A stretch of 64,000 nucleotides of DNA, taken from the NCBI GenBank assembly GCA_033064195.1, contig JARBJD010000086.1, positions 62,001 to 126,000 on the forward strand, given 5' to 3'. This stretch comes from Blattamonas nauphoetae. Its lineage: Eukaryota > Preaxostyla > Oxymonadida. Below the pieces are notes generated by a model. The model searched no databases. It was given only the letters and a program-made list of their open reading frames with translations, and was not told where the DNA came from. The position numbers were made by a program, and so were the translations under genes. Below are positions 1-64,000 of the stretch, piece after piece. How positions within the stretch are numbered: the first letter of the stretch is position 1; each line of letters starts with the position of its first letter.

Positions 1-236
1 CAACCCTCTCTCAATGTTTGCCTGTTGTTTGACGAAGAGTGGAGAGAATGAAGAAGAGTGAAGTGAATATGAGTGAGAAGAGAGACGAGTTCTGATTTGT
101 CGATCACCACTTCCATTCACGACACCAACAGAAATCATAACAAAATCCGCTTCAACGCCATGAGGAAAGATAAGATGAGATGAAGGGATGAGCGAGAGTG
201 AGGTGCGAGGAGTTCGATCTACAGAGGTACAGCTTG

Positions 237-722
237 CAGTCATGGACAAAAGTGGTCGGCAGGAAAAAGCTCAAAGTCTGGTGTGACGAATTAGGAAAGG
301 AGTTCGATGCTGAAACTTCACATGTGTGGAGGTGACATGACATCGACACGCATCGAGGTTGGTAGACTTGTCTACAGTTTGTGGGTGAGAAATGCGAACC
401 TTTCCACTGTAGAAGTTTTTTTGCGAATGTTCGCTTTTTCTTGCGGAAGAGTCGGAGGATCTCGTATATTTCGGCAAAAATGATCTAATCTCTTCACAAC
501 CTCTCACTGTGTGAAAAATGGTCGATTGTGGTTGAGCACATATTTTTGTCACTTTTTTTCAGACTCTTCGTTCCTCTGTATCTCCACTACGAAACAACCG
601 TTCGCTCTGGTTTTCTCGCCACAATGTTCTTTTTGGATGATGAAGTGTCCGACTAAACAAAAACGAAATCTCACCACTCAGTGTTTCTGGACAGGAAAAC
701 CGAAAACTTTTGTCCATGACTG
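237..722. mobile_element. 486-bp MITE, copy A
   Basis: The segment is bounded by perfect 17-bp inverted repeats, CAGTCATGGACAAAAGT at the left and its reverse complement at the right. It is flanked on both sides by TTG, which fits a 3-bp target duplication. A second copy of the same length and similar sequence lies at 7512-7997 in the opposite orientation. No transposase is seen, so it is non-autonomous. The superfamily is not assigned: the CAGT start recalls some Tc1-like ends, but a TA duplication is not present. Confidence 0.85.
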
Positions 723-1098
723 TTGAATATGAGGAAGAGTGAAGGATGTTGGTTTGATTGATCACCAACCTTGATCAGAGCTCGTCAACATTCAATCCCA
801 GCTCGAGACAGAATCGTTTTGTGTCATATTGCATGTCCCAATCGCTGTTCGCATCGACTCCCACAACTCGCAGTTCAAAGGCATCGTCCCACCCTTCGTC
901 TCTTAAAAGTCTTTCTCGTATCTTCTGTCGCTCTAGCAGGTTTCGATTCCATTCAGATGTTCTGCTCAACAAGCTCCGGAAGACAATCTGAAAACGGTTT
1001 TCGTTCTCCATCTCGACCATTGTTCGCATTTCCCATTTCACTAGCTCTGTTATTATGTCAGCGTCGTGTTCGTCTGATCTCATGTTTGGAAAAGCGAG

Positions 1099-1155
1099 GA
1101 AGAGTGAGAATCCTTCTGCATCTGAGGTGAGAAGTTTGGTAATGGGTTAGATTCT
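1099..1155 (+). repeat. DIRS inverted terminal repeat, left
   Basis: About 57 bp that match the reverse complement of 5678-5734 with about two differences. Confidence 0.85.
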
Positions 1156-1374
1156 TGGGAGAAGGAAAGTGAGATGCGATGAGAGCTGAAGGAGTTTAAT
1201 ACAAGAAGATAAGCAACTCAACCAAAGGCAGGTACCAGCTCAAAGACAGACAACGTGAAAACATAAAAGACCAGACGATAGCCAAGTAAAGTCAACACAC
1301 AAAAAGAACTTCTGAAGATAGATGAATGGAATGAAAGCAATGATGATGTGCGAACCGTTGGGGTGGGTGGGTGG

Positions 1375-1446
1375 CACTCTTCCTCGCTTTTCCAAACATG
1401 AGATCAGTCTGCACTGATCATGTTCGTCTGAGCTCGGAAGAGTGAG
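1375..1446. repeat. DIRS internal complementary region
   Basis: The left half is the reverse complement of the outer left end (about 1076-1106). The right half is the reverse complement of the outer right end (about 5727-5769). The two halves overlap at GATCAG. This arrangement is diagnostic for DIRS elements, where it is thought to serve in completing the circular intermediate. It lies at the 3' margin of the recombinase reading frame. Confidence 0.85.
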
Positions 1447-2560
1447 GGCTTGGGAGAACTGCTTCAGACTCATCGTGGATTTCACTTTCCGACTGAGGGT
1501 TGCATTGTGTGTCGGCGAGTGTTGGGAGTAGATAATGCGTTTCCATGACGCCAGACTTTGCGGACAGGCGCACTGAATGCGCAGTGGACCCAATTGACTC
1601 CCCACTCATGACCCGAGACGAGATTCCTGCGTGTTTCAGCGAATACGGTGAAAACTTGGTGACGTCTATTCCCGCTGATTGCATAAGAGGTCTGACCAAA
1701 CCTCTAACCTCCTCCACTTTCCTCTCCCGCATCGTCACGTCATTGAAGAAGATCGATGTTGTCTCCCAACCTGTTGGTCGGAGAGAACGAATGCGTTGGC
1801 TCGTCCTCTGAAGAACATCTCCAACGCGGAGCTCGCTCGGAAGGTTGTCTTCCCTCAAAACTACACGCGAAAGTCCGACCTGAACCTTTAACTCAGCCAG
1901 GAGAATCACTGTCTGTCCCCCTTCTGCTACCTGGATTCTCCCACAAAGGACTGAAGTCATTTCAGTGAACCTCATTCCATGTTGGAGGATGAGGCTGACT
2001 GCAAGAAAGGACTGCCATTGATTCAAAGTGGATGCTCTTGCCTTATAGTCTTTTAGATGAGGGATGAGAATCTTCGCGTCGAAAATTGAGTTGTACTTCG
2101 AGCGAGTAGGGTTCCTTTTCTTCTCTCCTCGAATGAAGAGTGAGACTGCTGATGACTCACTCACATCGTCTATCCCCAAATGCTTGCACAAGAAACTCAA
2201 GGCAGATCTTGCCACCTCCTTCGTTCTTCTACCTCCACCTCGCTGAGCCAAAAAGTTGGCAGCTTCCACATCGGAAATCTGTGTCCACTCCTTCCCCGCC
2301 TGTACACACCACCTCACCCATCTCCTAATCTCTCCAGCATACTGTGCCCTCGTTCTCTCTGCGAAGGCCCCTTTCCAACTGCTGATTGCCTCCGCCGACA
2401 GTCCCTTCATCTCTCCGAGGGTGTCCCAGATCTCCTGGGAACGAAGAATGCTTTCACCATCCCAGCTGGGATGCTCGCTCCTGCTGCCTTGACTCCAGGT
2501 CCCTCGACTAGGACGTCCGTGCTCCTTCCCAGTGTCACTTTTTTCGTCGCCAATTGCTTG
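1418..2560 (-). CDS. Tyrosine recombinase part of the DIRS element
   Basis: The last ~380 codons of a long minus-strand frame. It opens with a core-binding-like helical region (FAERTRAQYAGEIRRWVRW), then a catalytic region with QHGMRFTEM, PYSLKHAG and a later Ser/Thr-rich tail. This resembles the phage-integrase-like recombinases of DIRS and Ngaro elements, which replace the usual retroviral-type integrase. Family assignment is by motif pattern only. Confidence 0.75.
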   Translation of the reverse strand, partial: QAIGDEKSDTGKEHGRPSRGTWSQGSRSEHPSWDGESILRSQEIWDTLGEMKGLSAEAISSWKGAFAERTRAQYAGEIRRWVRWCVQAGKEWTQISDVEAANFLAQRGGGRRTKEVARSALSFLCKHLGIDDVSESSAVSLFIRGEKKRNPTRSKYNSIFDAKILIPHLKDYKARASTLNQWQSFLAVSLILQHGMRFTEMTSVLCGRIQVAEGGQTVILLAELKVQVGLSRVVLREDNLPSELRVGDVLQRTSQRIRSLRPTGWETTSIFFNDVTMRERKVEEVRGLVRPLMQSAGIDVTKFSPYSLKHAGISSRVMSGESIGSTAHSVRLSAKSGVMETHYLLPTLADTQCNPQSESEIHDESEAVLPSPHSSELRRT

Positions 2561-4236
2561 AGCTCTGAATGACCTGGGAGCGTGGCCCAATCGAATGCCA
2601 CTACGATTCCTTCGCATCCGTCCCGTTCCATCTTCCTCACTGTCTTGAGGAGGAGCGGGTTGGGTGGGAAGGCCCAGACTATCTCCTCTCTCCAATCGAC
2701 CATCAGCCCGTTCGTGGCTATCGCCTGTTCGTTCCTCTTCCACGCACAAAAGCGTTCTGTCTGCGTGTTCCACGCGTTGGCGAACACATCCAGTGTTGGG
2801 ATGACCTTCCATGTCTGACACACCATTCGATATAGATCCTTCCTCAACTGATAATCCCCTCCGTCCTCTCCGCGTGACAACTCGTCTGCCTGACGATTGT
2901 CTCGTCCTGGGATATGAACTGCTCTCATTCTGTGTTTGTGTTGCGTTAGATACGACAAAATGTTTCGAAGGGTAGGGAGGAGTGAGACGGCACAACTCCT
3001 CCGGTTGATGTTGAAGACAACGGTTGAATTGTCCGATTTGAGGAGGATGTCCGTCCCGTCCTCCAAACTCCTCTCCTTCTGCATCTCTTCGATGATCCAA
3101 CTGACCGCAAGCATCTCTCTCCAATTGCTGCTCTGCTTCCTCTCCTCCTCGCTGAAAGTCCTCTGATGAAATGTGTCCTCCTTTCCTTTGGAGCTGACGA
3201 CTGCGCCCATTCCCCACTCCGATGCGTCGGTCGGGACGACCACGGTTGGAACGAAAGGTCGGATGCTGGCTTCCATCTCCCTCTGCAATCGTTCCTTCCA
3301 CCATCTGAGCTCCTCGATCTCTGTGTCTCCCAGAGCTCCTCGGTTGTGATATCCTCCGTCTCCCACGATCTCCTCCTTCCTCCTCGTCAGGTTCCTTGTT
3401 CGGACGAACGTCTCTGCCTCGACGAGGGCGAAGGATTGGAGGACACCTACGAGCGACGCCAGTGCGTGCCCGACGCACTGGCGCTGGTGTCTGCACTGTG
3501 TCAGCCTGTCCCTCACCTTCACGAACGCCCTCTTCCGCTTCTTCCTCGTCGCGGCCACCATCATCGACTCGGTCTTCCAGAGGAATCCGAGGAACTCCAG
3601 CTGCCTTGAGGGTTGGAGGATGGACTTCTCCTGATTCACAGTGAATCCTAGTCTGTCCAATTCCAGCAATGTCAGCAGAATGATCTTCTCCATCTCCGCC
3701 TCCGACTCCCCCATCAGCAGAATGTCGTCCAGATAGATGACCAGCCTGATCCTCCTCCTGAGCTTTGATACGACCTCCCTCATCATCTTTGTGAAGATGA
3801 GTGGGGACAGGCTGAGTCCAAATGGGAGAGTTGTGTGGCTGTAGTAAATATTTTGGAAGGTAAAGCATAGATACTGGGCTGAGTCGCTGTGGATGGGGAC
3901 GTGTTGATATGCCAGCCGCAGGTCGATCTTTGCCAGATAGTCTCCAGTCCTCATCGTGTCCACAATTGTCGTCCAGCTCTCCATCTTGAAGTGCGTCGGC
4001 AGCAAGAGCCTGTTCGCTGGCCGACAATCGAGAATCTTTCGATACGTACCATCCGACTTCGGAACCAAGAACGTGTTGTTCAGAAGAACCACTTTGTCGA
4101 TCGTGGTCTTCACAATCATTCCCTCCTTCAACTCCGCCGCAATCAACTCCCTCATTGCTCGACTCTCCTTCTCCCCCTTGACAATACACTGCGAATGTCC
4201 CTTCAACTCTGGCTTGGAGAGGAAGGGGATCCTCAC
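2407..4236 (-). CDS. Reverse transcriptase and RNase H part of the DIRS element
   Basis: A frame of about 609 codons. It has the reverse-transcriptase fingers and palm (FLVPKSDGTYRKILDCRPAN, then KIDLRLAYQHVPI), the catalytic YLDDILL motif, and downstream an RNase-H-like domain (VVPTDASEWGMGAVV; LKSDNSTVVFNINR; VHIPGRDNRQADELSR). The order RT then RNase H then recombinase is that of DIRS-like elements. It overlaps the recombinase frame, a compact arrangement usual in this group. Confidence 0.9.
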   Translation of the reverse strand: MRIPFLSKPELKGHSQCIVKGEKESRAMRELIAAELKEGMIVKTTIDKVVLLNNTFLVPKSDGTYRKILDCRPANRLLLPTHFKMESWTTIVDTMRTGDYLAKIDLRLAYQHVPIHSDSAQYLCFTFQNIYYSHTTLPFGLSLSPLIFTKMMREVVSKLRRRIRLVIYLDDILLMGESEAEMEKIILLTLLELDRLGFTVNQEKSILQPSRQLEFLGFLWKTESMMVAATRKKRKRAFVKVRDRLTQCRHQRQCVGHALASLVGVLQSFALVEAETFVRTRNLTRRKEEIVGDGGYHNRGALGDTEIEELRWWKERLQREMEASIRPFVPTVVVPTDASEWGMGAVVSSKGKEDTFHQRTFSEEERKQSSNWREMLAVSWIIEEMQKERSLEDGTDILLKSDNSTVVFNINRRSCAVSLLPTLRNILSYLTQHKHRMRAVHIPGRDNRQADELSRGEDGGDYQLRKDLYRMVCQTWKVIPTLDVFANAWNTQTERFCAWKRNEQAIATNGLMVDWREEIVWAFPPNPLLLKTVRKMERDGCEGIVVAFDWATLPGHSELKQLATKKVTLGRSTDVLVEGPGVKAAGASIPAGMVKAFFVPRRSGTPSER

Positions 4237-4490
4237 TCCTTCCTTGACAGCTTGATAAAACCTTGATCGCTTCCATTCCTGCGCCTTGTGCCGAATGAAG
4301 CCTCCAATCCCAACGCCGCTCCTCTCTCGTGTTTGATGTTGAAAGAAAGACCGAACTTTGTCTGTTAAAGAAAGATCCCGTGAAAGGTAACTGAAACCAA
4401 GAGTGTGTTTGTGTGTGCTGTAAGTTAATAGTGTTGTAGGTCTTGTGGGAACAGAACAGTTGTGAGATGCGAAGTGAAAGGTCGGAGCTT

Positions 4491-5663
4491 CTACTGTCTT
4501 GTTTGTTGTCCGCTCCTCTGGTCTTCCACGAGCGATGGGTGATTCGAGAACCTGTTTGAAAACTGGCGGCGCGGTTGGGAAGAGGGGATGAATCGAGGAG
4601 GTGCCACCTGCTGTCCCCCACGCCAGTCTCCCCTCTGATTGTATTGGGAGCTGATCCAGCGTGGGCCTGTGCTCGGCCGAAAAAACTGGGTATGTCTTCT
4701 TTGCTTCATTTCCGCCCCAATCGAGCGAACCTCCCTCGCTTGCTGAATCTCCTTCTGCAGCTCTTCTCGCTGTCTTCGTGCATTGTCTTGTTCTCTCTCA
4801 TCCCCTTTAAAGCTTGAAAGGATGTTCAGCCCCAGCACCTTCCGTGTTTGTTCAATCCTCTTCACAATCTCTGCTGCCTTATAACCTTGGAGACAGATCG
4901 CCTGTCCAATTGGCATTCCTTGCTTACCCGCTTGAAACAAACCACAGGCAAGCTTGACGCCGTGGAAGGCCTCCTTCTTCAACGCAATCAGGAGGTCGTC
5001 GACCCTCCGATCTTCCTTCGCAACGAATTCTCTAATAACGTCCTCATTGAGCTTTAGACCTTCCACCAGCTTCATCACCTCACGTAATGTTTGGAGTGCG
5101 ACCGGGTTCCACGTGAAAAGGGGCAGTTCAGTTGCCACCTCCACCATCGTCGTTTGGAGGTCATTTATCTCCACTTCATCCATCGCATTTGCACCTCGAT
5201 TGGGGAGTGATTCGATTGCATCATGTTGTGGTTCTTGAAATTGCACACCGGGACGCCGAGCGGGGAGGTGGAAGATCGGTGGAGTGACATTACCCGTATC
5301 CTCAAGTTGAGGTGTGTTCAGTGGCGGAATTTGATTGCGTGTGAATGGTTGAGGCGTGAGAACCTGTCGTTGAGGGACTCTCTGTGCGAGTCCGGTAATG
5401 GCAGCCTGCCAACTTTCCGAATCGAGACCAAAGGCCAAGTCTATCGTTCCCATCATCAACCGAACTAAATGGAAGAGTGCTCCTGCGGCCGGAGTCAGAT
5501 ATTGAGGCATTTGCATATTGGCGAACTCCTGTGCCTCCTCCGACTCCGGAACCAACATCGTCGTGAAAACTTTGGCGGCGAACCCTCGTAACTCCTTGAG
5601 CCGATTATGAAACGAATCCAAGCTACTTGAATTGTCCATCGTTCCGAAGTGACCAAACTTCAA
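4491..5663 (-). CDS. Gag-like part of the DIRS element
   Basis: About 390 codons, the 5'-most frame of the element. The middle is helical (LQTLREVMKLVEGLKLNEDVI) and the tail is rich in Gln and Arg, with a coiled-coil-like stretch before it. No zinc knuckle is visible. Assignment as Gag-like rests on position and composition. Confidence 0.6.
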   Translation of the reverse strand: MKFGHFGTMDNSSSLDSFHNRLKELRGFAAKVFTTMLVPESEEAQEFANMQMPQYLTPAAGALFHLVRLMMGTIDLAFGLDSESWQAAITGLAQRVPQRQVLTPQPFTRNQIPPLNTPQLEDTGNVTPPIFHLPARRPGVQFQEPQHDAIESLPNRGANAMDEVEINDLQTTMVEVATELPLFTWNPVALQTLREVMKLVEGLKLNEDVIREFVAKEDRRVDDLLIALKKEAFHGVKLACGLFQAGKQGMPIGQAICLQGYKAAEIVKRIEQTRKVLGLNILSSFKGDEREQDNARRQREELQKEIQQAREVRSIGAEMKQRRHTQFFRPSTGPRWISSQYNQRGDWRGGQQVAPPRFIPSSQPRRQFSNRFSNHPSLVEDQRSGQQTRQ

Positions 5664-5677
5664 ACAAAAAACAGATG

Positions 5678-5734
5678 AGAATCTAACCCATTTCCAAACT
5701 TCTCACCTCAGATGTAGAAGGATTCTCACTCTTC
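5678..5734 (-). repeat. DIRS inverted terminal repeat, right
   Basis: Partner of 1099-1155. Outside it, up to 5769, lies a short imperfect palindrome (GATCAGTGCAGACTGATC) that is also copied in the internal complementary region. Confidence 0.85.
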
Positions 5735-7511
5735 CGAGCTCAGACGAACATGATCAGTGCAGACTGATCGAAGTTCCATGTTTGTGAGGTGATTGTGCAT
5801 TAGAAAGAGGACAGGTTCGAGAACAATTGTGTTTTGTTCATCCAGAAGTAGTTTCTCCGAACTGTTGAAGATGAATTTGATGAATTGTTTGGCTGGTTCG
5901 AACACAGAAACACAAATGAGACGATACTGTTCAAAGCGTGCTTGTTCATCGTCTCCAATCGGACGCAACATGTGACTGAGGAGAATTGAAAGATGAGATC
6001 AGGAAAGGAAGAATCATCAAGAACGATTGATTGGATGGAAGATGTGTGGGTTTTAGTGTTTTTTGTTAGTGACATCGATGAAATATACCCATCCAATGTT
6101 CACAAACGTTAGAAACTGGCTTCGAAGATTGTTGAGAGTAGCAATCGTTTGAATGTGAGCGTCAGAAGCCAATGGAGTGGTTGGAGATGAGTCGGAGGGA
6201 AGAGAAGCGATGAGATTGTCGATGTTCGAAATGGCGGAGAGAATCAGTGAGAGAGTCCTTCATGAGGAGAGTCATTTCTCCAATGATCTCTGAATCAACC
6301 TGAAATGACGAGAAATGAGGAAAAGAGTCATATCATGCCTCGATTCGTGGTATTTCTTTCAGAAGGCGAGGAGGTACCAGGAACAAATACGAACAGAAGG
6401 GAAGGCAACGAGCGATGATGCCACGATCATCTTTCGTGAGCTGGATGTATTGGGTGAAGTTGGAAGGACTGGTTGGGAGATTCAGTTGGAATTCGGAGAA
6501 AACGATTTGGAGTTTCATGGTCAGAGCAGTCGGAAATGAGAGACCAGAATATTGAAAGTGAAAGGAAGAAGGAGGGAAGATGGGTGAGGGGAGACAAGTG
6601 AAAGCAGATGCATCTCGCTCGACGGCATTGAAAAGGGCCAAGAGAGAGTCTGTGGCAATTGTCAGATGATTGGAGAGAGAAACACGAGCCAAAGTGGCGA
6701 GAACTGCAGATGGAGGTGATAATTTACAGATTGTGCAGAATGCAGAAGTGATGACGTTCTTGTGCTGGAGAAAAAGCGAGTCGACGAATTCAGGTTCGAA
6801 AAAGAGAGATTCCAAGCAAGAACAACACTGAATAGAAATGAAGAAGATGAAAGAAGGCAACACACTGATACCAATGCAGGACACTTCAACCAATCTCCAA
6901 ATTGCGTGATCACGAAAGAAGCGATTTCAGAGGAAAGCGAGGAGTGAATGAACGATGGCAGGTCCGAATCTAAAAGAAAGCAAGAAAGTATGTACAACCA
7001 CAACGAAGAAAATCACAAACAAATAATCTCAAGTAATTTCAACAATTCAGCCTGAAAAGCGAGAATGATCAAAACGAAAAGGAGATACCACAAGTCTCGG
7101 TGAGTGTGTTCCACAACACAATTGAGACAAGAATCGACACCAATCATCAAAAGAGACACCTCGCCAACTTTCTAGAACACATCCAAAACATCCAAAGCAG
7201 AAATCAACCAATAGACGAAGAAAACGAAAAGACACACCAGATGCCATTTTCTGCAATTTTCGGAGTGTGTCAACAATAATACTATCACTGCCACACTTCA
7301 ATCTTTCAAGAAGCGATTAGATGTTGGCCTAAGAACGAGAGAGATGAATCATGAAAACAAAAAACCATATTGCGACTGGGTGCCCAGCTCCAAGGACTCG
7401 GTGAGCGATCTCGAAAAAGGAGAGACATCTCCGAAATAATCGAGGTGTGACTAGATTCGATTGTTGTGTCAATCATTCTGATAAAAAATCAGTCCCAACA
7501 TAAATTCCTAT

Positions 7512-7997
7512 CAGTCATGGACAAAAGTTCTCGGTTTTCCGGTCCAGAAACACTGAGCGGTGAAATTTGGTTTTTATATTGTCAGACACTTCATCATCAA
7601 AAAAGACCATTGTGGCGAGAAAATCAGAGCGAGCAGTTGTTTCATGATGGAGATACGGAAGAATGAAGAGTCTGAAAAAAAGTGACAAAAACATGTGCTC
7701 AACCACAATCGACCATTTTTCACTCAGTGAGAGGTGATGATGAGATGAGATCATTGATACCGAAATTAGCGAGATCCTCAGCCTCCTCCGCAAGAAAATG
7801 CAAACATTCGTAAAAAAACGTCTACAGTGGAATGGTTCGTATTTCTCACCCACTAACTGTAGACCAGCCTACTAACCTCGATGCGTGTAGATGTCATGTC
7901 ACCTCCACACATGTGTAGTTTCAGCATCGAACTCCTTTACCAAATCGTCAGACCAGAGTTTGTCATTTTTCCTGCCGACCACTTTTGTCCATGACTG
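7512..7997. mobile_element. 486-bp MITE, copy B
   Basis: Same 17-bp inverted ends and same length as 237-722, in the opposite orientation. It is flanked by TAT on both sides (7509-7511 and 7998-8000), a 3-bp target duplication. The interior is similar to copy A but clearly diverged, so the copies are not brand new. No coding capacity. Confidence 0.85.
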
Positions 7998-8073
7998 TAT
8001 CGACACACGAGATTATCATCAGAATTGTTCTCGGATTCTTTTTCTTTTTCCAGGACTCCATATGGATTGAAAA

Positions 8074-10922
8074 TAGGGATGGGCAGCGGTCGGTCCGACT
8101 GCTCGTCGACCGACCGACTGGTTTTTTCTGATGATCAACCCTTTTTCACGACAATAGGATGGTGTTTTCTTGAGAATCCTTCATGGTCATTCTCTAGGGA
8201 CTGTTTCCTGGATCTTCATGTTAATTGAGTGGAATAAGTTCTATTTTAATCCGAGAGACATGCAGTTTTGATAATTCTGCGTGGAAAATGGGAAGATCAT
8301 TTCGATGAAGAGAACTAGCTTCAATATCACGGACTTTTATGAGAAGGAGTGAAGTGAGAGATGAAAGCGTCAAAGAAAAGGGACAACAAGATTAATTTGT
8401 TCGAACAACACTTGTCAGCGCGGTCACTTTCTCTCTTCTTTTCTATTGGCTTCTTCAATCATCCTATGTCATTCTCCCTTTCCCACCTTTTTCTCACTGC
8501 TTCTCTTTTGTCTCCTTCCCTTTTCCTTTTCAGTTCCGCTTGATGATCGTTCGTTTTTCTGTTCACCACACATTTGCTGTAATTCAAACTTCTTCGTCCA
8601 CTTTGCTTTTTCTTTGCTTCTGAATGAACCTGCTCCTTCCTCTGTCTTGGTTGATCCATTCTTCTGTCCATCCATTTCCCTCTTTTCTTGTGTTCTACAG
8701 TTCATTGCCTTCTTTCAATGATCTCTCTTCCTGCTTTCTTTCTCCATCGTTCGTCACTTCCACATGACAGTCTCACCTTCTTCCCTCAGATCTTCGGTTG
8801 TTTCCTGATGAGACCACTTTTCCGGCGTCACATGGTGAAGATCGTCCTTTGTCAGTATGTCCTCTCCTTTTGGTAGTTTCCTCCAATTTATGTGTTGTCT
8901 TCGCTCTTCTGTTTCAAGATGTGTCTTCCTCATCGTGTCATCTTGCGATTGCTTGTGATGCTCTGAACTTTGAGATCTTCTCATGTCTCCTGTCTGATTA
9001 GCTCGATAAGTGCTTCCAATTCGTCTGATCGATGAAACGAACGATTTAGTTCTTCCACTTATCCTTTTTCGGTTTCCCTTCTTTTCTTCCCCTTCTTTCT
9101 TTCTTTGGTGATCCTTTGGAGATCGGCTGAATCTTGCCATAGATTGTCCCAATATTCTCGCAATGTACGATCTGATCACTCGTACTCATGCTCTGTCTCC
9201 CTTTTCCTCTCAGTTTTCGTTTCAGTTCTCTTCTAGTGGCCATTTTTGTCGACACTTTATCCGTTGTCTGTATTCTGTTTCTCTTCTTCAGCATTCATCC
9301 CTTCGTTGATGGGTTTCCTTTATTTTTGAATCTCCGTGCTGTATATGTTCATTTGGTCAGGTTGTATCATGTCCTTTGTGATATCCATCGTGGATCATTT
9401 GATCCTTCTGACCATTCGCTCCTGTGAGGAGAAAAAGTTGGTTAAAAGGAAGGCATACGAGTGATGATCGTTTTAAACTGCACTGGAGTGAGAGAGAAGG
9501 GCAACTATATGAATGTTGAGAAGAAGTTCACCAAAGATGTTGAGGGAGCTGAGGATGTGAAATGAAGAAGAATTAAAGAAATGAAACGAGGAAGAACAAT
9601 TGAAGAAGGATAGATGAAACAATGAGGTGAAGATACATACATAGAGTTCCAAATATTCAGAGAACAGCATCAGAGTTCTTGTTCTGGAAAGATCCTTGAT
9701 GTCTGCTCATCGTTGGTGTCAATAGAGCACTATCTTGCATGTCAGACATTGACTACTTATGTAATTTGGGTTTCAACTTGTTTCTCTACCGATTCGTTCA
9801 ATCGGAGTTGAATTGGTTTGTTTTTGAGTGTTTTGACCATTCCATGTTGAAAGGAGAAATGAATCAGAATGAGGACGTGAGAGAAACGATCTGTTGGTTT
9901 TGTGCTACAAGAAAGAGAAGTTTTTCGATGAAGAAGGGAAGATGAGAAAAATTGGTGAAAAAAGAAGAGATGAGGATGAATGGGACAAGATGGATCGGAC
10001 ATGCAATGACGTGAAGAAGCACACTTCTTCATCCAAAGTTTCACAGAACAGCGCCAGCATCAAAACGTATGACAGATTCTTGTGCGAAGTCAGAATCAAC
10101 GCTGTGATGACCGAGGAAAGCGAGAGAAATTGAATCCTGGAAAGAGTGGAGTGTAAAGAGTAGAATGAAGGAAATGGACGAACAATAGGATAAGATCAAA
10201 CAGATTTTGTAGAAGAAAGTCACAGTCTTTATCTTCCTTCATCTTCATCTCTTCATCTTCATTTCGCTCTTCATTCCAACTGGATATGTTCTCCTCTGGA
10301 GAAATCTTCCAGCAATTTATTCGCTATCTCCGTCGTTTTGACCAGTTCCAATTTCACATCGACTTCTGGCTCAAGTCGCAGATTATGAGGAGACAGAGGG
10401 TGATAAGAGTGGAAAAACAATAGGGATGCAAACCGATGTTGTGAATTGTCTTTATTTCATTTCATTCTCTCGACTTCAGAGTTGGGCTTGATCAAGACAT
10501 GTTTTGCTGATAAATGATGAGAAAGAGTTTGGTAAGGATGAAATAGTAATTAAACACCAGTTTTCTTTCGTTTGGATCTATAGCAAAGCAGTCAGAACAA
10601 AAAGGAAGAGTCGGGGTCGGTCGGACAGGCCGATTTTTTGTCCAATGTTGGGGAACGACAGACCGACTCAGGGACTCTTGAACTACGACCTCTGAAACGA
10701 TAATTTCGTGAAAAATGAGATGAACTAATTGTAGTGATGATGTGAATCAAAATTGAGAAAAAGAGAATAATAAAGTGTCCCTGACGGGATTCGATCCTGG
10801 GTCCGGGGAGCAAAAAGCTGGTGTGCTACCGCTCGACTAAAGGGCACTTCAAAAAAGTCGCCGACTGTTTTATTATTAGGGACTGGACTCGATGTTTTCA
10901 GACCGACCACTGCCCAAGCCTA
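8074..10922. mobile_element. Non-autonomous hAT-like element, 2.85 kb
   Basis: An exact 8-bp duplication, ATTGAAAA, lies immediately outside both ends (8066-8073 and 10923-10930). The ends are imperfect inverted repeats: TAGGGATGGGCAGCGGTCGG at the left, and TAGGCTTGGGCAGTGGTCGG when the right end is read inward. Further GGTCGGTC-type copies lie near 8100-8120 and 10615-10670. An 8-bp duplication and a TAG-type terminus are typical of hAT. The interior holds only short frames with no hAT dimerisation motif (for example a basic, low-complexity frame on the minus strand at 8754-9179), so I see no transposase. Confidence 0.8.
10776..10847 (-). tRNA. tRNA-like sequence, probably a pseudo-tRNA
   Basis: Read on the minus strand, this 72-nt stretch has a perfect A box (TAGTCGAGCGG), a B box with one deviation (GGATCGAATCC), a run of T around a possible TTT (Lys) anticodon, and partly matching acceptor ends. 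The anticodon and T stems pair poorly. It is followed by a T-rich tract that could stop polymerase III. It lies inside the hAT-like element close to its right end, so it may be a tRNA-derived segment carried by the transposon rather than a working tRNA gene. Confidence 0.4.
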
Positions 10923-11022
10923 ATTGAAAAGTTGAGGAGAATCTCAGTGAGAAGGATGCAGTATTATTTGCATTTCGGATATGATCAAGCCATAGTTTGA
11001 CAACCATCTTCTTTATATCCTG

Positions 11023-12322
11023 ATGAACACTCCATTTCTATTGATCATCTTGTGTCTTCTTCCCCTCTCTGCGAGACCATTTGTTGAATTATCCCCAGAA
11101 ATTCACGATTTGGGAGTATTTCTGAAAACTGACAACGGAAATAACCTCAACTCCCAACAAACTGGAATAAAGAAGTTTATATTCCCAAACGGACACTTCG
11201 ATGGGAATAATGTGAACATCACATCAGCATCATATTGGTTTAAAGGAACTAATTCAACGATGAGATTAACGCGGAGACAAAAATCTATCGATACCTGGAA
11301 AACTCCCCTAGAAGGCACAGAATCATCCGAAAATAAAGGATTCTCTTGGATACTTAGCTTGGTTAACAGTTCATTATCGTTACAATTGTGGACGCTGGAC
11401 TCATCAGAATCGAGATCGTCGATCTGTTCTTTGTCGTCCTCTGAACTTGATATATCTGATAGCACGATCATATCAAATATAGACTGTTCACCAATTGTTG
11501 TCTGTGGGGACAGGACTGGCGAAGGATCATCGATTGGTCTCTCGCACTGCTCTTATGTTTCGTCGACAACAGTTCTCCACCCATTTGTTGGAATGGCCAT
11601 ACGTCCAGCTTTGCGTGATTCTCCCGCACTGTCTGTTCGTGGAACATCACTTTTGTTGCGAGACAGGTCGCTGGTGTTGGGAACGGGACCGCTGTTCTCG
11701 TTCGACTTCTCGCCGGACTTGGACGCACGACTCCCTCAACCATCTTCCTGCGTCTTCGACACACTGCTGATTTCAAGTCATTTGGTGAATATGAGCAGCC
11801 CCGGAAATCCATCCGGCCACACGACCAGCCGAAATACAAATGGCCAACAAATCATTGGCTGTGTCGTCTCCCATAGCGGAAACCACCAAGATGGCACTGC
11901 AATGCTGAATCCAAACTCCCCCGGCGACTTCGCCTGCGTTAATTCCTCGTTCTCACACTGTTCAACCGAGACCACCTCTGAGGACGCCCCAACCGACAAA
12001 TCATTCACACAGGGCGACCGAATTGAGAATCCCAACACTTTCCCGATCATCTTCACCCGCTGCACGTTCTCCCACATGAATAGCACGTCCAACGGAGCTG
12101 CTATTTACATCTACAACTACAAGTCACTCTTCTCGATCAACGATTGTCATTTCTACCGCTGTATCAGCACAGCCAAGTGGGGCGGAGGGGCAGTTCGGCA
12201 TTTTGCAGATACAGACTGGATCTCCGACTTCACTATGAATGAATCGTCGTTCTTGGAATGCAATGCCAGCTGCGGAGCGAATGCAGATGGAGGCAGTCTC
12301 GCAGTGTCCATGAACCACTCCG
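11023..12322 (+). pseudogene. Surface beta-helix-type protein gene, N-terminal part
   Basis: The frame opens with a clear signal peptide (MNTPFLLIILCLLPLSA). A Ser/Thr/Asn-rich, Cys-containing sequence follows, with short repeats of the form C-x-F-x-x-C and N-x-S/T glycosylation sites (CTFSHMNSTSNGAAIY, CHFYRCISTAKWGGGAV, SSFLECNASCGA). This is the look of right-handed beta-helix surface proteins such as the large one at 36700-43017. At about 12323 the gene is interrupted by a pogo-like transposon whose coding frame happens to be open and continuous with it. The gene resumes at 13951 (TDWCTITSS...). Restoring the boundary as HSV-TDW keeps the frame. Probably non-functional in this arrangement. 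Confidence 0.75.
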
Positions 12323-12324
12323 TA

Positions 12325-13950
12325 GGTGATCAGCCTACAGTCAAAATGATCACTGCCTTGACTTTTCCGGCACTTCATTTCTTCACTTTTTCTTGCTCTA
12401 TTATGCAAAACTTAGGAAACAAAGGATATTGGGAATCAGCACGAAAGGATATACAGGCGAGGTGTAAAGAGAAACTTGGTAAAGTCCTGGGTGGACGTGC
12501 GTTCACCCTTCTCTCTCGAAAACACCCGTCCACACGGTCAGAATGCCTTCTCTTTGCATTCGACCACTGGCCGCAATACTACCTTGGGAAAGCGTTCTGT
12601 TCCGACGTGGCTTGGATCTTCCGCTCCAATCGGCAATTTCTATGGCACCTCCGCGCGCAGCGAAACAGAAGAAACTGTGGGCAAATGGTTACTGATAGAA
12701 AACTCACAGATGAGCAAGAAAAGGAACTTGCAAACGAAATTGTCGCCCTCGCCAATTGTCATAAACCGGTTGGAAGAGTTGGTATCATCAAACTCGTGAA
12801 GTCAAAACATCACATTGTTGTCACCCAAGGATGGGTCCATAGATTCCTAAACCGTCATAAAACTACTCTAAAACGAACCATCGCGAAACCCATGGAAAGT
12901 AGTAGATCAAGGCTGCAAAAGAAGATGATTAGAAAATATAAAGCACGCCTGCAGACATCAGTGGTTGGAGTTCATCCACGCCTACTGTTCAATTGCGACG
13001 AAAGTCTCCTTCGTAAGACACCTTCGGTCGGGACGAAAAAAGTGATCGTCAAAAAAGAAGCAACAAACCCAAGATTTAAAGAGAGCTCAAGCAAAAAGGT
13101 CACCGGCATGCTCGCTTGCATTCCTTTCCTTGGGAAACCGGTAAAACCCTTGATCGTTGTCAAAGCGGAGAAACTTGATCCTAAAGTCCAACATGAAGTT
13201 AAAAAAGGAAATATTGAGGCGATCACAAACGTTAGCAGCAGTGGCTTGATACAAGCAGACCAATATAGAAGCTGGATAAGTGATCAGTTTATTCCACATG
13301 TCAGATCGGTTCGTGTGCAACAAGGGCTGCTCGATAACACTGCTGTTCTGCTTGCCGACAATCTCGAAATACATAAAACGAACGAAATCAAAGCAGACCT
13401 TGCAGCAAACAATATAATTCTTTTCACCTTCCCGCCTGCGTCCTCCCATCTGACGCAGCCTTGCGATCAACTCACGTTCACAGCTCTAAAGCAAATGGAG
13501 AAGAAAGATAGCAATATTCATGATGCGACAACTCAAACACACCGGTTTTCAGAAGCAGCTCTCACTCTTGCCAGCTGCACCGATGAGAAAAAGAACAGGT
13601 TGGCATTCAAGGAAGCTGGATTCATGATCAAAGAAAAAAGAGGAAAACAAACCGTTGTTTTGAATGATGGAAGGTTCGACGCCATGGAATCTTCATGCAT
13701 TCCAGACGAAGAAGACACCAAGAAAGAGAAAATGGAAGACGATCACAATCCCACATTTGGTTTTGTGAATCGTCCACAGTTCCCTGCACGATGGACTCCA
13801 AAGTTCAAGCAGTAACCAATCGCTCTAATTATCTGGTTTTACTCACTACATTACATTATTTTATGATTGACTGTTTTTTCCAGAAAAGAGCCACAAAACA
13901 TGAGTGACAAAACGTAAAGGGAGTGATCATCACGTCATATTGATGATCAC
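12325..13950 (+). mobile_element. Pogo-like DNA transposon in a surface gene
   Basis: About 1.63 kb inserted in the host surface gene. The ends are imperfect inverted repeats of roughly 40 bp built around TGATCA (left GGTGATCAGCC, right end TGATGATCAC). A TA lies at the left boundary (12323-12324) and TC at the right, so a TA target duplication with one later change is possible but not proven. The host frame continues in phase after removal. The single gene inside encodes a DDE transposase. Confidence 0.75.
12685..13815 (+). CDS. Pogo/Tigger-like DDE transposase
   Basis: About 376 residues from the suggested start MVTDRKLTDEQ. Residues ~8-80 look like a CENP-B-type helix-turn-helix (LTDEQEKELANEIVALA ... 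GWVHRFLNRH), the DNA-binding part of pogo-family transposases. The catalytic core follows with three plausible acidic positions: LLFNCDES, VLLADNLEIHK and LTQPCDQLTF. The tail is acidic and ends in TAA. Tc1/mariner-pogo transposases cut and paste their element at TA. All three acidic positions are present and the frame is unbroken, so this copy may be young. The frame is also open upstream into the host signal-peptide gene, so the start is a judgement based on the beginning of the HTH. Confidence 0.8.
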   Translation: MVTDRKLTDEQEKELANEIVALANCHKPVGRVGIIKLVKSKHHIVVTQGWVHRFLNRHKTTLKRTIAKPMESSRSRLQKKMIRKYKARLQTSVVGVHPRLLFNCDESLLRKTPSVGTKKVIVKKEATNPRFKESSSKKVTGMLACIPFLGKPVKPLIVVKAEKLDPKVQHEVKKGNIEAITNVSSSGLIQADQYRSWISDQFIPHVRSVRVQQGLLDNTAVLLADNLEIHKTNEIKADLAANNIILFTFPPASSHLTQPCDQLTFTALKQMEKKDSNIHDATTQTHRFSEAALTLASCTDEKKNRLAFKEAGFMIKEKRGKQTVVLNDGRFDAMESSCIPDEEDTKKEKMEDDHNPTFGFVNRPQFPARWTPKFKQ

Positions 13951-15554
13951 TCACGGACTGGTGCACCATCACCTCGTCCATCTTCCGATCCAGCCACGCA
14001 ACTGGCCGCGGTGGAGGCTGCTTCTTTGCTCACTGTGGCGTGAATATCACAAATTGTGTGTTTGAGCGATGTGTGACGAGTCAGAATGGAGGAGCCATCA
14101 GAATGAACGAGCTCTGGAGCCTCTGCTGCAAAAACACAGCCTTCCGCGGATGTTGGTACACGGGAGCGTTCCCAGGGTCTCGGGACGTGGCAATCGATGT
14201 CTGGACAAATCAAAAGATTGGCAAAGCCAACTTCCCAGGGTGTGATTCAACATCGGGCTCACCGAATGTGTTCTCGGATTGGTATTACCAAACCCTCTCT
14301 GGTTGGATCCCCCAAATCTACAAAACAACACGGATGACACGCGTGGAGTTCGAACCGCAGGTTGTGGACGATGCTGAGTGCATGGGACTCACGATTGATA
14401 CCGCACATGCTCTGCAATGTGTGATGTTTGTGTTTCTCCTCCATTGTGACGGCTCTCGCCTTGTTCGTGTTCCTTTTGGTGACAACGGAGTCCCTTCCAC
14501 GCGAGGCAGCCTCGTCTTCCCAACACGACTCCCCACCATCGCCAACAACGAGACATTTCAGATCTATTCCGTGTCGATGCTCGGATGGAAGTGTCCGACG
14601 AACATCGTCCACGCAACAACACTCGTCGCAGAAGACAAAGTGGAAGTCACTCTGTTTGGGCACGATCTGAACTTCAACACCTTTCTCGTCATTCTCAAAG
14701 ACTCGAACAACACCAAAACCAAACACACAGTGAAAAGCACAGTTGGAACGAATCTCAAATTCACAGAATCGATCTCGTTCGACAAGTCGTCTGTGTTTCG
14801 GTTTGGCGAAACGTACACACTCGTCTCGATCGAAGTCGGGTCATACTTCTTCCCAAACGAGAACGCCGTCTCCTTTCGTGTCGAATCGCCAGCAGTGTTG
14901 TCGACTGTTTCACAGAGCAACCAGACAGACAGCATTGTTCTCCGATTTGGCGGGAAAGGGTTCATTTATGAATCGTACACTCTGACAATCCACACAACAG
15001 ACTCCCTCGAGCCTTATCACGAAACGACAGTCACACTCACTCCGAAATCGCACATGGAGTTGGAAGATTGGACAGCAACGCTCTACCCGCTCTCAGGCGC
15101 AGATCTGCTGTACGGAAGAACATACGAAGTGCTCGAAGGGACGCCGAACAACGACAGACAAACAGTCAATGTCGACTGGGGGTCGTTCGTGACCCCTCCC
15201 GAACCAACTCGGATTGAGGAATGCCTGGAACAAGACTTTAACAAAGATCAGATTATATTGTCACTCGAGTTGCAGGGACGAGAACTGATGTCATATTCGG
15301 GAAGATTGAGTCTGTCAGACGGACTGAAGGAGTGGAAATCGATGAGATCCATCGAAGCGATCAATTCGACACGCTGCTCAGTGTCGTTCGCAGTCGCTGA
15401 GAAAGAAACATCGACTCACGCCGGATTGGGAAGGACGTACGCACTGAAGTCGACAGAGGATGACCAACATGCAATTGTGGTGAACGACGGGATCTTGATT
15501 GAAGTCCCAACCAAAACCGCTCCACTGCCACGTGCTGTGCTCTCGTCAATCTCC
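13951..15554 (+). pseudogene. Surface beta-helix-type protein gene, middle part
   Basis: This continues the gene begun at 11023. It starts with beta-helix-like repeats (GRGGGCFFAHCGVNITNCVFERC) and passes into a region of tandem Ig-like or E-set-like modules with recurring phrases (VEVTLFGHDLNFNTFLVILKD; IVLRFGGKGFIYESYTLTI; IILSLELQGRELMSYSGRL), each about 100-110 residues apart. It stops being host sequence at 15554, where a MULE end begins. The membrane anchor expected at the C-terminus is missing here. A fitting C-terminal part lies at 62514-63415 on the other strand (see Part 2). Confidence 0.75.
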
Positions 15555-15783
15555 AGGGAACGACTATATCTCATCAAGCATTCCGTCTATATCTCATCAA
15601 GTTTTGATCAGACCTTTACCATGTCCCTTAATAGTATTGTTCTCAGGTGAGGAAGAAATGATTTTCCTTCTCCAACACATCATTCTTATCTTCATCTCAC
15701 TGTACTTCTCGCTATTTTCAGCAATTTCGTTGAAATAAACAACCTTCTGTTGTTTCAAACAAACTACGTTGATCGAGCCATTG
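15555..15783 (+). mobile_element. MULE terminal repeat, copy A
   Basis: Starts GGGAACGACTATATCTC and contains two copies of CTATATCTCATCAAG. It aligns with 63416-63645, very closely over the first ~75 bp and more loosely after. The 9 bp just outside, CAATCTCCA (15546-15554), is also found just outside the other copy. 9-bp duplications are usual for Mutator-like elements. No transposase follows here; decayed host sequence does. Confidence 0.75.
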
Positions 15784-15839
15784 ATTGTTTCGTTCCTTCA
15801 TCAAGATCAGGTAACAGCTGGACTCATCGAAGTGATATC

Positions 15840-17580
15840 TGTGTTGTAGGAACCGTTGTCGAGAAAAAGTTGAGTACCATTGGTGAAATCGATATCAACA
15901 CTCTTCAGCCTTCTCTTCATGTATCTCTTCCTCTCCATCTCCTTCATAATCTCCAGAATCTTCAAACTTTTCATCTGGACACTCTGTTTCGATTTCGAAT
16001 GGGATTCAATCCACGTGTGTGCTGTCTTTCTTCTCGCACGTCGTTTTTTGAATTTTTCTCACAAATCAATCGGCTGCTCGTAGTCAGTGAAAGACAAGCT
16101 CTCCCGCACCTGCGTGTTTGTGATGTCATGATTTTTTGGAAGTTCGGCTTCGTTTTATCATTGACCAGTGTGTTCGGCACAGTTCCCATCGTCCACCTCA
16201 CTCATCCTGATATCCGCTCTTTTTGAAGCATCCTTCAAGAAAAACTATCTAAATGCCCAAAAAGTGATTCAACAAGCAACAATCGGATATCCGCACTTTT
16301 TCAATCAATGGACGATCTTTTCGATTGAAAAGGAGCTGGATGACATGGTTGAGGCAGAACGGATGAAAATGAATGATGATCCCATGCAAGGACTTGGGAT
16401 GAACGATGGTGACAAAGGAGGAGGAACAGCTGGTGCGCAAGCGAAGTTGGAGACGTCGAAGATGATTTTACTTACAGTTCCGAACTTGTTGGACCAACCA
16501 TCGTATTCTGTTGACCAACTGCACCGTCTTGCGCTGTTGGCAGCTCGAAAAGCGAAGGAAACGTTCGAATACATCAAAAAACAGCTTCTGATTTCACCAA
16601 ACTCAGTGGCGCTTTGGAAGATGATGACATCGATTTCACCAATGGTGACACGGCTAAAGACGGACTGGACTCGATAATCACGATCCTGGAAAAGAAAGCG
16701 ACAGCAAAGAAAGCACACGAACATCAATCACTTTTCGTTGGAGAAGAGAACGAAAGACTGTTTCAGTTCGAAGTGTCGGCGAAGACAGTTCACTCAACGA
16801 CAAAACAATTTCAAATATTGAAGCATACGTCACAGATGTCGGCACTGGTGCTTACACACGACTTGTTTGAGCATCTGGCAGCCCCGACGATGGTGGGAGG
16901 GTGGGAATACATTTAAGACTTGGATGCGATCCTGTAGAACACGAAGACAGCTCTGTTTCGCAGTCTGGACCCGCTCAGTCTGTGGTCACCGAGTTCCACG
17001 GGCTGCTGGACACAATCGGAGAATTAACATTCGCAATCCCCGCATCGTCGTCGCTGCTGGCGAACCCGACTGTCTTCAACGACGCCGACGAACACGATTC
17101 GCTGTTGTGGGAGATTGTACTTCTGATTACGTCGGGGCACGAGAGGAATGTGGAAGTGACGTTTCTGACGATGATTGTGGTGCTGGTTGTGTTGGAGGTG
17201 TTGGTTGTGGTTGTGTACGGGTTCATTTGGAAGAAGCTGTCTCGAATGAAGAAGGGGCGATGCTCATTCTCGGCCTGATCCTGATAGAGAATGAGACGGA
17301 AGGGGAAGATGGACGAAGATGAGGAAGAGGGAATAACGAACGCTCAATCGAACGAGCTGGACATGAACGACAACCTCGCCGTTCGCTTCATGAACCCTCA
17401 AATTCCGCATTCGATGACTCCTCGCAAATCGTTGACAATGACACCTATCGCCGGACCCCACCCTTCATCCTCGAAAATCACTGACATCATCGTCTCTCAA
17501 CGAACCCACTCTTACTCCTCACAAATCTCTCGCCATGTCTCCTCTGAAAGCACCCACAGGGCAGAATAACCCGACTAACG
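15840..17580 (+). pseudogene. Remnant of a large TmcB-like membrane protein gene
   Basis: Pieces in several frames look like one decayed gene. The piece at about 16220-16677 (QATIGYPHFFNQWTIFSIEK, then DMVEAERMK ... LAARKAKETFEYIKKQLLISPNS) resembles the TPR-like segment of TmcB and related guanylate-cyclase-type proteins of protists. A second frame continues from 16614 (DTAKDGLDSIITILEKKATAKKAHEHQSLF). A third at about 16900-17278 holds a hydrophobic helix (LTMIVVLVVLEVLVVVVYGF). Frame changes lie near 16610 and 16900, with an in-frame stop after the helix. The family call comes from memory of sequence style and is moderate at best. Confidence 0.4.
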
Positions 17581-18000
17581 TTGTTGAGTCAGCCCCACAC
17601 TCGCTGGACGAGACACCAAATGTCGATCCCTAAAAGCATGCCTCCGCCGCAGCCATACACGCCCCTCCTCGGATAGGCAGCGGGGAAGCAGACAACGTCG
17701 CTGTTCCAGACGAGCCCGCCGAACGACTCGGAATCACCAGACATGGTCACACAGACGAACTCGGAGCCGCTGATCAAGGTGAGCGACACGCCATCGGAGA
17801 CAAAGCCACGAAGGATAGTGCTGGAGCTGGTGGAAGAGCGAGTGGAGGAGTCGATTTAGGATGTGGAGATGTCGCACGAGCTTACCCTGACCATGGCGAA
17901 CGACGCACACAGAACAGCTGATCACTCTGCCAGCAGCGGAACTGACGCCGAACATGCACGCAACATGAACGACATGCTGTGCTGAGCCCGAAACGAGTAC
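17581..18000. other. No gene recognised
   Basis: Frames here are short. The plus strand has a Gly/Asp/Ala-rich stretch that could be further decayed sequence of the gene to the left. Nothing else can be supported. Confidence 0.5.
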
Positions 18001-19366
18001 TCAGATGACGATCACCCGCATTCTGAAGACGCTGTTCTCGTGTTGCGACGCGGGTAACATTTCATTCAGAGCGACGCAAATGATGAGTTTCCAGACTGTT
18101 GTCGATACTTGCACTGACAAGGAGAGTTGGTGATAGTGTTCAAACAGCTGCAACAGGACTGGGAAAACACTCACGAGCGATGTTGAATCGCTTTCGAAGA
18201 ATGATATTGCTCGAAAGATGGGAATCACCAAGTTGTACATCTGGATAGTATCCGCGAACAAAAGGTTGTCTCGCTGAGCCAGAGAGAGCTGACAGAATGG
18301 CTCCTTGTTGCGAAGAATTCATAGTAGTTGAGGTGCCAGAGATGCCCACCGTGTTTCTACAAATGTTGGAACACGATGGTTGAAGTGTGTGCGGAGTTGG
18401 GCGTGTGACACTTTACAGATTGATTTCACCTTTTCGAACGTCACGTTAGCAATAGAATGCATAGCAACCGTTTTTTTCGAGAGCGTTGTTGAGACGATGA
18501 GCCATTCAAGTGCAGGAGTCGTTCGAACACCAGAAACCAGTCCCATAAAGCATTCTGTCACACATGATGAAACCGTGATTCCTTGTTCGAACATTTCCAG
18601 CTGAATTGCTCCAATCGAAGCGGCATAGATATCCGCGCTTTTCCCCTCGGCCAGAATTGTCCACAGGTGAGGCCGATTCATTTCTAGTGGATTTGTGGCG
18701 CAGTAAATGTTGTATCCAATGTGTCCAAGGGTTCCTCGTGTAGAGAATCGCTCTCTCCAATCATTTTTTTACGATAGTTTTGCTATAGGGACATCAAAGA
18801 GATCTTTCGCTGGCTTTCGTGAATGACTGTCTGAACAAAGGTCTTCATGGCAGGACTTGAAGCTTGGTTGAATGATAGTTTTGTTGAGGCAACCATCCGT
18901 AAAAATGCTTTCTCAATCTCTGTCTTCGATGAACTCACGGACTGAACTTCACGCTGTCTTGAAAGAGTAATAGACTTCATAGGATGATTTTGCATCATCG
19001 ATTGTATTCCACCACGGGCAGGAAAACTACAGCTGTGCTTGTGAAACTTCGGCAACGAGTTTTCGAAGAGACAACCGCAGATTGTGGATCCATCAGAATT
19101 GAGACAGATTCACTTTCGATGACTGGATCGATCTCCTCCTGATCTGCTACAACCGGTGTATCTTGCATATGGCCTTTTGGAAAGGGGAGTTTCTTCCTTT
19201 CCCCGCACAACTTCAGTGGCATTCGTTCCGGGATGTTTTGGAAGTGGTACGATAGAAATTTCTGGAAAAAGAGCAATGAGGAATCAATATCTGTCATACC
19301 TGAGCACCCAAAAATGGTGATACCAGTATTTTCCTCAGCCATCATCGGCGGTGGTGTGCGCCGCAT
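18001..19366 (-). pseudogene. hAT transposase remnant
   Basis: Three overlapping minus-strand pieces resemble the hAT transposase at 54846-57420. The 19366-18995 piece, followed by the 19055-18783 piece (EIEKAFLRMVASTKLSFNQ), corresponds to the region before the catalytic core. The 18681-18319 piece (YAASIGAIQLEMFEQGITVSS...; VPTFVETRWASLAPQLL) and the 18261-18001 piece (YNLVIPIFRAISFFESDS, compare YHLVIPLFQTVSYLESDQ) cover the core. The C-terminal dimerisation region is missing. Several frame changes separate the pieces, so it is dead and older than the 55-kb copy. Confidence 0.65.
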
Positions 19367-20665
19367 CTGAGCGTCAAAATCACTTTCCTTTGGTTAAATA
19401 GGGAAAAAAGAGATGAACAATAACTATTAAAACCTCATCGGTTAGCATGCCGAGTCTCAATTGAAATGATGATCCGAGAGTCCAGTCAGTCGGTGACTAT
19501 TTACGTGATTGAATGGGCGGATCAGTGACTTAAAGTGACTCTTCAGAAAATTATGGTTTCAAAAACACTTTTGTGGAGAAATAGGAGTCTTTCATCAAAA
19601 AATCAGTTTATCTCAAACAAGATGTGATAATTGTGGAAGATACACCAAGATAATACATTGAACGAGACTGAAGATTATCAACGAGTTTTTGAGTGGGATA
19701 AACCAGGAAATTGGGGTGATGATTAATTAATAGCTGTGTCAGAAACACGAACATGTCCATTAGGCCGGACGAAACAAATTTTTGATACATTTAGTATTCT
19801 TTCATCGATTTCCGAATGTATTTTTCTTGTTTCTGTTCTTTTATTTCAATTGAGAGGTATTTTGGGAAACAATTCAAAATACAATCTTATCTCTGCATCA
19901 TATTTCTGTTTACTTCAAAGGATATGTTGAAATACACCAATCATTCCGCATACACACCTCAATATCCTCATTTATTTCTTTTCCAAGAGTAAAACAGGGT
20001 CTGTTCTTCCATGATGTTGTTAGCTTCTGACTAGGTTTGACACATCCCAAGAAATACACTACAGCTGTAAAAAGCAGTCTGGACGGCCATTCTCGATCGC
20101 TTTTCAAGATCTGGATGATGACATCGGATTGGCAGCGACTATTGTCACGATCAATAGTTGTGGCTGAACAACCCAACAAATTGCCGGTGGACTTTGATTC
20201 AGAGCAATGATCAGAGTGGTATTTCAAGCGTCACACTATCAGGATCAACTAAAGTCTCTTGGAAGAGAGCTCGATCAACCCGAAAAAAACGAAGTTGTTT
20301 ATCGAAAAGAAGAACGATCGCAAACTCTGCAGGGTGATCCATGGCGCAAATTCTTTCCAAAACAGCTTTTAAACACTTTCCACACATTACCAACAACTTT
20401 AAGGCCTCTGAAAGAAATGGATGATAATTTACACACTTATGCTGATCTAAACTTGATAAATCATTGAATCATTTCACAATGTTTCTTTTCAGGATTGTTT
20501 CTATTTGTTAACATATCAAATCTGACAAATATCGAGAGAAATGCGAAGAAAACTGTGAATGGTTTGATCGGTCTGAACATGTTCGGGTCATTTGGACAGC
20601 TAAAGGATGTGAAGCTTCAGTAAATCAGGGACAGATTTTGTCTGAATACCTCCAATTATCGACTT
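19367..20665. other. No gene recognised
   Basis: A-T rich, with only short frames on both strands (about 19910-20227 minus, 20207-20467 plus). They show no motif I recognise. Confidence 0.5.
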
Positions 20666-21420
20666 TTGGGTCTAAAAGAATCATTTGACTACCTCACGGC
20701 TCTTATCCACGTTTTCACCCTCCCAGACTTGAATAAAGTGATATTCGGTATCGACCAGAATACGCTTCGCCAGCCTTATCGCCTGAAGAGATTGAAAGTT
20801 CATCAAAGAGAAAGAAACCAACACCACAACCAATCCCGTCGTCCCGTTGTGATGGAAACACGTTTCATGAATCAAAAATTCCTTTACAATCATTCTGTTG
20901 AAACAAGCTCAACTCGAACGAAAATGATCAGACCAAATTTATGCGAAGAATCAGTGCAACAGGTTCTCATGGTCCGCGATGAAGTTCTCCCTCGGAACAA
21001 TCACAAGAACAAATATCAATGGCAATGGTCACCCAGATCCCTGATTGATACTCAAACGAACCTCCACCGCTTGTTTTGTTCCCACTATCCGACAAATACG
21101 ATTTCTAAAACAACTTTTCTACGTTTCTGCAAGCATCATAAGAGACCAAAGCGTCGAACAGACTGTTGAAACCGATGCGGGCGTCTAGATGAATTAGTTA
21201 GTCAAGTTGACAAGCTGAAAATCGGTCAAGATCTCCTCGTTTTTGACATCAAAGACAATTGGAGACTCTGCGTAACTCCAGAACAACACTCCATAGATTT
21301 TTATTGGAAATAACAAATCTCTCTCATCTCTTTCTACGGTCGTTTCCGGGACATTACACGCTTCACTTTGGCTGATTTCTGGGAGATCCACGCTTTGATC
21401 TCGGGACTTGTTTTTTGAAG
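20666..21420 (+). pseudogene. Transposase-like remnant, family not assigned
   Basis: A frame of 167 codons ends with TTFLRFCKHHKRPKRRTDC and a TGA. One frame over, it seems to continue as RCGRLDELVSQVDKLKIGQ and DLLVFDIKDNWRLCVTPEQ. A Cys/His cluster followed by an Asp-x-Lys-Asp-Asn motif recalls the region around the first catalytic Asp of some DDE transposases. It is broken by at least two stops or frame changes. I cannot place the family. Confidence 0.3.
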
Positions 21421-24400
21421 AGATTAACGAAGATTGAGTTCGATCCTGCTATATCGTGGAATTGAGGCTTACACAGATGCAAATCGCAGAAGAAATGTTT
21501 TCGTGGTCCCAATAACGAAGACAGCTCAGTGATTCCAAACGTCAGAAAGACAAAGAATGGTTTGCTTCCTCTTCAGAGATTGGACAAGCTTGATTGATCT
21601 CTTCTTCGCAGATGTAACGTTTGCATCAGATCGTTCGATCTCTTCCAGGAAATGTTTCAGTCTAATCATCTCTTCCTCTGTGAAAGATACAGGTTTGTCC
21701 TTCCTCCATAGTTGCACCTTGATCTTAGGACAGACAAATTGTGATGGTACCATCAAATGTTCGATTTCAGCAATTGATCCTGTTCCTTCAGGCTGTTGTG
21801 GTTGGGCAGGGACCTCACCAAACGATATGAGCCCTTCTATGCTGGCACCATACATCTTCTTTCTCACAGAGGTCTCATGCCTTATTAGAGACGGAGACTT
21901 TCCAATAGTATTCCGACGGGGGGTGAGGAGAGCTCACATCATGGTTTCTTCCAGATTCACAAATGGTTGTGACGCTGACGACCCTTCAACACCCTCATCC
22001 AGTGTTTCTTCCTCCACCATTCTGGCTACTTTCTTTCCCATCACATGTCCAAAAAAACTGTTGACGAGTTCTGGAATGATTGTCAGATAGATTCACAATA
22101 GTCCCCGAAAGAATGAAAGATAGCTCCTGAAATGCGAACCTTGCCGATGCTTGAACATGATACTGAATTTCACGATTTCTGATAAATAATTGTTTGAGAA
22201 GATTTGAATGTGAACTGCCTGAATGAGATTACACAAAAAATTGGGCTTCCCACAGCACAGAATTGAAGCAAAAAAACTGAAAACCGGGACTACCCGAGTA
22301 CGAACCCAAGATCGGGATTTTATGGTATCGAGAAAAACCTTTCTCGGTCCTCACAAAATGAAGACACTTCAACGAGGACATGCAGAGGTGGTGAAGGAGA
22401 CATTCCAGGTCTGAAGGTCATGCCATCATTTTTCAAAATTGTTGTCATTTTTTCTCCTCAACCAGCCATCCGTTTCTCCAACAATCTAATCTAACCAGTC
22501 ATTGAAAATGCGGTCTAATTGTGCAAAGACTCAAACGCAGAGACTGAAGGACAATTGGATGAGAATTTTTGACGTCATAGAAAAGTTCGACCACCAGTCT
22601 TCAAACAAATCAGTCTCTCTAAGAAAAGAAATGAACTACTATCTCTCCATAATTCGTTTCAGATGTAGTTCGACAATATTGTCGGCTCGTTGGACAGAAC
22701 CCCGATCGTGTCTGGCTGATGGGACCAGAGCATTCCAAAAAGGTCCACAGTTTTTGGCAGAATTGTTTTCAGTTGTGACTTTTCCGATGGATATTGGAAT
22801 AATGGTATCGAAATCGATCAGAAACAGCTATTTGAGGCTGAATTCCTTTTTTTAAAATTAGTTAACAAGATTTGAAAAAGAAAAGCTGATTTTACTTTTT
22901 TATGGGTCTTTCACAAATCACTCGTTCTGGACAACCATCGGGTCCTTAAGGTGCGCCCCCCTATGACAGCTTCACCTCAATTGTACCACCGTTTTCTCGA
23001 TTTTTGTTAACTATTCTTGAGTATTGCCAGGGTTTTGAGAAGGTCCTCACCTGACTCACCCTCAAGTGACCTCACCTTTTTTCCAATTATTGTTTTTGCT
23101 CCAAATTTCGTGAGGAGAGTTGTTTATCGATATAACAATTATAAAAGAAATGAATAAGCATATTGTGAAGTTTGCACTGGTTCAATTTGTTGTATCTGTG
23201 AACATAGAGTCGTTTTGTTTGGCGAAATGGAGTGTAAGATCAATTCTATCTTCAAAAATCAAAGAGTTATCAACTGAGAATCATTCAATGGGATAATTGA
23301 AGTTTGATCGAACCCACCACCATTCTCTCCTTCAGACATCGATTCTATTTCAGTGATTATTTTGAAAAAATAGAGAAAGAAAACCGTGTCCGGTGAAGTG
23401 GAAGGAAAGGTAAAGTGTGAAATGGTGTCGAAGAGTCGTGTTGTGACCGATCTTCGTGAGATTCCTTGGTTCCAGTCTCCTAATTAGGACACCAGGAGAC
23501 CTCACCTCCTGAAAGAGGGAGGTGAGGTCATTTAACCTCACGGCAACGTTAAAACTGTCAGACAACTATAAACCCGGAGTATTGCCCTCAAAGTGGAACG
23601 CTCTGGATGGGACCCTTGGGTGTCCAATGTGTAGAGACAAATTCATATCGATTGAGTGAGATGATGTCGAAGAAGTATCTTGAAAAAGGTTCAAAAGAAA
23701 ACGGCTGACACACACTGTAGGAGAGCCTGCGAATGATGTGGTGTGACTTCATTTCTTGTCACATCATTCGACTGAAAGTTTAGCAGGTACTTGTTCTCGA
23801 AGAAGATTGTGTTTGGATTTGGAGGATGAATTCCCAAGGTGTGAGAAATTTCGATCAAGCTCATTTTTTCCGAAACTGCTCTGGGTCCAATTGACAATGA
23901 AAAGCCTTCAAGTTCTGGTTCGTTTGAACGGTCTTTGAATTGTCTCCAAAACTGAATGTATCTCTATTCGGAGATGTCAAACGAGATAGTCTCCTCCCGG
24001 TTCATCCAAACATCGAAGTGTTGCTCTTGAGATGAATGAGTGTGACCAAGATGGATGGTTGAATATTATCTGAATCCAGCGCTGTTATTCAACTCCTCGC
24101 TTTTTTGTGGTTTCCTATTGAAGCTCGCCTGAGTTTGGTCAGAATGTTTGAAATCATTCAAATGGTCGACGGTCACAAATAAAACACGAGATTGACTACT
24201 CTTGCCACAGATTGATCATTGATCTCGAAAACACTCTTCAATAAAATCATGCACTTCTTCTAGAGAAATGTCGATTCATTTCTCAACCATGAGAGGAGAT
24301 TGGTTTTGAATTGTGGACTTCGAACTTTTGAATGATTATTTTCAGAAAATGATGATTGCTAGTTTGAGTCTGTTTTCGTTGATCGATGAAATTCTGGTTT

Positions 24401-26469
24401 TTCTTTTTCTCCTTCGAATTCTCTCGTCACTCCACGTCAGACAGATCATCTGAAGTGTCGGAGATCTCAATCGGATCCACAGGTACACGTTCGTGTTCAT
24501 CAAGGATAATTGTGACAATGTTGAAACATTCAGATCCAATCCAAAAACGATCAAATTACATAATTGAGAGATTGTGATGATATTTGTGTATTTTCGCAGG
24601 AAAATATGAGATCTTTGATATGTGAGGGAAATCGACAAAATAGGAAAAAAAAGTGTCGATACCGAATCTCGAACCTAGGTCCCACTGTCATCGAAAACAT
24701 CATTCATCTCCATTCATTGAGATTCATGATCATGGCCACAGCTATCAGACACGAATTTTGGATGTCTTTGCTCTTGAAGATCGTGTCATAGAATATTGAG
24801 CAGTTGAGATAGTCAATGCTAGGACATGTGTCAACAGAGTGAAGAAAGAGACGTTCAGGTCAATGAAGATTCTCATCCACCATGAGTGAATGTTCCTAGT
24901 TGTCCCTTTTGATGGCAAAGAATTGAAGGAGATATTATTGTTCGATATTGCTTTATTTTCCTACAACGTTGAACAATTCCGACTGTAGTGAAGTGTTTAT
25001 CGTGGCGTCAATAATCCAAGAAAAGCAATAATCCAAGCTCTTTTCAGTGTGGGACCAAAATGGACCAACTAAGAAAAACAAAGTGTTTCGCCCAGAATAA
25101 TTTCATGGGATTTTTGCTTTTTAGTGTCTTTGATCAATATATATACGATAAAAACGCTTATTCTTCTGTCCAAAACGGACGTCTGGTCGTGGAGAAATGA
25201 CCCCAAAAAGTTTTTAAAATATGAGGGGATTTTCCTATAGAGCGATAGGAGGCACTCTCACATTTTTATCGTCAAATAAATCTAATGTTTTCTTTTTTTC
25301 AAAGTTTGACCAATTGTGATTTATCCTGAACAGAATACAGCGGATCGTTTTTCGAGCCCCAAGCTCACAGAAATCCTCGATATCGATTTGGGACTACTTC
25401 GTGGGGCTTCAGACACAGAGTAGCAAAGAAATCAAAAAGATATTTGACAGACAATCCACACAGACTTTGGGTTGACAGTGTTTCACAAATTCCATCAAGG
25501 ACTTTTCAATCGACATCAAGACAAGCTGATACAAGAACGATTCAAGCCACGGGATCCATCCCGGATGATTGCGAACCCAGCCTACATAGACCATCAGGAG
25601 CAGTATTATGGAATGTATTCAACGAACTCCAAGGTTTTTGATTTTTCAAGCAGATGAAATTGAACATCACACTTGGGAAGAGTGCACAACTCCGCAATTT
25701 TGGGTTCCCGCCTATTAGCAATTTGAACATCACATCCTTTCTTCGTGATTTAGACCACCATCGATGGTTTGAAAATGGCAAAAAATTGGTGTCGTACATG
25801 GTCGGGATTGTTTGGTTCATCAGTCGATAACACTAATACTTGGTGAGTGACACGAAACGTCCATTGGACCGCCAATGGTCGGAAGTTTTTGGATGTTAAA
25901 GATGTGAATAAAGGAATTTCGAGGGAGGGAGTTCGATTCATCAATTGAGGAGTTGCACACAATTCCTCCATGCGGTTAAATTCAAAGCACCTGTCCAATA
26001 TTCAACGTTCCAGAATATCATGCTGATTGATTTTTGTTTAAAAACGATCGATTGGATTTAAGTTCGAGTTGTGTGGTAATATGTTCAGTGAGATGTACTA
26101 TTGGATCAAGTTGCCATGTTGTCAAATAATGCTGAGAGTGAGGAACGTGAATTTCGTTCCTTTCGTCTTGACCATCATCAAATGGAACCACCCCAATACC
26201 GTCACGTTTAACGCACTCCACATCAGTTCAGCATCGATCTGACTCACAACTTTTATTCACCTGTGGATGTATTTTGACATTCTGATTGCACTGTTATTGA
26301 TGAAACAATCGTTTGGAAACAGTTTTGGCGGTTAGACAGTGAAAGAGTCAGTCTGTACACTTTCAGTAAATCGACAAAGTGAGGACAAACTGAGAAACAA
26401 GAACCTTTTTTTGAATTTCAAGCTCTTCGCATCAAATTCTGTGACTTGATTTTTCATTTTCACACGACA
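21421..26469. other. Five kilobases without a recognised gene
   Basis: Mostly short frames in A-T rich sequence. The best one is on the minus strand at 21526-21867 (113 codons, with an acidic/basic helical stretch), matched by a plus-strand frame at 21557-22090; neither shows a known motif. Weak inverted TGAGGTCA-type repeats lie near 23044-23085 and 23490-23540. Weak B-box-like tRNA matches lie near 22290 and 24670. I see no ribosomal RNA or convincing tRNA. Confidence 0.5.
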
Positions 26470-26947
26470 CTCTCTATTCTCTTTCCATTTTCACCTTCTT
26501 CCTATTCTGTTCGAATCGATTTGAAGAAAGAGGGGTTGAACCAAAACGTCTTGGAGTATTTCTGTTGTAAGATAGCCTTCGTTGTAGTAGTGGAAGGTCA
26601 CGCGTGATTTGGTCGATCATTTGTTCACTTTCGAAACTCGACATGTACTTCTTCCGACGACGAAGTCTCAATCTCCTCTTCAAACGGAACTGTTGATAGT
26701 GCTGAAATCGAGACGAGTGACGATGACGAGCTCGACCTGGTCGGAGACGATCGCTTCGATTTGAGATGGGTTAACTCTTGGTCTATTCCATCATCTTTCT
26801 GTGGAATCTTGTCAACTTTTTCGATATTCATCAATTCAACGCTTCGATCTGACCGCCCACTATTTCACCCCTTCGGGCCGGTCAGACCATCTCACATAGA
26901 CTGGGAGACGAGCCCAGTTGTGTTTGGCTTGACCAAAGGGAAAGCCA

Positions 26948-27535
26948 GCAACCCAAATGGAGTTCAGCAAAGCGAACAAACTGAGAAGCAAACCGGAGCA
27001 CAACCTTCGATTGTTCAGAATGATGAGCCTGCTCTGATCGGTCAAGATGCTCCGATTGTCGATCAACCAGACATTGGCCAGAATGACTCACCTACTCGTC
27101 CCAACCTTCCTCCGCCACGCACCCTCCACTCAATACATCCGACAGAGAAACAGACATTGGATCACATGACCCGCTGGATGGCGCCAGAACAAGGAAAGAA
27201 GGGAGAGAATGAGATTGATGTTGAGAAAGTGTTGGTTTTTCGGCTTGGCCTTGTCTTGTACGAGATTGAGACTGGTCTTGTTCCGTTTGGGGAGACGGAT
27301 GCCGTGAATGCGCATCGTCAACTTGAAACTGGGATTGTTCCTCCTCTGGATCGAGTTGTGAAGTCTGAAATGCGCGATCTGATTGTGGCGTGTCTTTCGA
27401 TTGATTGGAAGCGTCGTCCCTCTCTCTCGTCGCTCACATCGACACTTGAATCGATTGAGGAGAATCCTCCAGTTGAGAATTGCGATCTCCTCATCTCGTG
27501 AATCTCTCATATCAACCTGCTGGAACGACTCTCTC
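26948..27535 (+). pseudogene. Duplicated tail of the kinase-like gene
   Basis: From about NPNGVQQSEQ to the stop at 27501, the encoded residues are almost identical to the last ~185 residues of the pseudokinase at 35683-36699, in the opposite orientation. The similarity runs some 35 bp past the stop. It carries the APEQ motif and the helical C-lobe (VFRLGLVLYEIETGLVPFGE; CLSIDWKRRPSL) but nothing of the N-lobe. The upstream frame (26640-26947) is unrelated low-complexity sequence. This is most likely a recent duplicated fragment, not a gene. Confidence 0.75.
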
Positions 27536-28310
27536 TTGAAGCTTATCTTGTCATCCTCCCCATCTCAATCTTCATCTCACGTCAACACAGACACTTCTCA
27601 CAGATTCTTGCTTTCCCCATTCACATTCGTATTCATTTCCTCACCATCACCCGTCTTCGATTCTTTTCTCCTTCTATCTTCCAAATTCATTCATCACCGT
27701 CAAAGATCCCTCTCACGTGTGGATCTCACCAACGGGACTGACTATAGTACATCAGCAATACCAACTATAGTTCATCAGAGGCCCATAACTTCATTTTATC
27801 AGATCTTGTCTCACTTCCCCTTTTCACGTCATGTCCATCTCTTTCATCACCTTTGAGCCTCCACGATTTGTTCAATCTTCATCAGGGCTCGTTGAGACTC
27901 AACGTGGACAATTGCGCGTTCATGTTCGTTCTTCCTCTCATCCCATTCCTTGTTTGCTTTTCCTTCATCTTCACTCCCTGTTCAGATCGAAGCGAGCGTC
28001 AAAGAATCTTTGATTCCCCTCCTTTCCGATTTTCGCATGTATGATCATGATGGTCATGCACAATGAGAAATACGCGAAGTTCAAAGAGACCAGAATACAA
28101 ATTCAGTCCAGGGTGCATGTGTATGACCAAAAAAGAGTAGATGAGACCGTTGACAAGTGTGATCATGATTTTGTGAGATTTTTTGAGGAAATTGATTGTG
28201 GAGAAGACCCGGCTGAAGAAGCTGTATTCAACGACGTTGACTTCGTTGGAACATTGTCGTGTGGGGTGAAATGTGGAATTCTGGAGGTAAAGGAGGAAAA
28301 GAGGAGAGGA
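27536..28310. other. No gene recognised
   Basis: A plus-strand frame of 95 codons at 28041-28328 (acidic, ending GILEVKEEKRRGSKWRM) is the only open stretch and shows no motif. The rest is pyrimidine-rich. Confidence 0.45.
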
Positions 28311-28920
28311 TCAAAGTGGAGAATGTGAAAGAGGATGAAGAACGGAGATATCTCTTGAGCGGACAATGAAGATGAGATGAAATAGCTGGGAATACAATCT
28401 GACAAACCTGTGATCAATGAAAAATTCTTCTCTTCCATTGTTTTCGAAACATCTTTCATTTTCCGGAACTTTCGGTTCTTCCTTCTTCGCGGCTTGTTTT
28501 AGTTCTTCCTTCTTTTTTTCATCAATTGATTCGGACATATTATTGGCTGTTAGAGTCGAAACCTGTGCAAAGGTGTGTTCTTGTTCAGTCTTGTTCTGGC
28601 TGGGTTCTGTAGCCTTCACTTCGTTTGGCATCGCTTCTTTCTTCAACTCCGTCTAATTATCATCCAATTCCTTATTCTTTGCTGCCATCTCCTCTGACTC
28701 TTGCCTCTTCTCCTCAGCCTGATTCGCCATCTGCTCTAATAGTTCCTTCATTCCCGATCTTATAGTGGAAAGTGAAAATATGACTGAAGATGGGAAAATC
28801 TGACGAGAAAAAACGTCATAAATAGAAGAAGTGAGAGACACAAACCGATGGTGATTGATCCTCCGTCCATGTGCACATTGGAACGTATTCACCAGTCCCT
28901 TCAGAAGTTCCCTTCGTAAG
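28311..28920 (-). pseudogene. Coiled-coil host gene fragment
   Basis: An exon-like start (28920-28852, GTGEYVPMCTWTEDQ) is followed by a likely intron beginning GTTTGT. A charged helical stretch follows (GMKELLEQMANQAEEKRQES, then EEMAAKNKELDDN), then an in-frame TAG near 28655, after which the helix goes on in the same frame (TELKKEAMPNEV ... EKKKEELKQAAKKEE). The end (EEFFIDHRFV) resembles VIDPRFV in the fragment at 32580-33666. Related coiled coils precede the SPRY-type domain of the gene at 60088-62252. Probably a dead piece of that kind of gene. Confidence 0.45.
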
Positions 28921-29240
28921 CACTCTGATATTGTTTTATTTCGGCTTGTGGAGCGTCATTCGTTCCATCTCAGACGAGAAGGGGATCATTTGAGAATCTG
29001 TGTCACCATCGTCTTTGGCGGATGTTGGAAAGTTAAAATTTTGCTAGAGAGGGAGAAATGGTTTATGAAAATGGTTGTTGAATGAGAAAAAAAGAGAGTT
29101 CGGTCAAAGACATAATTGGCAGGAGACAAATATGTTGAGTATGCAGTGTTTCTACATATAGATGAGGTTTCTGAGTGATCAAAAAAGTGAGAGATGAGTG
29201 ATAATATCACACCAAAATCGAAATGAAGAATGAACTCCTT
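28921..29240. other. No gene recognised
   Basis: Short frames only, purine-rich toward the right, immediately before the GGAC-rich repeat. Confidence 0.45.
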
Positions 29241-29422
29241 CCCTTAATAGGTGTCGATTGGACAGGACAGGACTGGACAGTCCAATGGACAGTCCAATTT
29301 GGCCGACTCTTCAAAACCTCAAAAAACGGGATGCACTAATTGAGGAGAACCCAGAAAAAACCTGCCATCAAATTGTCCAATGGTGTCCAATGGTGTCCAA
29401 TCATGGGTGGATCAAGACGATC
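29241..29422 (+). repeat. GGAC-rich short interspersed repeat, copy 1
   Basis: Begins CCCTTAATAGGTGTCGATTG and contains several GGACAG/GTCCAAT blocks at both ends in inverted arrangement. It matches 34137-34972 (which is split by another insertion) nearly base for base, and 54568-54742 in reverse and more diverged. It is non-coding. Target duplication not identified. Confidence 0.7.
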
Positions 29423-29795
29423 GTTCTACCTCAAAATATTGACTCCGATTCAATTGATCCATAAAAATGTCTGAATGGAAAAAAGCCTATTTCTCAGGAT
29501 CGAGACAGTATTGTGAAAAAAGAAAGAAAATTTGACTTTATGAGCTGTGTGTGAAGTGAAAGAAGGAATAATGTGAATATAAAAATCGATCAATAAAGAT
29601 ACACATAACTGACAAGTTCAAGTCACAGACAGTCCCCAAAAAACACTGACATGAGCCTTTTTCTCGACAACTATAGTGAATTTCAACTGGCTTGTTGTGA
29701 CCACATATTCTTCACACTTCACTCTACAATATTTTGCAACTTTAAGTTTCCAAAACGTCCTATATATTGAGAAAAACGCTCATGTCAGTGAAATT
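29423..29795. other. No gene recognised; one hairpin
   Basis: A-T rich. It contains an inverted repeat pair, ACTGACATGAGC near 29653-29673 and GCTCATGTCAGT near 29776-29790, which could be the ends of a very small element or a stem. Confidence 0.4.
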
Positions 29796-30072
29796 CGACT
29801 GACAGTCAGTGGCAGATCCTCCCACAAAAATGCTCAACTTTTGAAGATGATGCCAAATTGCAGGATTTATGCAATAAACCAGTGGGCAATAAGTAACTTT
29901 ACGGGACTGGTGAAATCGAACTCCAGAACAATCTACATCGACTATTTTTGCTAAATATACTTGATTTATGAACATGCTGTTGTGATTAGGTCAATTTAGA
30001 AGAAAAAAGTCAATATTTCAAATTGTGTTTGTGAGAAGAAAAAAAAGGGTTAATCGTCATTTTTTTCTAAAT

Positions 30073-31017
30073 TCAGTCAGAATCGTCTTCAAAAATTTCT
30101 AAATCTTCTTCATCGTGGTTTTCCATTTCATCAGACTCGCTAGAATCTTCATCTTGGTTCAAAGTCGGCATTATTTCTTGAATTCTAGGGACATCTGTAA
30201 AATCAGTTTCTTGTTGCAATTGAAGGAGATGATCAGCTGCTGATGGGCAATAAGGAATGTTAAACACGATAGCTTTCACGATAGCTTCGAATGAAAAGTT
30301 CAAGTTTCGTTTTACGAGCCATGTGGCCAAAAAGCCTGACAAAAAGCGCTTTTGGACTCCGTTCGAAGGGAAACTCCGTCTCATATGAGACCAAAGACCC
30401 TCTACCGTATTGGTACATGTGCCAGTGAGGGGATCCCTAAAATTTTGGGAGTGGTTTACAGTGGTATGAGTGTATCCGATGGTGCCCAGATTTGCATATG
30501 CTCGCCATTCGTCGGACATTATGTGGGTTCCTGGTCTGATCAGCTTGCTAATAATTGGTTCTAATGTTCCTCTAGTTCTGTCTGGGACAATCATTACGAA
30601 GTTTGGACCTGCTTTCCCGTCTTCGAGCCGTTGAACCGCACCAAACACCCAGATTTGTTCTTTGCGTCTCCCTCGATGGTATTATCTTTTACGAACTATT
30701 GCTTCGTCTATTTCCACAATTGTCCCTTCGCCACCAATTTGTGGCTGAGAAGAATTCCAAATTTCAGTACAAGTGGCTTGGAAATGACTTTTCCAGAAGC
30801 CTATCGAGTTTGGAGAGAGTTCAACAAATTGTCGAATTTGATTGGATTGGGAACCATGCCAGAGGAGGAGGAGGATCAACATGATTTTGGCGATCGAGAT
30901 ATGACTGTGATATAGACTGGTGTTTTGGTATACTGAAATCTTCCTTAGACATTTCTTGCATCTCCAATATCGTCTGTTTCCATCTTTGATCGATGTGTAG
31001 TTAATTTTGTGCCGCAT
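30073..31017 (-). pseudogene. Merlin (ISXO2-like) transposase with one in-frame stop
   Basis: The first part (31017-30682) has a zinc-ribbon-like start (MRHKINYTSIKDGNRRYWRCKKCLRK is interrupted here for length: MRHKINYTS, then CKKCLRKISVY) and the first catalytic Asp in IVEIDEAIVRKR. A TAA follows. The same frame then continues as YHRGRRKEQIWVFGAV and the 191-codon part ending at 30073, with the second Asp in IMSDEWRAY and the NTVEGLW motif that carries the last acidic residue of this family. Length and motif order fit Merlin transposases. The single TAA sits where related proteins have a basic or neutral residue. The C-terminus is acidic (EEDLEIFEDDSD). Confidence 0.8.
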
Positions 31018-31244
31018 ACACTGAGGGTTAGTTTCGCACTTAATGGACTGTTGGAACCATCTAAATGTATGTTCCTCATTGAGAAACAGTTTTAGGTAAG
31101 AAAGAAATGATATTTCAGGTTGGGGTTCTTCTTCTATCCTGAGTTGGTTCGATCTGACCCTTTACTTTTGTACAATCAATCACTAGAGGAAAAAAGAGTT
31201 TCCGACACCTAGCTCGACTATCTCACTCACTATTCTCTTCCTAA

Positions 31245-31885
31245 TAGTGGAGTCACCAATCGGTGTCCTGTCACCAATCGGTGCTTTTTTCTTGAAAAAT
31301 CACTATCGGTCAAACTAAGAAAAAAAAAGAATTTTAGAATTATACTCCCACCCGATCCCGAGAAAACCTCAAAATACCCCCATTTGCCCGATGATAAAAA
31401 TCGTTTTGGCAATATCTCAACGACCCGTGAACCGATTTTGATGAAATTTTTCACAGAAACGTTTTTTTGGTGAAACAAACATTTTGAAAAAAAATTGGAG
31501 AAAAAACTCTGGGTATTTGGGAAAATCGAAAAAAAACCCATATTTTTCACGATAAAACCTTCTTATAGTTGTGTCACCAATATGTCCCATGTCACCAATC
31601 CGGCCTTTTTTCTGTGAAGGACTGTTTTGGTCAAACTAAGAAAAAAATGAAATTTATGAATTACGCGCCCACGCGATCCCGAGAAAACCTCAAAATACCC
31701 CCTTTTGCCCGATGAAAAAAATCGTTTAGGCAATATCTCGACAACCAGTGAATCGATTTCGATGAAATTTTTCAAAGAAACGTTTTTTTGGCGAAATGAA
31801 CATTTTGAAAAAAAATTGGAGAAAAAATTCTGGATATTTGGGAAAATGGAAAAAAACCCATATTTTTCTCAACAAAAAATTCTTA
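31245..31885 (+). repeat. Tandem duplication inside the MITE
   Basis: Unit one (31245-31565) and unit two (31566 to about 31885) are direct repeats of about 320 bp. Both contain the block around GATCCCGAGAAAACCTCAAA and the block AAAAAAATTGGAGAAAAAA. The terminal inverted repeat is therefore present internally as well. The units differ at scattered positions. Confidence 0.75.
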
Positions 31886-32162
31886 GAAAAAATATCTTTT
31901 ATTTTTTGAGCAGCTTTTGTCGAGATCTATCCGACCCTCATGCATTTTGTTTGATTCAAAACGGATAACTAGTTCTGGAGGAATGAGGGCAAAAAGTTGA
32001 AAAAAATGTATGCATTCGTAACGTTAAAGGTATTTTGAGGTTTTCTCGGGATCGGGTGGGAGTAAAATTCTAAAATTCTATTTTTTTCTTAGTTTGACCG
32101 ATAGTGATTTTTCAAGAAAAAAGCACCGATTGGTGACAGGACACCGATTAGTGACTCCACTA
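31245..32162. mobile_element. 918-bp MITE nested in the Merlin element
   Basis: The ends are long inverted repeats: TAGTGGAGTCACCAATCGGT at the left, and its near-complement at the right (ACCGATTAGTGACTCCACTA). They are similar for about 140 bp inward. TAA flanks both sides (31242-31244 and 32163-32165), fitting a 3-bp PIF/Harbinger-like duplication. The left part is present twice in tandem. No coding capacity. Confidence 0.75.
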
Positions 32163-32579
32163 TAAATCACCATAGCAACTCGTGAAAACCGGAAAAACTC
32201 AGTCCCGTAAAGTAACCTATTGCCAAACAGTGATTATGACTGTTTTGACCGACAATATTTCACTTTTTCACTCATATATGGACTATCCCGATCATCGGCA
32301 AAACTTGAATTTCTCCGAGATCCGACCCATAATTTTTTATCTCAAGTCAGTGACTGTCAGTCGCTTTTCTCGATTTTCGTGATTTCAGGTCAGGTCAGCC
32401 ATGTATAGTTATTTTGGTGAATTGAGATCAATTAGCGTCGGTGAAGCTGATCTGAATTGATAACATGGGCTGATCAGAAACAAGTCATCCATTTCTCATT
32501 GAATTCTCAACTCCACGAACAGATTCTCACAACAATGACATCGAACAAGAACAAAACGAAATGGCGAGGGTGGATGTCA

Positions 32580-33666
32580 TCACCTGGCTGGAATGATTAG
32601 AGACACACCCTCCAACTCCAAAGCAATCTGCTCCTCCCCGCTGGTCGACAGGCTCGGCTCGGGCAGAGGAAGCGTCTCGCTCACCACTTTCTCGTTGCTC
32701 CCAAAATCAACCACATTCTCAGCGTTGCTCCAGTTGTTCTCGTCTGTCTCGCCCTTGCGCATCGCTTGCGGCCGCTCTATCTGCTGCTCCTTCAGTTCCG
32801 CCTTCTCCTTCACGAGGAGCGCACAATCTTTGGTATTTTTGTGTACCACTGGCTGTCAAACGAGTCGGCCAAAAGTTCGTTGATCTCGCGAACGCTCCTC
32901 GACTATGTCTTCAATCCTGCCGTCACCACACTTCGAACTGCCTCCCGCCGCTTCTGTTGTCGTCCTGCTGTGCGTGCCGTGCCTGGGAAGTGGGCGATGC
33001 TTGTGGACGAGGAGACGGAGTCCCGTTTTGTTGCTGTTCTCTCCCTTCAAATATGTTGAATGAAAGTGCCTCTAACATCGAAAAAACATCCTGCAGTGCA
33101 TATTTCACTTGCTGGCCAGCTTCTCAGTATTCATATTCGGCTTCTGGCACTTCAAAAGCGACTCGAATCACACTGACGCCTGACTCTGCATCATCGCCCG
33201 ATCATCTTCGAAAAGTGCGCCAATGTCAGAAAATGTGAGTTTATTCGCTGTTTTGGTGTCGATCCCGCGAGGAGGTGGGGAATTCAGATGATCGCAACGT
33301 TCGGTGGGAGACTGCCCTGGTTCGCCAGATACCCAATGAATTCCACGTGTCCTCGAACTGAATCTAATCACTTCATCATACAATTGTTGAGTAGTGAAAA
33401 TGTTGAACCCTGGAGGCAAATGAGGAAAAGAGGAGATGGAATAAACGAAGAAAAAGCAAGTAGAGTGGAAGAGTGGAGAAATATCTTAAAAGGAGAAAGA
33501 AGATGAAATGAATTTTCAGGCAAACAATTCCGACAAACCTTGGATCAATGACAAATCCTCTTTCCAACACTTCTGAGAGGATCAGTTCTGTGGTTTTTAT
33601 CTCGTTTCCCTCGGCCAGAAGAGGACGTTCTGTCTTCGAATTGAATTTTCTTGTGATTTGGTTCAT
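32580..33666 (-). pseudogene. Fragment of a kinase-like/coiled-coil host gene
   Basis: Exon pieces: 33666-33536 (NQITRKFNSKTERPLLAEGN ... VLERGFVIDPR), an intron of about 130 nt from GTTTGT to CCAG, then 33418-33190 (FNIFTTQQLYDEVIRFSSRT ... LTFSDIGALFEDDR). A further piece (VSVIRVAFEVPEAEYEY, in-frame TGA, EAGQQVKYALQDVFSMLEAL) and a helical tail with frame changes ending at 32580 follow. The first exon resembles the end of the fragment at 28311. Its parent is probably one of the multidomain kinase/coiled-coil/SPRY proteins of this genome. Several lesions make it a dead copy. Confidence 0.45.
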
Positions 33667-34136
33667 GGAAATGGGGTATTTTGAACTCTCACAAGACAGG
33701 AAGAACTAGGATGATGGTTGATTCGAAGATCGTCTTCAATTTCAAGTTTAGTCATATGGACTGTCAGAGAAGAGCACAGGGTCAGCAATGTAGAGGAAAT
33801 TTGAGTAAATTAACTTGAGATATTATTGGTCTTCACGGATGGCCATCCCTTCAGCAACAGTTTGGTTGTCTCGAATGGCGGAGGAATACATGTTCTGTTC
33901 TGATGAGAGAAGTTGAGAAATTGAGATGAAAGTTGAAATAATGTGAGAAAAAATGAGAGAACTCACTGTGAATGTTGACCAAACCCTTGCGAGAGAGGAG
34001 ATCTCCACGACAGACAGGATGCCGAGTTGAAGACGTTATGGTATTTCGAATAAGAGACGAGACATCCTACACGTCGAACATGTGAAAAAAAAGAAGGTAA
34101 AATCAAACCGCAATTGAAATTGAGTTGGAACTGTGT
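33667..34136. other. No gene recognised
   Basis: Short frames only. It ends at the GGAC-rich repeat. Confidence 0.45.
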
Positions 34137-34972
34137 CCCTTAATAGGTGTCGATTGGACAGGACAGGACTGGACAGTCCAATGGACAGTCCAATTTGGCC
34201 GACTCTTCAAAATATACCTGTGTGGCCTGGCCTGACCAAGAGGAAATCACGATATTTCCTGGCCACCCACTGGCCACAAGATCAAAAAATATGGGTGAGG
34301 GTTTCGTATTGATCAAGAATCTTTCGAACTTTTTCAATCTCTTATCTGGCGGTTTTATTAAAATATCATCTCAGAATCTTCATATCCAACATTTTTCATG
34401 TTGTTTTAGTCATTTCTCAACAAATTAGAGCATACTCGTGCAATCACTGAAAAAAGTGGTTTGATCACCGACACTTTTTTTATCTCATCTTTCGCTGTCC
34501 ATCGCCTTTTTCTCTTTCGAATTGCAGTTTTTAATTTTGATTTTCACAATCGTTGTGGGTGACATTCTGATGTTTGAAGACCACGTTGACCTTTTTCATA
34601 TAACCCTCACCTTCTCGAGATATCTGGACTTCTTGGCCATTTGGCCCGCCAGTGGCCAGTGACCAGACCCAATCTTGAACTTTTCATTTCCCCAAAATCA
34701 TCTTGTTTTTATCCCATTCGATCCATCTCGCCTGTTTTTCTTCTCCTGAATCGTTTTTGAATGTGCATTTGGCAGATCGAGGAACGAGATCCTGACCCAT
34801 TTTTTGAGTAAACCAACTGACCAGTGGCCACGCCTTTTTGGCTGGCCACACAGGTCTACTTCAAAACCTCAAAAAACGGGATGCACTATTTGAGGAGACC
34901 CCAGAAAAAACCTGCCATCGAATTGTCCAATGATGTCCAATGGTGTCCAATCATGGGTGGATCAAGCCGATC
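34137..34972 (+). repeat. GGAC-rich repeat, copy 2, split by a MITE
   Basis: 34137-34212 and 34859-34972 together match copy 1 at 29241-29422. The middle is a 646-bp insertion that duplicated the repeat's CTTCAAAA. Confidence 0.8.
34213..34858. mobile_element. hAT-like MITE, 646 bp
   Basis: Bounded by TATACCTGTGTGGCC at the left and, read inward from the right, TAGACCTGTGTGGCC. It is flanked by an exact 8-bp duplication CTTCAAAA (34205-34212 and 34859-34866). The empty-site sequence is known from copy 1 of the host repeat near 29310, where CTTCAAAA occurs once. No coding capacity. Confidence 0.88.
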
Positions 34973-35640
34973 TTCTCAATTCGCAGAAAGTGCTCCAATT
35001 CTCACTTTTTCGGCGATTTTCGACATATTATTGTCAATTCTAGTTGAATTTGAACAGAGATAGTATTTGAGGGTGAAATGAACGAGAAGAAAAACGACTG
35101 TCCCTTTGAACGAACTGCCATGAAGAACTGATCACCCACGGTAAAAGAATAGGCATTTCGACTACGACCAATACAGATGTAAGTATTCAATAATAACGGA
35201 CAGAACTCCAATGAAAATGACGTCTTGTCCTCACTTGGCTTCTCAGCGCATTGTTTTGAGGATGTGAGAATGTGCTGGTTGTGGATGAGTGAGGGTGGAG
35301 AATGATGAAGAATGTCCGAACGTGAGGTGAGAACAGATTCTTGTTCAATTGACGAGTGCGTGTAATAATGTGACGTGGTCCAATCTTCTCTTCCGAGTGA
35401 CATGTGGAGAGAGGATGGAAAGAGATGTGAGTTTGAGCGATCCCCAGCGTGAGAAGTGAGAGGATCTCGTTCAACTCGCATCAATCACGGGATGTGTCAT
35501 TGATTATGACGGAAAAAGGAAGATCGGTACAAGAAAAATGTGACTAAAGATTTTGGGATCGTGAAGAGACTAAAGAATGAGTCAGTATTGACGATGTGTC
35601 AATGCGACGTTAATAATGTGATGGAGAAGATGACGTGAGA
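34973..35640. other. Unassigned, one minus-strand frame
   Basis: A 160-codon minus frame at 35002-35484, rich in Ser and His, has no motif I can name. It may be spurious. Confidence 0.4.
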
Positions 35641-35682
35641 CAAATCAAGAGAGTCATTCCAGCAGGTTGATATGGGAGAGAC

Positions 35683-36699
35683 TCACGAGATGAGGAGATC
35701 GCAATTCTCAACTGGAGGATTCTCCTCAATCGATTCAAGTGTCGATGTGAGCGACGAGAGAGAGGGACGACGCTTCCAATCAATCGAAAGACACGCCACA
35801 ATCAGATCGCGCATTTCAGACTTCACAACTCGATCCAGAGGAGGAACAATCCCAGTTTCAAGTTGACGATGCGCATTCACGGCATCCGTCTCCCCAAACG
35901 GAACAAGACCAGTCTCAATCTCGTACAAGACAAGGCCAAGCCGAAAAACCAACACTTTCTCAACATCAATCTCATTCTCTCCCTTCTTTCCTTGTTCTGG
36001 CGCCATCCAGCGGGTCATGTGATCCAATGTCTGTTTCTCTGTCGGATGTATTGAGTGGAGGGTGCGTGGCGGAGGAAGGTTGGGACGAGTAGGTGAGTCA
36101 TTCTGGCCAATGTCTGGTTGATCGACAATCGGAGCATCTTGACCGATCAGAGCAGGCTCATCATTCTGAACAATCGAAGGTTGTGCTCCTGTTTGCTTCT
36201 CAGTTTGTTCGCTTTGATGAACTCCGTTTGGGTTGCTTGTTCGAAGCCACAGCGATCCATCTCCTCCAGTCAACACCCAGTGCGTCGTCAGCGCTGTCAG
36301 AATCGGTGCACGACTGTCTGACTGTCCGATGTGTTCCAGAGTCTTCGCAATCCGAATCTGAGATTGTCGAGCATTCGAAAGCGGCTTCTTCTCTTCGTGC
36401 AGCACCGAGTACAGTGTCTTTGCATGGCTGATGAAACAAGTGTCGAAAGGCTCAGTGCACGACATGCAGAAAACTGCTCCTTCCATTTTCGAAGTGATGG
36501 TGTGTGATTCATCGTTTCTACTCAACGCACTGTCCCGATACGTTTCGTTTGTTCGAATCAGATTCGGGTTTCCAGTTGTGGCTGCTCCGAAGCTGTCGCT
36601 CAGTTCATATTCCACATCTACCTTCTCTTCCATCGCATCCAGTTCTTGTTTTGGCTCTTCACTCTTTGCTGTGTTCGAGTTCTTTCTTCGCCGAACTTT
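35683..36699 (-). CDS. Cytoplasmic pseudokinase-like tail of the receptor-like gene
   Basis: About 338 codons that follow directly, in the same frame, on the TAG that ends the surface part at 36700. The first residues are basic (KVRRRKNSN), as expected just inside a membrane helix. An acidic linker follows, then an N-lobe-like region (LYSVLHEEKKPL; ILTALTTHWVLTGGDGSLWL) and a C-lobe with APEQ and VFRLGLVLYEIETGLVPFGE, ending CLSIDWKRRPSLSSL. The HRD and DFG motifs are missing, so catalysis is unlikely. An inner ATG lies at 36633. The last ~185 codons are duplicated in inverse orientation at 26948-27535. I recall many Blattamonas proteins with ectodomain, helix and such a tail in one chain. 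Confidence 0.7.
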   Translation of the reverse strand, partial: KVRRRKNSNTAKSEEPKQELDAMEEKVDVEYELSDSFGAATTGNPNLIRTNETYRDSALSRNDESHTITSKMEGAVFCMSCTEPFDTCFISHAKTLYSVLHEEKKPLSNARQSQIRIAKTLEHIGQSDSRAPILTALTTHWVLTGGDGSLWLRTSNPNGVHQSEQTEKQTGAQPSIVQNDEPALIGQDAPIVDQPDIGQNDSPTRPNLPPPRTLHSIHPTEKQTLDHMTRWMAPEQGKKGENEIDVEKVLVFRLGLVLYEIETGLVPFGETDAVNAHRQLETGIVPPLDRVVKSEMRDLIVACLSIDWKRRPSLSSLTSTLESIEENPPVENCDLLIS

Positions 36700-39600
36700 C
36701 TAGCAGACGATGAGAAGAATGAAGAAGAGAATGAGCACAGCCATCCCGAGAGCGAGAGGAAGCCACCATTTCATGTTGTCCAGCACTGATTGAGCCACAC
36801 GATCAGACGAGCTCTTCTGAATCACAAACCATTCCGATGTCACAACCAAATTTCCATATTTCAGTCTTCCTCCCCATTCCAGCGACGAACTCAGCGATGA
36901 CAGTGAAGACTGGCCAACATTCAACACGATCTCAGTTTCGCTGAACGACGACACAGATTCCAGTGTCAGAGACACATTTGTGCTCTTTCCTTCCTTCTTC
37001 TCTTTCGTCATCTCAAACACTTCCAGAAACAGACCACAAGGAATCAGCGTCGATCCAACAATCCTCACTTCAAACAATTCTTGTTTCTTCTTCAACGTGC
37101 TTTTCGATTCATTCGACAACGTTGGTACGAACAGTGGTGAGGTTGGCTGGGCATCAACTCCACTCAGAACACAATCATCATCCAATGACATCCACGCTGA
37201 CGAGCCACGGAAGCCATCACCTCCATTCAGACTGTCGATGGTCAAACTTGAACTGTTCACGCATCGGATGTTTCGGTTCGCTGATGGGAAGGCGGAAGAG
37301 GAGGCCGAGTTGTTGTGGAAGATCCCTCCCTCAATCGACACCGAACTGTTCGACACGAAGAGAGCACCATGCGACACATTCGTCGCGGTGAAGGAGAACA
37401 AATGAGCTGTCGTGTTTGAGAGCGAGAGGAAGCCAGAGGACCACGAGCAGAGAGTGTCGGATTCAACATTTGACGAAGGAGTGATGGATGGATCAACGTT
37501 GGTGATTTCAGTCAGAATCATGTTGCGGAGAGTGCAGTTGGAAGAGGATGCGATGGAGATGGGAGAGGGATGGGTGAGGACGAGATTGGAGAGTGTCACT
37601 TCGTGAAGATGAACATCTCCAGACAGCACTGAAATCAATTCACATTCAATCGATTTCGATGATTCGAACGACGTGTCAGCAATCTCAATCTTTCCGTTCT
37701 CTAAAATAAACAACGCTGACGACGACGAAAGAGTCGACAGAGAAACATCAACAATCACCTGCTCAATCTTCAAGTTGTCAGGATCGGCGTGCGCATTGTC
37801 AACAATCTGACCTTCCCCAACCATCAACAGACGCTCCTTCCCTTTCTTCCCAACAATCCACAGCGATTCTCCATTCATCTCCATCCGACTCCAAACTCCT
37901 CCTTTCTCAACAATCACAATCTTCTCCACTCGCGTCAGTTCTCTTCCAACACAAATCGAATGACACGCAATAGACGCATGTCCACAAAGTGGATGATCGA
38001 TAGTCGATGTCGAAGACCGAACAACAATCTCGTTCGCTTTTCGAGGATAGAATTCGTACAGAAGCGAATACGGGTTGAACTGTGAAGCAGGCAGAGATGG
38101 ATCCAACACCAAAACTTCAGTCATGTTGTTCGACAGATCGAACGTCCCTTCCCAATCACTCGATGAGAACGATGCTCCAATCCCTTTTCTCAAAAGAATC
38201 GCACTTCCTCCTTTCGAGTTTGAACAATCTGAGAAAACTACGTTCAGTACTAAAACATGGCAAGTGCTGTTCACATCAGCTCGAAGAACACTTCCATCTC
38301 CTTCCGAAAGAACAATCGACGAGAACTGGCTGTTTGATATCGAAACGACACAACTCGATGAGATCAGAGCAACAGATGAGAGAGAGGCAGACGAGACATT
38401 CGTTGATTCCACAATCACTTTCTGTGATGACCCACAAATCAGTTGGAACGAGAAAGGCATTTCGGTTTCTGGAGAGAATGAGCAGAACGAAATGTGGAGT
38501 GTTCCTCCAGTGACAAGGAACAGCTGATCTGCGTCGATGGACTGTGGGAGTAGGAAGCGGAGAGAAGATATCGTGACGATGTCAGTCGATGACTCCGAAA
38601 CAGAAAACGAACAAGTGGATTCAAGTGTCACTGTCGAGTCAGAATCGATTCCTCGGAAAGACTTCATGTTGGAGAAGGACACGCTGTCCGAAAGTTCAAA
38701 CGATGACTGCACTTCAACGACATCACTCTCAGCCGAAGCAAGGCGAGCGACAGCAGCTGACAATGTCGAACACCAAACTGTGAAGAAGCCGCAGTGCGGC
38801 GATTCGGTCCCAAGAGTGTCGATTCCAACCGGTCCTTTCTTTTCTCGAAGATAGAAAAGGAGAGAGCACGACAGATCAGTTGTCCAATCCTCAGTCCACA
38901 TCCAATCATCCAAAACATCTTCGGAATATGATCCCTCGAAGCGAGTATCGCCTTCAGAAATGATGTTGCCAAGACTGCTTCCTTCAATCCACAAGAAACA
39001 CCGTTTGTCCTTCTCAATGTTGGATGAGGCAGAGAGAGAATGTGAGAGAGTGGTCGAGAAGTGCAGATTCGTCAGGCTGAATTGAGGGTTTGTGAGAGGA
39101 GTGGCTTTCGATCCAAATCGCACAAAAATACCATCACACTTTCCATCCGTCGACGAAACATCAATCATTCGAATGTTGTTCAAGTTCAATCTCATTTCTG
39201 ATGTCATTTCCGATTCAAGAACACTCCCCTCTCCATTCACACGAACAATCCTGTCAAATTCAATATTATCCATCTTCAGTGTCGTTCCAGTGTGTTCGAT
39301 GAGAGAGACAGACGAGAGAGAGAAATCAGCGAACAAGCACAATGTGATCGTCAGTGATCCTCCAACAACAGAGAACAGCGACGAATATCGTATTTCTGAA
39401 GCGACAACAGGAACGAAAGAGAGACTGGATGGGCTGAGTGAGTGTGTCGAGAGAATGAAACACCCAGTCTTCCCAATTCGGACTGTTCCTGTCTCTGATG
39501 TCGGTTTCAGTTTGACATCTGCTTCGTTCAACGTCAATTCCGAGTCCAGTTGAGATGATGAGATGATGAGAATGCGAAGCGAATCGTTCAGATGCAACCA

Positions 39601-42600
39601 CGCTTCATCCACAGACGAACAGGGAAGTGAAGACTGACCACATCCTTTCGCATTCCTTCCATCTGACCCAGTTGTGATCGTGGAACCTTTGAAGTCAACC
39701 AGATAGAACAGCAGAGACAGCGATCGGAACGAGCTTCCTTCACTTTCCGCCAAATCCTCGCCCATCAACAGCGAGTCGTTCTCAGGTGTTGTGAGAGAGG
39801 TGATAGTTGATGCCCAGTTGGTTGGCGTGAGGAGTGATCCGAAAGAGTGGCCTTGCAGATACACCCACTTGCCTTTGTGAGAACTGTCGCAAGAGCACGA
39901 TGTGAATGTTGCGTTGATCACGAGCTTGGTGGATTGAAGCTGATCGGCACACGAAATCCAAAGAACTCCTCCATCCCCTGATTGGGTTTGGCACGATGAG
40001 AACGAGCAGGATGTGATTTTGAGAGAGGAGGACGCAGACAGGACAGAATTCACAATTGCCCCATTTCCTTCTGTGCGAGTCACAGTTTCTATAATCATTC
40101 CTTTCATCTCCAGCGAACCTCCTTTCTGCGAAATCAGTGCGTCTTTCGAGACGAATGGCGATGTGAAGTTGAAAGAAGTCGAATCAACGAGAATCGAACC
40201 AGATGCGAGGGAGACCACAGCAGATTGGTGAGTCGAAGCAGATAATGGATTTTGGATTGTCGGTGTTGATGACAGAGTCAGAGCCTTCCCATCAACCACG
40301 AAAGCAGGGATCGCCAGAGACGATGGGAGAAGGAGGATGATGTGTGACATGTCGAGATCTCCATCCTTCACCGAGAATTGAGCAGAGATTCCAAGTTTCA
40401 GAGTCAGCTTTCCTCCAGATGGATCATTCGATGAAACTGAAGCTCCACACGAAGGCGATTCCACTTTCTCATTCAACGTTGATGATGTGAGGAGAGTCAC
40501 AACATCATCCTTCACAGTCACTCTCGACCACGCATGAGCGAACGACGCACAGGGCAGCTTCTCCAATCCACAATTCGAGTGGTCCCAGAATCCAGTCGAC
40601 ACATAAACAGGCTTTCCAGAAACGTGAGGATGCACGAAATACGGCAGAGGACCAGACGTCGACCCATTCTCACCAAAAACGAGCGCGACATTCGATTCCG
40701 TCACAGCTTCATACTCAACCAGCAGTGATCCAAGAATCGTTGACTTTGCGAGTGATGCAATGTCGGCACCAGAAAAGAACAATTCGGACTTCCCACTGTC
40801 TCCGGAAACAGAGATCGACGAGTCAGTGAAATTGAATGAATCAGATGTGAACGACGTGGTCGAGATGTGAGCGATCTTCCGATGGCTAGACACTCCACAG
40901 CTGCACAACGAGAACGAGCACGAAGTGAGTGAGATGCAGCCAGACGACGTCGAGAAGAGCACACCTCCATCACCCACACTCGACACCCCAGTGAACGCCG
41001 ACGACGACACAGAAAGAGCAGACGAGTCGGAGAGGCGAGCAAACACTCCGTTTCCACCAACTCCACTTTGTGTCATCCCAACAACTGTCACATCCGTCAT
41101 CGAGCCTGTGCTGCCACCACTCAACACGAAGAAGCTCTTCCCAGACAAGCAGAGCTGCCCAAGTGACACATTCTTCACGGTTAGCTCTCCATCCGCAACT
41201 GACACCAAATCCTGTTTGAATGTGTCTGTTGAGAATGTCATTTCAACACTCTCAATCACAAACGATCCTCCATTCACGTCAGCAAGCGCAATCTCAGTTG
41301 CAGCAGAGCAATCCAACGCGAAGTAATGCCACATCACTCGTGTCGAACCAGACACTGTCTGGAACGGCGAAGAGGCTGTCGATGGAACGACAATTGTAAA
41401 CCACTTCTGGGCTTCTGGTGATGGCGTGCCATCCAAAAAAGAAGTCAGACGAAATGAGTATTCATGTGAATTTCCAGTTGAGGTTGGTTCAGTTCCCACA
41501 AAGAAGCCATGAGGGGTCACTGCCAGCCGAGGCAGGGAGATGTCGAGAGGGATGTACATCACAATATCGGCAATGCTTGCTGTGTATTCTTCCTCCTCCA
41601 TCCAATCTGGACATTGAGGTTCGCTTCCTTTGATCAGAAGATCAGACGCGGAGAGTGAGCAGCCAGAGCTGAAGTTGCACGAAATCGCAGCTCCATCCAA
41701 CCCAAGATGAGTGTTCTTCACCGAACAGCTGGACAGGTGAGTTGTTTTGCTGAGGTGGAGGTAAAGTACACCACACAAGGCGATTTCATCAAAGTTCAGT
41801 CCACATTTGGCTTTGCAGTCGTCAAAAATCAATCCCGAGATTGTTGTTGATGGTCCAGGCAAGTTTCGATGGATGGCCGATCCACAGGTCCCCTGGCAGC
41901 CAACAAAAACACAATCTGTGATTTTCATTGACGTGAAACCTCCGTTTGCGACAAATCCTCCACCGCAGCTTGCAGCGCGGCAGTTTGTGAACCGTGTCCC
42001 AACAATTGTTGATTGGGCGTTTTCTTGGATTTCAAAACCACCTCCGTGGCCTCCACTGACGCCATCGGTGAAACTGCTGTTTTCGCACGTAAACAAGCCA
42101 GATTCAAGACCGTAAGCAAAGGATCCTCCACGGACTTGGCTTGAACAGCCAACAAAGTCACAATTAGTGACTGTGAGGGCGGACGAGGTGTAATGATCGA
42201 GGTGAGTCGTACAACCTCCTGTTGGGCATGTGATGACAGTTTCGTCATTCCCCACAAGCGATTTGAACGAACTGTTCGAAAACAGGAACTCCCCACCAGT
42301 GTTGATGTGCGACACAATCGAGCCATAGAAAGGATCATCCACAGCTTCCAATTCAGTCGAGATCAGACGCGTCTTGCGCGCTGTTTCGGACATGGTGTGC
42401 GGGTGGGAGCGTGTCGTGTGGGTCATGTTCCAGATCTTGTTGTTCGATGACAAAACTGACGATGTCTCTTTCGACGCCAGAAGTGGCTCGTCTCCGCAAA
42501 CAATCCCGTCCTCCAACGCCAAATCGTGCAGCACAACAAAACAATCCGTTGACACCGTTTCGACCAGTGATGGGAAAAGGCGGCTGGGTGAGGGAACGAA

Positions 42601-43017
42601 TGTTGTCGAGAGCAGCTCAACGCAACTTGAAACCGCAAAGATCGCACTTCCTGATCTTCCAATCACCAGTTGCGTCCCAAGCAGAGTCGCTGAGGAGTTC
42701 TCCAAGCAAACACATCTTCCACAGCAGGAGAGTGTCATCGAAACAATTTGGAGAGAACTGTTCTGCGCTGTCAAGAGAGGTGACTGATCAGATGCTGACA
42801 ATGGAATCAGCATCGTGTTTGGTGTTCCTGTGAGTTGGAGCATCTTTTCAACGATAATTTCACTCGCCGAGTATTCAGTCGCGTCGAGATTGATTCGGTG
42901 TTCAACTCCTTGTTTGTTGCTTTGGAAAGTCGTGTGGATGACGCTTCGGAGTGGAATTGGTCGTGAAGGGGGAATGGTACAATTGAGGGAACATAAGCAC
43001 AGAAGGAAGAGAATCAT
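36700..43017 (-). CDS. Large beta-helix-type surface receptor, ectodomain and membrane helix
   Basis: About 2,105 residues from the chosen start at 43017, which begins a signal peptide (MILFLLCLCSLNC); an upstream ATG at 43071 would place 18 polar residues before it and is less likely. The first ~600 residues carry right-handed beta-helix-like repeats (NCDFVGCSSQVRGGSF; SSFTDGVSGGHGGGF; TRFTNCRAASCGGGF). Four modules of about 270-310 residues follow, each opened by a Cys pair around residues 834, 1142, 1425 and 1692 (counted from 43071; CGLEKLPC, CGQSSLPC, CGFFTVWC, CGHASIAC). A membrane helix (WWLPLALGMAVLILFFILLI) is followed by Val-Cys and TAG. Many N-x-S/T sites. It is probably exposed on the cell surface; ligand and role are unknown. 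The TAG separates it from its kinase-like tail. Confidence 0.8.
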   Translation of the reverse strand: MILFLLCLCSLNCTIPPSRPIPLRSVIHTTFQSNKQGVEHRINLDATEYSASEIIVEKMLQLTGTPNTMLIPLSASDQSPLLTAQNSSLQIVSMTLSCCGRCVCLENSSATLLGTQLVIGRSGSAIFAVSSCVELLSTTFVPSPSRLFPSLVETVSTDCFVVLHDLALEDGIVCGDEPLLASKETSSVLSSNNKIWNMTHTTRSHPHTMSETARKTRLISTELEAVDDPFYGSIVSHINTGGEFLFSNSSFKSLVGNDETVITCPTGGCTTHLDHYTSSALTVTNCDFVGCSSQVRGGSFAYGLESGLFTCENSSFTDGVSGGHGGGFEIQENAQSTIVGTRFTNCRAASCGGGFVANGGFTSMKITDCVFVGCQGTCGSAIHRNLPGPSTTISGLIFDDCKAKCGLNFDEIALCGVLYLHLSKTTHLSSCSVKNTHLGLDGAAISCNFSSGCSLSASDLLIKGSEPQCPDWMEEEEYTASIADIVMYIPLDISLPRLAVTPHGFFVGTEPTSTGNSHEYSFRLTSFLDGTPSPEAQKWFTIVVPSTASSPFQTVSGSTRVMWHYFALDCSAATEIALADVNGGSFVIESVEMTFSTDTFKQDLVSVADGELTVKNVSLGQLCLSGKSFFVLSGGSTGSMTDVTVVGMTQSGVGGNGVFARLSDSSALSVSSSAFTGVSSVGDGGVLFSTSSGCISLTSCSFSLCSCGVSSHRKIAHISTTSFTSDSFNFTDSSISVSGDSGKSELFFSGADIASLAKSTILGSLLVEYEAVTESNVALVFGENGSTSGPLPYFVHPHVSGKPVYVSTGFWDHSNCGLEKLPCASFAHAWSRVTVKDDVVTLLTSSTLNEKVESPSCGASVSSNDPSGGKLTLKLGISAQFSVKDGDLDMSHIILLLPSSLAIPAFVVDGKALTLSSTPTIQNPLSASTHQSAVVSLASGSILVDSTSFNFTSPFVSKDALISQKGGSLEMKGMIIETVTRTEGNGAIVNSVLSASSSLKITSCSFSSCQTQSGDGGVLWISCADQLQSTKLVINATFTSCSCDSSHKGKWVYLQGHSFGSLLTPTNWASTITSLTTPENDSLLMGEDLAESEGSSFRSLSLLFYLVDFKGSTITTGSDGRNAKGCGQSSLPCSSVDEAWLHLNDSLRILIISSSQLDSELTLNEADVKLKPTSETGTVRIGKTGCFILSTHSLSPSSLSFVPVVASEIRYSSLFSVVGGSLTITLCLFADFSLSSVSLIEHTGTTLKMDNIEFDRIVRVNGEGSVLESEMTSEMRLNLNNIRMIDVSSTDGKCDGIFVRFGSKATPLTNPQFSLTNLHFSTTLSHSLSASSNIEKDKRCFLWIEGSSLGNIISEGDTRFEGSYSEDVLDDWMWTEDWTTDLSCSLLFYLREKKGPVGIDTLGTESPHCGFFTVWCSTLSAAVARLASAESDVVEVQSSFELSDSVSFSNMKSFRGIDSDSTVTLESTCSFSVSESSTDIVTISSLRFLLPQSIDADQLFLVTGGTLHISFCSFSPETEMPFSFQLICGSSQKVIVESTNVSSASLSSVALISSSCVVSISNSQFSSIVLSEGDGSVLRADVNSTCHVLVLNVVFSDCSNSKGGSAILLRKGIGASFSSSDWEGTFDLSNNMTEVLVLDPSLPASQFNPYSLLYEFYPRKANEIVVRSSTSTIDHPLCGHASIACHSICVGRELTRVEKIVIVEKGGVWSRMEMNGESLWIVGKKGKERLLMVGEGQIVDNAHADPDNLKIEQVIVDVSLSTLSSSSALFILENGKIEIADTSFESSKSIECELISVLSGDVHLHEVTLSNLVLTHPSPISIASSSNCTLRNMILTEITNVDPSITPSSNVESDTLCSWSSGFLSLSNTTAHLFSFTATNVSHGALFVSNSSVSIEGGIFHNNSASSSAFPSANRNIRCVNSSSLTIDSLNGGDGFRGSSAWMSLDDDCVLSGVDAQPTSPLFVPTLSNESKSTLKKKQELFEVRIVGSTLIPCGLFLEVFEMTKEKKEGKSTNVSLTLESVSSFSETEIVLNVGQSSLSSLSSSLEWGGRLKYGNLVVTSEWFVIQKSSSDRVAQSVLDNMKWWLPLALGMAVLILFFILLIVC

Positions 43018-43071
43018 GGATGGATCGAACCATGGATCCGTGATTGCTGCACAAGAACTGCTCCTTGTCAT

Positions 43072-43397
43072 TATTACGTCCTAATATAAGCTCATCGGAC
43101 TCTTCTATCTTTTGGGAGAGACTTTCCGTCTGGCAAGCCGTTGTTGGAAGATAGGAAACGTCAAATCACTCATTCGACGTTGACATCTCCTTTCACTCGC
43201 TGTGGATGATCGCCGTGTTCCAGTGGGAGATTTCACATTTTGTGATCGAAAGTAGATGCCTCCAACCCGATTGGTTCATACAATTGTCACATTTTTACTG
43301 AGTTTTCACTCTTGTCGTGACAGTCCGTCGTCCCTCCGACATCTGTCACGCAGATATTGATTCCTGGACACATGTGATGAAAAGAGGGCAACATGTA
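43072..43397. other. Shared upstream region of two divergent genes
   Basis: Intergenic sequence before the surface gene (minus) and, beyond a MITE, the gene at 43924 (plus). I see no clear promoter motif. Confidence 0.4.
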
Positions 43398-43812
43398 CCT
43401 TTAGGGGACCCGCTAAAAGTCAACTTACAAGAAGTATACTTGAAAATTTCTAGGAAATTAGGATGAATCTCGCAATTATAGCACCGAAAATTGGGTTTTT
43501 CCTAGTCATCAATAATAGAGAAATGTGAAGATCAAGGGAAAAAAAAGTCATGATCTCTGTCATAGAATCCTCACGACTACTCAGACATCAAATAATCGCT
43601 CATACGCGATATAATGAACAATCTAGGGGACAAAATATTAGGAATAAGTCCCACTTCAGAATCTCGAGTTTTGATCCGACCCTTATTTTTTAGGAAAAGT
43701 CCGTGGATTTCACAACAATTTTCCGGTATACTAGTGACTAGATTCTTCTAGAAAATATCCCTAGGATTGTTTTGATGAGTGATAGAATCCATTTTAGAGG
43801 GTCCCCTAAAGG
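43398..43812. mobile_element. Mariner-like MITE, 415 bp
   Basis: Inverted ends of about 22 bp, starting CCTTTAGGGGACCC at both ends when read inward, with TA on each side (43396-43397 and 43813-43814). A TA duplication fits Tc1/mariner-type non-autonomous elements. It lies between two divergent host genes. Confidence 0.75.
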
Positions 43813-43923
43813 TACTTATTGCCGAAAAGAGAGGAAGAGAAACAGATATATCTTGGTTTTAGCAGATGGCACACTTCACATTTCAGAATCTTTTATATTG
43901 GTTCGATCATTTCTTCATCTTGA

Positions 43924-45006
43924 ATGAGTGGGGGACTATCAGAAAATCCAGCTGATTTTCATAGCTCAGCTTTCTTCTTTCCGATTTCCGAAATTCGAAA
44001 ACTCTTACCCATCGTCGAAAAGCACTGTTCATCCATTTCGTCCCCACAGACAATATCCACTTGTTCGACGCTCTTTCTCTCTTTGCTGGAGCTAATCAAG
44101 GAGGACCATCCATTTGACGATGATCAGGAGGAGATGGCCGAGAATCTTCTGTCCGTTTTGAGTCCATCGTCTTTTTTCTTCAGCACCGATGATTTGTTGT
44201 ACGACCTCGTTCCGAATCATGAAGATCCTAATTTGGGTCTCGTTGAATCGATCCAGACTCTCCTGTCAGCGCGGAGCCGCCGAATTGTTGAAGCGACGCT
44301 CTCATTTCTAACGGCCACGTTTGGCCGTTCCGGGTCTGGTCAAAAATTGAGGCTGATCTCTCACAACATCGTCACAAGACTCTTTGCTGCTCTCCAACCA
44401 CGTCTGGAAGCACTTCCAAAGGATCTGAAGTTGGAGGACAGCATCGTCGCTGTTCTCTCGTCACTCCTGCCGTTCTCGCATGACATGAAGATGAACTACC
44501 CACACGACACAAATTCCGGACGGGCAGCATTTGAGACGTGGTTGACACTTGGAGTGGCTCCATGCAGTGATTATCTCGTGTGTCTGAGCCAGAATCGTGT
44601 CTGGCCATTCGCTCTCTACACAGGATCGTTAATCGATCTTTTAAGATCTCTCTTGTTCACAATTCCGTTCTACTCGTCGCCTCTCGCTGTGAATCCATTT
44701 GCATCCTTCTCAATGTGCTTCTTCTCGTCATTCACTCTCTCAGACACGACAGACAATCATGACGGCATATTCCAGGCCATACGTGCCATACTCTTACACA
44801 CGAAACAAATCGGAGGGCAGGTGGCTGTGAACGGAAGGGAAGCCTTTCGAATATGGCAGAACGAAGGGTTGGATGACACTGTCGACAAACACTTGACAAA
44901 GCCGGATCGAATCCAAGTTTGGGCGACGGTCACTTACGCTAAGCAGTTTGGACGCCTGATTGGAATGAACCTTTCGATCGGAATTCAGGGAATGATCGAG
45001 TTTTGA
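43924..45006 (+). CDS. Helical-repeat-type family protein, single exon
   Basis: 360 residues, intact, ATG to TGA, without a visible intron. It is mostly helical and hydrophobic-patterned (TISTCSTLFLSLLELI; LVESIQTLLSARSRRIVEAT; SHNIVTRLFAAL), which would fit an armadillo/HEAT-like solenoid. The C-terminal part (CSDYLVCLSQNRVWPFALYT ... EAFRIWQNEGLDDTVDKHL ... FGRLIGMNLS) matches the same region of the broken gene at 775-7340. I know the family only as a multicopy hypothetical one in Blattamonas. Neither signal peptide nor membrane helix is obvious, so it is probably cytosolic. It runs divergently from the surface gene. Confidence 0.8.
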   Translation: MSGGLSENPADFHSSAFFFPISEIRKLLPIVEKHCSSISSPQTISTCSTLFLSLLELIKEDHPFDDDQEEMAENLLSVLSPSSFFFSTDDLLYDLVPNHEDPNLGLVESIQTLLSARSRRIVEATLSFLTATFGRSGSGQKLRLISHNIVTRLFAALQPRLEALPKDLKLEDSIVAVLSSLLPFSHDMKMNYPHDTNSGRAAFETWLTLGVAPCSDYLVCLSQNRVWPFALYTGSLIDLLRSLLFTIPFYSSPLAVNPFASFSMCFFSSFTLSDTTDNHDGIFQAIRAILLHTKQIGGQVAVNGREAFRIWQNEGLDDTVDKHLTKPDRIQVWATVTYAKQFGRLIGMNLSIGIQGMIEF

Positions 45007-45310
45007 GTCGATCATGATTTGATCACGTCAGAGAGCTTATTTGTCTTATATTGAGAGATTTTCACACTTTTTTGTCTGAAACAATCATCAATGAAATCTC
45101 CAGCGTGAACCAACAGGTCGTGACAAGTATGAGCGAACCAACGAACAAGTCTGGATTCAATGTCACAATCCATGGTGAGCTTTTCACTGAAATCAGATTT
45201 GACAGATCAATTCTTCTCAAAAAAAGTGGATAGCTTAATACGTGCCTCTTTCTCATTCTCCATCGACCTCCTTTCTCTCCCTTCTCGTTCCTTTCGCAAA
45301 AGTTCTGTCA

Positions 45311-48300
45311 TTACCATCTTGAATTTGGTCGACTTGATAAACCAAATCTCCGCCAGATCGATCTCAACATGGACTGATCATGTTCAGGTTGAAACAGATG
45401 TTGTCTGCGGAACGGTTCATTTCGAATGAAGTCCTCATCACAAAATCCACCAAAATCTCGATGGTTGTCTCGTCTCACTTGACGTTGTCGACCGTCAACT
45501 AACTTAAAAAATGGACGACGTCGAGTATGTTGATGTGGTGGATCAACACGACCTTGCACGTTTGTTCCTTTCAACTTGTTCAGAAACGTCATCGAGAACG
45601 AGTCGAGAACGAGATCACTTCTGTCCTCCATCCCTTCTTCAGACAGAACGAGTACAATCTGTCGCAATGGTTGGTTTGATCGATTCTGACTCAACTCGAA
45701 CATGCTGCGGAACTTTGAGTAAAGACTCAATGATGATGGGATTGTGTCCAGACGAACGAGAGCGATGGAAAGGACGGAGAGAAGAGAGGAGAGAGGAAGC
45801 GTGGAGAGAGCGGATGGAGTTCCTGCGTGGAAAAGACACAGAACGAGAGAGAGGAACACGTTCAGCCATTGTGAGGGTTCAACATCCTTCCAAGAAATGT
45901 CCATTCTATCTGTGGATGAAGGAACGACAATTTTGAGAATTCGAGATAGGAAGGGAGCGAGCGGAACGAAAGTGGAAGCTGAAATCGATGCTGGGTCGTC
46001 TGGAATGACAATATCATGGAGAGCGATGATGAGTTGTTTGGGAGTTGTGGTTCTGTCATTCTGAGCGAGACTGATCCCAAGTGGATCGTCAGGAGTCAGA
46101 GGACACGAAGAGCTCGCTTGTCTCTCCTCCAAAATGAGACAGACAATTTCTGTTATTTCCTTTGCGATTTCAGTGATCAGACTATTGTTCAGTTCAGAAA
46201 AAAGTGTCGAAAGAGAGATCGGGTTTTCAGGTTGATTGTATCTGTCAGTGAATGGAGAATGAGTCCGAGCATCGTATCGAAGATGGAACATCTGGTGTGG
46301 ATCCAGCCTGATTGAGAGAAGGATGAAGGCGACAATCGATGAGAATGGTTGTCTGGTGACGGATGCCTGGTGGATGCCTCTGAACGGAGCTGTGACTCGG
46401 CTGATCGAGAAAGGTGTTGGGGTGTTTCGTGTTCGCTCTTCGATCATCTGAAGAAGTGGCAGGAGGGAGCGAAGAAGGGAGACATCAGTGGTCACTGCCA
46501 GCGAGACCAGCGAGTCGATGGCAGGGCTTGGGTCGAACGAATCAAAGTTTATCAGAAATCGGAACACTTCCAAACATGACACAACAATCTGCGACGTCAT
46601 CTCATCCTTCCCCACAGCACATCCCTCCTCCACTCCTTCCCGGCGACGAGCAGCAACCACATTCAGAGTATTCAACATGAGATCTCGCAGTTCTGGTTTT
46701 CGATCGATGTTGAGGACCCGATCAGCGAGTGTGTGAAACTCGACTTTTGCGACAGTGTCCCCAATCTGAGCCAAGGCAGCTGCGACCAACGGAAGATTGT
46801 CAAGACGACCAGCGAACTCGATAACACGATCGAATACTTCAGGATTCGAGCCGAGACGAAAATTGACGCGTGGGGCTGACCTGATCGTGTCAACAGACAA
46901 GATGAGAAATGCTTGTGCATCGTTCTTCACTCTCATCACTTCTGTCGAGTAATCTCGATCATCCCTCGAAACAACAGCGAGTTGGGTCAACAGTTTCCAC
47001 CTCTCTTCGCCCTGAGCTGTTCTCAGTTTCTCGACAATGCACAATTCGAATGATGGTTGATATCTGTGATTCAGGTCCAACAAGTGAGTCTCTGGATTGA
47101 TGCAGGAGAGTAATTCTGCAGTTTTTCTCGTTTCTGTGAGGAAAGCGATGGGAGTGTTGTAGGAATTCGCTGTCGCTATTTCGATCAAGACTTCCACAAC
47201 TCTCTCGAAAGATGTGTGAACGGGATGTTTCATTGATTTGTAGATTGATTTGAAGGATGACAGAAATATGGCTTGTGATTCTGGTCCCAGAAATGGGAAG
47301 AGATGGACAAAAGTGATGTCTCTTCTCTCCTCGTCTGCGTCCTTCATGTTTCGTTCCCATGCAGAAACGCGGAAGACGAGATTGATTTGGATTTCAACCA
47401 GGTTTGTCAGAGCAGTGAGTGCAGATGGTTGGTTAGGATCATTCCACACACTTGTTTGTTGTGACAATCCGCACAGCTCGGGAGAGAAGAATGGGAAGGA
47501 GTGAGAGAGTGCGGTGGTCGAGTGAAGCGCGTTCACAAGACATCCAGCGAAATGAACCCGAAGCTTGATCGCGAAGTCAATGGCTTCGTCTGTGCAGGAG
47601 AAATCAGATAGAGCCTTCGTCATCACAGAACAACCAGCTTCGGCACAAATCGACAAAGAAGAACCATTCTTGTGAGTCGAGTCTCCCAAGATCTGAGAAT
47701 GTCGAGGGGTGAAGGCATCGCTGAGAGTGAAGGTCGTTGGAGTGGCGAAAAGGAGAGCCTCGGTGTGTGGTGTGGACAGGCCAAATATGTTTGAGAAGAC
47801 AGACACAGCAGCGGTCGACAGGTCGTCGTTCGTGCTCGCAGCGAAGAGAATGAGGAGAGTGAGAGGAGGAGATGGGAGCGGGTGAAACTTACTTTCGTGA
47901 GATATCGGATTCTTTCTCGCTTCTTCGAATATGTTGAGCAGCACAATCCAATTCTGTGTCGCTCGACCAAACTCGAGGCAGTGCGGTTCAGATGGATCGT
48001 CAGACACAACTCGAACTGAACTCAAAACGGTCGCAACGGTGATTTCTAAAATTGGTCTCGCGTGCGTCTCGATGAGGCGACGGAAGAAGACAGGGTTTGT
48101 GCTGGCCATGTGGAAAAAGGAGCTGGCAGGGTCGGTGAACGAGCGAGGGGAGAGGAGGGAGTGGAGAGGGAATGTTGGGTCGAGGAGCGGTTCGCTGAGT
48201 TTGATGAAGAGAGGAGAGGAAGACTGGCTGAGTGTGGAGATGAGATTGAAGTGTCGATCGTGACAGAAGAGAATGTTGGATAGAGAGGAGAGATAAATTG

Positions 48301-49402
48301 TTCCGAGAAACGAGTCGATGAGGTCGGGATGGGCTGAGGAAGAGATGAAAGAGTGAGGACGATCAAAAGGGCACACCATTCAGAAAGGTTGCAGTGTGTT
48401 GGAGGCATTGAGAAAGAAGATTCATGCGAGGGTTTTCATCAGGATTGTCATCAGTGAGGATCCAGCCTGCGAGAATGTTGACATATTCAGCTATTTTCTT
48501 CATTGGAGCCTGAAGAGATTGTCGGAAAAAAGTGAAAGATCAAACATAGTTATCTTGTGAGATTTTCAGGATTTGTTGCAATAATCCAAAATCGTTGTCC
48601 ATCCATGAGTGTTCAAATTGTTTACGGATTGTGGCTTTCCAAAAGGAGCGAAAATTGGTGACAATAGTTTCATAGACTCCATCACCAATACCAAGGATGG
48701 CACATGCCATCACTTCATTGCACAAAATGTCCATCATCGACGAAAAAGTGGACAAATAATTGGGATGGTTCTTGACGAGATATTGTTCAGGTTCGCAGAG
48801 AAAACTGCTGAAAAGAGATGAAAGATCTTCTGAGAGAGCTGGAATCGAAATCAGGGGGCTGAGTTCAGAAATTTTGGCAAGTTGGACAAGTCGATGGTTG
48901 TTGGTCTGATTCGGTTGGATCTGCTCGAGAATCAATCGAGAGAATCCCGAAGTGTGGAAGAGAGCGATCACATCTTCATCGGAGGACACTGAAACAATCA
49001 AAAAAGGAGAAACAAACCGATTGTTGCGAGAGACTTGAAATCGATTTCCTGGAGATGAGAACATAGAATGGGGAGAATTTTGAATGAACAGAGCAAACTT
49101 GACTTTCACGTCGAGATAAGGCAATTCCAAATCGATGAAGATAATCATTTCGATCATCGTTAGTCCCGTGGATCAAACATCCTGAAGAGAACACAAAATG
49201 TCGAAGAATGTCATGGAAACACACTTCGTAGAAGAGAAACTAGAGATCGTTGAAAATCTTGAAGAGAATGCTCATTTGGGTCTGAATATGAAGCGATAAG
49301 GGCATTGAAACGTTTGTCGAGATTGTTCTCGGCTTCTGCCAAAGTTAAAGCATCTAAACTGACTATTCTTGATGTAAGAGAAGTAGCACTTGCTGCATTC
49401 AT
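45311..49402 (-). CDS. Large helical protein with five tiny introns
   Basis: Starts at 49402 (MNAASATSLTSRIVSLDAL). Introns that keep the frame lie at 49182-49224, 49049-49098, 48989-49017, 48510-48545 and 48334-48376 (43, 50, 29, 36 and 43 nt). All are GT-AG with donors GTGTG or GTTTG. Exon three is only 31 nt. The last exon, from 48333, stays open to 45311, though the final ~60 residues after LNKLKGTNVQ change character and may hide a further intron near 45550. The product is about 1,250 residues, leucine-rich and helical (SSPLFIKLSEPLLD; VVEVLIEIATANS; VEIQINLVFRVSAWE), with no enzyme motif. A solenoid scaffold is a reasonable guess. The phrase DDPSEPHCLEFGRATQNW is one I recall from related Blattamonas proteins. 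Confidence 0.75.
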
Positions 49403-50837
49403 TCTTTCAGGATGAATAAATTATCACAGAATTTGTGGGTCCTTTTAAAAGTTGTGGGAAGCAGCGATCTGATCAGGCCAAACTTCAACTTTACTCGAGT
49501 CTCGGCTTCGAAGTCACACCCGGTACGATCTACCATGGACAGAGTTCATGTGTAGTTTGTTTGAGCTAACTTCTGGTGCATGCCATCGCACTCATTTACT
49601 CGCTTGATGAGAAAACGGTGATCATCATTCCAATAAGGGAGATGGTTGAAGTGAAGATCACGCACAGCGAACCAAAAAAGTGTGCTCCATCGGTGTGTAC
49701 GACTGCAAACGGAATGATGGTCTCGCGAAGGTGAGGTGTGAAAAAAGGCTTCAAGTCTCCCTTTGAAAGATGACAGAGTGATCGAGAAAGAGACATTTCA
49801 CTGACGATCCAGAAGGAATCAAACAGAATCATTGAATGGTTGCGTCTTCGTGTCGAAGGGATCATAGACATCTATCCTGCCGATCTGTGAACGTTGCCTG
49901 GTTGGGCGGTATGGAAGCTGGCCTTTTTGCCAGTCGAGGTCAGCCCTATCATCATGATCCTTTTGTTCTTCCGTTAAAGCACCTTGACCTGACGGAGGGG
50001 GCTGGGTGGAAGTGAATCTCCGATTCCGAGCTGTTATGCACTGGCTGCGTCCCAATGTCACCAGATTTGGACGAGTAGAACGGAGGCTGGTTCTTCGACT
50101 CAACGTTGAAATCCACATCTGCTGGATATGTACTTGAAAGGACGGAAGATATCGTCACCTTTCGCTGAATCATTGTTTGAAGGTGTCCCGAAAAATGAAG
50201 TGACCGTGGTCTGTGAGTGATGAACCCGAAAGTGTTTGAGTGGACATGAAAGTCACTCGAAACGATCGAATATGTATCTGAAGGAGACGACGAGATTCTA
50301 TGTTGGGTTTCCCATCAGAAGTCATCATGCACAGGCTGTTCCCCATCATCATCTCCTTCTAACGTGGAAAACGGAGGCTGGTTCCCCCACATCCCCCGTC
50401 TTAAGACGTATTCTGTCCAGTCTTGGTCTTTCGTCGGAGGAGAGTTGGAAAGTGATTCAGAAAATGAATAATAGTTCCCCGACCAAGCCGGACTTGTTCA
50501 TCAAGTCGGACAAAGGGTAGGTATGTCAAGGATACCTCCTTATTTGACTGTAAAGTTGATTGATAATCGCTTTACGGCTTCAACAAAGAGTTTGAGAACG
50601 ATCAGACCATTCATTGTATTTGTTCACTTCCCTCATCCATTTTTGCTATTCTCACACAATAGCCAATCGAGCAAAGAGGTGAAGTGATTAAATAACATTT
50701 GGAACTATTTAGATGTATGTTCAGTTCATCCCCCCATCGAGGATGAGAATGGATCCATCGAAGAAGAAGTTGACGACGGAGAGTTTTGTGGGTGCCAATT
50801 GATTGTTTTCAGCCTCTCGCAACCAATTGAAGCGGAT
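49403..50837. other. No secure gene; short minus-strand frames
   Basis: Minus frames at 50352-50170, 50173-49952, 50118-49819 and 49871-49596 could be exons of one decayed gene. The last has a single hydrophobic stretch (FFGSLCVIFTSTISLIGMMI). A plus frame at 50236-50520 is the longest other one. I recognise none. Confidence 0.4.
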
Positions 50838-52238
50838 TCAGACGACTTGTATCATTTTTGCTTGGAATGGAGAATGTGAATGAGATTCTGTTTGCCTCAT
50901 CTCGGATCTACTGTGAAAAAAGTGAGGAAACCTTAAAATTGCAATCATAAGGCAGTTTGAGGAACACACCATCATTCCAAGATCCAAGTAGTTGGGATGA
51001 ATGCCATTGGAGATCTTGTTGAGCATGCCATTCCGGAAGTGAACAGATTCCATCTTATTGAGAGGAATGAGAGATACAAACATCCAAAGACCTTTATCCT
51101 GCAGAAAGGTCGTCGGATGCGTGATTCTTGCGGGTCGGAGAAGACCTTCGTAGAATGAAAACAAGAACATTTTCAACCTCAAAATTGGTCTGTCAAGGTG
51201 CACATTATGAATATAGCGTGGAGACACATCACTAACATCAATGCTGAAGTGAGTTTAGACCTCCGAGAACTGTGATGCATGTCCATTCAGGTTCGGATTT
51301 GAAAAAGCACCCATTGATCGTGTCTTTCTTCTCAGAAATACCAATTTTTACTCAACACTCGCATATCGAAATGAAGAAATTATCATGCAACTAGAAAGTA
51401 TTGTTGTCCTACCTGATGAACAAGTCCGGCCTAATCGGAGGACTATAAGTCGATAGGAGCAGAGATTTTCCAACACCAGTTGGTCCAAAAAATGTGACTT
51501 TGACTTTCTTCACAGTGTCGTCTTGTCCGTCTCCTGAATCATTGTTTGAATCATCCTCACCTGACGAAGGTGTCTGGGTCGGTGTCGGGGATATAGAGAC
51601 ACTGAAAGAATAGCTGCCCGAACCAGTGGAATTTGAGCTGAACCAGTCGCTAGAGAAGGAGGACTGAGAATCGGATAAAGATTTTGGAGATCCAGGTGAT
51701 TTCTGGGGAACTGAAACGAGTGTTGGGGGAGCGTCTGATGGCAAATTGTCTAAATGTGGATGGGTGTGATGGAGAGGAAGTTCACTCGAATGGGTCGGAT
51801 CTTGATCAGAAGGAGTCTGGGTGATTTCTTGTGATATATCCAATCCATCTTGCGGTTCGTATTGGAAATTCGGATTTTGGCAATCGAGAATGGAGAGAAG
51901 AGAGTGAGTGAATCCAACTCGTCTGACGGGCTGACCTGAATCGTCGCATCCAAATGCGTCCGAATTTGGATGGTTCTGTGTACGATCTCGAGAGAGGCTC
52001 TCTAGACGAGGATTTTGTTGCTGGATGGCGACCGTTTTAGCTTTCGGAATGAAGCTTGGTGCATTTTTCTTCATGTCAGAAGTGGGGACGAATCCAGACG
52101 TTGATGACTCGCCAGGGTGGTGTAAATTCGGATATTTGATATCGATAGCGACGAGAGACAAATGATGGTGTTCCTCTCCTTTGACAGGGCGAATTAAACC
52201 ATCGTCTCCTTGTTCGGAGTCGTTTGGGTTTTGACTCA
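50838..52238 (-). pseudogene. GTPase-like gene with a disordered N-terminal part
   Basis: The 52238-51409 part is Ser/Pro-rich and disordered, with a PAM2-like motif (MKKNAPSFIP) and, at its end, a P-loop (KVTFFGPTGVGKSLLLSTY) of the Ras/Rab type. A possible short intron follows (GTAGG...TAG). A second minus frame at 51227-50838 (ILRLKMFLFSFYEGLLRPAR; LWMFVSLIPLNKMESVHF) has the spacing of the middle of a Ras-like GTPase, but the usual DxxG and NKxD motifs are not seen. The true N-terminus is cut off by a MITE at 52239, which supplies the first in-frame ATG at 52269. Whether a protein is still made is doubtful. Confidence 0.5.
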
Positions 52239-52586
52239 CAGTGCTCCGAAAAACCCGATAAGCACTCAAAACCCGTTTTTATTCGATTACATTCTGATTT
52301 TCAACTATAGTGCTAAAAATTTGTTTTCTAATCTCTTAAAAACATGTTTTCAATCGTTTATTGAGAGAGAGAATTACCAGAAATCACTCTAAACAATGAC
52401 GCAGTTGATGAAGAATGGGGAACAGTACTAACTCTCCGCCGCTTCTTGATTGTTAAAACCAGGCTAGATCATGGTGTTTATGTCCATAAAGTCAAATTTC
52501 AAAAGGTAGCTTAAAATGAAATGATAATAGAGTATATTTCGGTTTATTTCGGGTTTTTCGGCAGAAACGGGTTTTTCAGAACACTG
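52239..52586. mobile_element. 348-bp MITE in the GTPase-like gene
   Basis: Inverted ends CAGTGCTCCGAAAAACCCG at the left and CAGTGTTCTGAAAAACCCG read inward from the right. TCA flanks both sides (52236-52238 and 52587-52589), a 3-bp duplication. Without it the host would read LEVSQNPND, and the related copy at 53488 has LEVSRD at the same point. Confidence 0.8.
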
Positions 52587-52974
52587 TCACTTCCAGGGAT
52601 CCAAAAAATCAAATCGTACATCTCATCTATTTCATCATGTTATATTCAACATTCTGTCATTCTTGAGTTGTTTAGAAGCTGTTTTTAAACAAGATAACAA
52701 TTTCAAGAGATACGTGTGTTGAAATAATCACAAGAAAAACAAACATCAAAATGTAAGCTTAATAAAGATAGAGGAAGGATAGATGACTGAAAACATCATC
52801 ATCTGGTACATTAAAGTAGACAACGGTGAGATAGCTCGTTGAATGGACGGTACTCAGTTCTCTAGCCAATCTTGACAATTGATGTTGTTTTTTGAACCCT
52901 TTCCAAAGCAACAGTGATCTTGACAGAGAAGAATGATTTTGTACGAAACTAAGATCTGGATGAGCCAGTTCACT

Positions 52975-53229
52975 TCAGCTGACAATGCAGAATCCATCGT
53001 CGAGCAGCAAGTTCGTGATTGTAACTGCATCGGCAGGTGTCGCGAATATGTTCGGAGATGAAACACTAAACAACCTATATTGTCCAACAGTTTCGGGTGT
53101 TCGAACCAATGAGAGCGATGATAAGAGCGGAGTGCTGGGAGATGGAGAATTGGATGGCCAACTGCATTGGACAGTCTTAAATGAATATTGAGGAAAAATT
53201 GAATCGAAATGTTGATAGAGACATACCAT
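52975..53229 (-). pseudogene. N-terminal module of the PAM2/GTPase-like family, fragment
   Basis: Minus frame of 84 codons with SLVRTPETVGQYRLFSV and ATPADAVTITNLLLDDG. This resembles SIGSRTYRLRSSW ... RMDTLNDIAQTITSFF in the copy at 53488-54159. It may be the displaced 5' part of the gene interrupted at 52239. Confidence 0.35.
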
Positions 53230-53487
53230 TGATGAAAGTGTACTATTGGGAGGAATGGTGAATGGATAGGAAGAAAGATAATGATATGATCAGACCCATA
53301 TCACCAAAACTCCAATTTTCACTTGACAACATGATGATGTTCTGATTGACTCTTTTTCAATGAAAAAGCCTTCCGTCAACGATTTAAGTGTTTTGAATGA
53401 ACAAGAATGAGTTTGTGCACAACTGACAAATTGACAAATCGAGACCAAATTGAAAAACAAATTGAAAATGGGGCCAATTTGGTTTTT

Positions 53488-54263
53488 TCAATCCCTGCTC
53501 ACTTCCAACGGTGATTGCTGGTTGATGATGGAAGGAGAGGATTGTGGTGTGTTGTCTGGAGCAATGTTTGCTGGATGAGGACTTGATTGTGGGGTTGTGG
53601 TTCCTTTATCTCTTGGGACAAAGCTTGGGGCGTTTTTCTTCATTTGAGATGTCTGACCTTGAAGTGGGGGCATAGAAAGAGTGGAAACCACTGGTTGGAG
53701 GGTCTGTACGGACAGTTTCGCCTGAATGGGCTGAGGAGGAGCAGGAAGAGTGACGGGGTGTCTGACTGTGTACTGTTTGAGAATGTGTTCCGCTAAATTT
53801 GAGGAAGGGGACGTTGAGTCTTGTTTTGAACAATGAGAAACGGCCACATTGGCTTGTTGTTCTCCATTCTCCGTTTCAGGGAAGAAGACTTCGAAAGAGG
53901 AGAGCGGCGACGTTTCAGAGAGGTCAAAGAGTACATGAGTAGCAGAAAAATCTGTGATGAAGAAAGAGGTGATGGTTTGAGCAATGTCATTCAGAGTATC
54001 CATCCGATCTGGTGATGGAAGTGATTGGCACAGCGGCCACGAAGATCTCAGTCGGTAAGTGCGACTGCCGATGGAAGTGAATGCAGAATCAATCGTCTCT
54101 TCGCTTTCAGATGAAGAAATGAAGAGGTCGGTGCCAGTTGAGGACCATTTCGGTCCCAATCGTTCAGTGTCTCTCCATGCGGGTCACGGAAGGCCTCAAT
54201 GACAGATATTGGAGTCTGAGGACACAAATAAGTTTCTGTTGAACTTGTTTGTTCCGTAGACAA
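53488..54263 (-). pseudogene. Second copy of the PAM2-like disordered protein
   Basis: A 5' frame (54263-54140: MSTEQTSSTETYLCPQTPIS ... GETLNDWDRNGP) shifts by one base into the frame that runs to 53488. That frame has a compact module (TYRLRSSWPLCQSLPSPDR; IAQTITSFFITDFSATHVLF) followed by a Gln/Pro/Ser-rich region and MKKNAPSFVPRDK, a PAM2-like motif identical to the one at 51.9-52.1 kb over MKKNAPSF. It ends LEVSRD-TGA without the P-loop. No function known; binding of a poly(A)-binding-protein MLLE domain is an inference from the motif. The frame change may be real or a sequencing error. Confidence 0.5.
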
Positions 54264-54567
54264 GGAACTATTGACGGGAGAAAATCTTGTGCCTAACCAA
54301 GCAAAGGGATGGGAGTGTTGTTTGGTTGTATGACCACCTGGGCTTTCGGTTCTGGTGTTGCAAGGAGCGGTTGTCTTGGCATGTTAATTGGATTGGACGT
54401 TGCCAATGTTGGACTGGACAATCGACCTCAATTGGACATTCATTTTTCGACTTGCTTCTCTCATCCTCAATTCACTCATTCAATCATTTTCACAAAGAAA
54501 TGACAATAATTACTTAAGAAATAGAGAAATGGAGATAATTTGATCATATTTAGCCAAGTGTGAATCT
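54264..54567. other. No gene recognised; GGAC-type traces
   Basis: Scattered GGAC/GTCC blocks near 54385-54440 recall the GGAC-rich repeat family but are too diverged to delimit. Confidence 0.4.
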
Positions 54568-54742
54568 CGACTTGATCCACCCACCATTGGACGTCATTGG
54601 ACGTGACTGGACATTTCGCTGAAACTTTTTCTGTAGTCTACACAATTAGTGCATTCCGTTTTCTGTGTTTTCGGAGAGTCGGCAGAATTGATAATCCAAT
54701 TGACGTCCAGGACTGGACGTCCAATCGACTTTATAATGGGGA
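54568..54742 (-). repeat. GGAC-rich repeat, copy 3, diverged
   Basis: Reads as the reverse complement of copy 1. CTTGATCCACCCACCATTGG at its left matches the right end of copy 1, CAATTAGTGCATTCCGTTTT lies in the middle, and GTCCAATCGACTTTATAATG corresponds to the GTGTCGATTGGAC start. Confidence 0.6.
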
Positions 54743-54845
54743 GCAGTTGGTTCACCCTATCGATGTTGGTTTGTCTATTTCATTCATCTCTCATCTGATC
54801 GGCGAATAGAACATCTCCTCTCTGACAGGTAACCCTGCGGAATCA

Positions 54846-57420
54846 TTGGACACGATCCTGGGCCGAGACGATTCAATGACTTTCGAGTCTGCCCAGACTC
54901 CACAACTTACTCAACGTGATCGAATACTGCGTCATATCGTTTTTCAAAAACACAAACGTTTGGCTTTCGTCCCTTCTGTAACATATTATCAACAGCTCTA
55001 CAACCAGTTGACCATCCCACACAGATGGGAGTCAAAATAATCGATTTGGAGTATGCAACACTGAAAAGTCCTGATGGTCACGACCGTGATTTCGTCTACT
55101 ATCACGTCTGTGGAGCAGACGGAAAAGCAAAGAAGAACACAAAAAGTACAGGCAATGTCTCAAATTAAATTCAGCCGGGGTTCTTTGCACATACGCTAAA
55201 CAGATTCCAATTTGTGAAGCTGCCAAACATGTCTGCTCCAATACAGATTCAAATCTAGGCACACTGGACTCCTTTCTGCAAGCCCAGAAGGAACTGCAAG
55301 AGCAACCGAGAAATCGCCGATTTCCTGGGTTGGAGGATGTGGTAGTCGATAGTCGCCTCGACCTCCTCGCTGGCACGAGACAACCTTTTACTTTGGCAGA
55401 TTCTCCTCTGCTTCGACGGCATGAGGAGATCCTCATTTCTGTTGGGCAGAAAACCCAAACGCTGATGTTTCCAAGCTCGTCCACTCTTTTACAAGACAAA
55501 GAGCGTCGACACTTATGAAGGAGAAAGCAGAACTGCTTGAAGACGTGGTTCTACAAAAGAAGATTGATGACGTAGTCGGACTATGCATGGACTCTGGGAC
55601 CGTTGGAGGAATCACCTACAACGCTTTTCAATTTGTGAATCCGCAAACATATCCATCGCCAGTCATTGCTGATCTTAGGGATGAAGATCACGCAAGTGTC
55701 ACACTTGCTCGATCAGTTGCAACAATCATCGATAAGGCAACAGAAAATGGATTAACTATCGCATCAGTCGTAAGCGACTCTGCAGCTTGTATGATCCACT
55801 GTATTGATCTTGACAATATCGAGTCAGATTCACATTATACAAGGTTCGTTTCTCAGCCCCTTTCCTGGCGACCTTTCATTCGCAATGTGCTGCCCATCTT
55901 CTCCACAACGCATACCGCGATGCTGTAGGCCTTTCCCTCTTCTTCGTTCAATCCACACCTTCGTTGAGAATCTCGTCAACGAGTGCCGTGCAGTTCGCTA
56001 CAAATCGAATTTTTCCAGGAAACCACCTCGGTTTTTAGCCCACAGATGGATTTCCATCTCATCTCTTGTTCTCTGGGTCTACCAAGAATCAAAGAAACTC
56101 ACCGAGCTTTTTCCAGACCAGTTCACTGCACAACGACAATTCGAGGTCCTGATCCTCTATCACCTCGTCATCCCCCTCTTTCAAACTGTGAGTTACCTGG
56201 AATCCGATCAAAGATCTTTGTCCGATGTTCTACCAGCTGTATTTCAACTTCTCCTTCACTACGAAGCACTCACAGTGTTACTACAGGAACATCACCAAGT
56301 CTGGATTCCTCCTACCAGAACTTGCGAGGACTGCGTGTTTTGTCGCATCGTGCAAACAGATTCGGCGATGCTGAGGGCGCTAGCATTCTCGTTCACTCCC
56401 TTTGGGCGACATGTCATGACGGGAATCCCATTTGACAGAATGAAGGAGATTGCATCATATCCCGCCTCGTCACCAATTGAATTCATCCCACTTCCGACTC
56501 CTTCCCAACTCTCTCTGGATGAAAAGAGAGATCTCCCTGATCTCACGAACCCTCCCACTCCAATTCAGATTCGAACAGAGGGTCGCCGTCAGGCTGCTAT
56601 CCATCAGGAAACTCACTTACAACAGACTCTTATCGATCTTGGTCCTGACATTGGCGAGTATTTCGAAACCGGCGAGTCAGAAGATGGAGATAGTGGCGTG
56701 GAGGAAGACTATACTCCTGCTCAAAGAGAAATGAGACAAAAATCAACACTATCACAAGCTGGAAACAAAACAATCAAAGAAGCGACGATACAAGTGCTTC
56801 GTTATGAACTTGAGTACACTCAGCGATTTGATGACACTTCCCAGGACATCCCCATTCAGAAAGTTAAGCGTCGATGCAGTTCAGCGGATTATTCACAATC
56901 GGACATCATCGGAAAGCAGAGTCAACTGGAGAGACTATTGGAGGAGACAATTGGAGAAGAGCATGATTCTGATGATTCTGCAGATTCAGACGAGTACCAG
57001 ACTTGTCGAACTGTGATTGGCGAAACTCAGTGGAAACATCTGCTATGTGTCCAACTTGGACTCACCATTCGACAATCCATCCCAGGATTGGATCCCAAAT
57101 CCATTCTGTGTGTCCAGGCTAATTACCTTGCTTGGTTAAACCATCAGCTCACACTTCCTTTCGACTGTCTATTCGAAACGAAACCATATATGTACTGGAA
57201 GAACAATCGAGACTCATCAAATATCATTGTTCAAACACTATCAACTGTTGCTGTTTGTATGCTAAGCACTGCAGCGACAGAAGCATGCTGTGAGCGTCTC
57301 TTTTCTCAAATGAGAACACTAATTGGATCGCATCGGTTTTCAATGGATCCAGAGACTGTTCGTGCAATTCTCCGAGTTGGATCACAGGCATGTTCGAAAC
57401 TGTTATCAATCCCGAACTGA
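54846..57420 (+). pseudogene. hAT transposase with several frame changes
   Basis: Pieces in order: 54846-55040 (FQKHKRLAFVPSVTYYQQLY); a BED-like piece (DRDFVYYHVCGADGKAKK, then QCLKLNSAGVLCTYA after a frame change near 55150); a long middle (QKELQEQPRNRRFPGLED; VVGLCMDSGTVGGITYNAF; IASVVSDSAACMIHCI); a brief third frame near 55850-55940 (CAAHLLHNAYRDAVG); then 55945-57420 with RKPPRFLAHRWISISSLVLW, an acidic insert, and the C-terminal dimerisation motif (STAATEACCERLFSQMRTLI, followed by GSHRFSMDPETVRAIL). That last motif is characteristic of hAT. At least three frame changes make it inactive. Terminal repeats were not found. Confidence 0.8.
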
Positions 57421-57468
57421 ACCCGAATTGTACCACTTCATCTATCGCTTGTTAGATCGTCATTCAAC

Positions 57469-58968
57469 GTGATCGTTTATGCTCTTGAGTCTCTCGCTCC
57501 GAAAGGCAGGTTCGAGTTCCGCTCAACACATTCATTCGAATGGAAGGCACCGAATAGGCAGAACATCAACATGTGTGGCATCAACTCCTCTCCTCTGCAT
57601 GACGCGATCCAGTCCTCTCCCCTGCATGACGCGATCCAGTCTTCTCCTCTGCATAACGCGATCCAGTCTTCTCCCCTGCATGACGCGATCCAGTCCTCTC
57701 CCCTGCATGACGCGATCCAGTCTTCTCCTCTGCATAACGCGATCCAGTCTTCTCCTCTGCATGGCGCGATCCAGTCTTCTCCTCTGCATGACGCGATCCA
57801 GTCTTCTCCTCTGCGTGACGCGATCCAGTCTTCTCCCCTTCATAGCGCGGTTCAGATCACTCCTCTGCATGACGCGATCCAGTCGTCTCCTCTGCATGAC
57901 GCGATCCAGTCTTCTCCTCTGCATGACGCGATCCAGTCTTCTCCTCTGCGTGACGCGATCCAGTCTTCTCCTCTGCATGACGCGATCCAGTCTTCTCCTC
58001 TGCATGACGCGATCCAGTCTTCTCCTCTGCATGACGCGATCCAGTCTTCTCCTCTGCATGACGCGATCCAGTCTTCTCCTCTGCATGACGCGATCCAGTC
58101 TTCTCCTCTGCATGACGCGATCCAGTCGTCTCCTCTGCATGACGCGATCCAGTCTTCTCCTCTGCATGACGCGATCCAGTCCTCTCCCCTGCATGACGCG
58201 ATCCAGTCTTCTCCTCTGCATGACGCGATCCAGTCGTCTCCTCTGCATGACGCGATCCAGTCTTCTCCCCTGCATGACGCGATCCAGTCCTCTCCCCTGC
58301 ATGACGCGATCCAGTCTTCTCCTCTGCATGACGCGATCCAGTCTTCTCCTCTGCATGACGCGATCCAGTCTTCTCCTCTGCATAACGCGATCCAGTCTTC
58401 TCCTCTGCATGACGCGATCCAGTCGTCTCCTCTGCATGACGCGATCCAGTCTTCTCCTCTGCATGACGCGATCCAGTCTTCTCCTCTGCATGACGCGATC
58501 CAGTCTTCTCCTCTGCGTGACGCGATCCAGTCTTCTCCTCTGCGTGACGCGATCCAGTCTTCTCCCCTTCATAGCGCGGTTCAGATCACTCCTCTGCATG
58601 ACGCGATCCAGTCTTCTCCTCTGCATGACGCGATCCAGTCTTCTCCTCTGCGTGACGCGATCCAGTCTTCTCCACTGCGTGACGCGATCCAGTCTTCTCC
58701 TCTGCATGACGCGATCCAGTCTTCTCCTCTGCGTGACGCGATCCAGTCTTCTCCCCTTCATAGCGCGATTCAGATCACTCCTCTGCATGACGCGATCCAG
58801 TCTTCTCCTCTGCGTGACGCGATCCAGTCTTCTCCTCTGCATAACGCGATCCAGTCTTCTCCTCTGCATGGCGCGATCCAGACTTCTCCCCTTCATAGCG
58901 CGGTTCAGTCCTATCTCCTGCGTTTTGCGATTCGCCCCTCTTTTGAGATCCTCATAGCTCCAGTCTGA
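57469..58968 (+). CDS. Open frame over a 27-bp satellite (SSPLHDAIQ repeats)
   Basis: 499 codons: a unique start of 39 residues (MIVYALESLAPKGRF...), then 49 copies of a nine-residue unit (SSPLHDAIQ with variants SSPLRDAIQ, SSPLHNAIQ, SSPLHSAVQ/ITPLHDAIQ), then a short unique tail (SYLLRFAIRPSFEILIAPV). Because 27 is a multiple of three and no frame of the unit holds a stop, a second plus frame (LLLCMTRSS, 492 codons) and a minus frame (RRRLDRVMQ, 454 codons) are open too. Openness is therefore weak evidence for a gene. No homologue recognised. Confidence 0.35.
   Translation: MIVYALESLAPKGRFEFRSTHSFEWKAPNRQNINMCGINSSPLHDAIQSSPLHDAIQSSPLHNAIQSSPLHDAIQSSPLHDAIQSSPLHNAIQSSPLHGAIQSSPLHDAIQSSPLRDAIQSSPLHSAVQITPLHDAIQSSPLHDAIQSSPLHDAIQSSPLRDAIQSSPLHDAIQSSPLHDAIQSSPLHDAIQSSPLHDAIQSSPLHDAIQSSPLHDAIQSSPLHDAIQSSPLHDAIQSSPLHDAIQSSPLHDAIQSSPLHDAIQSSPLHDAIQSSPLHDAIQSSPLHDAIQSSPLHDAIQSSPLHNAIQSSPLHDAIQSSPLHDAIQSSPLHDAIQSSPLHDAIQSSPLRDAIQSSPLRDAIQSSPLHSAVQITPLHDAIQSSPLHDAIQSSPLRDAIQSSPLRDAIQSSPLHDAIQSSPLRDAIQSSPLHSAIQITPLHDAIQSSPLRDAIQSSPLHNAIQSSPLHGAIQTSPLHSAVQSYLLRFAIRPSFEILIAPV
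57586..58908 (+). repeat. Satellite of 49 units of 27 bp
   Basis: 1,323 bp, exactly 49 x 27. Units are mostly identical or differ at one to three positions. Blocks recur as larger units: the string with CTTCATAGCGCGGTTCAGAT appears near 57837, 58566 and 58752, which points to amplification of multi-unit segments. There are no length variants. Confidence 0.95.
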
Positions 58969-60087
58969 CTCGCCATCCTTTTAATTGTTTCCCCAGTTTT
59001 TTGCGTTAGACGCTACTTCTCCATCTTGATTGATATGAATTTTGTCTGATACAGAGTATCACACGCATAACAACGAACATGACCAGAAACTACTTATCAG
59101 AACAATTGAAGTGGTCAATCGAATTAAAATGAAGGGCTGGAGATCATCCAATTCCCATGAAGCTTAAATAGGAGACTGGACATTGGACTGGACATTGACA
59201 CCTCGACTGGACACAGCTTAACAGGCCAACTGGACACAGCTTAACAGGCCAACGGTTGTCTACGTTCATCATCTGGACATTCTGATCGAAAGTTGGTGAT
59301 ACTCCGTTGATTATTTTGCAGGCGTCGGTGGCTGTTATTTTGCCTTGATGCGCTAGGGGGAAAGGTGATACGTTTTGGAGTAGATAAGTGATATTTGGAT
59401 TTTGGCTGAACACGAAGTGAGCGATTCTCAATGAAATGTGGAAAACAATATATGAGCGTGGAAAAAAATCAAATTTCACCTAATTATCGTTCAATTGTTC
59501 AATAGGAAGGGTACAGGTGAATTTTTCGATTTCAAGTATGATCGCACTTGAAATGGCCGTTTTTAAGATCAGCACCTTTTGGCACACTTTTTTTCATAAA
59601 ACCGGTTCAAAAACAGTGAAAGGATGGAAAACGACAAAAAAAGAGGTCTCTATGTGAGACAATGGAAATAAATCATCCATTAAAGAGAAAAATGGAAAAA
59701 ACATGAAATTTCTGTGTTGATCGAGACAACTTTAATGTTTTTTGAAAATGAAAAAAATTACACAAATGAAGAGTTTCGGGATTATAGATGAAGAATCATG
59801 ATTGTGAGGACAATAGTCTTCGTGGATACAACGAACCCACGCATCCCTTTTTTCATTGAGAATCGCTCAAGTCTTGAGATAAATCGCAACGCAGATGAGT
59901 CCATTTATGAAATTGAAAAAAATGGAGGTGTTGGTCGATCACAAAAATGAATCTAAACGAGAACATACAACTCGAAGGAGTAAAATGAGATGATCCAACC
60001 AAAACAGTTGTTAAACAAAAATGCACCCGACTCAAGCGCAATCGACCATTTCAAACACCCTTACCACTGGTCACACTTCTGAAGGAC
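58969..60087. other. No gene recognised; traces of GGAC-type repeat
   Basis: Near 59165-59250 lie GACTGGACATTGGACTGGAC and two copies of ACTGGACACAGCTTAACAGG in tandem, a diverged relative of the GGAC-rich repeat. The rest is A-rich with short frames. Confidence 0.45.
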
Positions 60088-62252
60088 TTGTGTGAATCAT
60101 CATTGGAGAACGTGAATTCTCCTACGGAACTTTGTTGCGTGAAACATTCTCGTTCATTTTCCCATCCTTTCAATGACTTTATCTTTGTTGTCATTTTGCT
60201 CATTATTTGTGGTGGTATGTCACAGATGGAAGAATTCAGGAGATGCGAGAGTGAGTTCAAGAATGGCGATGAAACGGTCCAATTCAAGATCGCTCATTCT
60301 GTGTTCAACATTCTCACATCAGGTCTGTCACATGATTTCCTCATGATTGTGGGATTATTTGCAAACACATTCTTTTGATTTGGATGGTTGATTTATTCGT
60401 TCTTGTGATATCTCAGAACCATCTCAAATGAACGAACGGAGTTCGATTGGGATTCGGAGTGGATTGTTGGAGAGATTTTCGGAGCGACTTTCCTCGGACT
60501 GTGGATGTCCGCTTTCTGTGTGTCTCTCTTCTTCTCTCCATATGATGATATTTCTGATTCTCTTTGTGATTCTCTTTTTGATTCTCATTTGGATCGATTT
60601 TGTGAATTCATTTTGTGTGTTCAGGGAGTTCTGTCGAGTGTGATTGTCGTGATGGTGACATCGGTGTCGGAAGGACGACCTCGACTTCGGAGTGACTTGA
60701 TTCCTTCTCTGCTTGCGCTCTCCTCCGTTTGTTCCTCTCTTTCTTCATTTCTTCTTTTTCTCCTTCTTTCTCCTGTTCTCGTTGTTCTGGTTATTTCTTT
60801 GATCAGCATGCAGACAGTTCGTTGTCGATACCAGCCACTCACTCACTTGGGTCTGATCTCTTCTCTCTTCTTCATCATTCTTTCCTCTCTCTTTCTCTTT
60901 TCTCTCAAACTGTTCTACTTTCTTTTGATTTGACTTGTGTTTGGAGTCTTCTGTGTGGAGGAAGTCTTTCGTGTGTGGAAGTGGAGGGAGTGTTGAGTTC
61001 GGGAATTGTTGAGAGACTTTGCACTCGAATTGAAAGTGGAAGTGAAGATGAAAGTGAAAGTGGGTCAGTGGATGTTCTACCGACACTTGTTGTTTTGGAC
61101 CGATTGTGCAGTGGCCTTCGCTCTCACATTGACAGCGAACAACATTCGAAATCAAATGACAAGAAGAATGAAGAATGGAGAGAAGATTCGTTCTCGCTGA
61201 CTCGCCGGTGTGGATTCGCACTTGCTCGAATTGAGAAGGCAGTACTGACACTTGGTCACTCGCTCGGTGGAAGAGGTGCAGACGAGAGGACACACCAGCT
61301 TCAGGAAAAGGTTGGAGGAATCGCATTTCGACATTTCTCATCGTCGATCCCGTCTCCATCCCAGAAAGAGATTGGAGCGTTTGGGATTGACTTGGCAGCT
61401 GTTCGAAGGGAGATGGAGGAAAAAATGAAGCAGATGGAAGAAGAGAGAGAGAAGGATAAGAAAGAACGAGAGAAGGAGAAAAGGGAGATGGAGATGCGAG
61501 AGAAGGAAAGAGAGATGGCAGTGAAGAAGGCGGAAGAGGAGAGACAGAGAGAGTTCTCGAGGAAGATGAGAGAGATGGAAGAGATGAAGAGGATGAACGA
61601 AAAATGGATTGAAGAAGGACGACAGAGGGAGGAAGAGAAGAAGCGAGAAGAGGAAAGGAAGAGAAAGGAGGAAGAAGAGCGACGAAGGAATGTGAAGGAA
61701 GGAGCAGCAGCAATCGAAGTGTTCCAACAAGACAAGTTCACTCTCGCTGGAAATGTGTTCACAAAAACGTGTGGCCGCTCCTATCATTCTCTTCTCTCGC
61801 ATTCATTCGGAGTTGGTGTCGTGCGAATCACTTTCATCATTCGAGCCATCAACGGTTCTTTTTGTTTCGGGTTGATCTCGACCGATCTGACAGAACAAAC
61901 AACGACTGGACAGAAATGGTTCATGAGCTTGATAGGAGGAGCTGGATGGAATTGTCATTCGAATTGTCGTTATTCGGAACAGAACGGCAAAGAATCACAC
62001 GACGGATCTGCATGCAAGGCAGGAGCAGTTGGACAGCGAGTGGTGATGGAGGCAGATGGACGAGAAGGAAAGCGAACATTGAAGCTGTCGCAAGATGGAG
62101 AGACACAGCCAGTCTTCTTCTCCAACATTCCTGTTCCCTTCCGATTCGGCCTTTTTATGTACGAATCAGGTGCATCAGTTGAGATTGTGTCGACAGAAGT
62201 GCTTCAAGAGCCATCGTTGGTTGGAGGGAGTTTGGAAGTTGTGATGGACTAA
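60088..62252 (+). CDS. Coiled-coil protein with C-terminal SPRY-type domain
   Basis: Spliced gene, end certain (TAA at 62250-62252), start uncertain. Likely exons: part of 60088-60140; 60230-60320 (MEEFRRCESEFKNGDETVQF ... FNILTS); 60414-60508; from 60625 (GVLSSVIVVMVTSVSEGRPR); then 60960-62252. Introns are GT-AG; one probably runs from 60509 to 60624 and another covers the pyrimidine-rich stretch before 60960. The middle holds a helical region (TRRCGFALARIEKAVLTLGH) and about 110 residues of nearly pure charged coiled coil (61405-61710). The last ~170 residues (FGVGVVRITFIIRAINGSFC; SNIPVPFRFGLFMYESG) look like the SPRY/B30.2-like domain common in Blattamonas proteins, which normally serves protein binding. 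No kinase domain is present in this copy. Confidence 0.65.
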
Positions 62253-62513
62253 TCCGAGTTCTTCTCTCTTCACACTCGCTTTCACTTCATTCTTCTTCAT
62301 TCTCTTCCACTTTTTTCCAATCACCAGACTATCAGTGAAGCCTTGTCTCTCAACCGAAAACACCAATTCTCTCCCAATATGGTTGTGTATGTGTGTGTTT
62401 TGAATCAAAACAGTTGCTTAGATGTGGATACACTGGGTATGCCATGAAAAATTAAACAGAGAAAAGAATTGTAATGGGATAATAAAAAAGGGTGCATAGA
62501 TGTCGATTGGCTT

Positions 62514-63415
62514 TCATCCTAACACGTCGTCGTTCTGTGAATAGTCATGTTGTGCGTACGGAGTTCCGACATATCCTGGCGTGACCTGACTTGGTGGTGG
62601 ATAATCCGCCTGTCTGTGCGGGCGATAGTGTTGCATCTGTTCATGCAACAACGCTTCAACTTGTGTTGGAGCAGATGGTTTTATTATTTGTGAAAATGCA
62701 GGTGGTGGTTCGATTGGTTCGAGCAACACAGGGATGACTTGCGGTTCGCCTTTCGATGTGTCCTGTCTTTCTTCTTCTGGTTTATCTGCATCAACGAGCT
62801 GGGCTGGAGGAGCAGATGCTTGCACAGTTGGTAATTGTGGATAGTCGCTGAGATATCCAGTCGTGTAGTTCCTAGTTGGGTCTGGAAAGTCGCTTGGATG
62901 AACTTGCTTTGAATCATCTTTCTGGAAGGGGCAAGTGCAGATGCAGCAATTTGAACAGTAGTTCGCTTCATTTGGAGAACAGCACACGCACACCTTTTTC
63001 TCAGATCGACAGTAAATCAGAGCCAAAACGAAAAGAACCAAGCACAGAGACGTCACAACGATGACAGGAACCAGCCAGATCCACATCACCGCCTTCGGAT
63101 CGCGAGGAGCAGACGAGGCGACAGGTGTCCTGAAAGGAGAGACTGAAACATCGATCGACTGATTCTGACCCAGCGAGACTACAGCAGACACAGTGTATCG
63201 TCGACCAGGAAGGAAAGAATCGACCCCCTCTTCACTGATCGGAACAACCCGACTTTCGAGTGCGGTTGCTGAGACAGAAGAGAATGTGAGCGTCCTTCTG
63301 TGCGTCTGGCTTTTGTCGTCAACTGTCGAAAAGGTGATCGAGTACTTTGGACAGACAAGATTCTTGCCAAACAGTTGGACACGCAGAGATCCGTTGCGGT
63401 CATCGGTGGAGATTG
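62514..63415 (-). pseudogene. Surface protein, C-terminal part with membrane anchor
   Basis: About 300 codons ending TAG at 62514. It begins in an Ig-like or E-set-like module of the kind seen at 14040-15554 (GSLRVQLFGKNLVCPKYSIT). It then has a membrane helix (MWIWLVPVIVVTSLCLVLFV), a cytoplasmic Cys-rich knot (VCVCCSPNEANYCSNCCICT) and a Pro/Gln/Tyr-rich tail. There is no start: host sequence ends at 63415, where the MULE end begins. It fits in frame onto the truncated gene at 13951-15554 (...AVLSSIS joined to TDDRNGSLRV) across the shared 9-bp target. Confidence 0.75.
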
Positions 63416-63645
63416 GGGGCCGACTATATCTCATCAAGCATTCCATCTATATCTCATCAAGTTTTGATCAGACCTTAACCCTGTCCCTTAATAGTCTTTT
63501 CTCAAATGCTGAATTCAGTCTTTTTCACACTCACCACGTCAATCTTGTTTTCATCTCAGTCTATTTCTCTCTATTTCGGATATTTTTGGTGCAAACAACT
63601 CGAATATGTTGGTTCAAATAGAACACGCTGATCCAGCCCTTAATA
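63416..63645 (+). mobile_element. MULE terminal repeat, copy B
   Basis: Starts GGGGCCGACTATATCTC and aligns with 15555-15783. The outside 9 bp (63407-63415) is TGGAGATTG, the reverse complement of the CAATCTCCA found outside copy A. It runs directly into a MULE transposase gene. Confidence 0.8.
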
Positions 63646-63664
63646 GTTTTCTTTAGCCGTTCGG

Positions 63665-64000
63665 ATGACAGAGGGAGAGTTTCTCCCGGACCAGTATCAA
63701 GTATGCCGAGGAACCACTTTTCAAGAAACAATAAAGAAACTGCGTCTCAAGTGCGTTGCCAATGGTTTTGGGATTTACATTGCTCAAAGTTACAAAACAG
63801 AGCACAGCCAAGTGTACATCCTTAGATGTGAATGTGCTGGACAATGGAAATCAAAACGGGACCTAACCAAGAAACAACGAAAGGAAAAATCATCAAAAAA
63901 ATCAAATTGTTTATTCAAGATCAAGCTCGAAGGATCGGACGCGAACCATTCAATCAAAATCCAAAATGAAACGCACAATCATAATCTCTCCTTCATGGAG
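63665..64000 (+). CDS. MULE transposase, N-terminal part (runs off the window)
   Basis: An open frame of 112 codons from ATG at 63665 to the window end. It has the FAR1/WRKY-GCM1-type zinc-binding module that begins many Mutator-like transposases: TIKKLRLKCVANGFGIYIAQ, then ILRCECAG, a basic stretch, NCLFKIKLEG and finally IQNETHNHNLS with the His-x-His pair. The DDE core would lie to the right of the window. The position just inside a MULE terminal repeat supports the call. The frame is unbroken so far as visible. Confidence 0.75.
   Translation, partial: MTEGEFLPDQYQVCRGTTFQETIKKLRLKCVANGFGIYIAQSYKTEHSQVYILRCECAGQWKSKRDLTKKQRKEKSSKKSNCLFKIKLEGSDANHSIKIQNETHNHNLSFME

Follow-up and report, generated by a model that had tools for sequence, protein, structure and literature searches.

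Blattamonas nauphoetae is an oxymonad, a flagellate of the cockroach gut. The window, by which we mean the whole stretch of 64,000 nucleotides under analysis (contig C823, positions 62001-126000), contains parts of one host gene on both strands, which end against two pieces of a MULE, and searches were made in the B. nauphoetae genome of 88,311,006 bases in 837 contigs. The features on which the argument draws are given below, in window coordinates unless a contig is named.

11023..12319, plus strand: N-terminal part of the host gene, 90-96% to the paralogues on C108, C237 and C251
12320..13956, plus strand: TE3, a DDE_1-type DNA transposon inside the host gene (Pfam DDE_1, 1.4e-13), without counterpart in C108, C237 and C251
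13957..15555, plus strand: middle part of the host gene, frame open as far as the MULE, 94-95% to C108 and C237
15547..15555, plus strand: first copy of the target-site duplication CAATCTCCA, directly outside the MULE terminus that starts at 15556
15556..17912, plus strand: left MULE piece with the GGGAAC end, element positions 1-2368, 99.2% to the C334 copy
17913..18041, no strand assigned: 129 bp inserted at junction J1, the same as an inner stretch of MULEs of the C634/C767 type
18042..18077, minus strand: first 36 bp of TE2, a transposon of about 860 bp unrelated to the MULE, cut off by the proposed inversion
18078..18081, minus strand: 4-bp target duplication of TE2, ATTT (AAAT on the plus strand), with its partner at C823:129159-129162
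18082..19727, minus strand: one flank of the second breakpoint site, which adjoins C823:129163 onward in C9, C190 and C778, and in C230 by search coordinates
62514..63415, minus strand: C-terminal part of the host gene, with an extracellular end, one transmembrane segment (by eye) and a Cys- and Pro-rich tail
63407..63415, minus strand: second copy of CAATCTCCA, directly outside the MULE terminus that starts at 63416
63416..64000, on to C823:128410 (2995 bp), plus strand: right MULE piece with the GGGGCC end and a 658-residue MULE transposase frame
C823:128411-129158, beyond the window: remainder of TE2, right of the right MULE piece, followed by ATTT and then flank
17913..63415, continuing with the right MULE piece to C823:128410, no strand assigned: putatively inverted segment including the J1 insert, 48,498 bp in all

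The N-terminal part of the host gene has a hydrophobic start, MNTPFLLIILCLLPLSARPF (by eye), and is separated from the middle part by TE3, on both sides of which stands ACT (12317-12319 and 13957-13959). The preliminary description had noted that the host frames stop at MULE termini, that the same 9 bp lie outside both termini and that both MULE ends point the same way, and all of this holds: the left frame stays open between 13947 and 15555, ending in ...AVLSSIS, the right frame is open from 63415, where it starts ISTDDRNGSLRV, and the termini at 15556 and 63416 both point rightward. CAATCTCCA occurs three times in the window against 1.62 expected, and 25 of 100 shuffles held at least three copies; by itself the 9-mer is unremarkable, and it is its exact abutment to both MULE termini that is notable. 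None of the three host gene pieces had a Pfam match at E 0.01. It is worth mentioning a receptor-like frame of 1312 residues elsewhere (L032:5306-9244, minus strand); by eye, its repeats resemble those of the split gene in style, and it has a transmembrane segment and ends C-terminally in a kinase-like part.

The two MULE termini form an 83-bp direct repeat, the terminal inverted repeats being 93% alike between both ends at the locus over these 83 bp and about 77% alike over 234 bp between opposite ends. Seven copies of the family were examined out of 14 same-contig end pairs; all seven have one GGGAAC and one GGGGCC end, and six carry an exact 9-bp target duplication, the length also found in the window, the copy on C634 being off by one base in a G run. 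Judged by sequence, the window's two termini are the different ends of one insertion. The transposase frame of the right piece contains domain PF10551 (E=2.3e-21). As reference we used the unbroken C334 copy, about 5,552 bp long with the last 98 bp extrapolated. The left piece matches its positions 1-2368 (8 mismatches, 11 gap positions), and the right piece matches it in a long block from 5552 to 2654 (99.6%, 5 mismatches, 5 gap positions) and a short block from 2491 to 2393 (97.0%, 3 mismatches). The pieces are thus complementary, the left stopping at 2368 and the right at 2393 with 24 bp absent, and the C58 copy as reference gave the same internal stop points, 24 bp apart. Both pieces are nearest to C334 and C58, and an 801-bp query over the break region matched over most of its length only in C334, C58 and two copies on C557. 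Between the two blocks of the right piece, 162 bp of the C334 element (2492-2653) remain unaligned at C823:128312-128317, some 98 bp away from the junction of the inversion; the edges share 6 bp. This gap is an internal deletion, which we count against the best explanation.

No second MULE terminus besides those at 15556 and 63416 was found in the window at up to 3 mismatches. At up to 4 mismatches there was none in C823:52001-62000 or in C823:125501-145500, the latter being the neighbouring DNA where the preliminary description had suggested seeking the other MULE end. A preference of the MULE for CAATCTCCA, which the same description had held to speak against a single split gene, was considered and rejected. 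A survey of MULE ends gave 129 candidates, of which 40 were scored and listed, and 30 of the 40 were examined as loci for their flanking 9-mers, a set which includes the window's left end and leaves its right end outside; CAATCTCCA lay outside 1 of the 30, the window's own left end. The flanks comprise 28 distinct 9-mers; each of the two that recur does so within longer flanks that are also identical or almost so, which points to segmental duplicates (C379/C265 and C582/C41).

Three paralogues cover the target site with an identity of at least 85%, and in all three it is uninterrupted and present as a single copy. Both halves are adjacent in C108 (35575-36031 directly after 34935-35583), in C251 (47711-48124 directly after 47389-47719) and, on the minus strand, in C237 (20716-20306 directly after 22312-20710), where the site differs from CAATCTCCA by 2 bases. 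The halves overlap by 9, 9 and 7 bases, respectively, which is the target site counted once, and the alignment reads straight through. The annotated C237 protein BLNAU_20906 (900 residues) covers both halves and crosses the junction in phase (...AVLSSISTDDSNGSLRV...); since it is continuous there, the left and right halves join in phase, although its gene model omits several stretches and has a different C-terminal tail. These three paralogues are unbroken at the target site yet damaged or rearranged elsewhere, C108 and C251 by further insertions and C237 by long frames in pieces, and we do not present them as intact genes. As they lack an insertion at the site, the left and right halves are one gene. 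The preliminary description had proposed exactly this, one gene split by a MULE with its frames in phase when the 9 bp are counted once, and had suggested a search for a related uninterrupted gene, which these three paralogues provide as far as this site is concerned.

The C108 contig extends the comparison well beyond the gene. C108:30766-33335 is collinear with window 6385-12300, the window side being broken by two insertions; C108:33352-35583 corresponds to window 13957-15555 plus a 649-bp partial tandem duplication in the C108 paralogue; and C108:35575-40873 corresponds to window 63415 down to 59254, each side having one added insertion (that of the window at 59412-59873). On this one contig, therefore, the left flank and the right flank, the latter reversed, run in the same direction, and C108 is a segmental duplicate in uninverted order, window 6385-15555 followed by 63415 down to 59254. 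Many other loci resemble part of the stretch downstream of the gene (63415-59254) at about 76-84%, and in C108 this stretch lies beside the gene. For the host flanks, no copy above 96% was found in the genome, the window itself excepted.

Several smaller elements were observed along the way. Upstream of the gene lies a 2.85-kb transposon (window 8074-10922), 99% to at least 8 other copies, with an empty site in C108 showing an 8-bp overlap, and a 487-bp repeat (7512-7998) with at least 15 further copies at 96-99% and an empty site in C108 with a 4-bp overlap. The insertion at 59412-59873, of about 460 bp, is 99% to C767:131365-131826 and has no counterpart in C108. The closest paralogue carries an insertion of its own at C108:36031-37642 (loci L048 and L049), in which a frame carries the mariner-like motif DLAPCDFWLF. 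Elsewhere in the window, a frame at 57479-58957 overlaps about 49 tandem 27-bp units (9-residue repeats), and the arms of a 562-nt inverted repeat (26947-27508 and 35676-36237), 99% complementary, stand 8.2 kb apart.

The second breakpoint lies in TE2. The left MULE piece is followed on its right by the 129-bp insert, 36 bp of TE2, ATTT (AAAT on the plus strand) and flank, and ATTT stands at both outer sides of the split transposon. Nine TE2 copies were scanned, and the five caught by the pattern are all 859-864 bp long with a matching 4-bp duplication; among the four missed, the C239 copy has AGAT on both sides (by eye). A direct reading of C9, C778 and C190 shows the flanks of the second breakpoint to be adjacent and oriented as expected for an inversion, and search coordinates place them side by side in C230 too; the likeness for the first three is 76-80% on the J1 side and 92-96% on the J2 side. 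C9 and C778 match each other at 93% over 3.0 kb, so the site lies within a dispersed repeat of about 3 kb, and its intact versions are copies of the repeat and not alleles. Three frames at the second breakpoint had no Pfam match at E 0.01.

The junctions join sequences with little or no homology. At J1 the MULE ends after ACACAG, 6 bp common to the insert donor, and the insert meets TE2 at GTTG, 4 bp common to both; at J2 the right MULE piece is joined to TE2 nearly bluntly, with about 2 bp shared. The insert has an identifiable donor, as the 129 bp occur exactly in MULE copies at loci of six other contigs (C767, C634, C568, C379, C265 and C119), and C131 is 99% over 142 bp to the insert region; the whole MULE-derived stretch at J1 spans window 17904-18045. 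A MULE nested in TE2 is a less favoured source of these 129 bp, since neither junction showed any further part of such an element. At the breaks the MULE has lost 24 bp and TE2 about 4 bp or less, the TE2 figure being less certain since the TE2 start at J2 matches at 79% over 33 bp, then with an internal deletion.

Taken together, it is very probable that a MULE and TE2 each inserted, that both were broken internally and that about 48.5 kb was inverted reciprocally through breakage and joining by microhomology or template switching. The complementarity of the MULE halves to within 24 bp places the break inside the element, the reunion of the second-breakpoint flanks in C9, C190 and C778 (C230 by coordinates) shows a reciprocal inversion, and a single one suffices for the four junction partners; the preliminary description had anticipated an inversion of which one breakpoint falls within the element. 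On the evidence of the sequence, a MULE of about 5.55 kb inserted into one surface-protein gene and duplicated CAATCTCCA, and the unrelated TE2, flanked by a 4-bp duplication of its own, lay some 48 kb off. Breaks inside the MULE (between 2368 and 2393) and inside TE2 followed, the intervening segment being rejoined in reverse. Two double-strand breaks, or a replication accident, may have been repaired without long homology, the J2 end being joined almost directly and the repair at J1 copying 129 bp from another MULE copy with template switches at the 6-bp and 4-bp matches.

Four other explanations have to be weighed against this inversion. The preliminary description had left room for a wrong assembly join through the repeated MULE, the real gene still surrounding a simple insertion; the draft is indeed a long-read Canu assembly of Nanopore DNA sheared to about 20 kb (available text of PMC10703272) and the genome is rich in MULE copies, but a misjoin through a repeat should give whole or chimeric copies, whereas here both pieces stop at the same internal point, meet non-homologous TE2 or the 129-bp insert with microhomology, and form reciprocal junctions whose far sides reunite in other loci, which makes this reading very unlikely. 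Ectopic homologous recombination of two MULE copies in opposite orientation would account for the MULE-derived stretch beside J1, and such inversions are documented for Galileo in Drosophila (PMC2775673, in part); it predicts two chimeric copies with exchanged duplications, however, and what we find is one element in two pieces with matching duplications, a partner at the second breakpoint that is TE2, and another MULE-like stretch of 129 bp without either terminus, so that the idea is hardly credible. The same low credence goes to alternative (aberrant) transposition in which two elements contribute their ends, as Ac/fAc do in maize, since both junctions lie inside elements and both MULE termini retain their matching duplication where that mechanism, known to yield inversions (parts of PMC8225341 and PMC4334395), expects junctions at termini and a fresh target duplication. 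Least credible of all are two independent MULE insertions at the same site in two paralogues, each minus the missing gene part, for although the gene has paralogues, the termini are opposite in type, the complementary pieces fall short of each other by just 24 bp, and C334 and C58 are the nearest copies for both.

Returning to the inversion by breaks within both transposons, there is a weak case that short hairpin-forming repeats made the break points fragile. The MULE break falls inside the only perfect 10-bp inverted repeat (spacer 3-40 bases) in 5454 bp scanned, and 200 plain letter shuffles gave a mean of 0.2 such repeats and 3 at most. With a folding span of 44 nt, a size chosen to fit the hairpin, it ranks first of 5411, tied with a neighbouring span; at other sizes the rivals at least as stable range from 8 of 2668 (60 nt) to 465 of 2698 (30 nt), both on the top strand. 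The TE2 hairpin at 20 nt has no rival among 859 spans in the C239 copy or 854 in the C126 copy, and at longer spans up to 35 of 819 (C239) and 33 of 788 (C126); of this hairpin a 4-bp stem is all that the window's own TE2 retains (by eye). These other sizes weaken the view that the hairpin was a major cause of the breaks and, the fold ranks being so strongly dependent on span, we keep it as a lead. An exon-wise search of the draft assembly for polymerase theta through the family-A polymerase domain (PF00476), made without a eukaryotic positive control, gave no match among 9 candidates scored, and the family-B polymerase (PF00136), taken as a yardstick in the same genome, gave 14 matches; end joining by polymerase theta thus finds no support, though such a search does not prove that the enzyme is lacking. 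It is conceivable, though improbable, that both breaks arose at hairpin repeats, each within a DNA transposon unrelated to the other, and that template switching joined the ends in a eukaryote seemingly without the family-A polymerase usually held responsible. If true, transposon hairpins would be fragile sites that reshape the genome independently of transposition and homologous recombination.

The 129-bp insert is identical to its donors and the long MULE blocks diverge from C334 by 0.4-0.8% including indels (3% in the 99-bp block), and the main gene blocks diverge from C108 and C237 by about 4-9%; the MULE insertion and the inversion therefore look younger than the gene duplication. As the halves lie on opposite strands and the left half is further broken by a third transposon (TE3), this gene copy is very probably dead, and annotators should regard the two gene fragments as one broken gene. 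Since other copies in the genome preserve versions of both original sites, the junctions allow the repair mechanism to be read, and for this transposon-associated inversion in an oxymonad the states before and after are documented almost completely. Among the titles listed on the B. nauphoetae genome and on oxymonad transposable elements, none concerned rearrangements in oxymonads, which is not proof of absence in print, and the words MULE and inversion are absent from the text searched of the Monocercomonoides exilis assembly paper (a part of PMC8767320).

The case is a finely resolved example of an already known kind of event. In the Galileo inversions of Drosophila buzzatii, as described in the available sections of PMC2775673, two homologous copies recombined, both became chimeric and the duplications were exchanged; the likeness lies in transposon sequence at both inversion breakpoints and in the use of target-site duplications and empty sites to order the events, and the difference is that here a MULE and an unrelated transposon were each broken internally, with microhomology and a templated insert at the joins. 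Alternative transposition of Ac/fAc in maize likewise engages a cut-and-paste transposon in a gene-rearranging inversion, and its junctions lie at termini with new duplications (PMC8225341, same portion), whereas at this locus there is neither a terminus junction nor a new target duplication. Pack-TIRs arise by gap filling or template switching in TIR transposons (PMC8277862, in the extract available) and share with our case a break inside a TIR transposon and sequence copied from elsewhere with short microhomology; here, in contrast, the copied piece comes from another MULE, and 48.5 kb was reversed instead of the element being filled.
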